64,000 nt of DNA from contig CAJQUW010004470.1 in the NCBI GenBank assembly GCA_907163375.1, forward strand, positions 310,001-374,000, written 5' to 3'. Positions 1 to 64,000 of this stretch are shown here, piece after piece. This stretch comes from Prostheceraeus crozeri (Eukaryota; Platyhelminthes; Polycladida; Euryleptidae). A program made the translations under genes and the position numbers. The stretch's first letter is position 1. Every line of letters starts with the position of its first letter. Below the pieces are notes generated by a model. That model saw only the letters and a list, made by a program, of their open reading frames with translations, was not told the DNA's origin and did no database searches.

Positions 1-228
1 GCATCCATATAATCCGTGATGTTATGAATACTAATTGGTCAATAGAACTGATGGTTTACTAATGCCGTATAAAAATAGAAGTTAGAGTGAACATGTATTG
101 AGAGCTTGGCTTATCAAAACATTTCGATATAATTCGATTACGTGAATAAATAATATGCTATACTAGGGACTTCTTCTCCACATTGGATGAAAGAACATCT
201 TGATATTTGAATAATTTAGACTTATAGT

Positions 229-2142
229 CTAGCTAGGTTCAGTGAGGGTCATTGCACATAGGCCTACCTGTCCGCGATAAGTGGTCTTATCAAATGAGTA
301 AATGAACTCAACGAAATCGTTCATGTTTAGATCAGGAGACTTCACTTCTTCGTGTTGCAACTGCTTTTCTCCTTGCGCGATTATCCTTTTCTCCGAACAC
401 AAGGACGTTCTAGAAGCTTGTATACCACCATCATGCGTGAGGCTAAAGTGATGCAATGCTCGCAAATCAGGTATTGGATGACTGTCTAATTTCCAGAAAC
501 AGTTCAAAAACTCCTCATTTTGTCGGACTTCAGTCGCTGGCAAGAACATCATCATAATACCGGGTCTCAAAGATTTGCACAGTTCGTAAAACGCAACGGC
601 ATTGTTGACTATATGTTGTCGCGTCTTTACTTTTCTCCAAACGTCGGATTTCATCGATCCCCCCCACGACGTCGACAAGACCTTTGCCGTGGGAGGAAGC
701 GAAAAATGTCCAAGACTTGATCCTCGGATGCTTGAAGAAATCGAAGCAACGGATGGTGTTGATGCTATATTGATTTTTGAACTGAGCAGTGCAGCCATCT
801 GAAAAAAATCATTATTTGGTCAATACTTGGGTCAATTGCTTTTGCTAATTGACAGAAGGCACGTATGAAGACCATGCTGGCGATGCGATCGTGATTTTTG
901 TCATCAGACACAATGGCTAACTGTCGCACATTGTCACCAGGTGGATAAAGTGCTCCAGTAAAAATTGTCACTTGCTCATAACACCAATGTGCGCTCTGTA
1001 TCTCATCCTGACTAGTGCACTTGTAGTTTTCAGCAAAATCAACTTGTAGTATCGCCTCACCTTCAGGAATCCGGGACCTCAGAGTTTGAAAATAATGCTG
1101 CTTGGTTACGCTTGACAAAGCTGTGTACGCGGTATTGAGGAAATGTTTCTTTAATTTTGTGACAGTCGGATACAGACTGTCGTTATGGTTGGCTGCAGTA
1201 TGCCCTGATTATGCTCCCATGTTCGGAAACTGACCGGCAACTCCATAAATTCGTCGTCATTCATTTTTGTCAATGCTTCGTTCAGCGCATCGTCGCAAGT
1301 AACACATTCAGCGTCTAAATAATCATTCCTGCATTGTGTGTTTAAGAGAAGTTCCTTGCCGGTTGGTGGAATGTCAGGAACAACCTTGCTTACGCTGTGT
1401 AACAGGGCATCCATGTTCATATGATGGGGACAAACGCATACAGAATGTGGGGTTTCGCCTTCAGGGCGTACATTTGGGTGGCGAAGCTGATAGAAGCGCG
1501 TGCGACCGACACCCTCTGGAAATCTCTCTTTGTAGAGAGGAAAGGCTTCCTTGATCGACATGACCATGTGGTATAATTGAAGTCTCTGCTTAACACCATT
1601 GATGGAAAATACTCGGTTGTCTCGTATTCCTGGAGCAGGACGACTAACATCACTAGACAGGTAAAACGATTGAACATTTGCTTCTGTCTTGCAATAGTGA
1701 TTATGACCGTAGATAGAGGTTTGTCGTCCTCATCTGTCAATGCATCAGTCAAGCTTGTGACGACTGCTTTTCTTTTAGTCGGTGATGACGGAAGAGACCT
1801 CTTGACTCTCGCGATTGCTTTTCCTAGTCCTTGGCGTGACCGAAATCCTAATGACTTCGCACCTTTAGATGTCCTTTCTAATTTCTCACTTGCCATCTTC
1901 CTTTCTTTCCATCTTCTTTTCCTTTCTCTGGCGTCTTGCCTCTGCTTTCGAGCTTCCTGTCTTCCTTCACGCGTACCAGAGTTCATCCTTATCTTCGCTT
2001 CAGCTCGTCGTTTCTTTTCTTTCTCGCCTCTCAATTTTGCCTTTTCCTCCCATCCTGTGCTCGCTACCCGTCTAGCCCAGTAAGCACGTTGGTTTCTTGC
2101 CTTGCGTGCCTTTTCATCTTCTATTTTCTTCTTCGGTTTCAT
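229..2142 (-). pseudogene. DFAENY/HGKG-type protein, probably transposon-derived, broken by frameshifts
   Basis: It reads leftward from an ATG at 2140-2142 that directly follows TTTTCAG (2143-2149), so this ATG may open an internal exon. The first ~150 residues are very rich in Lys, Arg and Glu and look coiled-coil-like. Then come, in order, SIKEAFPLYKERFP and VCVCPHH (about 1560-1420), VDFAENY and QDEIQSAHW (about 1045-995), SDGCTAQFKN (about 800-770) and ASSHGKG (about 690-670). I recognise this order as a widespread uncharacterised invertebrate protein family; the spaced acidic residues resemble a DDE-type nuclease, which is inference. The reading frame changes near 1690, near 1190, at an A7 run (802-808) and at a C7 run (659-665), so no single ORF spans it. 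Each frame continues the family motifs, so the gene is recent or the breaks are consensus errors. Function in the cell is unknown. Confidence 0.6.
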
Positions 2143-2149
2143 CTGAAAA

Positions 2150-4400
2150 TAACATTATGCAACTGCTTCTGTGCATTATGATCGATTACTTCATGTAATT
2201 TACTGTACTGAAAATCACATGAATCACAGACTTTAAACTACCAATATGTTATGCAAATCAAAATGAAATATCAATTTATGTGAATAAATACATTTGGTAG
2301 AAAGCAGCTCCCGAAGACGATGGCATTGTAAATAAGCTTTTGGAACAATGAAAACGTCGTAAATCTAATTATAATGGAAAAAAATAAAAACAACATTCAA
2401 CCGGTTTCAATTGAAGCCACATACAAACTCTTGACTTCAATTGAGGCCGGCTGAATGTTGGTTTGATTTCGATAATTTTCGCTATTCTTTATTTGAGAAG
2501 ACGTTTTCCTATTTCCAAGAGTGAATAAATACCAAAATTAGATAGGGGTTTCGACAAATAATTGAATTTCATACTACAACAGTACCCGGTTAACATATTT
2601 CAAGGGACACGAAAAATTGGTACATTATCTCCGATGCACGTTGTATCGGACGCGAACATAATATCAAAAGTTTTCGCCTTTGAAGCGGTAAGTATACGTT
2701 ATCAGCGAGAGTATATACGCAATAAGCGAGTCCGTTATAGCGGGGTTCTAGGTGTACTGTATTACCACTTTCATTAGACTCACCTTGAAACATCCAGTTG
2801 CAGAATGATCGAGTTTTTGCACTTTTCTGGCACGGTTAGTGATGTTTGGTAAGTGATTCAACTCATTGGACACCAAACAGCTTGATCTGGCGCTTCCAGG
2901 ACTTTCATTGGCTCATATCACAGCAAATAGAATCCAAGCTGGGAAAACCTGACGTGCTAAGAATACATTTGTAGCTGTAGCGATTGAATGAGTCATTCAA
3001 TCAGTGTCAGAAGCTTCAGTTGCTCCTTGTGCGCTGGTCGACCGGGTGCATGGATGAATTTATCGGTATAGGCATATGTGCGTATATGCCTCATGTATTC
3101 AATATCTCCTGTTAGGTGTAGAATGCAGAGGCCTTTATACACAAAAATATGACATTCATTGACTTATGGAAATATATGGGCGTGAAAACGTGATAAATCC
3201 CGGTACTTGGAACATGACTGATCAACCCAAGAACGTGACTGACCGCTTGTACAGATACAGGTTTTGAATAAATGTGATTTTATTACACTATCATGGTATC
3301 ATGGGGGGACTTATTAATGAAATGTAATTGTATTATATAATGCCTCTTACTTTGCTAGAGGCATTGACTTAAAGTACTTTTCGGTCAGTCACGTTCCTTG
3401 GCCAATTGTGAAATTTCCATCTATTGAGTATAGATTTTAGAAGTCTTACTTGATGCTTTTCATCAACTATCTAGTATCAAACGAAAGATCTTATCATACT
3501 TTTCATACATACAGAAAACCAGAACGCTTCGCGTTTCCTATCTTATTAAAAAGACATCAATAAAAATGACATTGAATTACTACAAATATTATCGTTCGTC
3601 CTTTCATAAACACACATTTTCGAAGGACTCTGAACCGCAATCTACAATTGATATCAGGTTATCATTAATATTTCTAAGAATACCTTGGTTTTATCAAGTA
3701 AATGGCACTAGTTTCGACTCTATAGATCTAACTTGAAAATTTCATACCCAGTTAACACTTTCTGCGGATTGGCCCTTATGCATTTATCATAAAATCAAAA
3801 ATTTATTATAAAAATTTCAAGCTTACAATATTTATCAATATGAGAAGTGCACTGTTGTTTTCTGACGCACAGAACTTGATTTTGGATTACGCGATGATCA
3901 ATGTTGATTCGAACAATAAACCCATCCTTTCCACGATAGTCTACATAGGCTAGACAGACATCTGCTGACTGACAGGATGAGTGAGTCAGCAATCAGCATA
4001 CACGACGATCATAGCGATTGAATGGAGTTCACCTTGATTAACTTATGGTCACCGCTTCTATAAAAATAAATGGAAATTTAGGACTAAAATTAGGATGCGT
4101 CCTATACACAGGCACACAGTTTTTCCATCGTTTTTAGAGTCAAATATCCACTGCGTCCGATACATGGTATCGTCCTATACGCGGGTATTTACGGTGTGGC
4201 CAAAACCACCAGTTGATATGCTAGAAAACAAAAGCACCCAATGTCTTGCGGATGTACTTTGAGTATTTAATCTTATAGTGGGCCAAATTTAGTGCTAATT
4301 TAATGTATCAAAAATACACAAAAATATGCTACTGAGGAGTGCAGTGTCAAAAGTTAAGTATTTCAGAAGGTAGAGTGAAATTTCGAGAGGGGGAGGGACG
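2150..4400. other. Non-coding stretch, no gene seen
   Basis: AT-rich DNA with only short chance ORFs on both strands. It holds the 2391-2460 inverted repeat and a small hairpin, AGGCATAT (3070-3077) with ATATGCCT (3084-3091). A GTAAGT at 2689 resembles a splice donor but I could not pair it with a convincing exon. Confidence 0.6.
2391..2460. repeat. Inverted repeat, 26-bp arms
   Basis: The left arm (2391-2416) and right arm (2435-2460) are reverse complements except at three positions, all of which would be G-U pairs in one RNA strand. The loop is 18 bases. It could be a decayed palindromic MITE or a foldback RNA. Confidence 0.7.
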
Positions 4401-4417
4401 AAAAGCACCTTACCCCC

Positions 4418-4620
4418 AGTGAAGGGGCCCCATTAAGATCGCGAGGGGCCTTTTGAGATTGTTAAGTCCCTTTAGAGACTGCAAAGGGCCCTTTAAGATC
4501 GTGAGGGCGTCCGTTTGAAATTGTGAACGGCAACTGTTTCAGTCTTTGAAGAGCTCTTTTTAGATAGGCCTATGAATAGACCTCTTGAGATTGTAAAGGG
4601 CCTATGGGGTTGAGACCGGC
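4418..4620. repeat. Degenerate tandem repeat, unit about 21-28 bp
   Basis: Imperfect units built on AAGGGCCCTTTNAGATTGTG run head to tail, with purine/pyrimidine blocks such as GGGGCC and TTTGAGATTG recurring. A shorter relative lies at 6402-6485. Both are close to blocks of CCAAAAACCC (4652-4671 and 6322-6345), so the two may be parts of one dispersed repeat family. Confidence 0.55.
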
Positions 4621-4869
4621 ACCCTTCAAGACAAGAGCATGTGGCAGGGTTGGCAAAAACCCAAAAACCCAATTGTGTTTTTGTGAATTTTTTGACCCCG
4701 AGGTCCGATACTTCAGAAAACGCAAGTGTTTAAAAGGAGTTGACATTCCATGTTTTGCTACGATGTTAGATAATGAGTTATTTTTATCAATATAACAATG
4801 CGTGCATTCAATTGTCATGATTGTTGCTATTGTAGTTATTAATATTATCATCATTATTATTAATATTAT

Positions 4870-5636
4870 CACTATAAAGAGGCAGGCCTACATTATAAAT
4901 CGACCTTTCAATTTGAGAATTTATGACCCCGATATTCAGGGAAGCGTAGGAGATATTGTAAAGAGGGCATTCTGTAGATTTATTTAGATATGAGGTTAGG
5001 TAATGAGTTAAAATTATTGTATCATCATGCATGTAATTATTCATATTAATGTTTATTAAAAGGAGGGCCTGATTATTTATCATACACATCGCTCGACATT
5101 CCATCTATTTCGCGTAAATGTTGTGCAACGTAGCTACATGTTGCTTAACTGCTGTTATGTGCTCATTGCGTCATATAATATATTGCCTACATGTCATGTA
5201 CATGAGTAGAAAGTAAAAAGATAAGATTATTTTGTTGAAAAACAATGGTTTCTAAAAAACAAAACGAAAACAAGAAACTCTTATTCCCATTCGTCTCGAC
5301 TGATTATATGTGAGAGAAATCAGAGGAACCATGTTATTTTACGTTTCAGTTTCAAAACATTATTTGATTGAATTAATTCTAACCGATGTGAGATGTCTCA
5401 CTGTTCATATTTTCCATCTTAAGTCGGTTAAAGGGTGTATGAATTGATCAATAATCCGATTTTGAATTCCTTTTTGTTGACGTCGATTGACAATGAAAAT
5501 CAAAAGAAAGTTCTAAAAACGTACCTTAAATTCGCATTCGAAGTATGACTTAATTTTCATGGCTAGATGCATGAATTAGCCCTAACATAAAAGTTGCCCC
5601 TGACTTCTCACACGCTTAAATTACAGGTTAAAACGT
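4870..5636. other. Non-coding stretch, no gene seen
   Basis: AT-rich, with an imperfect ATT/ATC microsatellite just before it (about 4836-4872). The ORFs on both strands are low-complexity (Ile/Asn-rich) and are not credible genes. Confidence 0.6.
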
Positions 5637-5940
5637 TCACAAAATCACAATAAAAGGCATCCGGTAAGTAGAATTACCAGTCATCAATCGAGTCAAAATC
5701 GAATTATCGCTCTTGTCGAGGCTTCTATATACTTTGACCAATTTCTGCACCTTAGAGTTTGACAGTCTGTTTCGCAGTTTAGTATGTACAATAGAGTACG
5801 CTGAGAAAATGCGTTTGATTCCTGCAGAGGAACACGGAGCGATTTGGAGTGCCTCCATCAGTTTTCCAAATCCGGCTGGAATTCGGTCCAATCTGCTGCC
5901 ATAAGCATTTATTTGCTTCCAGAAGCGGAGCGGTCCCAAA
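5637..5940 (-). pseudogene. hAT transposase C-terminal dimerisation fragment
   Basis: About 100 residues without an ATG start. The segment around residues 27-70 reads LQIAPCSSAGIKRIFSAYS followed by TKLRNRLSNSKVQKLV. This matches the hAT C-terminal dimerisation signature (small residues, SSA, R-x-FS, then a stretch like TKxRNRL), which helps the transposase assemble. No BED finger, DDE core or terminal repeats are visible nearby, so it is a truncated relic. It stands alone in AT-rich non-coding DNA. The family match is fairly clear; assignment to a hAT subgroup is not possible. Confidence 0.65.
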
Positions 5941-7250
5941 TGAAAATGTCAAGTCAATGATGATTCTGGCTTAGTATTTCTGATTCTTTAAACCAAAGCC
6001 TCGTGACACTTTTTCTCACGCAGTGTGCGGTCCGATCGCCTGGTCCCCTGGAATATCCTACATTGCGAAGCAGAAACGTATTAGGTTGCCGCCCTTACTG
6101 GTACATAGTTTATTTCAGTGATCCATACTTTATTTCATGTGTATGAGAAAACTACTGTTCATCAAATACACCAACCAATGCATTTTCTCACATTATAATA
6201 TCATTATTAATCAATAACCAGTGACATTTGAGCAATCTGTTGGCAAAATAATATACCTCAAAATTAGTGTCGAGAAATCCACAGAAATCTAGTTCCGTCA
6301 TGGACCAAAAATCCCAAACAAGCCAAAAACCCAAAAACCCCAAAAATCAGATTACCCAGTGGGTTTTTGACTCTGATGTGGGTTTTTGAACAAACCCTGG
6401 TGGGCCCTTCTTAGATTATGTAGGGCTCTTTCAAATTGAGAACGGGGCTATGCAGATTGTTAGAGGACTTTACAGACCCTGTAATTTTTAAGGGTGATCA
6501 AATTCAAAGCAGATGCTTTCTAAAAATCCGCTTGACTCTTGAGCGGAAGATTCTTCTACAAGGAAGTCAGTGATATTTTCGTCAATCCTAAGAAATTGGA
6601 CGAAGCACAAGTAATCAAGGCTTTGAAATAAATGAATTTATGTGGGAATGCTTGACGAAAAAGTTGTAATAAGTTATTATCGAGTCTATTATGAATTGAG
6701 TCCTTGAATTCTTGAAATGAACTGATTGCTTTGATGCTCTCCAAAATATGTCTTTCAAGAAGAGTCTGCCAGAAAAACATGAAAGAAAAATCTACCAAAA
6801 TGTTTCGGGAACACATGGGAGTGACGAAAGGATATTTGGTACGATCACTTGTTGCAAAAGCATCTAAATTTCGGCGTAGACACCAACGAAAATTGAAATC
6901 TCGCAAACAACTGCAGAAGAGATAAGGATTTCTTTTCTTGTCAATTTTGCGTTTACTTATGCCATGGCGGCTCAATTTTTATCAAACAGCTGTCATGATC
7001 TTGTTTGAAAGCCAAAAGTTGTTCTTAGATGTCATTGTTTTTTACTATGTTTGCAGTAACAGAGATGAAAGGTTTGATTTGAATCATTGCCGTAGCTACA
7101 AATACTGATGAAGTTTCTTCAGGCTGAACTGCAAGCGTTTATGACTTCTTAGCTGACATCAGTACAGTAATTCAGCAACTCACTCCACAGACCATCGGTA
7201 GGTCGATGTGCTTAGAAATCCGACAGCTCACCTTCGTGCATGAAGTGCAA
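5941..7250. other. Non-coding stretch with CCAAAAACCC / GGGTTTTTG blocks
   Basis: At 6322-6345 there is a CCAAAAACCC array and at 6361-6388 its complement GGGTTTTTG occurs twice. A decayed copy of the 4418 repeat follows (6402-6485). A 139-codon ORF (6556-6975, -) has a 64-codon ORF opposite it and no recognisable domain, so it is not called. Confidence 0.5.
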
Positions 7251-7303
7251 ATAGTAGCCAAGAAAACCAAAACGTCGTTTTTCTAATTAAAAGCGCTTAG
7301 ATC

Positions 7304-7332
7304 TTTCGACCGGCACTGCCGGCCATCATCAG
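7304..7332 (-). ncRNA. Hammerhead-ribozyme-like motif (left PLE copy)
   Basis: On the minus strand CTGATGA (7332-7326) is followed by a 7-bp GC-rich stem with an AGT loop and then GAAA (7307-7304). That is the order of the conserved hammerhead core: CUGAUGA, stem II, GAAA. PLEs are known to carry hammerhead motifs. The stem III and stem I partners are weak here, so activity is uncertain. Confidence 0.5.
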
Positions 7333-7514
7333 AGGAACTGACTGTAGAACCAGCCACAGATGACAGTTCACATTACACAATTAGATTCTATGACTCCGCT
7401 GCTGTGAAAAACATAAGACACAAAGATAAAAATGCCTAAGTAAGAACACTACTGATTACAAGTGAAAAGTAACACCATAAAATACGAAAATTAGGTGAAA
7501 GAAGAAAAGTCAAG

Positions 7515-7871
7515 TCAACACAAGCAGTGCCAAGATTCACTGAGGGCATGCTTCACTTTGTTCTGCGAATCCATCTTCTTGGTCCAGAACGCCTCCTTTA
7601 CCACTCGCTTACTCCAAACACTCTCTCTGTCTAGCACTTCAGCTTTCTCCACGTTGATTCGATGACCAGTCAACGCCACATGCTTAGCCAGCTCGGACCG
7701 GTCCACGTCGAGTTCTCGTATCGCGCGAGCATGCTCCTTGCCTCTCACCTCTTTGGTTCTGGCTGTTTCACCCACATAACTCCACGAGCATCCGTCCTGG
7801 CATGTGATCCCATACACTACGCCCAACTGAGTAGCCGGGGCAGGTCTCTTCCTCACCAGCAGGGATCGAAG
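7515..7871 (-). CDS. GIY-YIG endonuclease domain of a Penelope-like element (5'-truncated copy)
   Basis: About 115 residues, open from the arm edge to a TGA at 7515. The start VVYGITCQDGC and, a little later, YVGETARTKEVRGKEHARAI form the GIY-YIG nuclease core: Tyr-Gly-Ile, Tyr-Val-Gly, a catalytic Arg and the EH pair. A conserved Cys doublet precedes it. In PLEs this domain nicks target DNA for target-primed reverse transcription. No reverse transcriptase is attached, so the fragment is non-autonomous. It is nearly identical to the copy at 7873-8385 on the other strand, differing for example at Val/Ala before VYGITC. Confidence 0.75.
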   Translation of the reverse strand, partial: LRSLLVRKRPAPATQLGVVYGITCQDGCSWSYVGETARTKEVRGKEHARAIRELDVDRSELAKHVALTGHRINVEKAEVLDRESVWSKRVVKEAFWTKKMDSQNKVKHALSESWHCLC

Positions 7872-7872
7872 G

Positions 7873-8385
7873 AGCTGGTGGAGACCCCGGACGAAGGAGG
7901 AGAGAAATGATGCTGAGGAAGAAGATAGGATACGATGCTCAATCCCTTACGTCGGAAAGGATTCAAGCAAGTTGGCCTCTGTCCTTCGAGAGGTGAATGT
8001 CGAGGTGTCGATGAAGCCTAGGACAACACTTCGATCCCTGCTGGTGAGGAAGAGACCTGCCCCGGCTACTCAGTTGGGCGCAGTGTATGGGATCACATGC
8101 CAGGACGGATGCTCGTGGAGTTATGTGGGTGAAACAGCCAGAACCAAAGAGGTGAGAGGCAAGGAGCATGCTCGCGCGATACGAGAACTCGACGTGGACC
8201 GGTCCGAGCTGGCTAAGCATGTGGCGTTGACTGGTCATCGAATCAACGTGGAGAAAGCTGAAGTGCTAGACAGAGAGAGTGTTTGGAGTAAGCGAGTGGT
8301 AAAGGAGGCGTTCTGGACCAAGAAGATGGATTCGCAGAACAAAGTGAAGCATGCCCTCAGTGAATCTTGGCACTGCTTGTGTTGA
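7873..8385 (+). CDS. GIY-YIG endonuclease domain of a Penelope-like element (longer copy)
   Basis: The frame is open from at least 7873 and ends at a TGA at 8385. Before the nuclease it has SIPYVGKDSSKLASVLREVN, a segment typical of the PLE linker between reverse transcriptase and endonuclease, then KPRTTLRSLL. The GIY-YIG core follows (VYGITC, YVGET, the R..EH residues) and the C-terminus ends SWHCLC. There is no ATG near the 5' edge, as expected for a 5'-truncated retroelement copy. The endonuclease reads intact, so this copy is young relative to most elements in the window. Downstream lie the 3' untranslated region and the hammerhead-like motif. Confidence 0.8.
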   Translation, partial: SWWRPRTKEERNDAEEEDRIRCSIPYVGKDSSKLASVLREVNVEVSMKPRTTLRSLLVRKRPAPATQLGAVYGITCQDGCSWSYVGETARTKEVRGKEHARAIRELDVDRSELAKHVALTGHRINVEKAEVLDRESVWSKRVVKEAFWTKKMDSQNKVKHALSESWHCLC

Positions 8386-8567
8386 CTTGACTTTTCTTCT
8401 TTCACCTAATTTTCGTATTTTATGGTGTTACTTTTCACTTGTAATCAGTAGTGTTCTTACTTAGGCATTTTTATCTTTGTGTCTTATGTTTTTCACAGCA
8501 GCGGAGTCATAGAATCTAATTGTGTAATGTGAACTGTCATCTGTGGCTGGTTCTACAGTCAGTTCCT

Positions 8568-8596
8568 CTGATGATGGCCGGCAGTGCCGGTCGAAC
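8568..8596 (+). ncRNA. Hammerhead-ribozyme-like motif (right PLE copy)
   Basis: CTGATGA (8568-8574), then GGCCGGC-AGT-GCCGGTC stem-loop (8576-8592), then GAAC (8593-8596). The left copy has GAAA at the same place, so one core position has changed and this copy is expected to be less active or inactive. Confidence 0.45.
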
Positions 8597-8649
8597 GATC
8601 TAAGCGCTTTTAATTAGAAAAACGACGTTTTGGTTTTCTTGACTACTAT

Positions 8650-9197
8650 CAGCCTTACTGGGATTCCGCCTCAAATTACAATGAATAACCCAGGCTCACT
8701 ATTTGCAACAATGAAGTGCAAACATGAATTAGCTATTTGCATTGGTGTTTGATAATTTCAAATTTTAGAAACGAGCTCTACAGAATGAGATTTGAACAGC
8801 ATATATTTAATTAATTGTAGATGTTTGTACTTCGGATGACGATTTGTTTACATGTGAGTTACTGAATCTTTTCAGGTATACTACACTGATGACGGCTAAA
8901 AATCCAGAAACATTAGTATTTCCCGTAATGGATTGTATCAAATGTTGCTCTCATCTCATTTCAGATTAAATAGTATATAAAATTGCATGACTTCTGTAAT
9001 GTGTAATATTTGGGCACAATATACATGTAGAACTCCGTTTTCTCGCATTGATCAAATGCGATAGTTTTTAGTCGTCGATTTATTGTGTGACATTGATCCA
9101 AAATTATTTTGTCTATATAACGTGGCGGATTCTCAGTGGTCATTTCAAAGTTGTTGATGCAACAGCCATTAACGGCTTAATGATTAATTTCTGTAAG
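8650..9197. other. Non-coding stretch, no gene seen
   Basis: AT-rich DNA between the PLE pair and the 3' end of the LINE. Only chance ORFs of about 60 codons. Confidence 0.6.
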
Positions 9198-9222
9198 TTA
9201 AGTAAGTAAGTAAGTAAGCGTT
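9198..9222 (-). repeat. (TTAC)n tail of LINE A
   Basis: About five tandem AAGT/TTAC units in plus-strand DNA, at the 3' border of the LINE and just past AATAAA on its coding strand. Such microsatellite tails mark the 3' ends of several LINE clades. Confidence 0.7.
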
Positions 9223-9330
9223 TATTCAAAAACTATTGGAAATCAAACGTTACAAGGTGAATAACACAATGAAGAAAAAGTAATAATTTGCAAACACAGG
9301 AAAATTACAACGACAGCTGCTGATCTAATT

Positions 9331-11993
9331 TCATGGATTCTGGCACATACGTAAAATGTCATTAGATAAAATGCATGAATAAGGCACGAAGGAGTGCAAA
9401 CGTCTTGACGGAGAAACTACTGGCATGCAAAAATGACCACTTCGAGGCATTCGGTTTGGTAGAAGATCATTCAGGGGATGATTAACATAAGTTTCACACT
9501 TCTTTAGAAAGGATAACACACTGCGCTCGCGAAGATCACTTAAGTTTGGAAAATTACTACAGCAAGAGTTTCTTCCACATATTATGGTATGAGCACGTTT
9601 TTGAAATGCTTCTAGGGATGTTGCAATTTTCACCGGTGGCCAACACATGAGAGGCGCTGCATACATGATTAAAGAAGTGATGAGACTATGATAAACGTCT
9701 ATCAGCTTGACACGTGGGAGCAAGGGTTTTGAAGTACGGACAACGTACAGTCTTTGTGAGGCAGATTTTAGAATTGATCTGAAATGGATTTCCCAGGAGA
9801 GTGTGTGATCCCAATGAACTCCTAAAATCTTCATGCTTTCAACCACAGGAATATCGGAATGATGGGCATGTTGAAAAGAGGAGCGTCCTATGATCATCTG
9901 CTGCGACTTGGAGATGTTGAGGGTCAGTCTGTTGTCATCAATCCAATTTCTGATCCGTATCAAATTGTTTGAATGATTACATTGAGGGAGCGGTTCGATA
10001 AGTGTGATATCGTCCGCATAAAGTATGATATCAGCAGGCTTTAACACATCCAGAGACCCGACAAAACAAGCGAACAAGTACGGGCCCAAAACTGAGCCCT
10101 GAGGCACGCCTGAGGGAATCATAAAGTTCGGACCAAACGAGTCATTAATCTTGATGCGGTGATGACGATCAGTAAGGTAGCTCTTTAGCCAAAGTAGAAA
10201 GCCGACATCGACATTGTTCCGGCGCAGGAGTTCAAATAGTTTGCCATGATGAACTCCTCAAATGCTTTGGACATATCCAGACAGGTAAGTCGGACAGCTT
10301 TGACACTGGAAGAATCAAGAAGGGATGTTATGCTGTCATGAATCTTGACCAGAGCTCCATCGGTTGAGCCATGACTCCTGAAGGCATACTGATGCAGTCC
10401 GAACATTGGCGTGATAGTGGGGAGAACTGAATTCAGGACAATGCGCTCAAGTATCTTGGACACTGTTGGCAACAAGGAGATAGGGCGAAAGTCTTTGACG
10501 GTTGGGGATCTTTTCTTCGGAACAGGTACGATATTTGCTAACTTCCATCTACTTGGCACTGTCCTCTGATCAATTGAGGCTTGAAAGATGTCGTATAATG
10601 GGAAACAAATCATCTCTGAGCTGACCTTCAATAGACGATTAGGAATGGCATCACTACCAGAGGATTTGTCGCATTTTATTCGTGATAATTCGATAATTCG
10701 TGATAACTGAACGTCAAGAACAGTAAATTGTGGACACCATAAGTGTTCATCCTGAACATCACATAGACTCAGCAGGGGTTCAGAGTTGAAGTTTCCACAA
10801 AATTCTGTGTGAATAGCTGTTATCAAGTTCTGTACATTGCCATGCGTTTGAATAAGATTATCAAAATGGCTGCGCTGGGATTTTCCTTTAATTTCGTTGA
10901 CTACCTTCCACACATGACGACTTGACTTTATCTGTCTCTCAGACCACAACTTCTTTGCCTTGATAATTTCCATATTCACTTTCTCTTTTGGGTGATGATA
11001 AAGATTCCATTGTCTATTGCGATAAGCGGACCATCTTTGATTTATCAGACTTTTTAGCAGTGGTGTAACCCATGCCTTATCATTCGCAGACATGGAGACG
11101 TAAGTTGAGGGAATAACTGACATAGCAACATCCATCAAGTCATAGAAAAGGTCACATTTTTCCTCAATGAGCATAACATCATAAATGGCCTCAAAGTTCA
11201 AACATGAAACAGTTCGGAGAAAAGCATGAATGTTGGATTCTTTAAAATCCCATAATTTGACAATACGAGATGGAACACAATATTCAGAAGCACTGTACAG
11301 TAGAATAGTGTTATGATCGGATGAGGCAATAGGAGGTCCAATGCAAGCATCGGAACGATAGTCATCTTGCAAATCTGAACTAATCCAAATATTGTCGAGA
11401 ATGGCACTACCACGAGTGGCGTCAGTCACACGATTCAACAAATCAAAATTCAGTTCCATTTCATCAGTATTAAAATGATTGAAATCGCCACAAAATACAA
11501 TTTTACGATCAGGAAAATGTAATAACTCAATGTCAAGTATGTCACAAAAGAACTTGGAGATGTTATTCAGCTCTGAAATTCGTAATCCAGGTGGAATATA
11601 GGCGCATAAAATGTACAAATTTAATCGAGGCACTCTTAGGGTCAAATATTCAATGTCTACTGGACAGGGATGAGGAGCTGAGACAGAAATGGCACCGAGT
11701 GATTCAAACAACCATGCGCATACGCCTCCACCACATCGATTTATGCGGTCACATCGAAAAAGACTATAACCTTTTAGGGATAACAAATCAGAGTCAATAT
11801 TCGGCTTAAGCCAACTTTCGGTAATGCAAATTATACCTGGATTAACCGTAGCAATGAAAACTGATAAATCATCAAGTTTGGGCAAAACAGATCGCAAATT
11901 AGTCAAGAGAATTGCAGGGTAACTCTTTGAGCGATGAGAGAATGAACCAGTTAAGTCAGAATAAACATTGTATGTATTTGTCGGTAAAATCAA
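9331..11993 (-). pseudogene. LINE A ORF2: APE endonuclease and reverse transcriptase, one frameshift
   Basis: The first 602 residues (11993-10185) hold an APE-type endonuclease: LLTNLRSVLPK, ITESWL with the catalytic Glu, GGGVCAWL, VFCGDFNHF and SSDHN. The reverse transcriptase begins at DKSSGSDAIPNRLLK and continues with DFRPISLLPTVSKILE and CLDMSKAFE. At about 10257 a one-base loss shifts the frame. The rest of the enzyme continues to 9331 with SGVPQGSVLGP, the catalytic LYADDITL and thumb motif LGVHWDHTLSW. ORF2 nicks DNA and copies the element RNA at the nick. The first in-frame start-like codon, TTG (11993-11991), overlaps the ORF1 stop as TTGA. Apart from the frameshift the enzyme reads intact. 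Confidence 0.85.
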
Positions 11994-12721
11994 TTTCGAA
12001 AATGGTGCAATTTGCTTCTATCCCACACTTTTCCACGAGAGATCACCACATCTTCTCCCAAATTTTTTCTGAATTTCAATTCGTCACGCAATTCCTTGTC
12101 TTTCTGCTGTTGGTGCTTTGTGCTGTCATGGTTTATGTAAACGGTCTTGTATGTATCGTTGGATCGCAACAATTTTGACTTTCTTAACACTGCTTGTTTT
12201 GCTTGAATACATTTAAAACGAACTCTGAGCAATCTACTTTGCTCCGATTTGAATTTGCCCAACCGCTTGACCTCCTGGAAATCAAAGTCATCGACACCCA
12301 TCGTTCGAAACATTTTCTCGCAATACTCAATGTCCAATTTTGAATTCTCCACAACAGAGCCTTTATTAGACTCGGAAATGCCAGATACAACTATGTTCAA
12401 TCTGCGGTAGTCACGCTGCTCATACTCATCAAAAATGTCATCGGTTTGTTTTTTGCACTTCACTAAATCACTGTCAATTTGAGACACTTGATTTTGTAGC
12501 AATTCGATAGCGCTTTCTTGAGTATTTTGAGCAGTTTTAATTGCCAAAATTGATTCTTCAATCCTGGTAACCCGACCACAAAGAGAATTGATAAGCTGTT
12601 TGAGACTGTCCGTCTCAAGTTTGACGGATTCAATAATTTCAGCTTTCGTTGCATCAAGCAACTCCTTCACACTTTCCAAGCAAAGTGAAGAACTTCTCGT
12701 CGCTCTGCCGACACCAGTCAT
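11990..12721 (-). CDS. LINE A ORF1 protein
   Basis: 243 residues from an ATG at 12721-12719 to a TGA at 11992-11990. Residues about 15-95 show heptad spacing typical of a coiled coil (trimerisation). Then RRLNIVVSGISE begins an RRM-like region, and TVYINHDSTKHQQQKDKELR is typical of the C-terminal domain of LINE ORF1 proteins. Such proteins bind element RNA and act as nucleic-acid chaperones in the ribonucleoprotein. Its stop overlaps the start region of ORF2, which suggests coupled termination and re-initiation, an inference. This is one of the few undamaged ORFs in the window. Confidence 0.8.
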   Translation of the reverse strand: MTGVGRATRSSSLCLESVKELLDATKAEIIESVKLETDSLKQLINSLCGRVTRIEESILAIKTAQNTQESAIELLQNQVSQIDSDLVKCKKQTDDIFDEYEQRDYRRLNIVVSGISESNKGSVVENSKLDIEYCEKMFRTMGVDDFDFQEVKRLGKFKSEQSRLLRVRFKCIQAKQAVLRKSKLLRSNDTYKTVYINHDSTKHQQQKDKELRDELKFRKNLGEDVVISRGKVWDRSKLHHFRN

Positions 12722-13254
12722 GTTGAGATTTGAACCCGTGATTTTCCAAAATAAAACGATAGATCACACGCGCAAGCCACTGGACCAGACAATCAACTTA
12801 GATCGGCTGTCATTAGTTCATGCACAGAATCGTAGACGTTGATATTGGTCTTGCCTTTCAGTGCTGACGAACTTCAATCTGACAACAGACTGTTGCGACT
12901 GACAAGAAGCGAGAAAGTGAGAGGAGATCACTATAGCACTAATCGGAATGGGAATTCTTCCCTCCAGCGACGAAACGGCGTTGTAGATTCAAAATCCAAT
13001 GACACAGGAAGTTGGGGACCGCGATGACGATGAATATGGTATAAAGAATTCCAAAATATTCCGATGCTAAACCAGTGAACGAAATCATACAGTCAAAGCA
13101 GACCGGAGCGACGTCAAGCACGCTTGCACAGACAGGTTTTGGTGTTAACAAGTTAATTATGATTCAAAGGAAAACTGTTGCTAAGACGAGTACCACTATA
13201 ACATATATTTTCTACTTGCTCTATTTGCCCGAACGCAATCTAATTCTTCGGTCA
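12722..13254. other. LINE A 5' flank, no gene seen
   Basis: Probably contains the LINE 5' UTR, since ORF1 starts at 12721. A piece at 12905-12945 (GAGAAAGTGAGAGGAGATCA and beyond) resembles 16290-16350, so it may be part of a dispersed repeat. The ORF at 13075-13500 on the plus strand is not credible. Confidence 0.4.
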
Positions 13255-13545
13255 GCAGCGCAAGAGCATATCTTTACGCAATCGCTTGTCGATCTGCAGA
13301 AAACGGTGCAAAGCTTTGTTTTCCAGTTCACCCAGATGCATAGGATGACCCTGATGCACCATTTCTTAAACGTACCCAAAAGAAAAAAGTCACAAGGCAT
13401 TGAATCTGGTGATATCGGAAGTCATTCCAAAGGCTCTCATGACGGTCAATCCAAGATTTCGGAAAATTGGTGTTTAAATAATTTTTACGATGGTCTGTAG
13501 TAGTGCGCTGGCGTACCACCGTATGACGTCATGGCACATTAATAG
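13255..13545 (-). pseudogene. IS630/Tc1/mariner-superfamily transposase relic
   Basis: Reading leftward and allowing for frame changes, the pieces are GTPAHYY, then NYLNTNFPKSWIDRHES, then SPDSMPCDFFLLGTFKK. They follow the order of a common DDE_3-type transposase C-terminus: DGAPPHY, a stretch like FPxRWIGR, and SPDLTPxDFFLWG. The catalytic Asp before the first motif is degraded, there are stops, and no terminal repeats are seen. It is an old, inactive fragment. Family-level identification rests on motif order only. Confidence 0.5.
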
Positions 13546-14800
13546 AAAATGACAAAGCTGCATGAGAATAGTGTATTATAAATTTGAATGTTAAATGTTT
13601 GGACGAAATGAAGAAGGTTGTCTTTGAAACAGTTAAGTAAAATCATCCATAGGCCTACATGCAGATTATTCGATAATATGCTGTCTTTATATCGAGCTGA
13701 AATCGTCAATCGTTCAATAACTTCATGCTGATTTTGCATTGGGGGCAGAGGGGTTTCTGTAGTACACTCTGTCTAACCTTCGAAAACGGTACTCCTGAAA
13801 ATAGTAGCTGTTCGAGTCATGTATTCTAGTGCACCTTGTTGAAACTGGTGATTGAATAAGCATCAGTAATAATTTTATACATTTACTTGCTAAATGTGAG
13901 GATTCAGAAGCATCTTTATTAGAACAGACCCAACTGCTGCTTGAACGCTTTCAAAGCTTACCGGGTTGTGTGACATTGAATGATCGCAAGTTTCTTACTT
14001 TGAGGGGCCCACGACTACGTAATTTAGGGGGCCCATTCCGATTTGACTTTCCGGTTTTTATTTTTGATAAGAGTAGCAGCCCTGCGTCTAGTTAGCCCAT
14101 AATCATTCTTTTCCCTACCGTGTCGATCAACATTAGATCAGGCCGTCGGTCAGATACACACGAAGAGACTTTCGTTTCTTTGTTTGATCACTCGGCACAA
14201 AGTCTTCCCGCAGCACACCTGGACGGTATCACTGCATCCTAGACTGCTTCCATTATCGATTGCAGGACCAAACCGTGCTGCTGCGTGTATCACCCACTCT
14301 GCAGTGCCACGTGACAACCACTATTTAGTTTCACTATACTGGATAGTTTATCGAATGTGATGAATCTCTTTTATTCCGAAAAATTGCCACGGTTTTTGGT
14401 AACTCAAGTGATAGTTAGAGGTACAGTTCGGTCTAATTTTCAACCTTGTCTCAATGGCTACTTTATTGTATGCTTAGTTAATCTTACTAATGTAGACGCA
14501 GATCTGATGCCTCATTTAATCGCAATCATCAACTTTAGGAGATGTGATGACGTCATATCTGCCATTGATCTGATATGCCAATGTTAGCACCGCTGTTTTT
14601 CTTGTAATTATCACATGCTTCTGAATTCTAATACAGTACTTGCAGTAAGTAACTGTACATTTTAGAATCTGACAGCTAATAAACAGCGAACTTAAGTCTC
14701 ATCACTATCATATGTCGTATTTTGCCTTCCGTAGGAGTGAATGTGCTGCATCGTGATCAACTGCATGTATTTCATTCTCTTATGACTGCATTTATTATGC
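13546..14800. other. Non-coding stretch, no gene seen
   Basis: AT-rich DNA. ATGTGCTGCATC occurs at 14739 and again near 14801, just before the LINE B fragment. No credible ORF. Confidence 0.5.
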
Positions 14801-16060
14801 ATGTGCTGCATCTCACTTTCGCCATATCTCTATTTTGTCAAAAATTTTGGAGAAAATTGTCTGTCAAAAATTTATTTTTCCTGTTATCAAGCACAAGGTG
14901 GACCCTTGTCAATTTGCCTGTATTCCCCGTCCGGGCTCTGGAGTCACTTCGGCTGTTGTTCTAGCATATCACAAATATATTGAATTTTTGGATAAAAAGT
15001 CTGCCGCTGCTAGAATTATGACAACTGATTTTTCTAAGGCTTTTGATAAATTGCTGCACTCTACTATTGTTTCAGCTTGTGTCAAGTTTGATTTGCCGAA
15101 TTTTGTAGTGAGATAGGTGTATAGTTTCTTGTCTTGTCGAAGAGAGCGAGTAAAATTTATCGGTGATGTGACATCTGATTGGAGTTGTGTGCCAAGTGGT
15201 GTCCCTCAAGGAAGTGTAATTGGGCCAGTATTGTTCTGCTTGGCTACTGATTCGTTTTCTGCTGTCTGTTGGAATACCTTCATGGTGCGTTATGCCGATG
15301 ATGTTACCTTCCTTCATTTTATTCGAGACAGCTCTGAAGATAATCTCCAGCAAGAACTTAATAGCATTGATAGATGGTCCTCCGATATTGGCTTGCCTCT
15401 CAATAAAAATAAGTGTTTTGTAATGGACATTGTAACAAAAAAGAATCCGGTTTTGTCTGATGTTTATTTTCCAGATGGTAATGCCCTGTGTCAGGTCTCA
15501 TACATTCGCATTCTGGGAGTTACTTTTTCTAGTGACATGAAGTGGAATTTGTATTTGAATGATTTGGTTATGAAAGCGAGGAAGAGACTTTATGTCATGT
15601 ACAATCTTAAGAGATCGGATTGGATTGCCCTGCTACCCTTATGTACAGATCATATGTCGCTTTTATTCGCTCCATATTTTTATTTTCTTATCCAGTTTAT
15701 TGCAATGCACCGGACTATCTATTTAATAAAATAATGCGCTTGGAGAAGCGAGTGTTTCGGATTATCAATTCGAATGAGTTTCCTTCATTCATAGAAGTTG
15801 CCACAAAGATGTGTTACAAAATGATTTCATCAATTGAGGGATCGTCTTCTCACTCCTTGTCTGTTATGTTCCAACCACATAATTGTCGACTAATTCGTTC
15901 TCAGTGCACTTTGCGTCCACCATTCGCAAAAACTGAACGCTTTCGTTGTTCATTTATAAAATTTTGCATTCTATGATCTTGTACTTTTGTAATGCGTTCA
16001 CCGACTGTAACCATGTGAAGCAATAAAGATATTATTATTATTATTATTATATTATTATCA
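14801..16060 (+). mobile_element. LINE B: 5'-truncated non-LTR retrotransposon with (ATT)n tail
   Basis: A reverse transcriptase piece enters at ISLSP (about 14808), is broken by a frameshift near 14834, runs on with one in-frame TAG (15114-15116), then a second frameshift near 15640, and ends in a short 3' UTR with AATAAA (16022) and an (ATT)n tract (16031-16059). The tail and the loss of everything upstream of the reverse transcriptase are the usual signs of 5' truncation during target-primed reverse transcription. Confidence 0.8.
14835..15976 (+). pseudogene. LINE B reverse transcriptase, truncated
   Basis: Motifs in order: MSKILEKIVCQK, TTDFSKAFDKLLHS (with the catalytic Asp region), a TAG stop at 15114-15116, SGVPQGSVIGPVLF, then VRYADDVTFLH holding the catalytic YADD box, and ILGVTFSSDMKWN (thumb). 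The C-terminal part lies in another frame from 15620, with VYCNAPDYLF and FVRSIFLF-like residues. No endonuclease or ORF1 is present. Because the frame either side of the TAG is the same, that stop is a single substitution. Confidence 0.8.
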
Positions 16061-16524
16061 TTCGATATACATTAAATTCAAGAAGAATTTAGTTATGTTC
16101 GGTCATGCTTTGGACCATTTAGATATTTGTTTTCTTGAATGCTACAGGGTTCCTCCATCAGCCAATCATAGCGAACCTCATGTCTCGTGAGCGCCGTTGT
16201 CTTCATTTACACAGCAAGCGTGAATTGATAGCTGTGAAGTCATCATGCATCTTTGACAGGAATTTTCAGACAAACTAACTATCAGATGAGTGGGAAAGTG
16301 AGAGGAAATCATCGTCGTGGTTTAACACTAATTTTCAGTGATAGAATCGGTTTCTGAAATTGATTGAACTGCACCTTTAACTGACCGTCAGAGTATTTTC
16401 GTGTTTTCCATCTTGCATACAGTTAAGACAATTACCTAACACTTTGAAATGAGAATTCGTAAAGACTGTTGTTATTGTCAGTGTAATGAATTCAGTTGTT
16501 TATCCCTAAATATTTCCATTTTAG
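16061..16524. other. Non-coding stretch upstream of candidate exon A
   Basis: AT-rich, no credible ORF. It ends in the pyrimidine-rich tract and AG of the candidate splice acceptor at 16523-16524. Confidence 0.5.
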
Positions 16525-16637
16525 CTCACATGCAATCTGGTGTTAACCAATTGTCCAGCAATGTTGAAAAGGATGCAGGTCAATCCGCTTTCGTTCGTCT
16601 TCATACGGGTCTTACGAGACGCTGTCGTGTTCTCAAG
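16525..16637 (+). CDS. Candidate host-gene exon A (N-terminal part of a Tudor-like domain)
   Basis: The segment is preceded by TTTCCATTTTAG and followed by GTAAGT (16638-16643), both good splice signals. It is open for 37 codons, enters in phase 1 and ends on a codon boundary. The end reads FVRLHTGLTRRCRVLK, which joins in phase to exon B at 26454 to give a pattern like a Tudor-fold barrel (VRL.TG....RVL...DGS.FVVELDN). Such domains read methylated histone tails. No initiator or upstream exon was found, so the gene start lies outside or is unrecognised. A chance ORF is possible, but the two splice sites, the phase match and the split domain argue for a real exon. Confidence 0.5.
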
Positions 16638-16836
16638 GTAAGTATTCTAGGCACAAATGAGTACAGCATTATTGTTTTCAACTATCAGATCATATAGTCG
16701 GAATTAGGAATTCACCGAATGAATTTTATATTCGACCGGTTACTTCAGCGGTTAAAGTTACCGGTAGCAACCATTAAAATTATAGACCATTTTATTTAAC
16801 TTGACGCGTTTTTTACTTTAATATAAATTTACTGTT

Positions 16837-16849
16837 GATGTAATGAATG
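16837..16849 (+). repeat. Target-site duplication of PLE, left copy
   Basis: GATGTAATGAATG, identical to 23061-23073, flanks the composite PLE. A 13-bp duplication is in the usual range for Penelope-like insertions. Confidence 0.8.
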
Positions 16850-16880
16850 CATGCAATAGCAGAAGGCGGAGGACCATGAT

Positions 16881-17041
16881 TCCGATGATAGCAATAGAAA
16901 AAACCTCTCCCGAGTGAAAATTACTGCCGATGTATGACTGTATAAAATTCAATAAAATATAATTGTGCCGACGTTTCGCGTCCAGACGCTTAGTCGTGGC
17001 AGAACTAGCACAGATAATGAAAGAGTGATTTACAAAACTCT
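16881..17041 (-). repeat. PLE terminal repeat, left (inverted)
   Basis: Reverse complement of 22903-23060 with one extra A in a poly(A) run. It carries the same hammerhead-like GACGC/GCGTC stem on the minus strand. Inverted partial copies at the 5' end are characteristic of PLE pseudo-LTRs. Confidence 0.8.
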
Positions 17042-17141
17042 ATATTTGCGAAATTGGCCATCGATGTAAGAAAGTAGAGCTATCAAAGTTTGATAGACAT
17101 GGAAAAAATGGAGGAATTTTTCAACCGAACCATTTCCATGT

Positions 17142-17436
17142 TTGAGATCTCAATATGTGGTTGACCATCGTCTGAATTTCCCATTTCCATATTCTGATGA
17201 ACACCTGTGCCGTGGGGGAGTGCAAGAGAAGGGTCAGTTGCAACTTTCTCGTGACGCATCTTGTTGTAATCTCTATAGTAATGAGACCGACATTTCTTTA
17301 CCTGATCGTTTGATTGATTTACTCAAGAAAGGTCCCAATTTCCGGGTTCCACCAAACTTAAACTCTGAGTTTATGAATGATGTTGAGCTTGCTCTTGATA
17401 AAATGACTTATAGTCTTCGTTGGAATTATCAATGTA
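17142..17436 (+). CDS. PLE N-terminal coding part, cut by the hAT-like insertion
   Basis: Open frame of about 98 residues up to the insertion point, with NETDISLPDRLIDLLKKGPNF, a segment seen ahead of the reverse transcriptase in many PLE proteins, here split as LPDRLIDLLKKGPNF. It has no clear ATG at its edge; the nearest start-like codon is TTG. If the 3492-bp hAT element and one copy of its 5-bp duplication are removed, the frame runs without interruption into the reverse transcriptase region at 20934. It therefore was intact when the hAT element landed. Confidence 0.65.
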
Positions 17437-17451
17437 CAGGGTGTCTACTGA

Positions 17452-17527
17452 GTGCTCTATGTGCACTATTTGGCGTTATGTGCTCTAGAGCACACTATTT
17501 GTGCTCTAATCAGAGTCAAGTGCTCTA
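17452..17527 (+). repeat. Subterminal GTGCTCTA motifs, left end
   Basis: GTGCTCTA at 17452, 17480, 17501 and 17520. Such repeated subterminal motifs usually are transposase binding sites. Confidence 0.7.
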
Positions 17528-17878
17528 TTTCTGACTTTGTTTTGAAAAATACTTTTTTGATTTGTTATTTAATGAAAAACATTGCATGACTTTCTCAGAT
17601 TTTGTTAAAATTGCAAATGATTCATGTAAACGTACTATAATTCGATTGATTCTTGAATATATTCATACCACCGTTATTGGCATATATTTGAATAGATTAT
17701 GAAAATATAACGTAAAAAATATAAATTTTCGAACTGGACTTTAATTTTATTGACTGATACATATCAAATTTTACTCCAAAAAAGGTGATGTTAGTCGTTA
17801 GCATTATTCTTGAAATTCGTCACGTATGACATTTTTGCCTTTATGTACCTTGGTATCAGTCAACTTACCGTATTTCTT

Positions 17879-17965
17879 TGAATATGAGACGCCCTTGAAT
17901 AAGGGACGCCCTCGAATAAGAGACGCATCCGTGAGAGGAAAAAATTTAATAAGAGACGCATGTAC
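17879..17965 (+). repeat. Short tandem repeat of GAATAAGAGACGC-type units
   Basis: About four imperfect units such as GAATATGAGACGCC, GAATAAGGGACGCC and GAATAAGAGACGC within the hAT-like element, upstream of its transposase. Possibly the remnant of a smaller inserted element. Confidence 0.5.
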
Positions 17966-18181
17966 AAAAAATAGACTGCTATAGACATATTACATGCAGG
18001 CTATTGTAATGTGGTAGCTACATCCGCCTGAGCGATTATTAGGCCTACTTATCTTAGTAAAATAAGTTAGTCTACTAGTAAATACCGGGTATCATGACCA
18101 ATATTGTATAATATATAAGGCTTCTTGTTGTTGTACATGCAGTACATGCATGTTGTACATATGTACATGCAGGCCTACTTA

Positions 18182-19646
18182 AGGTTACTTCATCTACCAT
18201 TTAAGGAGGCATTATACGGTAGCTTCCTTTGCATTTGGAGTCATGTACCGGAGTCATGTAAATTTCTGCGCTTGATGAAAAGTGAAATCAAGATGAAAAA
18301 CATAGACAAACATCTGCTGAACATGGGATCCTGCGGACTTCATGTTGTGCACGGGGCAGTGCAATTCGGATTCGAAAGTAAAGATGCGCCTTCTTGGGAC
18401 CTCTTTGAATTTCTTCGTGGTATTTATTATTTATTTAGTGATTCAACCGCCCGACGTGGAGAATTCAGTGCTGTTACAGGATCGGACGTTTTCCCTTTGA
18501 AATTCTGTTCAACTCGCTGGACAGAAAATGTACCCGTCGCAAGGAGGGCCCTCATGTTGATAGACTACTTACAAAAGTATGTGACCGCGATTAGCAACAA
18601 AGAGACACTATTAGCGGCCTAGAAACAAAATTGAGGACTCCTGCCTCGAAGTCATACCGTAGCGTTGTCAGCGCAATGCAGAACAATACTACGATATTGA
18701 CTGCTCGTCTTCATTTCTTTGTGCATCTTTCAGAGGATGTCAGAGAGTTTTTGACCAAATTTCAATCAAAAATGCCACTTGCACCTCATTTGTTCGGTGA
18801 GGTATCATCATTGTTTCGTGAATTATTATCCAAATTCATCAGAAAAGATACGATCGATGCTGCGGTGAGTGGCTCAGATCTTCTGAGCATCAAGGTCGAA
18901 GATCCGGACAACTGGACCACACTCGATGATCTAGAAATCGGCGAAGGTGCACGGAGATCACTTCAGAGCAAAAAGGTGAAACCCAATGAAGCCATTGCTT
19001 TCCGAAAAGAATGTAGGGCAATTCTGATCCTCACAGTAAAGAAAATATCGGAACGTTCTCCCCTCAAATATCAGTTTACAGAATTCTTGTCAGGATTCAA
19101 TCCTCGATTATTTCATCTGACTGATAGAACACGTCGACTTGCTCGCAGTGCGCTCACCACCTTGAGCGAATGTAATATCATTACGATACTTGATTGTGAC
19201 AGAGTGAATGCTGAATGGCGGAACTTTGTACTGGACGAAAACATTCTCGAAAGATCATCAAAGTATAAACCATTTAAGGATCGTCTCGACGATTTCTACA
19301 CCAACGTCTTGGATGAGGAAACTTATCCAACTTTGTCAACCATCCAACCGTGATTCAGAAGGTTCTCATTCTCTCACACGGGAATGCGGCTGTTGAACGG
19401 GGTTTTAGTGGTAATGCTTTACTTCTGAAAGAGAATCTTCATACTGAATCCCTCGTTTTGTTACGGCATGCCCAAGACGGAATTCGACGAGCTGGTGGAA
19501 CAACGGAGGTAGAATTTAGCGAGAAATTTCTTCTCTCCTGTCGAATGGCAAGTAACCGTCGTCGATTGGCGCTAGAACGAAAGAGAAAAGAACAAACGGA
19601 GAAGAAGAAATTCAATGAAGAACAGCAAAGACAACGAGAAGTCTAG
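18182..19646 (+). pseudogene. hAT-like transposase, frame-broken
   Basis: Three overlapping or abutting frames. The first has MGSCGLHVVHGAVQFGF, then STARRGEF and CSTRWTENVPVARRAL, matching the part of hAT-like transposases that follows the catalytic core (GSC.LH.VH, SPxRR, TRW.EN). It stops at 18622 and resumes one base shifted as ETKLRTPASKSYRSV. The second ends at 19353 and the third supplies LSHGNAAVERGFSGN, equivalent to the hAT dimerisation signature, followed by a Lys/Arg-rich tail. The N-terminal zinc finger and first catalytic Asp are not visible. At least two one-base frameshifts make this copy inactive. Confidence 0.7.
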
Positions 19647-20835
19647 AGGCGAAAAAGAGAGCTCTTGATGAAGAAAGAGCAATGGTAGTCTCAGAATTAG
19701 ATGCGAAGAGAAAGAAGCTCATGTAAAGTGTATTTGAGAATTCGTGGACCATTACTTTTCTTTCTATCCACCGTCACAACCTTTAAATATTTTCTGAATT
19801 TTTAAAAATAGAACCTTACGACATTCATATATAATTACACATCATTCATTCATGTATAATTCCCCCAACTGAATATTTACATTGTATATACACCTCATAA
19901 CGAGAAATGAGGAGAGCCTGTCTCAGTTAAAAGGGATATGAAATATAACCAGAGTTATTAGTACACTTGTACACTGATGACATAGCCTGTACGCAAATGT
20001 CCTCGTCGTTACTGTCTTAATTAATTTCCCTTTCAATTGGGGCCGGATCTCTCCATTTTTTTATAATAATTAACAATAGCACTGACTTTCATATAATTAT
20101 TTTCTACCAAACCGTAATTAAGGTTTCGCTGCATTATATAGTTTGAACATGATTCCAGCCCTATCACGAAATCATCGAGTGAAAATCGTTAGCCCTGAAT
20201 TATGATATTTAGAACATTAAAAGACTGCAAAGCCGTATTCAGACATCGATCAATTAAAAAATTTAGTTAGGTTAACGTTAATCAGTTTTGAAAAAGTAAT
20301 CATAGGTTTCTCGTTATCGATAGGTGCTTCAAAGCCGGCCGAATTATTCTAAATTAATGTATGTCATGCGTGCACCTTAACACTGCGTCGTGATTTTAAA
20401 GAATATGGTTTCAGTTTTATTTAGAGGTTCCATGTCATTCTCTTCATAATCTCATTGTAGCCCCTTCAATTATATTTGTGATGACTATGAGCTATTCCAG
20501 TTACAATCTTTATGGTTTTGTTGGCTATCATTTTTGTCTTCTAGATTGCTCTCATCATATATGAATTGTCATTGTAATTTGTTTCAAATGGATTGTTTTA
20601 TAGATTTTTATTTCATGTTTCAGCCGTTTTATCAGTTATGGTTTTTGTATTAGCTTTCTAGCAGTGATAATAATCATTTCTTTCCCTAAACAAGATATTT
20701 TTTTTGTGTCCTAATAAACGGGACAAATAAATGTCAAGTAGACCTACCGTAAGGAAGGTAATCATACGCGTAGAATTGCGTTCATCCACACAGCTAGATT
20801 TTGATCGTTCTCGGGCTCTATTGCGTTCAAAAAAT

Positions 20836-20897
20836 GTGCTCTATTTTGCATAAAAATGTGTTCTATTTTGCCCAAAATTGTGCTCTAAAGTGCTCTA
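20836..20897 (+). repeat. Subterminal GTGCTCTA motifs, right end
   Basis: GTGCTCTA at 20836, 20880 and 20890 and GTGTTCTA at 20858, same strand as those at the left end. Confidence 0.7.
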
Positions 20898-20933
20898 ACA
20901 CCACCTTGAAATTCCAGTAGAGACCCTGATGTA

Positions 20934-22630
20934 ATGTTGAGTCTGACAATAGTTCTGCACCTGATAATAGTTTAAAAATACCATTCTATAAGAACGCTGT
21001 TAAACTTCCTAGCAGTATGTCAGAAGAAAAAGAATTAAATTTGCTCCTTTTTAAAGAAGAAATAAAGAAAGCTGTTAAATCGGAAATGCAGCATGTTGAA
21101 AATAAACAGTCGTACTTTGACATTAACAAAAGTATAAAAAGCAGTAAACATTTTCTGAAAACTAATGATCTTACTGTAGTGCCAACAGATAAAAGCAATC
21201 GACTTTGTGTGACAAAAATTACTGATTTCGTACGTCGAAATAATGATATGTTAAATGACAGCACGACATATAAGCCTCTGAATAAAAGTAAGAAATGCAG
21301 TTTGGAAATGCAAGCTAACAAGATTGTAAATAACATACTAAAAGATAAAGTAAGCGATTCAAATTTGAAACGTATGCTTGTTTCCGGATCACAGCCGTCT
21401 CAATTTTATACTCTTATCAAAGATCACAAAACAAAAGATGAAAATAATCAATATCCTCTACGGCCTATTGCCTCGGTTATCAATAACCCAACCAACAAGA
21501 TTGATTGGTTTTGCGGCAGAATACTAAACCAACTTGCCAGTTTGGTGCCTGCGCACCTTTCGAGTTCTTTAGAATTTATTAAAGAAATAAGCAGGCGAAA
21601 ATTTGATAATTTGTGTAGTGATTCTGTGTTCATTTCCTTAGACGTTGTCAATTTGTATCCCAGCGTTCCTATTGACACTGCTTTGGAGATGATAGAGAAT
21701 TTTTCAAAAAAGCACTGGAACGTTATTAACAACTTCAACATTAGTTTGGACGAATTTATGACCATGCTAAAATTTATTTCATATAATTATGAAATCACTT
21801 TTAATGAGAAAATCTATTTACAAATGAAAGGAGTCCCCATGGGATCGCACTATGCGCCTCCTTTCTCTATAATTTTTTTGAACTACATTGAAGAAAAGGC
21901 CATTTCTAAATTAAAATCAAACATCAATTTTTCTAAAATCATTTACAAAAGATACATTGATGATTGTATCATTGGGCCTATAAAGAGAAACGATAACATC
22001 TTCAATGAGATACTTGAAGTCTTCAACTCTATTAACTACAATATAAAATTCACTCTCGAAGTTCCAAAAAATGGTGTTCTCAACTTTCTTGACTTGAGTA
22101 TTTGGGTTGATAATTGCAAGGCAGTTCACCAAAAATATACAAAAGAGCTAGCCTCTGGTAACACTTTAAAAAAAGACAGTTGGCTTCCTAATTCAGTAAA
22201 AACCAATTTCCTAAATCAAAAATTCAAAGCCCTTGAATTAAGGAACAGCAATCTTCTACCAAATGAGTACCAGTGCAATTCAATAAGTAAGTGCGAAGAT
22301 AATTTATTGCGTAATGGTTACTCTCAACAAGACATAAAAATGGCTCAGAAAAATCAAATAAAAAAGAAATACAAAAAAGACGGAAAATCCAATAAGTGTA
22401 CTCTAAAACTTCCTTTTGTTAGTGATAGTCTTATAAGAAAAATAAACTACAGTATTCGCAAGTACAAATTAGATATCAATTTTGTTAGTACCGGTAATAA
22501 AAAGCTCCGTAATGTGTTCAGTCATAGACCGATCTATAAGCACAATAATTGTGACCTATGTGACAAATTGCCTTCTTATTATGTCTGTGATGTGACTTGT
22601 AATTTATCAATTCACTTGCAAATTTTGTAA
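20934..22630 (+). CDS. Penelope-like reverse transcriptase
   Basis: The first ATG in frame is at 21017, but the frame is open from the insertion scar at 20934 and continues from 17436. Residues (from 21017): YPLRPIASVINNPTNK about 147-162, SLDVVNLYPSVPID about 206-220 (motif A with the catalytic Asp), KGVPMGSHYAPPFS about 268-281 (motif B), IIYKRYIDDCIIGP about 310-323 (motif C, YIDD), and LNFLDLSIWVDN about 347-358. This is the telomerase-related PLE type of reverse transcriptase, which copies element RNA onto a nicked target. The ORF stops at 22630 after a frameshift inside the Cys-rich linker, where the endonuclease should continue. The reverse transcriptase core itself has no missing key residue. 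Confidence 0.85.
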
Positions 22631-22915
22631 TGGCCAATATATCGGAAAAACTGCTCGTCCATTTCATCTAAGATATAACGAAGACAAAAACAGTAAAAAA
22701 CAGTATTAAATATAAAAACAATTCAAGCGCTTTAAGCGATCATAGAAATATTTGTAGCAATGTCAATGGCATTGACGATTTTAATGTAGAAATTTTAAAG
22801 CGTGTGCGTGATTCGGTTGAGGCAAGTTTGGTGGAAGCTCGTTTAATTAATTACCATCAACCTTTGATGAACAGGCGTCACGAGACTGTTGCAACGAGAA
22901 TTAGAGTTTTGTAAA
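22626..22915 (+). pseudogene. PLE GIY-YIG endonuclease, frame-broken
   Basis: Continuing one base out of frame from the reverse transcriptase, KFCNGQYIGKTARPFHLRYN is the CxxC-QYIGKT-R core of the PLE GIY-YIG nuclease. The frame breaks again near 22705, then DDFNVEILKRVRDSVEASLV and ARLINYHQPLMNRR follow in the last ~110 bases, ending at a TAA at 22913-22915. The C-terminus overlaps the right terminal repeat. At least two indels inactivate it. Confidence 0.7.
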
Positions 22916-23060
22916 TCACTCTTTCATTATCTGTGCTAGTTCTGCCACGACTAAGCGTCTGGACGCGAAACGTCGGCACAATTATATTTTATTGAATTTT
23001 ATACAGTCATACATCGGCAGTAATTTTCACTCGGGAGAGGTTTTTCTATTGCTATCATCG
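22903..23060 (+). repeat. PLE terminal repeat, right, with hammerhead-like stem
   Basis: Inverted relative to 16881-17041. It contains GCGTC-TG-GACGC (22955-22966) followed by GAAA (22967-22970) and bracketed by CGAC/GTCG. In active PLE hammerheads CTGATGA precedes such a stem; here the position reads CGACTA, so it is a degenerate version. Confidence 0.6.
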
Positions 23061-23073
23061 GATGTAATGAATG
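23061..23073 (+). repeat. Target-site duplication of PLE, right copy
   Basis: GATGTAATGAATG, identical to 16837-16849. Confidence 0.8.
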
Positions 23074-23363
23074 TCTGATCAAATTTTCAAGTGCCTGTGT
23101 ATTTGTGTAGAATGTCAATGAATTGCAATTTATTCGTACGCCATTCAACGTAGTCTTCGTCTATAATATTTGTTAGGTAAAATCTCCACACATAGCTTTT
23201 AGACAAAAACGCCGAAACACAAAATAATCTCTAAACATATTTTGAACTGTACTGCCTTGTCAAAATGACATGGAGATTGGAATTGGATGGTGTCTCAAAT
23301 GCCCTTACTAGAGAAGTTAAAGAGGGTTACCTGGATTTGTGTCATTTCCTGTGTGCATTAATA

Positions 23364-25017
23364 TAGAGCTGATCATAAAAAAACGGACCACCTAAATTTC
23401 GATGAAATTCTATAGATTCTCATGTCTTCCAATCGCATCGCACAGCAACGTTGCATTCTCGGCTTTAAAATGATGGGTGGCCGATGTGACAAAATATGAC
23501 AAGATGTGACATTTTTTCATCTCAAAATAAAATGTGACATAATGTGTAATTTTCATTTTTGGTGTGACAAAATGTGACAAATTCACGTAACCAGAAAATA
23601 ATTTGACAGAATTTTTTTACGGTAGTTTGACATAGCATAATGAGGTTTAAAGTCACAGAGTAGCATCAACTTCGTCTGAGGAAACAACGACAACTTTATT
23701 CTTTTATTTTGATTTGTACTCGGAATATGTGAGACAGATGTTTCTCCGTGCTCCCATTGGTGACTTACACTTCCGCCAGGTAAATCGTGATGCCACTAGT
23801 TCGCTTGTTTAAAGTTGACTTTGAGCTTGACAGCCCAATTGCAACATTCATTCCACGTGGTCATCCGTTATTCGATTGTCATTTCCAGATCGCAGGAGTC
23901 CTTGCGAAGTTATAGTTCCGATGATGCACGCAATCCAAGGAATAATAGCAATTGTAACAAAACAGTGATATTTCTTTGCTGAAAACACAATTATGAATAC
24001 AAGTGCTCTTGTTTGTACGAACTTATATTGTCTGTAAATTCATTTTGTTGAATTTATTCCGAATGCGTGCTTATTGTATGCCATCAAAATGTACTCAAGA
24101 CATTAAAAATAATCATAATTGCAATAAGACTACAACGTTTGAGAGTAATTTTTCCCTTTAAACAAAAATAAAGGTGTCACAGTCTTACCCATGGTTTGTT
24201 TCGCTGCTGCCACAAATCTCGGGGCAACTGTTAGATATCAGATCAATGGCAATTTCTATGAAACTCCTTAAATGACAAGAAGTAGTAATAATAAATTAAA
24301 GGTTTCTTGATCTTGTCCCATTATAACGCGCTTGACATGCATTCATCGATAGGGCAGCAAAAAAGGCAATTTCGAAACCTGCCAATTTCCTGCACATCAT
24401 CACGTCAAAATTTTTACATATGTTTCCATCAGGATGTTGCGAAATGTGACATTTATGTCAATGGGCATGTGACAAAATGTGACATTAACGCCCATCGATG
24501 TGTGACGAAATGTGTCACAGATCCTAATGTGGCGGCCCACCCCTGAAATATGAAAATCGCTCAATTTACAAACCGCAATTTTTGAAAAAGAAGACATGTG
24601 AGTATGAAAATGAATTAGCCACGGGGAGAACAACGAGCATTTTCTGAGCTCTCTTTTGACTTACTGTTCATCAAAATCGGTGAATTAACGAAAAATTTAT
24701 GATATCGTAAAGTCATTACAAAATCATGACCTTCTTGATTGAAAATGTTATGCTCTCACTTTTTCATGAAGAATGTTCATGTTTGGTATCCTCTGAATCC
24801 TTGCGATGTGAGGAGTACGAATATGTGAATTATATTCATATAAGTTCAATAGTTCTTTTTCAAACTTCTTCATTTTTTTTAATTTCCGCAAAAGTACGCA
24901 AACCATGAAAGGTGAACGAAGGTTCAAAACGGCAATTAGCGAAGGCATGTCTTTGCTCTCTCATAGCAGCTGCCGATTGTTTAACTTTCATTGTTTGCGT
25001 ACTTTTGATCAGCTCTG
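23364..25017. mobile_element. Mariner/Tc1-like non-autonomous element, interrupted
   Basis: TAGAGCTGATCA at 23364 is the inverted match of TGATCAGCTCTG ending at 25017 (one mismatch), and TA flanks both (23362-23363, 25018-25019). The interior has no transposase. A second element (23474-24545) is inserted in it. Near the right end AAAAGTACGCAAACCATGAAAG (shown by its ends AAAAGTACGC and CATGAAAG, 24890-24911) is inverted at 24985-25006. Confidence 0.6.
23474..24545. mobile_element. Non-autonomous element with GTGACAAAATGTGAC motifs at both ends
   Basis: The right end, GGCGGCCCACCCCTG (24531-24545), is the inverse of a hAT-like CAGGGGTGGGCC terminus; the left end is a decayed match (GATGGGTGGCC, 23472-23482). 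TGTGACAAAATGTGACA-type motifs lie at 23485-23510 and 23562-23580 on the left and 24468-24485 on the right, all same strand. There is no transposase inside and I could not define a target duplication. Confidence 0.5.
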
Positions 25018-25294
25018 TATAATTTGCAGTATTCTATCAGCAACTTCGTATATGTATATCACATCTCCAGTTTCAAGTGCATAACACAACAATGCGAGGA
25101 TCAGCTGATGAGACTTCCATTACTATCGGTGTCATCTGTTTTTCGAAGTAGCAGTAGAAATATTGTAATGTACATTTTACTCATAGATTAGTTACACTCA
25201 CTTGGTTCATTGTCTCCGCTTCCCTTTGTCTATTTTCGTGGCACCTGTGTATGATCAATTTTCATTTTTATAATTTCGATTTTACCATAGAAAT

Positions 25295-25450
25295 GTGGGG
25301 GATAACTCAGTTGTATCACTCTGCAGTGTGGAAGTGTAGAAGGTCTAGGGTTCGAGTCTGACCGCCACTCTCATTGGTGGTTGCCATCCCTAGCTTGGAG
25401 AGTTGCCAGTATGTGCCAATGCTTCAGGTGGGGAAGGGATAAGTACAAAA
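25295..25450 (+). repeat. tRNA-derived SINE candidate
   Basis: GGTTCGAGTCT (25350-25360) is close to the tRNA B box (GGTTCGANTCC). About 50 bases upstream TAACTCAGTTG can serve as A box. The head is followed by an unrelated body with TTGCCAGTATGTGCCAATGC. No poly(A) tail or target duplication was clear. Confidence 0.45.
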
Positions 25451-25524
25451 AATTTCTGTTTCTCTTTTGATTAGTAGTCGATGTCTTTTATCTATCAGCT
25501 GCATGTGAAGCATTTCTTTAGCTG

Positions 25525-25975
25525 CCGTAAAACCTGGAATTCAACCGTCACTCTTACGTGGTAGTCTATTACAGGTGGCCTTCTATTAGAGGGTGGCCAA
25601 TTTTATCATAATTCACCCTATATGAAGGCTCAACACTTAGCAAGTTGGTATACTGTATCTTCATGTAGTATATAACACGCAAGAAAACAAGATTACCAAC
25701 AACACAAATCGTGATTAACATCACAGGCACTTAATGATAAATTTAAATCAATTATCAATAATGAAGAAGCCAGGTTTGTTGTCCAAACAGCTGCTGTCCT
25801 CTTACAGCGGAGCATGCAACGAATAAGTGATTGCAAATAACATCCCGACGGACAGGTCTTACACAAATAGACATCCTGGTACTACCGAAATATGTGAAAT
25901 GGCGGTCTGATTGGAGGGAGGCGGTCAATTTTTCAGAAGCCTCGTCTATGTGGTAGTCTATTGCAATTTTACGGT
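25525..25975. mobile_element. MITE with CCGTAAAA termini (copy 1)
   Basis: CCGTAAAACCTG at 25525 and TTTTACGG ending at 25974 are inverted. TGGTAGTCTATT occurs at 25559 and 25951 in the same orientation. A diverged relative with the same termini lies at 60141-60849; internal words such as AAGGCTCAACACTTAG are shared. Confidence 0.5.
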
Positions 25976-26453
25976 AACAGAGACATAAAAATTTTCGAAT
26001 TCTTTGACATGAGATAGAAATATTTGGCAGTTGAAACTGATGTTTGTCATCAACTACAGTGTTTCTCTACGTAAGCCTTGTGCTTTGCATAGTTCCATCT
26101 GATGCATACAGCTCGAAATAAGTATTTGGAAAAGTAATGTCTAAGAAGTAACACGGGTCTTCATTACGCTTCCTTCGTTATTAAAGTCCATATTAGTTTT
26201 AGGCATAAAGTTTCATAAAAGGTAACCTACAGATTTTTGGTGTAAATGTGTTTGGTAGAAATTTCATCACATTTTGGCTTAATGAGTTTATGGTCATTGA
26301 TGGAAATAAATTAGGTATCAAAGTGGTTACTAAACGCAAACGTTGAACAATTCAATGCAGGCCGAATGGTTCAATCTCTGTAGTATGCGCGTATGAAGTG
26401 ATGCACTTATTGTAGCTTATATCAAGAAAATTTAAACAGCAATTATACTTCAG
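25976..26453. other. Intronic non-coding stretch
   Basis: No credible ORF. It ends in TTATACTTCAG, the candidate splice acceptor of exon B. Confidence 0.45.
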
Positions 26454-26532
26454 GAGGCTCAAGATGGTTCGACTTTCGTAGTTGAATTGGACAATCGTTT
26501 ATCAACTGTTTCCTCTCGTCATGTTTGGTTTG
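26454..26532 (+). CDS. Candidate host-gene exon B (C-terminal part of a Tudor-like domain)
   Basis: This 79-base segment is too short to stand out as an ORF but is framed by TTATACTTCAG and GTAAGT (26533-26538). Read in phase 0 it gives 26 codons plus one base, including EAQDGSTFVVELDNRL and SSRHVWF. The pattern of alternating hydrophobics around DGSTFVVELDN is that of the later strands of a Tudor barrel, following directly on exon A. It ends in phase 1, and the single G combines with the AT at the start of exon C to make the Asp codon that begins the PHD exon. The phase chain 1-0, 0-1, 1-0 across three separated exons is hard to get by chance. Confidence 0.5.
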
Positions 26533-29015
26533 GTAAGTATGTCAGTTTCGTGACATTAAGTAATATTTATTTTGTTGTGTACTTATTTGGCAAATTTCAC
26601 ATGATGATGTCGCTGTGTGTCGTGATAGCACTTTAAGACATTTATCTTTCGTATTTTCGTGCATTTGGTAGTAAAAAGTGATGATGCAGATTGCAGACGT
26701 TTCTCCGGATACATAAATCCAAATTTTAACACTTATATTCAGCTTCTTTAGGACGACGCTTTTTGAGGTGAACTCTAATTGTCAATTATAGACTGATTGA
26801 CATTCAGTACAAAATTATGCGTTGTTAGGCCTAAAAATAGTTGGTTGCCCTTGTAACCTGTACAACTCCATTCGATAATCGCGAATAATCGCAGACTAAT
26901 CGAACGTCTTCAAAGCTGCGAAACGCCTTTTATTGAGCTGTTGCCGGGCTTTTCACTTGATCTTACTCTTTTTTTCATTCACTGTTATAATTTACTCACC
27001 CTAAAACCACGGCAAAGAAAGCTAAAATATTTGAATCATCCAGTTTCTAAGTTTACCAGACATAAGATGAAGTCCCTACTAGAAATAGCTATTGGAAGGG
27101 GTCTACATAGGTAAAATCATGACATAAAAGAATTCCATGAAATCAAAAGCCGCCAAAATGCATGTGCTGTTTGATAGATAAATTTCTAGTTATTGCATTG
27201 TCAAGTAAGTGGTCTTACTTCATTTTATGCATTTTCAAACAGTTTTTTCGTGAATTTACTTTATTTCATTTCGGAATTCGTTTTGATAGAGATGTAAAAA
27301 CGGCAAGTCTTTCAATCGAATACCTTTCTTGAGTTAGTCGATCAAAGATTTTCATAGTTTATTTATACGGTTATGTTGGTATTAGGACTGCGGACTTTTT
27401 TTAGACTCTAAAATTTGATGTCTTCAAATGACTAATCCTAACAAATACACATGCCATCTGAGATTCTTCGAGCTGATCTTGAAGATGCATTATGATATAT
27501 GGAATGAATGATATGCACTATGATAACTATGATACTATCTTTGAATGTCTACTCATGACATACAATTCTAACTTTGCTACAGTGTTGTGCAGCAAAGTTG
27601 CCGGACGAAGCAAAAAACTAAATATTGCATAGATTTTTCAAATTTTTATTGTGTCGGAGTTTGATAGCTGATTGCATTTAGTTAATTTTTAATTTATTTT
27701 GTTGAATTGTTTTCCTATTAGATATGAACGAATGATAAAGCATTCCAATGCATTCACTAATCTAGAAAATGAATTAATGTCGACTCCAAAGGCCGAGGAG
27801 CTTAGACTAGTTTGTTCTTACTCAGAAAGACAATTGCCTCCACCATTTCCGCAATCATGCTCACATGTTATTCGCACAGGATAAGTTTCAGATAACTAGA
27901 CATCCATTCAAGGAACACTTGCAGTAGTAACTCTGTGCCTTCGGAAGTAAAAGCTACCGTCGGGTGGTCGGTACCGCTTCCTACCTGCATGTAGGGTTCT
28001 CTACAAGTCATGTATGGCACATGTAATATAAATGTACTGTGCTCACAAGCAAACATGTGTCAATCGATATACTGAGAAGATTCATTGAATGAGATTAATT
28101 ATCTAAGTGTTGTGATTTCATTTTAATTTCATCACTTAACTCATAAATCATGGCAGCAGACTATCGGCGCCATGCACTTTTGTAGTGTTCGCTCTGCGTG
28201 TGGGAGACATTGATTTGAACCGTGGTCGGGTCAAACCTGAGACTTTTGAGACTTGTATGTGCACTCTGCATTCTTACAAACATTTAGTACAAAAGGAGCG
28301 GGATAAATAACGACTCAACCACATGGAAGAAAGGCTCAGCCGATGGGTTTCCAAGTATAAAATATTTGTTTTTTTATCTAGTTTTGTAAGACACACTAGG
28401 CCTTGCCAAACCAACGCCGCAATGAAACTTCAATAGCACATAAAAAGTCGATATAAAGCGATCAACATGATCAAAATGGTCAATGCCGCATCGTCACTCA
28501 GCATTTACACTTCCATGTCTACTTCTGGCAGATCCTGCGTCTCGAGCTTGCCGTCACTGTTATAGCTGTCTTTATCTTTGATTTCTTCCCTTTCGTATTC
28601 GACCACTATTTTTCGCCATGTGCACTATCTGTAGGGCGGATAGAGGTTCACTGATGTGACGTGCCGTCATCATGCGATGTGGGGTCGATCTCTGGGTCGC
28701 GTTCCGTACTATCTTTCATGGAGCAGAATTCTGTGACAGCGGTTGTCGTCTATTCGTTCGACATGACCGAATCATCTTATTGGTCTATAATAGTATCAAT
28801 GACACTTGTCCAGACACCTGAAGTGTGGTTAAATACTTACTTTCCCGTTTTCGTCCTTGTCCACGTTGAACGGGGTCAGACGAAAACGTGGTTAAATCAG
28901 ACAAGAAAAGTGATTCGTAAAATCCGCTCTCGAATTGAAAAATATCATCAAACCCGCCAGTTTTATTCGAGAAAATGTACCTTCTTAACGCGATCCGGAT
29001 GATCGATTTGATACT
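26533..29015. other. Intronic non-coding stretch, no gene seen
   Basis: AT-rich. A weak tRNA-like segment near 28180-28260 could be an old SINE. The 113-codon ORF at 28661-29002 has no recognisable domain and is not called. Confidence 0.45.
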
Positions 29016-30365
29016 TTCTAGGCATGTGATTTCTCGGACTTTCCCGACTTTTTTGGTTCTGAAACCTTCACTCCCGTAATTCGTCCAAAAATGGAATACA
29101 AATTACAGGGTGTTAGGGGTATGAAAATATAGTTACTTGCATTTTGAATTGCATATCTATTTCAAAATGTGTGATTATTTCACTGAAAATGAGTACCGGT
29201 GCCAATATCGTTGTCTATACAAATAGACATTGGTATGATTGATTTTGTTCATTTGAATTGAGTTACGTAAGCATTGAAGCTTGGTAAGACTAGGCTAAGA
29301 CCTTATTTTGGGGTTGAAATTCACTATGCCGGAAAAATATGCTCCGCAACGTTGGCTTTCAATCTATGACGTGACTGTTGATGTCTCTAGACTTTTTGAG
29401 GCATGCATAATCTACTTCACATTTATTTCTTCAAAAGAGGATCAAGTGAGAACTTCTCTCGTGTTGTGGAAATATTGCGACAACGAAATTGCTCGACAGA
29501 AGCCAGATCTCGCATTAGAAAAATCAGAGAACAGTTGCGAAAGAAGAAAATGACAAACAAAGTTAGCACTCGGAAACATAAGATACTGGAATACCTGTTT
29601 CATCAATCTACTGAAACCAGATTGCAGCTGTACCTCATCCAAAGTGTCCTCCCCTTGTTTAAGCAGTATGTCACTGCACTGAAAAATACAGGAACCAATT
29701 TATCACACTCAGCATGATTGGCAAATAAAGTTGGTTCGGCAATTCCTTGCTTGCTTGAAGTGTCTTTCTTCTCTTGATCCTGATGCTAAAGGACATAGTG
29801 TCTCTCAGTCATATATGTTGAAAATTCCGACCATAGCGCCAACTGTTCTTCAAATTCACGAGCACGATCAATTCGATTTGGAAGAATGTCAATTCCACAT
29901 ATCTAAATTTCCTCCTGCTGAGCATCAGAGAATTGACACATGGTGGGTACAAGTGCTTCAACAGCATCCTCTTCTACCCAAGTGGCTCTGTCCCTTCTTT
30001 CGTGTTTTCATGGGCCACTGGTAGAGTCGGTCTTCAGCATGAATAATGACATTGTTGATCTCCAATCATCTCTTATGAATGTCACCACTTTGAATGCAAT
30101 TCAGTGTGTCAAAAACTTGTCAAATCTTTTGACGAGACGACGATCGACTTTTTCGACGAAGTGACATTCATTATGATCCAGTCTGTCCAAAAATGTCAGA
30201 CAACATGAGGTCTTCATCTAAAAGGTATTGAGGGCAACTGCATGAGAAAGACTCTGAGTTAACTGCCAAGAAAAATAAACTTCCTTGCATAGCTGTTTCT
30301 GAGCCTAAAAGCAAATTAAAAAAAGTCGCTTTGCAATCAGCACAGAAGGCACTGAAACACACATG
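29016..30365 (+). mobile_element. hAT-like element fragment, copy 1
   Basis: Homologous to 63110-63984 over the shared part from 29016 to about 29875, with shared non-coding leader (for example CCAAAAATGGAATACAAATT). It carries the degenerate transposase described separately. It differs from copy 2 by a 14-bp insertion (GACAACGAAATTGC, about 29478-29491). Confidence 0.7.
29326..30365 (+). pseudogene. hAT-like transposase C-terminal half, frame-broken (copy 1)
   Basis: Starts at an ATG at 29326 with MPEKYAPQRWLSIYDV, equivalent to the (S)TRWLSL region of hAT-like transposases. The 14-bp insertion relative to copy 2 shifts the frame, which continues as RSRIRKIREQLRKKKMTNK. Further on, ACLKCLSSLDPDAKGHS, RIDTWWVQVLQQHPLLPKW and then, one base shifted, CFHGPLVESVFSMNNDIVDL. 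The last motif is the hAT dimerisation region in a family I recognise from animal genomes (CFHGP.VES.FS.MNDI). A Lys-rich tail (KSKLKKVALQSAQKALKHT) closes it. The catalytic N-terminal half is absent, so it cannot be an active transposase. Confidence 0.65.
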
Positions 30366-30763
30366 AAACACTAGCGCAATCTCGTCAAATTAGCAGAGAA
30401 AAGAAGAACCAAGAAATGATGAATATTCTTGGATTAAACTATTGTTTGTTTTCATTTTAATGCGTGGCATCGGTACAAAGACCCGTGCATCAGTTTAAGT
30501 AGTAGGGAAAATATGTTTTCTAATCTCCGACTTTTTTTCTATTCGTCAGTCACACACATAAATTGTTTTGAAAAGGTTGATGCATGCCTCTTTTATGCGT
30601 GATTTACTTGCGAATTAACCTCACATTTCTTATTTTTTTTGGACTACTTCGTACATAAGCCAAGCGATAGTCAGTTAGGGGCTCAGTTCATGAGCTCAGT
30701 AATTCTAATTACTCATTCTATTCATTTCATATATGATTACTGGTCATCGCTTGACAAGTTCGG
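30366..30763. other. Non-coding stretch, no gene seen
   Basis: AT-rich DNA between the hAT-like fragment and LINE C. Confidence 0.5.
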
Positions 30764-32236
30764 AGAGTCCACAGCAATATCCCTTGACATATCAAAGGCA
30801 TCCGATCGATTCTAGCATCCGTCTCTTCTCAATAAGCTTCTATCTCACGGAATCCATGCGGAAGTCGTGAGATGGGTGGGGGATTTCCTGGCTAACCGTT
30901 CTATTGCAGTTCGTGTCGATGTATTCCTTTCTGATTACAATCAATGCCGGTGTCCCTCGGAGGTTGTATTTTTTCACCTCTTTTCTTGTGTTCATGAATG
31001 ACTTTCTACATCTAACGAGCCATCCAATCCACTCATTCGCTGATGACTTCATTCTTCATGTATCCCTTTCCTACCCCAATCAGAGGGCTTGCAGTCAGCG
31101 TCTAGACCATGATAGAGTGACATTGAACTCATCTATTGAATCTGACTTACAGAGAAATCTGTCTTGGGATCGCTCCAACCGAATCATATTTAAAGAAATC
31201 AAAAGTCAGACAATACGTTTTCTCATAAGCGTGTCCAAGACAGTTCCACCATCACTATCAAGGGTCATCCCCTTTCAGTGCAGAACAGAATTCTTTGCTT
31301 GGTGTGTCACTGTCTAACTCTTGAAGTTGGTCAGTCCACATGCGCCAAGTTGCGTGACGAGCTTCCCAGTGCCTTGGAGTATCGTTTCGAGCCCGTGACT
31401 ACTTCAGCCATCCGTGGTTGTTTGTACTTTATGAAGCTCAGGTTCGTCCAGTGATGGAGTTTTGCTCACACGTTCGGTCATCAGGTCCTCAGAGTAGTTC
31501 AGATATGCTTGTTCGCATTCGGCGTAAAGCAGTTCGTCTGATAGATGATGCCAGTGTTGCTTCAAATTTGGCATCACTCGGACACCGTAGAGCAGTCTCC
31601 TGTCTTTCTCTTCTACCGCTCTTATCACGATTTTTTGTTCTGATGAACTTGCTTTTGTTACTCCACGTCCTCGTTCTTTTACCAGTTGCATAAGAGGAAA
31701 TTACTACGCAAATTCATATCTTGTCACTTCCTCGTCGCACAGAGCATTTTAAGAGATCCTTCCTTCGTAGGATAGCAAAGTTGTGGAATAGGCTTCCTTT
31801 GGAGGTATTCCCAACATCTGCCAGTGTTGAAGTATTCAAGAGAGCCGTCAATAAGCTTCCACTAAGTTCTAGGGAGAGTTATAATTTCAAGGATCTTTTG
31901 TCTCATGCATTTTTAGCTTGCTACCTTGGTTTCAACATTGTTTTATCGTCATTTCCACTTTTATCCCCTTGAGTCATGCAGTTATTGGTTCTTCCTCAAT
32001 AGTTCTGCATTTACATCCTCTAATTTGTCTATTCACTTTTTACCACCTTATTTTAATTTTCAATACTTAGTTATACAGTTATGGGTAATGTATCTTTTCA
32101 GTTCACTGTCACACAGTGTCTTAGCTATTTAGTTATATTGCGTTATCACACCCACTTTTCTGTCCTCCATTTTCTGCTTCTTTGCCTTTAATCTTCTGCT
32201 GAGGGACATCGCCCTCAAGCTTTGATTAAAAAAATT
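30764..32236 (+). pseudogene. LINE C: 5'-truncated reverse transcriptase and 3' end
   Basis: Pieces in several frames: ISLDISKASDRF (motif A region, 30778-), LLSHGIHAEVVRWVGDFLAN, then PIHSFADDFILHVSLS with the FADD box (about 31026-31065), then VRPVMEFCSHVRSSGPQSS and RRKAVRLIDD (31448-31545), then RRTEHFKRSFLRRIAKLWN and LPLEVFP (31727-31810). This order is the reverse transcriptase, thumb and C-terminal domain of a CR1/Jockey-group LINE. The usual GVPQG motif is destroyed. The 3' UTR ends with GAGGGACATCGCCCTCAAGC and TTTGATTAAAAAAA (about 32199-32232), a common 3' end in this group. Many stops show it is old. Confidence 0.75.
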
Positions 32237-33540
32237 TATGTAATTTTATTAAGGAGTTAACCTGAGTAATCATAAACTGAAGTTTAGTTAGCTTGCGATT
32301 TACATACATATTCACTGTTATTTTGTTATTCACTTAGTTGCTATCGGAAGTTATCGGTTGAATATGAACGAAGTTTCTGGGAGAAATCACTGACGAGCAA
32401 TGCTCAGTCATAAAGTCTACCACTATAGCAAGAGATAGTTCAACCAAAATGGTTGTTGATTTGCCCATAATGCGTAGAAAGTAAAATTTTGGACACGCGA
32501 CTTTAAAAATGAGGAATAACCTAAGCACGCCTTCATGGTCAATCTCGATCCACGATGCAGGTAGCGGTCCTCGCTTTAACAAGTATGTATATTGAACGTG
32601 TTATACTTCATTTTGATCTTAGCAGCGCTTGATATTGAAGTAGCAATATCTTCTCATTTAATGAACTGATAAGAACTGCATGTATCCTAAACAGAATCAG
32701 TGTGCCACAACACAGACCTGAGATGTGGTGGTAATAAGGTTTTAATAATCAGCAACTATGTGTTTCAAGCAAGACAAGCCAGTAATGCTCCGTTGCTTTG
32801 ATGAAAATTGACATGATGGGTGCTGCTACACTGTATGAGTACTCATAAGAAAGGAAAATGTTAGAACAAAGATGATTATTCCATCATGCAATTAAATCCA
32901 TAACGAAATTGTTTTCTAAGTGAAACATGCGTGACGGTACATTGATTCTCGTAATTGATGCAGAATTAATAGGAGATTGCAGAGTGCATATGTAGGTATA
33001 ATGATGGATGTCAAACTACTCCGACAGGAATGAGATACAAATAACTGCGTGTCATCCTACATTTGCGTCTTCTATAGTTCATGAGGAAGATGTTTTCAGG
33101 TGAGCATGCGTGATGCAGCACTGATTCTCATAATTGGCACAATTAATTGGAAATTGCAGAGATTGGAAGGTCAGTTGTTCTCACTTTCCATTTAACCTCA
33201 AGGTCAAGAAGAGAATTTGCAAAATACTCGATGCAAAACTTCAATCTTTTTTTCATTTTATCCTCACCATTAATATATTTCTCAATAAAGATTAGGTATC
33301 TTTCACCAGCGCATTTTTAGTGTTGATGTTATTCTCTTGGAGGTTTTCCAACTTCTTGCTATAGTGATGAAATGTAGAAAAATGAACTGGATGCACAATT
33401 CCATGAAAAGTCATTGGCAAACGTTAATCCAAGGAAGATGGAATCTTGTTCTCTGATCCTATTATCTGATATTTAAATGCTATTTTTGTCATCATCTCTA
33501 GTAAGTCGAGAGTGCGTCTCCTTTCAGTCGTGAAAGAAAC
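32237..33540. other. Non-coding stretch with a diverged direct repeat
   Basis: No credible gene. Segments 32911-32984 and 33091-33161 are diverged direct repeats sharing CATGCGTGA, TGATTCTC and AATTG...GGA-ATTGCAGAG blocks, about 180 bp apart. Confidence 0.45.
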
Positions 33541-35140
33541 AAGCCAATACATCCCAATCCTGGTCCTTCACCTCGCCAACCTAGGTACCCATGCGGAGTT
33601 TGTCAGAGAGGTGTTGCTGTTCGGGTCGGTGTGAACAAACTGGCCGTTCTGTTCAGTGCTCGGCATGTAAACTTTGGATTCATCTTCACTGTTCGTCTCT
33701 TACCATCCATGCCTTCAACGCCCTCCCCAGGCGTCACCAATGAGTCTGTCCCATCTGCTCTCCTACAAACTTTCGTTTTCCTTCTCCACCCACAGCTGTT
33801 TCTGCCTCAGACCGCTCTCCCCCGCACAGTCTCCGTCCTATCCCCTCTGGCCTCTTCCCTGCAACCCCAAGTTGTCCTCTCTCAGCATCCCTCTCCTCCC
33901 AGCTCCTCTTCAGTCGCGCTGGCCGGCCTCGTCCCTCTGTTAGGAGCCTCCGCCCTATTCCCTCTTGCCCCCGCTCTTCCACCAACGAACTCAAGATTCT
34001 TCAGTGAAACGCAAGTGGAGTGCGGACCCACCGCTTGGAGCTCACTAGCTTTCTGTCTTCAAACCCTTGCGACGTCATTCGTATACAGTAAACGAAACTT
34101 CTCCCGTCCAGTACTTTTCGTATTCCTGGATACAAGTGCTACCTCCAGGATCGCACGATTCAGCCCCTCCGAAGTCGTGGAGGCGTGATGACTCTGGTCC
34201 GGGATGGCTTTGCCCTTTCTGCTTGGCCCATCCCCTCGCTCGCTTCGTCTGATTTTCTGTAGCTTCCTTGGCATTCACGTACACTTCCGTTCTAGCATTA
34301 TCTCTTAACATATTGTCTACGTCTCCGCCCCTACCGAGGCGCCGTCGCGCCTCTCCTAACATTCACCTCGCTGCTGCCGCCGTCCACGAAGCTCTGTCTG
34401 AGCTCGAGGCTTGGTCTCTGAAGTGCCAGTTTCCTCTAAACCCCGCTAAATGTGAAGTCTCATTTTTCAGCACCGCCACCCGCGAAGTTTCCGTTCAGCC
34501 CTCCCTGTCTCTTTTGGGCCGCCCTTTCTCGTTCAACGATTCCCCCAAGTTCCTCGGAGTAACCTTGGACCGAACATTTTCCTTCTTCCCTCATAGCTCT
34601 GCCCCGAGATCCACTTTGTTCCCACGCTTTAGATCTCTCAGGGCTGTTTCATCCGCTTCTTGGGCTCTTCCAAAGAGTCCCTTGCTTCTGTCTGCAAGAC
34701 CTTTCTTCTCCTCGTCCACACTTACGCTTCCACTGGTTGGTTCCCCTTCATTTACGCAAAACATCTTCAACACGTAGAAGCTACCTACCGCTCCACTTGC
34801 CGTACGATCAATGGCTGCACTACTATTCCTCTTCTGCTGTTGTAAGCTGCACTTCCTCCCCTCTCCGTGACTCTCACCAGCCAGTCGCTCTCTTCTTTTG
34901 AGCGCGATCTTCGCCTACCGTCCTCGTTTCCTCTCTCTTCTCCAGCGACCTCTCTGTCCCCAAGCGCGTCCGTTTCTCTTCGTAGCGCTTCTTCTGCTCT
35001 TCTCATCTACTTTCTACACCTGTTTCTTCTCCGCGTGATCCCCTGGTCTCCTGCCCTCCGTTTCGCTTCGCAAACCGAAGCAGATAAACAGAAAATTTAA
35101 TTCTGTGGGTGAAAGGATATGCTCTATTCAGACTACTTCT
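33540..35140 (+). pseudogene. LINE D: internally deleted non-LTR retrotransposon, GC/CT-rich
   Basis: The 5' part reads RYPCGVCQRGVAVRVGVNKL (about 33585-), a Cys-rich zinc-finger-like start found in some LINE ORFs. Around 34003-34215 an APE endonuclease is legible: SGVRTHRLELTSFLSSNPCD, RIQ.TKLLPSSTFRIPGYK and RGGVMTLVRDGFAFSAW. Then the sequence jumps to the end of the reverse transcriptase: ALSELEAWSLKCQFPLNPAK and KFLGVTLDRTFSF (about 34390-34580), then LASVCKTFLLLVHTYASTGW (34675-34735). The catalytic YADD box and most of the polymerase are missing, so the copy is internally deleted. The sequence is much richer in C and T than its neighbours, so its codon use is unlike the other LINEs. 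Confidence 0.7.
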
Positions 35141-36404
35141 ACTGCACAAGGCTAGTTATAGATACTCGTAGAAATTGATAGCAATAGACAAGCGCATTAT
35201 ACATGCGCAAAATCCAAAGCACATGAAAATTTAGTATTGTTTGTTCGCTAATTCACCTCACTAATCTGCATTAATCAATCAGCTAATAGATGGTGCATAG
35301 GCACTGCGGCATGCAATCAATAATTGGTTATTTAGAATGATTCTTAATGCAATTGTGCCTGGACTCAGCCAATGTAATTGATATTTTATAATGGATGGTT
35401 AAGTGTAAAAAACGATGAACAAAATCACACGTACCCAAATAAAATATCTATCAGGGCCTTGCCGTGTCTGATATTTTTTAGCTAATGCTGGTCCGGGTCG
35501 GGTCAGGGCCGAAAAAGCGGCCCGGTTCCAGCCATGGTGGTAAGTGTAAGAAGATTTGAGGCTCAGGTGTGACAGAAGAAATACAGTATACAGGATGAGA
35601 ATATGCAGGTTTCAGTAGACAGCACCACTATATTGTTCTATTGATGTAGGCTTATCAGTTTATACGTTTTTCATTTTCTACGATCTCACAGTTGCAACAT
35701 TGCTGTCATTATCAGTATCACATCATTTTCACTTGGTAATGACTCGAGTTGAAATTTTCGATACAAGATCTTATGATCCTCTTAATTCACATCTACAATG
35801 TCACCTCCACATTTCAATATGGTTTTCGTAGAGTCTGATATGTCTCTTTATAAACCTCTGTTAAGATTTCATGAACTTTATTATTTACATGAACTGAACT
35901 TAATTATATTGATGAAGTGAAGTTCACGAAATAAGAAGGATCTATAAGATAAAGGAAATGGTTCGACAGATGTCATTGGTAGACTATATTGTGGCTGCAT
36001 GTTGAACTAGCTGCTTCATATACATTGTATGTATCATCGATTTTTGCTACCGTCGTGTCAGGCAGTTATTCTTAAGTCAGTAACAGCGCTCCTCAATGTC
36101 AGGAAGGATGACCACCGGCATCTCAGTTATGAATGATGCTCGTGCTTCTGATGTGTCCGACTCTCAACTTGATTTAGGCTGATGTTGTCGAACTTCTCGT
36201 CAGGATAGGGGATGCGTAGGTCTGGAGAAAGTATTAACTTGGTAATGATTCATGCACTGTAGGCCTATGTACATTTTGGACAAATTTATTATTCCGCTGG
36301 TAAAATGTAACTGGATTGATTTTCTCGAATCCGGAAACGAATAAAATTTTCGAAGCGATTTCCATTTAAAGTACAATGACAACAAAGTTTTGTCTTAGTT
36401 CATG
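35141..36404. other. Non-coding stretch, no gene seen
   Basis: AT-rich. At about 35452-35530 lies CAGGGCC...GGTCCGGGTCGGGTCAGGGCC, resembling a decayed hAT terminus with GGTCC-type subterminal repeats. Confidence 0.45.
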
Positions 36405-36927
36405 GAATATCTAGAGAGAATGACAGCTATTAAGTCAATACAAGACACCAACATCCTTGATTCCCCGACCACACTCGCCCGACCTAGGAATCGAACCGAA
36501 GTCCGCGGTGGAGACGAGCTCACACCTTCTTCACTAGGCCACGCTGACGGTTCAAAAGGAATGCGAGTGAAGGCAGAAGTCATCTCTAAGTGATATTGAC
36601 AGCATATTGTCCTATTATTATTGACAGAACGCAAACAGCGTTCCCACTTTCCTACTTTTCCAACGCTACATACTTTCTCGCTACATATGAACGCTGGTAG
36701 CGTTCTGTCAATAATAATAGGACAATATGCTGTCGATATCACTTAGAGATGACTTCTGCCTTCACTCGCATTCCTTTTGAGCCGTCAGCGTGGCCTAGTG
36801 AAGAAGGTGCGAGCTCGTCTCCACCGCGGACTTCGGTTCGATTCCTAGGTCGAGCGAGTGCGGTCGGGGAATCAAGGGTGTTGGTGTCTTGTATTGACTT
36901 AATAGCTGTCATTCTCTTTAGATATTC
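36405..36927. repeat. Inverted pair of tRNA-like SINEs
   Basis: Arms 36405-36643 and 36689-36927 (239 bp each) are inverted with a constant coordinate sum of 73332, so no indels; the spacer is 45 bp. Each arm has a perfect B box, GGTTCGATTCC (36487-36497 on -, 36835-36845 on +), and an upstream A-box-like GTGGCCTAGTGAAG. The body beyond the tRNA head is shared too. Either two SINE copies were joined head to head or a palindromic MITE captured a SINE. Confidence 0.65.
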
Positions 36928-37287
36928 AAAGTACGATGCCAATCTCGATTTTTGAGACGGAGCATAACCTCGACTCATGCGAGCATTAGTACTGTGATTC
37001 AGTCTGTGAAGGGCTTCAACTTTCATGCTTGCAATGTTCTGAAATGTTGTCGTCATATTCATCGATGCTAATCATCATCGTTCTCATATATCGAGCAACT
37101 TATCCATTGTAGAACCTCTAGCTTATTGCATTACTTCGGATCCGGGCTAATGAGATTTGTGCAACATTATGCAAATTTCAATGAAATAAAAGTACTGGTA
37201 TGTGACTTGTTTTAACAGGTGGGTTTTGCCTATGTTTTCAGGTCTGTTTAAATAGGATTTCAACAGGGTGTTTAAACCATATCCATA
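36928..37287. other. Non-coding stretch, no gene seen
   Basis: AT-rich DNA, no credible ORF. Confidence 0.5.
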
Positions 37288-38257
37288 CTGTGTGTACTCT
37301 TCCGATTTTCCCGGAAGTTGTACGATTTTTCGGGGTTTTTTGGAAAATTGTTTGATTTTACAATTTTTCGTTAAATTGCACGATTTTTCGATGATTTTAT
37401 TGATATTTCAGCCAATCGTTCGATTTTTCATCGATTTTATATAATTGTATTAATTTTTCGAAATTAATGTGCTCGATTGTGGTTAGGAATTTTTGCTATC
37501 GAATAAGTCACTTTCTTATTGCATACTTGAGGTGTGAGCTTCAGTCAAACGCATTTTAGCAATGCGGTTGCTTCTCAGAAATCAAAAGTTGTGGCCGTCC
37601 GAGGCGTCAGCATAGGCCTATCCACATTAAACGCCAGAATTATCGCTTCCAATGATGAAGCTTGGCTCTCATGTGTGCCCCGACTGAGACTTCAACACAA
37701 ATAACGCCTGTAAATTGCCATCCACCCTGTGATCGCTATTACGCAGCTCTGATCCCACCCCTGAAATTAATCTCATCCTGTTAAGGCTTGCGACTGGTCC
37801 CCAGTCCAACTCAGCCGTCGCCTTTAAAGTCGTAACTGTTCAATCGTTATCTACACCTCGACGTAAATTTATGGTGAGTAATGCGTGAGCATACTCGTAC
37901 ATGGGCAAAAATACAGCGATAAAGAAATTAAACGACTGAAGTCGTGTTGTACGAAGGAAGTGTAGGAACGCAGTGGCATTGCTTAGAAAATCATATCTAT
38001 TATCAGACACACAACCAATCGGCTTCTTGTTTTATTTTTCTATTGTTACGTTTTGTTTTGAATACATTATACACTTTTTAGATTATGTTTGTTTTTAGTA
38101 CTAGAATGCATAAGGAGTAGGAAATTGCAGGGAATTGAGTAGGAAATATACAATTTTATTGAAACCATAAACAATTTTGAATTGTACGATTTTTAAGGGT
38201 TTTTGTACGATTTTCACGGAAGCATTGTACGATTTTTGAAATTTTGAGCTACACAGG
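37288..38257. mobile_element. Non-autonomous element with GTACGATTTTT motifs at both ends
   Basis: CTGTGTGTACTC on the left and GAGCTACACAG on the right form a weak inverted pair. ACGATTTTT-type motifs cluster on the left (37320-37440) and GTACGATTTT recurs at 38184, 38205 and 38227 on the right, all on the same strand. No coding capacity and no clear target duplication. Confidence 0.45.
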
Positions 38258-38552
38258 TATGCATATGCCACACTGTCAGCAACCTTCAGTAAACTTAGGC
38301 TTTTTCAGTCATTCACACGACGTTTTGTCTGTGATATGCTTCACAATGCTACCCACCAGCAAGACCAGCCAAGCATTGCATCGTTTCTGCATGAGATCTG
38401 ATGAAATGATTCAACTTCTTCAGATGAAGGCATTCATCTCATCCATAGAAACCACGCTTACATTTTCTAGATAGAGTTTCACTTCTTCGTCAAGGATTTG
38501 AAGTTACAAAGTTGTGTTTTGCTGTCCAACGTGTCATTGATCTCATTAAAAG

Positions 38553-38560
38553 TTACTGAC
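38553..38560 (+). repeat. Target duplication TTACTGAC, left
   Basis: Identical to 44467-44474; 8 bp is the standard hAT duplication length. Confidence 0.75.
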
Positions 38561-40335
38561 TAGGGCTGTTGGCGGTTAAAATTTTCTCAACCGGTTAACC
38601 GGCCTGCATGCAAGTGCTCAGCTAGTGATGTATACCGTCAAAAGAAAATCTTATTGTGACTTAGCTATGTTTTATGTTATGTATTATTAGTATTTATTAT
38701 TTATGTATTTGTATTAACGTATTACATGTGCAGTTTAATTAAATATCTGATAAAATGGCATTTCAATAAATACCTACCCCAATAAATAACATAGTTTCAT
38801 AGGCCAAGGGCAAAATTTGAATTTTTGTAAATATTCGCACATGTAACCTATTTGTATTGCAAAAACATTTTGAAAGCATAAGCCAAATAGACGGCCAGTT
38901 TTTTGCTTTAAGTTCTGTTCCATCTTTCATTGAATTACATCTTTATATGTTTGCATGCAAAGAATTTTATGCAAAAAAATATTGATATGGAATCTGAAAA
39001 AAAACAATTATTCAGCTTTATCTATTCAATATGTAGATAGGCCATAATTACCACAACCACAAACTTTATATAGTCACTCACATAATCAATTTGCATGCAT
39101 GTACAGGGTCATCAATTATGTAGATAGCAAAAAATAATAGCATTTGCGTTTCCTAGAAGGAGAACAAAAACTTGCTGCTATTCCTTAGTATCGATTAGCG
39201 CGTATCGCCAGTGTCGGGTGCTTCTCGCAGCTTTCTATCCATCAATGCAAATGTTATACATTGACATCTATCGGAGCTAGCAAGTAATGCAACATGTGAT
39301 CCGTCTTTAATAGCACCAACCCAGTTTGCCTCAGAGCCAATAGAGAAATATCGCTTGAATTGTCTTTGGTTTACCTCACCAGCGTTGAATCAGAATTAAA
39401 TCAGAGACGACGATTTGTTATAAGAGCTATCAGTTTTACTGATATATCAGTTAATGCCTGAAATTCCTAAAATTTGAGTGTTCAGCTAAAATTCCTAAAA
39501 TTTGCAGATATTCCTAAAATTATAAAAGAAGTTATGTAACGATAAATTAAGTGGATAGCATGGTGAACATGGAATTTCAATGCCTTCAGGTAGATTACTA
39601 AACAGCCCATGTAAATCACATATAATTGTTAAACTTCAACCCAGCTATCATTCAATATGAAAAATTAAAAAAAAATAATACAAGTTTTTTCGCTGGGACC
39701 CTTCTTGCATAAACAGCTTTGTGATGACGTGAAGGCATCAGGAAGCGCGTATTCCATTAGTTACGATGAGACAACTGCCATCACAGTTAGAATTTACAGT
39801 CGCTTTATGGAGCTCACTCCTTCAAAGGTATCAGTGAGATATTTGACCTCGTTGTTCTTAGGAGAGGTAAGCAGGGAAGCAGTTGCTCCTGCAATAATTC
39901 ACACGTTACCGAAGTGTGGGTTATCTCTTAGCCTCTTGATTGATTTGAGTAGTGATAGACCTAATGTGAACAAGACGATTAAGCGAATGATCAATGATAA
40001 AGTCACAAAAACCGCCTCCACCGGTATTTTACCAACATCGTTCTGCTCTTTGCGCATTGTTGATAACAGTTTACGAAAAGGCCTTGACATTGGGAAGTTG
40101 AAGATTTCATTCAAGATGTTTTTTCTTGGTTCAAATATTCGGCAAGCAGAAGACAAAGTTTTCATGGTGTTCAAGATTTCTTGGAAGTTGAGCGCACTTC
40201 TTTCAACCGATATGTCCAGTCCCGATGGACAACTTTAGCTGAAGTTCTTCAAAAATGCATCTCGCAGTTGATGAGTTTAAAAACATGCTTTTCGCATCTG
40301 AAGGACAAAAGTATGCTGAATTCACCGAAGTATGA

Positions 40336-41889
40336 AGGTGCGTTTACACATGAAACTTTATTGCTGCCACCTAACTTGCACGTGTAAGCGCTACTGACAC
40401 TCTCATCTGACACTAGATTGCTGATATTTTAAAAGTTGCTACAATCGAGTGTCAGTGAAAATATTGCACGTGTAAACGGCTCCTGACACTTTTTGAAAAG
40501 TGTCTGCCATAAGTGTCACTGCAGTTGAACGAGGTGCAATTTTAGCTGACACTTTTAATGACACTCATACGATCGTGATCGGAACACAGCGAACTGACTT
40601 CTCGGAGGCTGGATTTGTTCTTGCTATTTTCATTATCACCAGTCATTAAATTACTAATGATGTGCTAATATAAATAATTCATTTACATGCGCTTTTGCTA
40701 CTCCGTACTATTGTGTATACAATTTACATCAATTTCAGCTTCATTTTACTGGGACATAATTGGTTTTCCTGACTGTCACTGTGCAAGTGGCAATTTAAGA
40801 GGCAATGAAGTTCATTCAATGATCAAATGAAGGCTCAACTGATCCATTAAGTTTCAGTACCGATGTATATTATTTATCGCATTACATTATTTCAGCCTAC
40901 TTTCTTGATTTGAATAAAATTTGTTGACATTGATGTAGAAAAACATATATTGTTGTGATTTGGTGTAGAACAGTGGTAGGCAATGAAGATTGGATGATGA
41001 ACTGTGCAGGCCATCATTACGAGGTTAGCAGGACCAACTACTTGTAAGCTTAGGCTACACATAGGCCTATAGATTCGACTTGCATTTTTCATATATCTAG
41101 TTAGTCTGGGTCTACTAGTGCGCTTTCTGCAATAGCTTTTACACACACGTATACCTAGAAATGAAAATGTGGTGTAATATTCTTACACTGTCTGAATATG
41201 TGCAGCAACAAATATAAGCTACTCTGTTTAGTGAAGTGAAAGCAGTTCGTGAGTTACGGTTGCTGCATACACTCTTGTGTTGATTAACTTGATTAATTAA
41301 CTTAATTAACTTGATCAACCGTGAAAAGTTCTAGAAACGCTTTAAAAACATCTTGAAAGAACACATCCAAGAATAATTTTAATCCAATGGTAGCGGTATG
41401 AGTAGACCCATAACTCGATCACTTCTTGAAGTGTCGCACGCATTGAAGTGTCCTCCTTTCTAATCCTCACGATTCGTCCCAAAAGAGCTTCAAAGTCGGT
41501 AGCGGACCTCCTCAAAAAATTTGCTACCTGGGCACGGATCTTGATCTCAATTCGAGCATAATCGCATTGCAAAATCCAAGCTGTTCTCTCCTCAAGGCAC
41601 TCACGAGCCCATATTCGCCGTTCACGCTTTGTTTTCTTCGTCAATATGCATGCAGTAACTGCTGTAGCTGTCAGCTTTCTCGATGACATCGTGAAGAATA
41701 AGTGTCGACTAAAAGTGTCAAGTGTAAACGCTTCTGCAATCTCCAGCAATTTTCTGACTCATCATCGATCGATAAAGTATCAGTAGCAATTTTTCCTCGA
41801 GTGTCAGCAACTTTTTAATGTCAAGTGTAAACGGCCTTTGCAATCTGATTGCAGGTGGCAGCAATAAAGTTTCACGTGTAAACGCGCCT
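40336..41889 (-). mobile_element. PIF/Harbinger-like element nested in the hAT transposase
   Basis: AGGTGCGTTTACAC at 40336 and GTGTAAACGCGCCT ending at 41889 are inverted, and the match extends through ACTTTATTGCTGCCACCT. Flanks are TGA (40333-40335) and TTA (41890-41892), one base off a 3-bp TWA-type duplication. CACGTGTAAACG- or CAAGTGTAAACG-like motifs recur near both ends. It encodes a HARBI1-like N-terminal fragment on the minus strand. Confidence 0.65.
41342..41749 (-). pseudogene. HARBI1-like (PIF/Harbinger nuclease) N-terminal fragment
   Basis: About 135 residues; a likely start is the internal Met of MSSRKLTATAV. It then has RRIWARECLEERTAW, IEIKIRAQVANFLRRSATDF and EALLGRIVRIRKEDTSMRAT. 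This matches the region before the DDE core of HARBI1-like nucleases (W.R..L..R, then FLRMS..DF..LL, then I.K.DT.MR). The catalytic residues further along are not present in an open frame, so the copy is a truncated relic. In intact elements this protein and a MADF/Myb partner move the element. Confidence 0.6.
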
Positions 41890-44466
41890 TTAGAGAATAA
41901 TGAAGTTTCTGAACTCGCGCTGGTCTGAAATTTATATGCTGTTGTTGAAGTCTGTCGGGTCTCTTTTAAATGAGTTCTTACGACCTTTTCAGACAAAGAA
42001 GCCAATGATACATGCTATGCATGCTTCGATTGATGAGCTTCTCGGAAAAATGTATCACCGGTTCATGAAAGTGATGTGCTGGAATCGTGCAATGGATCAT
42101 TCCCGATGATGATCCTTCCAAATCAGAAGATCATAAGGTTTTCCTTGGAATTGATCCTGGGAATGAGACAAAGAAGAAACTGAACGAATACCACTTTCCA
42201 GATGTGAATTCATGAAGAAGAATAGATTTTTCCTGAAAATGTTCAGGAAAATCCAGCATCCTCACACCGACTAATTGACCCGAACTAATAAAACAAAATC
42301 CAAGGAAAACTATCGAAGTAGTTGTGGAAGACCGATTTCGCTATTTTGAAAAAAAGCTTTATCAATTCCACTTCACAGTAAGATGACAGGACTGAATGTG
42401 ATGATACCTTGATGAGTGAACGTTAGACATGTCTCATGAAATTGAGAGCACTAATTATCAATTCGTCAAATAGGTGGTGCTTAGTGCATTACGCTTGGTG
42501 GTTACAATGTTGCAACTTGTTTTAGACTTCAAAACGAAAGTACCTTCACAAGAGGATACAAAGCAAATGCCATGTTCAATGTTTACACGTTCTGGTGAAT
42601 GAATCAAGTATATGAATGTATAGAACTAAATTTATATACACGCGCAGTCTTTGTTTGGTTGCCATATGGGAGTTCTATGTTATATTCTAGCAAACATTAG
42701 TATCTCTCTCTACTCTTCTTCGCACGGATTGGTTTTTTATGTAAAACATGTTCAATAAATTGGGTTTTTTTCACGACAAGAATTAGGCGCACAATTCACT
42801 ATGCGACACATGAGTCATTGAAAGCGACACTTTATTACACACAAAATTTATCGGTTAAAGTGCATGAACCGTAGTAAAACAAATTTACAGAAACTTTTCT
42901 GCAATGTGTAGATTTAATCGCTTTTAACTACTAGGTGTAGGCCTTCTTTAAAAGGAAGGAAAAAATTTGCCTACAAAAGACCGTCCTACATCTAACAGCC
43001 ACAAATTTTTTTCTATTATTTCTATTATTTTTCACAAATTATTTCTAGACTAATGGGGTGTAGACAATGAAATGTTTCCAAAACTTTTTCTCCGTTGACT
43101 TCACGACGTAGAGCAATGCAACTCATAGAGTAAAAAAACGAAAGATTGAAAAGATGGATTACCCAGGAATCAATCAGTCACTAAGTAAAATTACTAAAAG
43201 CGTTAGATGAAAAGTCCGAAATGTTGGTCTCAAAAATGTCATAAAATTGAGTCTTTTGTAGACACCCTGCATTTTCAAGAACAGTTTCACACATTTTTAG
43301 TGAAATCGAAGTCTATTTGTTTTGTGCGAGTATGTTACGATTTTCCACTTAGTTTCTTTCAGGTCGTAAACGTGAGTGATATTGGGACGAGTACTTTTGA
43401 ATAATCCATCGTTTATCATCACTTTCAAGAAAGAATTTTGTGAAAGATCGGATTTTCTCTCTTATGTCCAGTCGTGCCAACTACCACGCAGTGATATCAA
43501 CGTATGTTCAAGTTATATGCTTTAGCAGTGACATAGACTACATTTGATGTACAATGGTTTTTCTTTCTATGATGGGTCTGTGCAGTTTCTTGAACAAACC
43601 TCTGACAAATAAGTAGTCTATTTGTCAAGACTGATGGTCGCAGTTATAGCATGGACAATCTGATTATGATATTTTTCTAGGTTTTGTTACTACGCTGTAT
43701 GATGGAAAATTCTCGTTAAGCCACTCCACTATAAGTGTATGTAGAAATTCACTTGGAATAGTAAGTTAATTTATGTTGTTCTTCATTTCATTTAGAAAGT
43801 GTCACAAGTGAGAAGTTATTACATTCTTAAGAGCTCCTAAAAGGTCTTATTTTTAAACAACTACAGTGTATGATATCACTATGAAAATTTGCTTTTTCAT
43901 TCCTTTCTCATGTACTGTTTTACAATACTAAGATATTCTAAAATAATTTACACTTTTTTGAAATAAAATCAAATTACAGTGGGGCCTACTGCTACATTTT
44001 AGATACAGTGACTTTAAGCACAACAGTGAATTTTCTTTCCACGTAAGTGTGTCCAACATTCAAAACCTTTAACTGAAGATAAACTATTAGGCCTACATTT
44101 TGAACCACGTGAAAATGCTAGCTATGCAGTTTGGTGTGTTACGGGAATATTACTGACTGATGGCGTACAGCTCTTTTGAGAGTACTACCATTAATCAAAT
44201 TTTAACTGCGTAAATTAAAAGCGTTAATTTTACCCTCCTGCGTAGACTTCTTCCTCTGAGCTGGCCCGACCACTGATACAGCATTACTTGCTAATGATAT
44301 ATGATACTGCAATATTTGAGACAAACGTAGGCCTATTATGAAACAATTTAAGTTAAATACTTAAAAATGTGCTAACCTAATTTTTTTGGTAAACCAAAAA
44401 ATTTGATGTAGCATGCGATCACAGGCCTGGTTAATGTAATCATTAACCGGTTAACCGCTAGCCCTG

Positions 44467-44474
44467 TTACTGAC
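44467..44474 (+). repeat. Target duplication TTACTGAC, right
   Basis: Identical to 38553-38560. Confidence 0.75.
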
Positions 44475-45340
44475 CATAACCTGCTTACCTACACCAATGA
44501 AATAAATTGCCATGTCTGTGTGTTCTGGTCTAGAGATGAGATTCTTCAATGCTGATGTTCACGGTCGAAACTAGACACGAGGAGCAAGTGGATCAATTTT
44601 CTGTTGAGTGTAATGCAAATTCAAGTCTGAATTTTGACGAGCTAGATCATTGATGCCACATTAAACGTGCAAAGTCAGTACATTTAGATCTTGAGGAGTC
44701 GAACGATGTGAATAATACCCATTTGTGAATAATTTCCGTTTGATGAATTTATCACTAAGAAAAATTAAGTCAAATATATGTCCTTTTCACTAGACAGACC
44801 TGACTATACAATGATCGTTGAGGTTCGTGTGTTCACTGATGCGAGCTATTTCTGCAATGCGCGCGCTTGGCAAATCACACAAGGCAAATAGAAATTTCCA
44901 TCAAAAATAGTCAATTTCTATCGCTTGCTACCGTTGCATGCAATAGCTGGGATAGGATTATGTCCGCTCTAGACAAACCTACACGCAAATGAATATATTT
45001 CTGTGACCCACCCCTAGCTTGTTAGTATAGCTTAGTGCATTGTGTTCTGTTGGGTGAGCATGATTGAAAGAAACATTGTGAATTATGAAGGTATAGAAGA
45101 AATGGAGTATTAAGAATAGAGATTAGAGATAAGTAGACACGAAACCTTCAATCGAAGTGACGGCTTTCAAACCGACAAAAGATGGAAGATTTTTCTTTGG
45201 ATGTCTTAGTGATGGATATGTCAATTTCATGTCAGTTTCTATTCCATGCCTTACCCGACATATTTTTATGGTAGACTCAGTCCGGTTTTCCTTTACCCTT
45301 GATGATTACCATTCCTTTGACACTGGCTCCACCATGATAA
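44475..45340. other. Non-coding stretch, no gene seen
   Basis: AT-rich. GACCCACCCCTAG at about 45005 resembles an isolated hAT terminus. The 66-codon ORF at 45157 has no known domain. Confidence 0.45.
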
Positions 45341-45803
45341 AGGCGTGTTCACACTAGCACGACACCGATAAAATCGTGACAGTATTTCATTTTCTCAGAT
45401 CAACAATTTATCGTTGGGCGCTGCTGTTCACATTGTAACGATTTATCTTGACGATGAAATTGTTCAACTACACAATTTTATCGGTTGTGCTTGTTGCAAA
45501 GGAATTCAGTTTCAATGCATGGAGAACGTCTCCTGGTTTTGCTGCGAAGAAGAAGATGGAAAAAGAGACACAGCTATTGGACTAATCCATTATTTACAAA
45601 AAAAGAGATGAGCTTGGGGGAGGTGAGCCGATCGGAGATGAAAGGTACTTTGACGTAACATCTGCTTTTGCTTAGATAAGCGATATTTTTTCGTTCTCTT
45701 TTCGGTTCTATCTTTGATAGTTTGATGAGGTCTTTCGGATAATCATTTAGTCGACGGATTTTATCAAAGTGTTGTATCGAAGTTAGGTGTGAACAGCGTC
45801 CTG
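45341..45803. mobile_element. Harbinger-type MITE candidate with GTTCACACTAGC termini
   Basis: AGGCGTGTTCACACTAGC (45341-) and the inverted GTGTGAACAGCGTCCT (ending 45802) are similar termini, and GATAAAATCG / ATTTTATC motifs lie inside each. A third related terminus lies at 51390-51421. TAA precedes 45341 and also follows 51421, so the true partner of the left end may be the distant one, with younger elements inserted between. Confidence 0.45.
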
Positions 45804-46012
45804 TTATTCATTTTCTATTATTTCTGATGGTAGCTAGCTTTGCTGTTGATGAAATATTTGAATCGAAATTTACATTCTTCTTAGCTGGTACCAGATTTGT
45901 TGTAGTGTATTGTTTGAATTGAAATTAATGAAGATATTCTTCTTAACTGGCTTATTTGTAGAATTCGAACTGACTTGCATTTGTAGTGGCTAATTCAATA
46001 AGACTCAATTTT

Positions 46013-46243
46013 TTATTTTATTTTGGCAATTCTACCCTGAATTAAAATAATAGTGTTCTGTGCATTCAGGATTGATTGAAACACAAAAGCAACTTCTTGT
46101 CCATCTGGGAGTGCGAAGCAATCGTCAACATGCATTTTGAAAATATGAATGGTGATTATGCTATGAAGTGCTCTTTTCTCGATGTTGCTAATGAAAAGCA
46201 TTGTCACAATGCTTGATAAGAGGGATCCCATGGGTGGTTCCAT
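46013..46243 (-). pseudogene. Penelope-like reverse transcriptase fragment
   Basis: About 76 residues containing PMGSLLSSIVTMLFISNIEK (motif B, usually MGSPLSS), FKMHVDDCFALPDG (motif C, normally YVDD) and FVFQSILNAQN. The order and spacing fit the PLE reverse transcriptase fingers and palm. The Tyr of the catalytic box is His. It is a short, isolated relic from a family different from the reverse transcriptase at 20934-22630 (residues around the catalytic box differ widely). Confidence 0.6.
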
Positions 46244-46342
46244 AACTTACTTATACTAAGCATTCTAGCTAGACTCACCAAAATTAGAGGAGCTTTGGCT
46301 TTTTAGCATTACATTATGTTTTCCTTTCATTTAGGAAGTCTT

Positions 46343-46416
46343 TTAGGGCCGGTATCAACGCAATTGCCCTGAAGTACTATAATGCTTTAGGCGAATTGTA
46401 TTGACACCGTCCCTAA
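46343..46416. repeat. Imperfect hairpin element
   Basis: TTAGGGCCGGTATCAACGC (46343-46361) pairs imperfectly with its inverse ending at CCGTCCCTAA (46407-46416) around a ~20-base centre. A miniature foldback element or remnant. Confidence 0.5.
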
Positions 46417-47280
46417 TAGACCTAAAGCAAAGCAGAATGTATCCTGCAATTCCCATCATTTACATGCATATAAAAAGAAAACACATATAAAAACACACAA
46501 AATATATTTATAGTATGACAAATAAACATTTTTGGCAGCCGTAATATTTTCATATGCATGAAGGTGTAACAAAATAAATTTTTCGATAACTTGAGAAGGC
46601 ATTCCATCCACTGATAAACCGTACTTTGATGTTTATAAGAGTAGACTTAAAAATTCCCTTCTGAATTGTATGTAAGTCTACTACATTATTTGGTCTAAAT
46701 GCAACGAATTCCATCATCCGTATTGTCGGAACCACGACTATTTATGTTGGTCAATATCATATATTGACTATAGAAAATCAACCACTGAACTGGTGTAAAT
46801 TATTATAGTATCATTCCTTGATCATTTATACCCATGATCAATTAATATTGATATGTTTTCTGATCCACGGTGCCCCTGAAGCAAGATTTAGTCGAGGGAT
46901 TTGCTCCACTCAAAATTCGTGCATTGAATGATTCCGAGACACCATTCAAACGTTTCCGAGCAAAAAGGAAAAAATCGGTCGACATCTTCATTTTTTTATC
47001 GATGATTATAAAATTTACACAGTATTTCTATCATGTGATACAATTTCAGCAAATTACTTTTATTACATGATATTTCCTATCTTCCTACTAGTTACATTCA
47101 TTCATCAGTCTTTCAAATTTTAAGTAATACAGGCCTTGAAATATCTCGTATATTTGTGTGTACCATCTCATCACACCGAGCACACTAGCGGTTCCTAAAT
47201 TGATTCGCTATTTAACCGTATTTTACCCCGGTAGTAGGATACCCCATAATTGACATTATCATTCATCCCGAATGCATATA

Positions 47281-48677
47281 CAGTGGTGGCCATTAATTTG
47301 AGACCACGTAGATTTGGCCATTAATTTAAGACCACTTATCGATTTCTGTTACTGCTCCATACTTTTTTTAAGTTATTGAAGCTTTAGTGACACGATGAGT
47401 CACTCATCATTCTTCTGATAGTTAGCTCCACGTCACAACCTTGTTTAGGGACGCCCACTGTCCTGGTTGCAAGACATTCCAAAGTATAAATACAAATACT
47501 CACCGATGAGCTGTCACAATCCGAGAATGGGGAAAGCAAAGAGTATCAAGCCAACTGTGAGAGCGCAGATAGTCGCCTACCATGAAAATGGTCGTAGTGA
47601 ACGTTATATTGCGAACACATTCAATGTATCAAAGACGGCTGTACATCAAGCCATTGTGAAGTATCGCGAAGAGAAATCCTTAAGTGACCGTCCACGATCA
47701 GGTGCACCGAAGAAAAGAACAGCGAGGGATAGCCGCCTTATCCGCCGAGAAGTCCAAAATCAACCATTCATTTCAAGCAATTCTGTTTCCAGTGTTAGCT
47801 GATCATGGAACTGTATTATCTCCCACGTCTGTTCGTAGGCATTTGGCTCATATGAATCTTCGCTCGTACAGATCCGCGAGAAAACCATTACTAACCGCAA
47901 GAATGAAGAAATCTCGACTCGCATGGGCCCGACGCTATAAGAATTGGACGATGGATCAATGGAGCAAAGTTCTTTGGTCCGACGAGTCAACTTTCCAGTT
48001 TTTCAAACGGTCTGGTCCTGTTCGACGACCTAGCGGAGAGCGCTACAATCCTCGATTTGTGACTCCAACAGGAAAGCATCCTCCTACGAAAATGGTGTGG
48101 GGATTCTTCAGTGCTCAAAGTCGTGGAGGTCTCACGTTTATGACAAGAAACGAAAGGATGAGTCAATCCAAGTACGTGGAGGTATTGCAGGAGAAGCTGA
48201 TTAATTAATAATATTGTCACAACTGCGAAATATTTCGGCATGACTTTGCTCCATGCCAGAAAGCGGCATCAGTGACAACATGGCTTTCTACCAACAACAT
48301 CGAGGTTCTCGATTGGCCTGGCAACTCACCAGATCTGAATCCAATGGAGAACCCCTGGCAATCCGTCAAACTCAAAGAGTGTCGAAGAAATCTCCTTCCA
48401 CATTGAGTGATCTTCAAAATGCTATTCGAGAAGCATAGGTGTTAGAAATATCATCCGACGTGTGTCAAAACTTCGTGACATCAATGCCAAGAAGAATTGC
48501 CGCAGTGATGAAAGCTGGTGGTGGAACCACCAAATATTGATTATTTCATTATCCTTATAACAAAAATAATGGAAGTCATTAGTTTTCAATCTGCTGAGGA
48601 GGGATTTGATTAAAAGCCCATTTATCACAACTTAACTATTTACTTGCATTGTGGTCTTAAATTTATGGCCACCACTG
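47281..48677 (+). mobile_element. Tc1-like transposon
   Basis: Begins CAGTGGTGGCCATTAATTTG, ends with the inverse (ATGGCCACCACTG, 48665-48677), and is preceded by TA (47279-47280); the right flank reads CA instead of TA. Two terminal subrepeats GGCCATTAATTT(G/A)AGACCAC lie at the left end. Length 1.4 kb is normal for Tc1. It contains a full-length but frame-broken transposase. Confidence 0.85.
47506..48540 (+). pseudogene. Tc1 transposase, frame-broken
   Basis: Likely start ATG at 47506 or 47527. The N-terminal half is a paired-type DNA-binding region: VRAQIVAYHENGRSERYIAN and VSKTAVHQAIVKY, then SDRPRSGAPKKRTARDSR. One frame later, TSVRRHLAHMNLRSYRSARK, then the catalytic region: VLWSDESTF (first Asp), RHDFAPCQKAASVTTWLS (second Asp), and WPGNSPDLNPMENPW (third residue, Glu), so the triad is DD34E-like and preserved. 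The end is SMPRRIAAVMKAGGGTTKY, typical of Tc1. Frame changes near 47770, near 48215 and near 48440 prevent translation of one product. All catalytic residues survive, so it is a fairly young loss. Confidence 0.85.
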
Positions 48678-48773
48678 CATGTAGTTGCTATATGAATAAC
48701 AGCAATTTTGTAAAAGATCTACATCCCAAACATATAATGGGCAGATTATCATGCCTCACAACAGCAGCCCTGT

Positions 48774-48781
48774 ATTTGATG
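48774..48781 (+). repeat. Target duplication ATTTGATG, left
   Basis: Identical to 49535-49542. Confidence 0.75.
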
Positions 48782-49534
48782 CAGGGATGCGTAGTCCTAT
48801 CATTTTGATAGGACTCCGACTCCCACTCCGGGTGGCAAGTATATATAGCCTAGTTTTTTTTGAAAAAAACTGGTAACCTACATCATAGATCATTATAGGC
48901 TTACCTGAACCTATCTTTAGTGATCATTTCTGTATCAATTGTCAATCATTTTCGATGAAAGTTTATCAAATGTCGCTTTAAGTTGGATGCATGCGACCCG
49001 CCTCCTCCCATCTTCTTGATGTGTGCAAACGGTTCACACTTCACACGGTTTTCTCCAGTCTCCACCAGGCAGGAAAATCCTTATACTTTTCCAAAAAATA
49101 TGAGTACACTTTCGATTTTATTATGCGCTTTAGAGGAGAAATCACACACGATTAACGTGAGGGTAAGAAGTAATGTTCTCAAACAAACTAGTATTTCATT
49201 TTTGTCTCTGACGTGACCTTTGGTGCGTGTGTGTGATCGAGGCTAGGAAGACTTGTCTTCTCTACTAAATCACCGAGTGAAAAACAATCCTTTTTTTTAC
49301 TGTCACGGTTCATTCCCTCAACTATGACAAGCTTTGCATACAGCAGTGTCTCTGTACTTTTGTTTGACGGAGAAAGTTGACATCAAGACAGTGACAGCTA
49401 TGCATGAGGATAAATAATTTGATTGTATTATATTTCTGGTCTAGTTATAGACCTGAGTCCTATCATTTGATAGGACTCCGACTCCTATTCCAGCGAAAAT
49501 GATGGGACTCCGGGACTCCGACTCCGCATCCCTG
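48782..49534. mobile_element. hAT MITE with GGACTCCGACTC motifs
   Basis: CAGGGATGCG (48782-48791) and CGCATCCCTG (49525-49534) are perfect inverted ends, flanked by the 8-bp ATTTGATG duplication. GGACTCCGACTC lies at 48811 near the left end and at 49473 and 49513 near the right end, all on the same strand, with a TCCTATCA...TGATAGGA hairpin beside two of them. No transposase inside. The perfect duplication shows it is a recent non-autonomous insertion. Confidence 0.8.
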
Positions 49535-49542
49535 ATTTGATG
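49535..49542 (+). repeat. Target duplication ATTTGATG, right
   Basis: Identical to 48774-48781. Confidence 0.75.
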
Positions 49543-51280
49543 CATTTGAGCAGCCATTGTATCTTTCGGCAAACATGTAGCTGATATTCTGGCAGGCTAC
49601 TTGCATATCAACAATCTTTGAATTGCTTTTATCACGGATTGACCCCAATGCAATTTAACATATTCTCAACATTGTGTTAAGACGTTTTTATGTGACAACT
49701 GATCAAAACGTATCGTTCATCAAAATAATCTAACATCAATTTTCAACTGATGCTCATAAGAAAAAAGTTTTGATAAAAGCAGAATTCAAATTTTGAATTG
49801 CTATGTATAGCAATATGATGACCCATTTGGTAAAAAGTGGTACCATGTCAATTGTGTTGTATAGTAATTTTGGGAACGATTCAATCATAGGAACATCCAT
49901 CGGAACATCAAAGCAGCCTCACCCCGTGTTTTCGGAGGTCAATATAGCCTGGGCAAAATGTAGACACTTTACGTCAGTGAACAATCAAAATAGAAATTGT
50001 CTTAGAATATTTTTACATTGAGACATTACAGTGAGTGTAATTAGTTAATTAGTCAGAAGAGTGGTTCATACTTCTCGCGGAATACATGTATACCGGCGAT
50101 AATGCAATTTTTGAATAATTGATTGTTGAAATAAACAATGCCAAATTAAATCTGAAAATTGCAGAATAATGTGGTTGCTTTCAGTGCATTGCTTAACAAG
50201 AACATAGTATTTATCTGTTCTAAGAAATTAGCTGAATAAAGTGTATTAACAGAGCATATATATATAGCAATTGCTGACGAACTAAGAGGGTTGCTGTCTG
50301 AGGTGACACTCAGAAATCATTTGGATATCTGGTATTCTTTTACAATTAGGCCATGCTACGTGTTTAGTGGCTAACCGAAAACCGAAGCGAACCTTGGCTT
50401 TCAAAAAACAGAAGTCGACCGACTCTTTTGTCTATTCGGTTTCGGATTTTTGAACTTTTTCAGATATTTTGTATTTATCTCATTGAATCGATTATCAAAA
50501 ATTAACTGCTACAGAGGAATTAATCATTTCATGGCATCAAATGCTATTCACGCAATAGTTATATTTAACTTATTGTAACAGAACTTATAACAGAGATGTT
50601 CCAATTCAGATGTCCAATTCAGTTTCAAGTGAAAAGAAACCATCAATGAAAAGCGATGTTGTTGAGTATTCAAGGACAGTACATATATATGCATGCATAG
50701 TGCTAAAAATAAAAGCAATAATGTCATTGATAGCTTTATTTATATTTGACCGACCTGCGAATCGGCAAAGATGAATTTTCAAGGATTTTTCCTTAATTCG
50801 ATTTATGAGCAACCATAATTGTGAGTTCAATACACGTGTTAAAGTTTAATACACAGTTGTTAAGTGGTTAATTTTCCTAGATTTATCTTTTCAACCGCAC
50901 TGGCACTGCTGAAATTCGCGTCGCATTGTGTAGGACGTGAAACAGAGCAAGCCACAAGGATGTCATCGCTTAATTTTCCTGATAAGGATGTATTCTTTTT
51001 AACTTTTTATTAGTCCATTCTGATGTTATATAACATTGGAGATTGCAAGATGATGTCGATTAAAATGAGTCGCATTTCATGAATTAAACTTTCTAGCAAT
51101 TGTTCGGAAAAAGTAGTCATAATTTTAATGTTTTATGTTCTCTAAATGATAAGTGTCAACAGGTGTCAATGGAAGAATCTGCTTTGATCTCCAACATTCA
51201 CACTTGCATTGTTAACACTGAACGCGCTCGCTTGAACCATTTGGAGTCAGTGTCATATTGCCAGATTATATTGTCGGGAT
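49543..51280. other. Non-coding stretch, no gene seen
   Basis: AT-rich with only chance ORFs. ACCGAAAACCGAAGCGAACC at about 50374 and CTATTCGGTTTCGG at 50433 face each other and may be a short inverted remnant. Confidence 0.45.
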
Positions 51281-51424
51281 TGCCAGGAAGCGATCCCGAC
51301 GACACGATTTTATCGTTGAGAAAATCGGGCTAATATGAACAGCAGCTATGCTACACATGCAGAGCGATTTTATTTCATTTTATCGTTATAGTTGTCGTTA
51401 TCGTGCTAGTGTGAATGCGCCTAA
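51281..51424. repeat. Harbinger-type terminus (right), with TAA flank
   Basis: Inverse of the 45341 terminus: ends CGTGCTAGTGTGAATGCGCC (51402-51421), then TAA. ACGATTTTATCG and TGAACAGCAGC further in also match the inverse of the left end at 45365-45435. Confidence 0.5.
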
Positions 51425-54400
51425 ATGCTTGTAGCCATTTCCTCGCTTATTCGTCACCTGACGACGGACTTGGAAAGTCTGATAGCTCTTGTTGTATATT
51501 TATGAAATTTTGTTGAGCTAAATTCCACGTGAAACAGGACACACATGCTGTTTTCAAATTCAAAATTATACTCAAAATTACACAGTTTCTTTTGCTGTGT
51601 CATGAAGTCCATGAAATCGCTTACTTGATATCATTCTGTCACTACCAATTAAATAAAAACAACCTCAAAATCATTTAAGTATTTTCTCGGTTTTTGACGC
51701 ATTATTAGGCTGAAAAGCATGGAATTTCAGAGTTTTTTTTCATGATATGACGTGATTGTGTGTTGGAAGTGATAATTCTGATGCTATTTATACCCGCGAG
51801 TCAATAGATAAGTTACCTGCCTTGGCTATAGGATGATCTAAAAGTCATGTTACTAAAATGTAGCGAGCGAACAAAAAAGTACTTTTCTGCAACATTACTC
51901 ATGACTCAGATACAATTTGTTGTTTATATTTCATATTTTCCTTCTTCGATCTGTTGCTGATAACATGCTGCCGCAGCAGAAACACAGGGGTTCCCTAACT
52001 TCTGCAAATCATCCTCAAAACATGTAACGAGCGAACGCGCTCGCCCGTTACATGTAGGCCTATTTAGTTCAATTGCTGGAAAGTTATATTCATACCATGC
52101 AGCCTATGAAAAATTTAATGCCAAGCAGCTAAACTATTAAAACATTGCAGACTTATCATTATGTCGTCATTTATGAGCCATATACACTCTCATTTTTCGC
52201 TGTCTGATTTCATCTATGTTTTAAGGAACTCTGACCCTGAGCAAGCGCCATGGTGTTGTCATGTGCATGCTTTTTGAAATTATTTAGTTGGTGTCTTATC
52301 CACAATTATTTAAAAGAAGACAGCCTTTATATCACTCTTGACTTTGAAATTTGATATGCCGGGTATTTCCAATCGTGCAAACATGCAACATGAAGCGATA
52401 CACTAGTTTTCAGTCCGATAAGATTTCTTAAACTGTGTAGTTGAGTTCCAAATTGCATTGCCTTTGCACACATCTAATCAGATATCTACGAACCACCACA
52501 TCAGCATGCGGCCTGATTTGAAATAAAGATCGATGCCAGCATGAGCACACAGCATTAACATTTCAAATTTATCATAGCTCTGGCAACAACTTTCTGTAGG
52601 CTATAATGCATGATTTTGTAAGGCTTTCTATGTCCACAGGTTAATAAGTTTCACGAAGCAGGTAATTATTTTCCCGATTGGAAATTATTAACCTGGTGCT
52701 CACTTCTCTATGGAAAAAGTCATGCATTATAGCAGATAATGCATAGATTTCTTCGGTAATTATTTGTCATAATAACCTCGAGCCTTCGGCTCTCGGTAAT
52801 TATAGCAAATAATGACCTCAAATCTATGCATTATCTATTACATAATCTGGATGTCCATGTAATAAAATGCCATTACTGTACAGTTTTTAAGTTGACCAAG
52901 CAGGCACATCGAAATGCCTATCACTTTTGATCGAGGAAAATGTTCTCGGCTTGAGAGATAATGAGATCAGGTACTCAAAAACAAAGAAAAAGATATACTT
53001 CCGATGCAAGAACAAAATAAAAAGAGTATAAACCAAAGTACGGAGCATTGAACAAAACTGCGTGATTGGAATTTCACAGACAAGAGGAAATATGGAATTC
53101 TGGACAACTTGAACGAATCAATCGACAGCATCTGCTCCTTCAAGTCGCTGAACTCTTTCAAGTCGATTTTTGCGAGTGCATTATTCGTGTATCAACATAT
53201 GCGTAGGCCTACATCTATTTCTGGCTTTAACTGAATCATATCATAATTACTTTACGTGAGGAGCATATGCTTGCATTTCGATAACACGTTACAAGGCAAT
53301 ACTGTCATTCACAACTCATTGTTTGTGCAAAAAATTGTAATGTAAAAAAGGATAATAATGGGATGTAACGAGCGAACGCAAAGTAATTAGCGAGCGAACA
53401 GCATTCTACACAATTTCTTGCACAGAAGATGGGAGTTTTCACTCAACAATTGATGCGTGCTTATTTTATGCATTATCTCTGATAACTACAGAGGTTTTTG
53501 AAGTCAAATGCGGTCTAACAAAGCAGAGTTTTTGAATTGAAGAAGAGATAATCAAAGTCATGTCAGAATTTTGTAACGAGCGAACATATTGCAAATTGGT
53601 ACATTGTGAGTATACTAAAGGTTCGCCGAATACGATACTTAGTTATTTGATTCTATGACAAAATGTTGACAAAACTACGCATGAAAAGATTTATGATAAT
53701 AACTTGACAAATGAGTAGAGCAGCTGTAGGTGCGCACAGTGTAACGAGCGAACAAATGGAATTTATCTTGAGAACGTACTTGTCGAAGTATTAACATACA
53801 TTTTGTGTCTGCTTTTGCTATATTTTCGTCAGTCGATTCCCTCCACCTCATCTCGTTCCTTATTTCTAAGTCTATGAAGTATTGCATCTTTCCCTGTTCC
53901 ATCGCCATGGTTTCTCCTTTTCAATGTTAACTTTCTGTTGAAATCTAACGGAGTGCAGTTGGCACCATTCACTAAATGAATATTTTAATTGTCATTCTGT
54001 CTCTTGAATAAAGAGTCAGCCGTTTCTGTAGCATATAGTTCACAAGGAAGATGTCATCACGACCGTACTAGTTCACCAAGACTATTTCATCAGCTTTGAA
54101 TAAGTCATCGTTGTCATGTCCACATTCATTTAATGTAAATGCTATTTTCACAAACTTTTTGAACAGTTTCGATGACAACTTAGATAACTCACTTGATGCT
54201 GGATCCTATCTGTGACATGATGACAATCAACTCCTAATTAATCCTCGCAATAACTGCACGATAGCTGCTGATTAGCATTATACATTTCCGTCTGTCGGAC
54301 AGAATGTATGATCAGTTTTCTGATAGTTTATTACAAGCGTTGTAAAAGACATCAACTAATTTGCAAGCACTTCGTAGCAGAACTGGCACTAATTCATAAT

Positions 54401-54640
54401 GGAATGAAATTTGAGCAAGTTATAAACAACAATAATCGCCTGTACTCAATAAGACAAATTATGCTACTATTTCATCACGTTACTTCTTTCAGCAAATGAG
54501 GATTTGCGAAGTGTGAATAAGTATGGAAACCTCATTAGCATCATAAGTAATTTGCAACAGATAATTGTCTAATGGAAAATCATCTATTATTCACTTTGGT
54601 TTATTCTATTGCGGAGCATGGGAGGAAAGTCGTGATTGAA
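51425..54640. other. Non-coding stretch with repeated CGAGCGAAC motif
   Basis: The word AGCGAGCGAAC or AACGAGCGAAC occurs at 51861, 52024, 53365, 53387, 53573 and 53741, always on the plus strand. The 52024 copy is part of a 34-bp near-palindrome (52021-52054). Several TAAT-TATT blocks around 52600-52810 repeat GGTAATTAT. No gene seen. Confidence 0.55.
52021..52054. repeat. 34-bp near-palindrome
   Basis: CATGTAACGAGCG facing CGCTCGCCCGTTACATG; ends are perfect, with small mismatches near the centre. Confidence 0.65.
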
Positions 54641-54699
54641 TCCTTTGAAATGTAGGGTCTGCGACACTGAGCATGCTGCCTTTCAGCTCGATATTTTAT

Positions 54700-54905
54700 T
54701 GTTCTCCTTGAAAAAAATGAAGCTTTTACGTCACTACTCTCGTACTTGGGGGTTGGACGGTGCTGACATAATCAGACTTATGGAGCGTTGTAGTACTTTT
54801 AGTCCGGATGTCCTTCCTGCTGACTTCCAATGACACCTTCGGGGCTCGACCTCTGGACCAAAAGATCGCTAGGCCAAGCACTTAACCACTGTGCCACGGA
54901 GACCA
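54700..54905 (-). repeat. tRNA-derived SINE candidate
   Basis: On the minus strand, TCTCCGTGGCACAGTGGTTAAG (first bases near 54903; A box GTGGCACAGTGG) is followed by B box GGTCGAGCCCC (54851-54841), then an unrelated body containing AAGGACATCCGGACTAAAAG. The spacing between boxes is right for a tRNA promoter. The body ends in a T-rich tract near 54710. Confidence 0.6.
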
Positions 54906-56740
54906 CTTAGTACATACACGGTTCTCCTTAGTACATACATATTATAGTAGGTAATTACAACACATTTGCATCGTTTTTAGACATTTTTTCTTGGAGATGA
55001 AATGTACAGTAATTTTTTGATTTAGAGACACTTGAATAAGACTAGTTTATAAATGTAGTATTACTGACTGATTGATGCAGTATTATTGTACAGAGTTTGC
55101 ATTTTGCAATTACATAGTTCAGCAGTGCTAGAGACTGTAGTGCTAGCATGCTTTTCAAAACTAGAAGTTCCGATGAGCCCATCTCAACTCATTTCTGATT
55201 TCAAGGTGATATTATTCAGTGATCATGAATACTATTAGCATAATTTTACTTGACTTTTTCCAAAACAAATTTTTTATCGATGTTTTATACATTTTTTGTA
55301 GCAACTTTGATATCGAACTTGGTCTCACTAATTTCGAGATCTACCCCAAGAGCGGCCGAATGAGTCAAATTTGACTCATTGTACTTATTGTCCCTTGATT
55401 CACGATGATAACGTATATTTGCGATTATATACTGTAACATCAATATGCTTTTAACATAATCAGTATGATCATATTTTGCTCAATGTCAATCACATTTTCT
55501 AATATCTTGAGAAGTTAAACTGTAGTCCTATGGGCCACTTTTCGACTTACCTAATGCCATAATGAAGGAGCGAACTTCGAGATATTTATCTAGGCCTATG
55601 CTCTTTATATTTTCCTTTTGACGCTGCTTGATGGTAGCTACATGAAATGAAAACTGACTGTGAAGTAGTCAATATTCTGTCACAAGTTTCTTGTCTACCT
55701 CGCTCTCATTCTGCATGTATGTCACTATTTGACAATGAATATAGTGTTGGACCAGTAACTTATACTGTCTTTATCACACTGATACGTCAATTGGCAAAAT
55801 CCGTCTGAATATGAAGTTGCTGAGAGATTTGTGTCATTGATTTCTGAAATGCATCTCAGTGACATTCAGTATCTCATTCGACTAAGGAGATACTGAATGC
55901 AAGTTAGATGCCTCAGAAGGGGATCTGCAGGCTATTCAGTACAAGCGTAAACTATTCAAATTGACTTCAAGAATTTTTTAAAACGTCATTTAACGAAAGT
56001 GCATCACATCATCAAAGTGATGAAGAAAAAAAAATCGTCAGTTTTTCGATGTGTGAAAAGGTGGTAGGCAGCTCTGCCAAATGTACATGCTTTGCTTTTC
56101 AATTAACAATGTGATGATATAGAAAATTTTTGTCATTTCTTTATCACCTTCTAACATTTATGGGCCACATAATTGCTTGTTTCTTTGAATTAATTATATT
56201 CGAATGATTGTACATCTATGAGAAGAATATAACTTAATCATCTTGTCAATGCTCGAATGTCAGGTTGAACAAACATGTTACATACGTGTTACGAAAAAAC
56301 ATCAAAAATTGCAAATTCCAGCTATTCATGCTTTTCGCAATCAATCCTTCTATGATAATAGCTGGTATATCAATCGTCCCTCTTTATTAAATTTCATTAA
56401 ACAAAATTCCCACATCATTAATTACAAAAGGGAATGATGCAAGGCATGATTCAATTCATACGGCATTTCGAGGGGTTGTAACTTATCGGCGCTTCTAGTG
56501 TTAATTTGGAAATCACTTGGTTAATTGAGTAATACGAATATTTTATGAAGGAAGGCAGTGCTCTCTACCCGTGCAAGCATTTAATTAACCAAAAGCAGGG
56601 GTGAGAAAACATGAATGAGAGAAAAGTAACTAATAAAAACACGATAATTATCATAATTATCATGAGGTTATCTCTAATGTGCCTCCTTCATTCATGTAAT
56701 TTTGTATCTGTTCATTTTATTGATTTATTTTCCATTCCAG
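54906..56740. other. Intronic non-coding stretch
   Basis: No credible gene. It holds the perfect 13-bp hairpin at 55863-55899 and ends in TTTTCCATTCCAG, the acceptor of exon C. Confidence 0.45.
55863..55899. repeat. Perfect hairpin, 13-bp arms
   Basis: CATTCAGTATCTC (55863-55875) and GAGATACTGAATG (55887-55899) are exact reverse complements around an 11-base loop. Confidence 0.7.
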
Positions 56741-56928
56741 ATGGGACGACTAGAGCCAACGATTCATCATGTGTCGTCTGTTTCGCTGGCGGTTCCCTTC
56801 TGACATGCATCAAGTGCGGACGGCAATTTCACGAAGAATGCAGCAGTATGCCACGTCCCAAAACACCTGCCAATTCCAATGTGCCCAACTTTCAATGTCG
56901 AGATTGTTTTTTCATGTTATACACCTCC
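56741..56928 (+). CDS. Candidate host-gene exon C: PHD finger
   Basis: Acceptor TTTTCCATTCCAG precedes 56741 and donor GTGAGT starts at 56929. The 188-base exon enters in phase 1 and leaves on a codon boundary. It encodes SCVVCFAGGSLLTCIKCGRQ, FHEEC and FQCRDC, which gives the C4HC3 order CxxC-CxxC-HxxC-CxxC of a PHD zinc finger, the histone-tail reader fold. It is preceded by DGTTRAND and joins in phase to exon B, so the product would be Tudor followed at once by PHD, as in Polycomb-like proteins (PHF1, MTF2, PHF19). Exons further downstream were not recognised, so the rest of the gene is outside the window or missed. The finger itself is clear; the gene identity is inference. Confidence 0.65.
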
Positions 56929-57108
56929 GTGAGTATTTCCTCATATTTTTGTCAAGATGATGCATTCCTCATTATTCAAAATAGTCTGTTGGGAATCGGA
57001 ATGCAGTCTCACATTCTATTCAATTGTCATGAATTTTAATGAGTGGTGTTATGTTACTTACTGAAACAGTTGGTAGGGTGGCCTCATTACTGAATGACAC
57101 ACAAGGTT

Positions 57109-57162
57109 ATTAACAACACTGAGATTAAATACACGATAGATCAGATTGCCATGCAAAAGATG
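57109..57162 (+). repeat. 54-bp direct repeat, left copy
   Basis: Matches 57407-57460 with one mismatch. It abuts the 3' end of the tRNA-like sequence. Confidence 0.8.
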
Positions 57163-57236
57163 TGCGGCTGGTAGGATTCGAACCTACGACCAAGGTTAAC
57201 TAGACCTGTGCTTTAACCAACTGAGCTACGAGCCAC
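57163..57236 (-). tRNA. tRNA-like sequence, Thr(AGT)-type anticodon, possibly a pseudo-tRNA or SINE part
   Basis: On the minus strand it has A box TAGCTCAGTTGG, B box GGTTCGAATCC, a perfect 5-bp T stem (GTAGG/CCTAC), an anticodon loop CTAGTTA (anticodon AGT) on a four-pair stem, and an acceptor of GTGGCT with AGCCGC (one G-U pair). One extra base between acceptor and D arm and a mismatch in the anticodon stem argue against a working gene. No run of T follows within the next bases. Confidence 0.45.
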
Positions 57237-57406
57237 TTATGCGTCTTTGTCAGTTGGCAGGATCAAACCCTCACCACCACACATCAGTTGTCAAGGCAAT
57301 AATAATGAATGAAAAAATAACTCGTCACAATTGTGACCGCCGACATTAAGGCAAGTAGCGGGGATCGATTGTCCACCAAAGCATCTTAAGCCATGTCGTG
57401 AATGCA

Positions 57407-57460
57407 ATTAACAACAATGAGATTAAATACACGATAGATCAGATTGCCATGCAAAAGATG
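57407..57460 (+). repeat. 54-bp direct repeat, right copy
   Basis: Second copy of 57109-57162; the unit spacing is 298 bp. Confidence 0.8.
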
Positions 57461-58330
57461 TTATTCACTTCATGAGCATTTATTCATCATGGCATGTTAA
57501 ATTACTGTTGGTATGCAGGGCCTATGATACAAGTTTTCATAATATGGCAAGGCATTCGGATAACCAGCAAATTTCCTTTAGTGTAAGATGACGTCGAAAA
57601 TACATAATATGCAGAATTGTCATTTAATTAGCAGATTCACGGAAATCCACGGTGTTCCCTATAATTTAGCCGAATTTCCCTTTTCTCTCAATGGCCTCTC
57701 ACACGAACTTAAATAGGCTTAAATGATCATCAGATATTCATAGAGTTGGAAATCTTTATCAGTCAGTAGTTTCATCATGTGATGTTTTTGGTTTGACACT
57801 CCTTGCACCGTTGGTTGTATGAATGTCGATGACAAGCGGTTTGGTGTGAGAATGGACACAAATGAAATCAACAAAACCACACCTCTACTTCATGAACTTT
57901 TGTTTTGCGTTGTCTGATAGTCGTTGCAGATACTATGAGAAAAGGGGTAGGACTGTTGTAGAACAGAGAAAATGGCATGCTAAGAAGGCATCTTATTCTG
58001 TGGAATAGTCAAACTACTGTTCTAATATTTTCCAGGAGCTTCTAGTGGTTTCTTTTTGACCTAGTCAACAGCGACCTCTTTCGTAGCAGTCTCACAGACC
58101 TCTTACTTAACAGTGCGGTTGCCGATGTCTCAGAGATTGCCAAGATTCTTAGTTGCGCATTTACTTACCGCATCTCTATATGAAATATACATAATTAAAT
58201 TTGAGTGTATTATTTACATGCTGCACCGTACAATGATCTTATGCACAGCAATTTTCTGTATCTGATGGAAGAGGAAGCAAATTGATTAAACTGTATATTG
58301 TATATTCATTTCAGTCATACGATTTTAATC
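57461..58330. other. Non-coding stretch, no gene seen
   Basis: AT-rich, no credible ORF or repeat end. Confidence 0.5.
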
Positions 58331-58338
58331 GAGTAGTA

Positions 58339-59391
58339 CAGTGGTGGCAACGCGTGGCCAGCCACTGCTTCCTATAGCCAAAGTGGCACGCGGACAGTTT
58401 TTGAATCGGTGATTTGAAAAAGGCCCAGTCCGCCTTTCACCTTTAAAAGATACTTCTAGTCTTGACGTTGATATTCCTAAGGATTTCCAAAAGTATTAAT
58501 TAATGACTTATTGAGCACTGATGGCACAAAAAAATCGTTATAATGCTCAAATGATGTTCCTTTCGCAATCAACATCTTCTCAAGATGAAGGTAAAAGACA
58601 GTCATTAACTGCGTGAATACTAAATCACATGCTGTTCGATGCCTTGTTGAACATGTTTCACCACACAGTAAACAAAGTTACAATTAGCCTATAAATACGT
58701 AAAGTAGGCTACGCATGAAGGAGTACAGCCTCATGAAAGTATGTGATGGGCCCTATTTATAAGTCACCTTTCTTTCAAGTATTCTATTTGGATTTTATGC
58801 TAATTTTTAATTGCATCAATTTTGTACTAGAATGGCATTATCGCACGATTATCGTTGGGATAGCCTATGCGTGGTTTTCGAAAGTTTATGTTTCGGTAGA
58901 GTAGACCTATGTCCACTTAGGAATGTGTGGCCTAGCCACACGTCATTTGTTCTTTTAAATTGTGTGGCATGTAGACCTATGCCGATAGATGTAGGCAACT
59001 ATAGATCGTCATTTAGATTATAGACCGTAGTTAAAGACCGTCATTTTTCGATGAAATAGGGTGATATCATTCTATTAACAATGAGGTCATATGACCGCTT
59101 ATTTTCACAAAAGGCCTTCCGCAATTTGTTTGGTTTATTCACATTCCATTATTCATACAGATTTTAGAATGTAAAAGGCAGCCGCTATGTATACAATGCT
59201 CTAGATGCAAATACAATGGAATTATGTACTACCACTATGTTAAGTGCAGCAGTCCTTAAAATTACTCTCAAAGGTGCTCATGAAAGGAATTTTCGACATA
59301 CCTATTTCTGCCTTTTAAAATTGGTGGCCCGCGAGTTCTCTCGCTGGCCATTACTTGTGGCCCTCCATCCCAACTTGGTTGCCTACCACTG
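58339..59391. mobile_element. Non-autonomous hAT element
   Basis: CAGTGGTGGCAAC (58339-) and GTTGCCTACCACTG (ending 59391) are inverted ends with one indel. Flanks GAGTAGTA (58331-58338) and AAGTAGTA (59392-59399) make an 8-bp duplication with one mismatch. GTGGCACGCG (58383) and GTGGCCCGCG (59324) are same-strand subterminal motifs. No transposase. A lone related terminus, CAGTGGTAGGCAA, lies at about 40972. Confidence 0.75.
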
Positions 59392-59399
59392 AAGTAGTA

Positions 59400-59828
59400 G
59401 AAGGAAGGCAGGTTATTTTCTCAACATTTTAAACACGAAATAGTTTATGTTTATAGTCAGGAAGTTAAGTTACAAGAATGTTTGTTAAGTATGACATGTC
59501 TGAATTGAAGGAATAATGGTGTTCCACTGTGTGAGTTCTTTACTTGACAGTGGTAATGACGCGCTGAGAATAAATACATTTAGTGTTGAAAAGAGCAAAC
59601 ACATTGTCATTGACGGTGTGCTCCATACGAGTGTATAATCGTTCTATAGCACTCGGGGTCTACGGAGTGTATATCGACCGTTGAAGGTGTGGGACGTCGA
59701 AGTACCGTCCGTTTATACACTTAAAAGCGTGAATAGAGATCGATGAGGAAATAAATGGGAGTTTGCTTTTGTTTTTGTCATGATATGTCTATGATCTTCC
59801 GTCGTATGGTGGTGGTGGTGTCACAACC
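59400..59828. other. Non-coding stretch, no gene seen
   Basis: AT-rich, no credible ORF. GC content rises sharply at its right edge. Confidence 0.45.
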
Positions 59829-59830
59829 CA

Positions 59831-59931
59831 ACCCCTTCCTGCTATTGGGAAGGGGTCCAGGGGATGGCCGGGCCACCGCCCGCTCCCAGCGGCGGATGAA
59901 GTCCGCACACCTGACGGGAGGCAACTCCGTC
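59831..59931 (+). ncRNA. GC-rich cluster of four stem-loops
   Basis: Four hairpins in 101 bases: ACCCCTTCC/GGAAGGGGT (59831-59839 with 59848-59856), CGGGC-CACC-GCCCG (59869-59882), GCGGA-TGAAG-TCCGC (59892-59906), and GACGGGAG-GCAA-CTCCGTC (59913-59931, GNRA loop, one bulged G). The surrounding DNA is AT-rich. This could be a structured 5' or 3' end of a retroelement or an RNA gene; I do not recognise the family. The strand is a guess, because the hairpins exist on both strands; GCAA as a GNRA loop favours plus. Confidence 0.5.
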
Positions 59932-60025
59932 GTTTGGTCAACTACATGATTTTTTTTTCTAATGCTGATCATGATTATTCTTCAATTCTTCAGACCTTCA
60001 TTCATGGATTATGATACTCTCATTG

Positions 60026-60052
60026 TACAAGTGTCTGCTGAGTGCTCTAAGT
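60026..60052 (+). repeat. Relic terminus of the 17437-type hAT element
   Basis: TACAAGTGTCTGCTGAGTGC followed by TCTAAG matches the left end of the element at 17435-17460 with a few changes. The rest of that element is absent. Confidence 0.55.
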
Positions 60053-60140
60053 GTTCCATATGAAAACTTGTGCTCATGTAATTTGTGACTTTTATCTCTA
60101 CAGCATTTCATAACACTTTTGCCCTAGTTAATGTAATTGA

Positions 60141-60849
60141 CGTAAAGCCTGTAATACATGTAGACCATCATGGCGGCCAACCTCTTTCTTGGGTGGCGGT
60201 CTTTTTCAACATCTCCGATTATGAAAGTATTAGGAAATATCGCTTAGTAAAGTTTGTATATTTTAGTGTATTTTTCATCTAGGCTATAAAACTCTTAAAA
60301 CAATAGATTCTTAACTACGTGTACATACCCGCTATGCTATGAAAGTATTTGCATTTTGACTTATTCGTGTAACTTATTATCTTGTACTTATAACAATTAA
60401 CATGGTACTCGAAACACAGTTTGCTAACATCAATGTTCAATAATTGATTTATAAATATTATTGACTATTTAACATTTAGGCATAATTCATCCTTACAACA
60501 GCAGTAAAGGCTCAACACTTAGGCCTGACAAAATGGCATAGTACATCTAACTACAGTAGTATGATTTGCACGCAAGCTTGCTGTTTATAAGGAAAACAGG
60601 ATGACCAGTAGCACAAGCGTGATAAATTACAGGTACTTAACGATTAATTTAAAGCATTTGTTAATGATGAAGGCATAAATGCCTTCATTGTTGGTGGGAT
60701 GTTGGATTGGCATGTAGCGAAGAAGTAGTTGGAAGTAACACATTATATATGCTGGACAGGCCTTACTCAAACAAATATTTTGGTGCTCAATGATTATACT
60801 GGTGAAGTATGGGAAGTGGCGGTCTATTATGCCTACAGGTTTTACGGTG
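60141..60849. mobile_element. MITE with CCGTAAAA-type termini (copy 2)
   Basis: CGTAAAGCCTG (60141) and CAGGTTTTACGG (ending 60848) are inverted. GTGGCGGTCT occurs near both ends (60194 and 60815) in the same orientation. Internal words match the copy at 25525-25975, from which it has diverged a great deal. Confidence 0.5.
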
Positions 60850-61565
60850 AATGTGGAAAGTACGATCACGTTCAATAATAAAACTGAATTGTTCCACTTA
60901 TAGATCATAATTTTCCTTTAGCAGTGTATCGGGTTGTCACTGAATACTCCTGACGATGTGATCGATGACACGAAGTATTGAAATTTAATTTACATATATA
61001 TGTGTAATAGCAGCACGGCTTATATATCCTCAGCAGTTCACTGAAGTTTCCGGTGAGGTAAGGAAAGTTCAAATAATTCAAAAGATCCCACTCGCTTGGT
61101 GTTTATGAAGGAAATTTAATTTAGGGGACCAATGATAATCTTACTATATGAAATAAATTGCTCGAAACGACTTTTGAAATCATTTCGGGAGAAACAGCTC
61201 TGCAGTAAATGGTTACACACTCATTCTAGACTCATTCTTCTCAGTTTTCATAAGAAGCATGCACAGAGGAGACACGAAGATGCGACACTTCAAAGCGTGT
61301 AAACTACAGTCCGTTTCCTAAATCGTTGCACACCACGAAAAGTTCTTTTATCTTTTGCTTATTCTCACAAAATGTGATCGTGAGCTCATAAATCATAATT
61401 GATTGATTACTAAATTTATTCACTTGAACAGTTGAGATATTTGGCTTAGGAAATAGTGTGGTTTGTAGGGGACAACAATCCATTTGACCACAGTTGTTAT
61501 TCACAGCATTAGCTTAACTAACGGTGAAAGGCATGTAAAAGATTCTTCAATCGCGCAATCCCGAG
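60850..61565. other. Non-coding stretch, no gene seen
   Basis: AT-rich DNA, only chance ORFs. Confidence 0.5.
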
Positions 61566-62456
61566 CTAGGGATTTTGGAATCTCAAAGTGCCAGCGCAAT
61601 GCATAGAGGAAATAGTTGTTATTTAGATTATCTTGCCTTTTTACTTGTAGCTAGTTTTTACAGGTGGCATGCTTATATTTTATCAATCAATCTCGATCCC
61701 GGGTCAGAGCTTGTAATCCCGAATTTCGGGATCAAGAAAAGGTGGAATTTCGTAGACAGGCTCTAATCCCAGGTCTTCACTCTACCATTCCCGAATCTCA
61801 AGAAATTGCAGATTGAAAGTACAAAATTCAGGAATTCACAACTGTTGCCTGTTACTCTCAACGTTAACGTTATCAATCTGTGCATAAAGCGAAGAAACTT
61901 TGAGTCAACTTGTCAATTGCGATATTGTGAGTAAACCGAATTTTGGCAATTACGATTCTCTGCTATTCCCAGTTCCTGCATCCCGGTGTCCCATTTATTA
62001 TTACATAGGCCTACACGTGTGCTTTGTCACTACATATTTACTATTTTCGAGATTTTTCGGGGTTGTGGAATTTTTTCCTATACATATGATTAGATGACAT
62101 AAAGGACCTGAGTATATAGTCATCACACTTATAAGCATGCTGGCACAGCTGTATTGAATTAGTATTTGAATATTGAATTAGTAATTCAAAGAAAGATATT
62201 GAAAAGAATTCGAAAATCTATTCGGTTTCCACCAGCGAAGCAGTAAAACATCTATAAATTACTGCCAAAATGTCAACTAAATTAATAAATTAATTAATTC
62301 CTGGGATTTCAGGATTTGCACAAACCCACTGAATCTCGAGATTGCAATCCCTACCGATATCCCATACTAGTAGTATAAATCGATCCTTTGTAATAGGATA
62401 TTTGCGATTCTACTCAATCCCGGTGTTGAGATTTTCCGGGATTTTGGAATCCCTAG
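61566..62456. mobile_element. Non-autonomous element rich in AATCCCG / CGGGATT words
   Basis: CTAGGGATT at 61566 and AATCCCTAG ending 62456 are inverted. ATCCCG- and CGGGAT-like words recur near both ends in both orientations. No coding capacity; target duplication not clear. Confidence 0.45.
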
Positions 62457-63109
62457 TGGTTTGCTTAAGTAAATGAAGTAATTAGTGATTGGAAGTTTGT
62501 TGCTTTGATTCTTAGTTAGTATTTTCATGTTGGTGCTCTTCTGTCCTCCTGTCATCATGATTGAGCTGCAAAAATCTTGTTGATCCCTATCGGGCGCGTC
62601 AGCAACTACGGCGTGAAGAATTGCTATTGTTTGTGAACAGGCGCAGCAGAGGCAGACAGGCAGCCCCGTCTGTAGAACACAAATTCGAATTCTTCTGCTG
62701 ACCTCAACCCAGGGAAATGATGACTCACCAAATGACTGAGTATGGGAATAACCGGTCATGGAATAACACAGACTGGAAGTTTGCCAATGAACAGATGGGC
62801 CGATCGTGATAAAACTTGCATATTCTTGGAGTTGATAACACCAGCATTCTTTTAAACCCGAACTCGGAAACGCCAGGGTTAATGCAACAAAACTTATTAA
62901 GTTGTGTGCAGTTAACCGTTAAAAGCATTATTAGCGCGAAAGTTAGCGCAAAAATCAACCAAAAGTGTTAATTGAGTAAAACTGCACTAAATGTTGTCGA
63001 AATTCGAAAACATGTGAAAGCTTGACACAAACCTGATTCAATGGTGATAATCTTAATTTTCTTCATTTCTTAGCTTCGTCTGTAGGTATCAGTGAATGAA
63101 TTGAGCAAA
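62457..63109. other. Non-coding stretch, no gene seen
   Basis: No domain is recognisable in the two minus-strand ORFs (62367-62759, 62725-62958). Confidence 0.45.
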
Positions 63110-63984
63110 AATTCATACTTTTCAAGCATGTGATTTCTTGAACTTCTCCGACTTTCCCGACTTTTTTTTATTCTGAAGCCTTCACTCTCGTAATTCGTCC
63201 AAAAATGGAATACAAATTACAGGGTGTTAGGGGTATGAAAATATAGTTACTTGCATTTTGAATTTTGAATTGCATATCTATTTCAAAATGTGTGATTATT
63301 TCACTGAAAATAGGTACCGGTGCCAATATCGTTGTCTATACAAATAGACATTGGTATGATTGATTTTGTTCATTTGAATTAAGTTACGTAAGCATTGAAG
63401 CTTGGTAAGACTAGGCTAAGACCTTATTTTGGGGTTGAAATTCACTATGCCGGAAAAATATGCTCCGCAACGTTGGCTTTCAATCTATGACGTGACTGTT
63501 GATGTCTCTAGACTTTTTGAGGCATGCATAATCTACTTCACATTTATTTCTTCAAAAGAGGATCAAGTGAGAACTTTTCTCGTGTTGTGGAAATATTGCT
63601 CGACAGAAGCCAGATCTCGCATTAGAAAAATCAGAGAACAGTTGCGAAAGAAGAAAATGACAAACAAAGTTAGCACTCGGAAACATAAGATACTGGAATA
63701 CCTGTTTCATCAATCTACTGAAACCAGATTGCAGCTGTACCTCATCCAAAGTGTCCTCCCCTTGTTTAAGCAGTATGTCACTGCACTGAAAAATACAGGA
63801 ACCAATTTATCACACTCAGCATGATTGGCAAATAAAGTTGGTTCGGCAATTCCTTGCTTGCTTGAAGTGTCTTTCTTCTCTTGATCCTGATGCTAAAGGA
63901 CATAGTGTCTCTCAGTCATATATGTTGAAAATTCCGACCATAGCGCCAACTGTTCCTCAAATTCACGAGCACGATCAATTCGAC
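63110..63984 (+). mobile_element. hAT-like element fragment, copy 2
   Basis: High identity to 29016-29876 (copy 1), including the non-coding leader. Homology stops at about 63984, where the sequence changes to CAAGTGTTC, so the end is truncated or interrupted before the window edge. Confidence 0.7.
63447..63824 (+). CDS. hAT-like transposase fragment, intact frame (copy 2)
   Basis: From the ATG at 63447 (MPEKYAPQRWLSIYDV) the frame runs without interruption through FLVLWKYCSTEARSRIRKI, QLRKKKMTNKVSTRKHKILE and LFHQSTETRLQLYLIQSVLP to a TGA at 63824. Because it lacks the 14-bp insertion of copy 1, it shows the original reading of this region. It corresponds to the part of a hAT-like transposase after the catalytic core (TRW-like segment and helices). 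There is no catalytic N-terminus upstream, and downstream homology stops near 63984. It is therefore a fragment, not a functional gene. Confidence 0.6.
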   Translation: MPEKYAPQRWLSIYDVTVDVSRLFEACIIYFTFISSKEDQVRTFLVLWKYCSTEARSRIRKIREQLRKKKMTNKVSTRKHKILEYLFHQSTETRLQLYLIQSVLPLFKQYVTALKNTGTNLSHSA

Positions 63985-64000
63985 AAGTGTTCAATAATTC

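Follow-up and report, generated by a model that had tools for sequence, protein, structure and literature searches.

Three transposable elements, E1, E2 and E4, in the 64,000-nucleotide stretch of Prostheceraeus crozeri DNA analysed here (the window) carry arrays of a short subterminal word which keep one absolute orientation at both ends and which exceed what is obtained in dinucleotide shuffles. Since the array has one main direction along the element, its words face the interior at one end and away from it at the other. Seen from the tips, the words likewise run in opposite directions in L107, a relative of E1, and, as judged by tip patterns, in L106, but not in E5 and E6. The initial annotation had described six elements with same-strand words at both ends; as an observation this layout was largely right, holding for E1, E2 and E4 and weakly for E3, but not for E5 and E6, whose copies are mixed. 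It is probable that these are hAT-like elements in which a finger of the transposase reads the one-polarity arrays, labelling the left and the right end; the same judgement covers the assignment of at least five of E1 to E6 as cut-and-paste hAT-like DNA transposons, mostly non-autonomous, with short terminal inverted repeats (TIRs) and subterminal arrays.

Arrays of one orientation in E1, E2 and E4

The elements, their arrays and the transposase remnant within E1 are as follows.

17437..20928, plus strand: E1, non-autonomous hAT-like element, tips CAGGGTGTCTACTG / CAGGGTCTCTACTG, 5-bp duplication ATGTA
17452..17527, plus strand: E1 left array, GTGCTCTA four times forward (17452, 17480, 17501, 17520), once reverse
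18119..18622, plus strand: E1 transposase remnant, ORF piece 1, resembling by eye the GSCGLHVVHGA..FCPTRWTEN stretch of its relatives
18595..19353, plus strand: E1 transposase remnant, ORF piece 2, 252 aa, 153 genome matches
19317..19646, plus strand: E1 transposase remnant, ORF piece 3, containing SHGNAAVERGFS
20836..20897, plus strand: E1 right array, GTGCTCTA three times exact and forward (20836, 20880, 20890) plus the variant GTGTTCTA; no exact reverse copy
23472..24545, plus strand: E2, hAT-like MITE, start approximate, left tip decayed
23485..23579, plus strand: E2 left array, TGTGACA at 23485, 23505, 23533, 23563 and 23573; none reverse
24445..24519, plus strand: E2 right array, TGTGACA at 24445, 24468 and 24478; one reverse at 24513
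37284..38261, plus strand: E4, hAT-like MITE, copy tips CATACCTGTGTAC, window flanks CATATC/CATATG (5/6)
37321..37428, plus strand: E4 left array, TACGATTTTT at 37321, 37359, 37379 and 37419, up to one mismatch allowed; none reverse
38185..38237, plus strand: E4 right array, TACGATTTTT at 38185, 38206 and 38228, up to one mismatch allowed; none reverse

The count of four words per end first given for E1 is exact at the left end, whereas the right end reaches it only with the variant. The sole reverse word, at 17486, lies inside a palindrome, and the right arrays of copies L093 and L097 are the same as that of the window copy. Outside E1 the word occurs once in the window, forward, at 60042. 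The 5-bp duplication was found in the window copy and in both further copies with a right tip read (two of seven genome regions), and the tips are young, 20 of the 40 scored left ends being identical across 124 bp. ORF piece 2 was modelled by AlphaFold2 with a mean pLDDT of 41.5.

For E2 and E4 the genome copies define the ends. All seven E2 copies start CAGGGG, unlike the decayed left tip in the window, where the duplication is also not clear; an exact 6-bp duplication flanks four of the seven two-ended copies. Their words number 63 forward and 6 reverse, and the longer word TGTGACAAAATG stands forward at 23563 and 24468. The bounds of E4 were corrected from 37288-38257, and its exact word GTACGATTTT lies at 37320 on the left and at 38184, 38205 and 38227 on the right. 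In the 17 of 30 genome copies that were counted, four with a misplaced tip and nine others being left out, 108 words are forward and none reverse. The 6-bp duplication is exact in 8 of the 30 copies; in L044 it is 8 bp long instead, likewise exact.

Words were also sought de novo in 200 bases per end, with 16 tip bases removed, at k=8 and against 1000 dinucleotide shuffles. Direct counts were 25 for E1 and 36 for E2, neither reached by any shuffle, and 33 for E4, reached by 10. Inverted counts were 6 for E1 (14/1000), 2 for E2 (434/1000) and 5 for E4 (50/1000), so that there is a slight inverted excess too in E1 and E4. A single E4 copy, L049, has 3 direct and 4 inverted and hence no direct excess.

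The E1 transposase clade

L107 was chosen solely by the homology of its transposase to E1, and its ends gave 74 direct and 0 inverted at k=8, with none of the 1000 shuffles reaching the direct count. It carries GTACTTA six times forward at the left, four times forward at the right and never in reverse, a 5-bp duplication TTATT and an open transposase frame of 759 codons. The claim that the words change between families while the layout is kept is thus borne out, with GTGCTCTA in E1, TGTGACA in E2, GTACGATTTT in E4 and GTACTTA in L107. By eye, the E1 and L107 words are alike. A short TIR starting CA(G) is found in E1 (CAGGGTGTCTACTG), L107 (CAGGGTGGC.AGTG) and the right tips of the L106 family (CAGGGTGGCGACTAC; C7665, C11654). 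In a genome pattern scan, facing tip pairs were of opposite type in 34 of 34 cases for the L107 subclade and 13 of 13 for E4; since non-autonomous copies inherit the layout, these figures reflect descent and not independent choices.

Of the six relatives examined (L106-L111), both ends are defined for L107 only, the ends of the others having been sought in single copies; a right tip was found for L106 and probable right tips for L108, L109 and L110. The provisional end regions of L109 show no strand preference (35 direct, 37 inverted at k=6). All four proteins with the N-terminus present (L106, L107, L108, L111) have a finger of the form C-x2-C-x16-H-x5-H. The Pfam BED domain gave a single weak match, to L108 (E 0.28). 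Pfam hAT models gave none with the E1-clade proteins, for eight pieces at E<=1 or for four pieces at E<=10, where the HMMER filters drop most matches above 0.1. A search of the PDB with a seven-row profile of the clade (E<=10) gave no match, and single-sequence searches gave weak unrelated matches only. L106 and L107 share the blocks FDExxN, MDGPxVN, C.TRWxEN and SHGxAxVERGxS in that order, the first block being FGE in L111; these may correspond to the hAT motifs, with the DDE triad and its late glutamate in a VERxFS-like block. No relative was confirmed in viral contigs (one protein and a two-row alignment), GTDB genomes or plasmids. A further fragment lies in the window itself.

39669..40238, plus strand: fragment similar to transposases of the E1 clade, with YDETT ... 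SSDRPNVNK, aligning with L107 at 20% identity

A scan for target duplication plus TIR over the window and the genome loci covered 362,512 bases and returned 63 candidates. Those that were convincing came from known families, from L107 or from long inverted repeats, and the rest were chance-like. The extra candidate L028:118-1405, with a TTGAA duplication and a longer TIR, has no direct preference (2 direct, 5 inverted at k=8). Rfam gave no match in window positions 36000-37200.

E3, E5 and E6

25525..25974, no strand assigned: E3, candidate element, ends CCGTAAAA/TTTTACGG, TGGTAGTCTATT at 25559 and 25951
48782..49534, no strand assigned: E5, hAT-like MITE, TIR CAGGGATGCG, exact 8-bp duplication ATTTGATG
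58339..59391, no strand assigned: E6, hAT-like MITE, TIR CAGTGGT, 8-bp duplication GAGTAGTA/AAGTAGTA (7/8 match)

Within its candidate bounds E3 agrees weakly with the same-strand layout, having 3 direct at k=8 (46/1000) and 0 inverted (1000/1000); in the window copy the core GTCTATT also occurs once in reverse. Its assignment as a hAT element was rejected, since the tips do not fit and a duplication was not found by eye. E5 and E6 have the classical hAT traits, an 8-bp duplication and CAG tips, with exact duplications in copies L072, L077 and L082. In the window the E5 word GGACTCCGACTC is forward throughout (48811 on the left, 49473 and 49513 on the right), and its ends are strong both ways at k=8, with 16 direct and 10 inverted (each 0/1000). 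The recount comprised the window copy and four of eight copies, the other four having no recognised right end and a misaligned majority right end being excluded; in all four counted copies a reverse word is present at each end. For E6, GTGGC(A/C)CGCG is forward at 58383 and 59324, with 0 direct (1000/1000) and 2 inverted (187/1000) at k=8. Six of its eight copies were counted (L080 and L084 are without a right end), giving 18 forward and 8 reverse GTGGC cores, and the right end of the majority sequence is a perfect palindrome.

Inverted words as frequent as direct ones, the outcome that the initial annotation had set against its own claim, were clearly not seen in E2 or E4, and were partly seen in the copies of E5 and E6. 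Nor are the long words common background. Those quoted for E2 to E6 do not occur exactly in reverse anywhere in the window. The short core GTGGC is common background, with 38 forward and 33 reverse copies there (7 and 2 within E6).

A possible role in end identity, and comparison with known hAT elements

In the reading that we favour, a BED-like finger would read the subterminal word. Because the word runs in opposite senses as seen from the two tips, the ends would not be equivalent to the transposase assembly, which would label them as left and right and favour left-right over like-like synapsis; both arrays would be kept in non-autonomous copies because both are needed. Against this stand E5 and E6, which break the rule, the provisional regions of L109 and the E4 copy L049, both lacking a direct preference, the Pfam and PDB searches, in which no match tied the E1-clade transposase to hAT, and three points in the sections of the Hermes report drawn on here (PMC10368747): in cryo-EM the BED domains are not on the right-end repeats, a left-left element stayed without rescue when repeats one to three at one of its ends were changed towards the right end, and a donor with mutated inner left-end repeats retained ~70% activity. 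That polarity is a genuine end-identity code, strict in those hAT-like families whose duplications are 5 and 6 bp long, is a possibility that we hold only tentatively. Finger domains would then bridge the two DNA ends via a two-fold axis at right angles to the synapsis axis. Left and right ends with same-strand arrays would lie parallel, their two tips sharing one catalytic dimer, and two like ends would be forced antiparallel, as in the dead-end LE-LE complexes described for Hermes (PMC10368747).

Alternatively, the polarity may be a relic without function, an array having been copied between ends or extended by one-way slippage long ago, with only word number and tip distance counting. MITE copies would simply inherit such a layout, the likeness of the E1 and L107 words fits common descent within one clade, and mixed polarity is tolerated by E5 and E6; we nevertheless regard it as unlikely, given that the same rule appears in E2 and E4 despite their different words, that E4 polarity is clean though left ends are as low as 75% identical to the window copy, and that no like-tip pair occurs among the 47 facing pairs. 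A single mechanism with same-strand inner sites common to all six elements, towards which the forward quoted words in 6/6 window copies had pointed, is quite improbable in view of the two orientations in E5 and E6 copies, an E6 window copy without direct excess, its copy L078, where inverted words (9) outnumber direct ones (5) at k=8, and an E3 without superfamily assignment. What survives of the shared mechanism first proposed is a common mode of end recognition, which the N-terminal CxxC..H..H finger present in four E1-transposase relatives makes plausible; the rule itself is not common to all six.

It is very improbable that the words are transcription or host-factor sites and not transposase sites. 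The Hermes authors do raise, in the part of their text used here, the possibility of a host factor acting on the ends outside the terminal 50 bp (PMC10368747), but the present words cluster close to the tips, at distances of up to about 200 bp, and hardly occur mid-element (0 forward and 1 reverse among 5149 bases in E2, and again among 12029 bases in E4), and non-coding MITEs would need no promoter at both ends. Chance or skewed base composition is scarcely credible. Because E4 ends are T-rich on one strand, a k=6 direct excess is already present in shuffles (mean 64.8 against 104 observed, reached by 50/1000); the k=8 counts given above, reached by no shuffle for E1, E2 and L107 and by few for E4, contradict it for the first three and argue against it for E4.

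Why hAT elements need two different ends is incompletely explained, and families with clean polarity allow a direct test, for which the many copies, the young E1 tips and the open L107 frame are useful. Array polarity might also serve as a simple guide when ends are annotated and when MITEs are paired with their partners.

The contrast first drawn with other transposons was overstated, because subterminal repeats with asymmetry are an established trait of hAT elements, those of Hermes being, on our reading of the passages cited, largely one-way as well; we judge the one-way arrays to be a strict variant of this known kind. Binding of such repeats by an N-terminal BED finger is known from Hermes of Musca domestica, where the BED domain binds the left-end repeats and where, as here, short TIRs are backed by repeated short sites (PMC10368747). 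The cited sections give left STR2-STR7 as antisense and right STR1-STR5 as sense, and report that symmetrised ends lose most or all activity, asymmetry being required (PMC10368747). As we read it, these repeats are named tip-inward, a frame that we draw from the statement in the text that LE-STR1 aligns with RE-STR1, and the arrays then lie largely on the same absolute strand at both ends; LE-STR1, which forms a high-affinity palindrome with STR2, is the exception. Hermes differs in its site, AAG(T/C), and 8-bp duplication, the rule-following families here having longer words and 5- or mostly 6-bp duplications, and the present transposase, unlike that of Hermes, has no detectable sequence match to solved structures.

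The 5-bp duplications of E1 and L107 are shared with the hAT5 group, and the 6-bp duplications of E2 and most clearly duplicated E4 copies with the hAT6 group (Kapitonov and Jurka 2007, as cited in PMC12730594). The comparison covers duplications and tips, which begin CAG in E1, L107 and E2 and CA in E4; the E2 and E4 copies read are non-coding, and among those of E4 L044 differs in its 8-bp duplication. In Herves of Anopheles gambiae, the portion of the report consulted describes a single motif that recurs at each end and to which the transposase binds, with asymmetry between the two ends (PMC3143072). Ac/Ds of maize, as outlined in the cited extract, has multiple transposase-binding AAACGG hexamers within ~200 bp of each tip and an 8-bp duplication, as against 5 or mostly 6 bp in the rule-following families described here (PMC3260210).

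Subterminal words and the two ends of the window elements

Six window elements with short terminal inverted repeats, E1-E6, had been proposed in the initial annotation to carry a subterminal word array in one absolute orientation at both ends, an arrangement referred to here as the rule. The assembly surveyed comprises 2.05 Gb in 14,165 contigs, and its size and mobile-element content point to a eukaryote; within the window are ORFs for reverse transcriptase, a transposase of Tc1 type and several MITE-like elements. By exact position the six long words lie, with one exception, inside their elements: seven of the eight forward window copies of the E1 word, GTGCTCTA, lie inside E1 and every window copy of the E2-E6 words lies inside its own element. 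GTGGC, the core of the E6 word, is a common background sequence.

The two ends were then compared without reference to any word. K-mers common to the first and last 200 bases, with 16 tip bases removed, were counted on the same strand (direct) or on opposite strands (inverted) and set against 1000 dinucleotide shuffles; a second version used 150 bases with window controls.

Shared k-mers (k=8) at the two ends of each element, with the number of shuffles reaching each count in brackets
E1, 17437-20928: direct 25 (0/1000), inverted 6 (14/1000)
E2, about 23472-24545: direct 36 (0/1000), inverted 2 (434/1000)
E3, about 25525-25974: direct 3 (46/1000), inverted 0 (1000/1000)
E4, 37284-38261: direct 33 (10/1000), inverted 5 (50/1000)
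E5, 48782-49534: direct 16 (0/1000), inverted 10 (0/1000)
E6, 58339-59391: direct 0 (1000/1000), inverted 2 (187/1000)

Window elements with longer inverted repeats showed the opposite trend at k=8, inverted exceeding direct (n=2, 150-base version). In that version the Tc1 element gave 3 inverted and 0 direct, and the element at 40335 gave 22 and 8, the direct count of the latter also exceeding the shuffles.

Other features of the window
7298-8602: nearly perfect long inverted repeat, with mirrored ORFs at 7515-7946 (-) and 7831-8385 (+) of nearly the same peptide
17000-17436 and 20929-22944: reverse-transcriptase element with E1 inside it, bordered by 43-nt perfect inverted arms (17000-17042 / 22902-22944); the RT ORF begins directly beyond the 5-bp duplication of E1
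36390-36942: long inverted repeat whose 254-nt arms are 94% complementary and enclose a 45-nt loop (DNA fold -290 kcal/mol, z -44); no Rfam family reached the gathering score
40335-41890: element bounded by 38-bp arms (95%); GTGTAAACG-like words lie in its interior, several of them sharing one strand
47281-48676: Tc1-type element in which the transposase frames are broken (HTH_Tnp_Tc3_2; DDE_3 under its cutoff)
51863-53753: ACGAGCGAAC (four) and GCGAGCGAAC (two), all forward and none reverse across 1.9 kb; element ends were not found here, and the cluster may be another one-way array
57109-57163 / 57407-57461: 55-bp direct repeat, 98% identical, spacing 298 bp

Genome copies and target duplications

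Genome searches gave at least 46 matches for E2 (40 scored among 759 candidates), at least 46 for E4 (40 among 128) and at least 45 for E3 (40 among 369); 40 were scored among 2870 candidates for E5 and among 597 for E6. For E1, 40 left ends were scored among 167 candidates, and 20 of the 40 showed no difference across the 124 bases compared. At C6585:124075-124589 the left end of E2 is tandemly repeated, with several overlapping matches about 68 bp apart, and a second E4 copy lies on the same contig as the window, about 25 kb past it (C3710:399151-399916).

Core words were counted in the outer 200 bases of each fetched copy. The same-strand arrangement is kept in E2, where TGTGACA was found 38 times forward and 0 reverse at the left end and 25 and 6 times at the right (counted in the seven copies, of eight, that have both ends), and in E4, where TACGATTTTT, with one mismatch allowed, was found 60/0 and 48/0 times (counted in those 17 of 30 copies in which both tips could be recognised). 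The E3 word GTCTATT was forward in the six fetched copies, only one of which (L090) has a visible left end, and never reverse there; the window copy has one reverse.

The claim does not extend to E5 and E6, whose other copies carry both orientations. The window copy of E5 has no reverse GACTCC, and all four other copies counted (of eight) have at least one reverse and at least two forward per end; the reverse words arise because each end has a hairpin-like pair, the reverse half of which is mutated in the window. GTGGC of E6 was found 9 times forward and 3 reverse at the left end and 9 and 5 times at the right (6 of 8 copies), and the majority sequence of its right end has a perfect palindrome, GTGGCCCGCGAG...CTCGCGGGCCAC, again mutated in the window copy. 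The window mutations therefore made the rule look cleaner than it is in these families.

The E1 target duplication is 5 bp. It reads ATGTA in the window; seven other regions were tried, and the two with a readable right tip have ATGAT and CACAT. E2 and E4 duplicate 6 bp, the repeat being exact in 4 of 7 E2 copies and in 8 of 30 E4 copies, with L044 instead an exact 8 bp. E5 has an exact 8-bp duplication in the window; E6 has one of 8 bp with one mismatch there and exact in two other copies (L077 and L082). Thus, in a sample of five window families plus L107 (see below), the rule is obeyed by those with 5- or 6-bp duplications, and both 8-bp families are mixed. The available text of one account records hAT5 and hAT6 as groups that make 5- and 6-bp duplications, lengths matching those of E1 and of E2 and most E4 copies with a clear duplication (PMC12730594).

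Relatives chosen by transposase and genome-wide tip pairs

E1 carries broken transposase pieces, one of which had at least 153 genome matches (150 scored among 2331 candidates), many with long open frames at 26-40% identity. Six relatives were taken on transposase only, and both ends were resolved in one of these:
L107, contig C13277: 2,959 bp, 759-codon frame, TTATT duplications, tips CAGGGTGGC.AGTG

L107 has GTACTTA six times forward at the left, four times forward at the right and never reverse; at k=8 it gave 74 direct and 0 inverted (direct shuffle mean 1.5; 0/1000 reach 74). The protein of L106, another of the six, is 51% identical to that of L107; its right tip is decayed and carries three GTACTTA that point the same way along the coding strand as those of L107, and the right tips read in contigs C7665 and C11654 agree with this. 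By eye, GTGCTCTA of E1 and GTACTTA, each read on the strand that codes for the transposase, appear to have GTRCTYW in common. Ends of the remaining four relatives were sought and no usable pair was obtained; the provisional end regions of L109 showed no strand preference.

For the L107 subclade, the genome was scanned for tip CAGGGTGGC and, 2-32 bases further on, either GTACTTA, which defines the left type, or TAAGTAC, which defines the right type. The left type had 99 matches at 56 distinct tips and the right type 59 at 53; control scans with the patterns reversed gave 0 and 5. When each tip was paired with the nearest facing tip at 150-10,000 bp, all 34 pairs were left-type with right-type (label shuffles: mean 17.1, maximum 28 in 10,000), with size classes at 2.0, 2.9, 5.8 and 6.4 kb among others. 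One member of the 5.8-kb class is C7665; as its right tip matches L106, the L106 family obeys the rule too. A further two pairs, each 63 bp long and likewise of opposite type, were too short for the 150-bp limit.

For E4, the patterns were tip CCTGTGTAC, then 8-34 bases, then GTACGATTT or AAATCGTAC; they matched 29 and 41 tips, against 2 and 1 for the controls. All 13 facing pairs within 25 kb were of opposite type; 12 were below 10 kb, including one of just 64 bp, and the other spanned 19.6 kb. Many tips are unpaired (41/109 in the L107 subclade, 44/70 for E4) because exact words alone were allowed. Like-ended derivatives were absent from the 34 and 13 facing pairs; since family copies share descent, the counts speak to such derivatives not being seen and not to repeated origins of polarity. 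Strictly, the unselected sample comprises two families, L107 and L106. Stretches of 63-64 bp consisting of two facing tips (C1966:90719-90782, C10118:62533-62595 and C10328:75190-75252) are possibly extreme mini-elements.

A hAT-like transposase and comparison with Hermes

A C-x2-C-x16-H-x5-H finger occurs in all four proteins with the N-terminus present (L106, L107, L108 and L111). Downstream of it, L106 and L107 have FDExxN, MDGPxVN, C.TRWxEN and SHGxAxVERGxS blocks, a putative hAT-like DDE arrangement. Pfam and PDB profile searches with the E1-clade transposase gave no support for hAT membership, and the elements are therefore termed hAT-like, not hAT.

According to the available text on Hermes (PMC10368747), left-end subterminal sites are bound by the N-terminal BED finger; left-left elements have little activity and right-right elements none, the left-left complex being antiparallel and incapable of transposition, and its authors conclude that end asymmetry is required. 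By analogy, the finger found here would read the subterminal word, and the polarity of the word would make the two ends non-equivalent. Left-end sites 2-7 of Hermes are termed antisense and right-end sites 1-5 sense, and the first sites of the two ends are said to align; the terms are therefore read here from the tip inward, in which case they would denote the same absolute strand and Hermes would have largely same-strand arrays at both ends, as in the rule-obeying families. Against simple transfer, however, the same text has right-end sites not seen bound, a left-left element not rescued by altering three sites, and about 70% of activity kept when inner left-end sites are mutated.

Subterminal repeats are described as a defining and 'haphazardly' present feature of hAT elements in the available text of one source (PMC4890040), and the polarity of Kat1 repeats is said to differ between its two ends in that of another (PMC4763223). 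None of the text seen in searches of the open-licence literature sets out a strict same-strand rule. What is added here is that, in one genome, the rule is strict in 5- and 6-bp families and absent in two 8-bp families.
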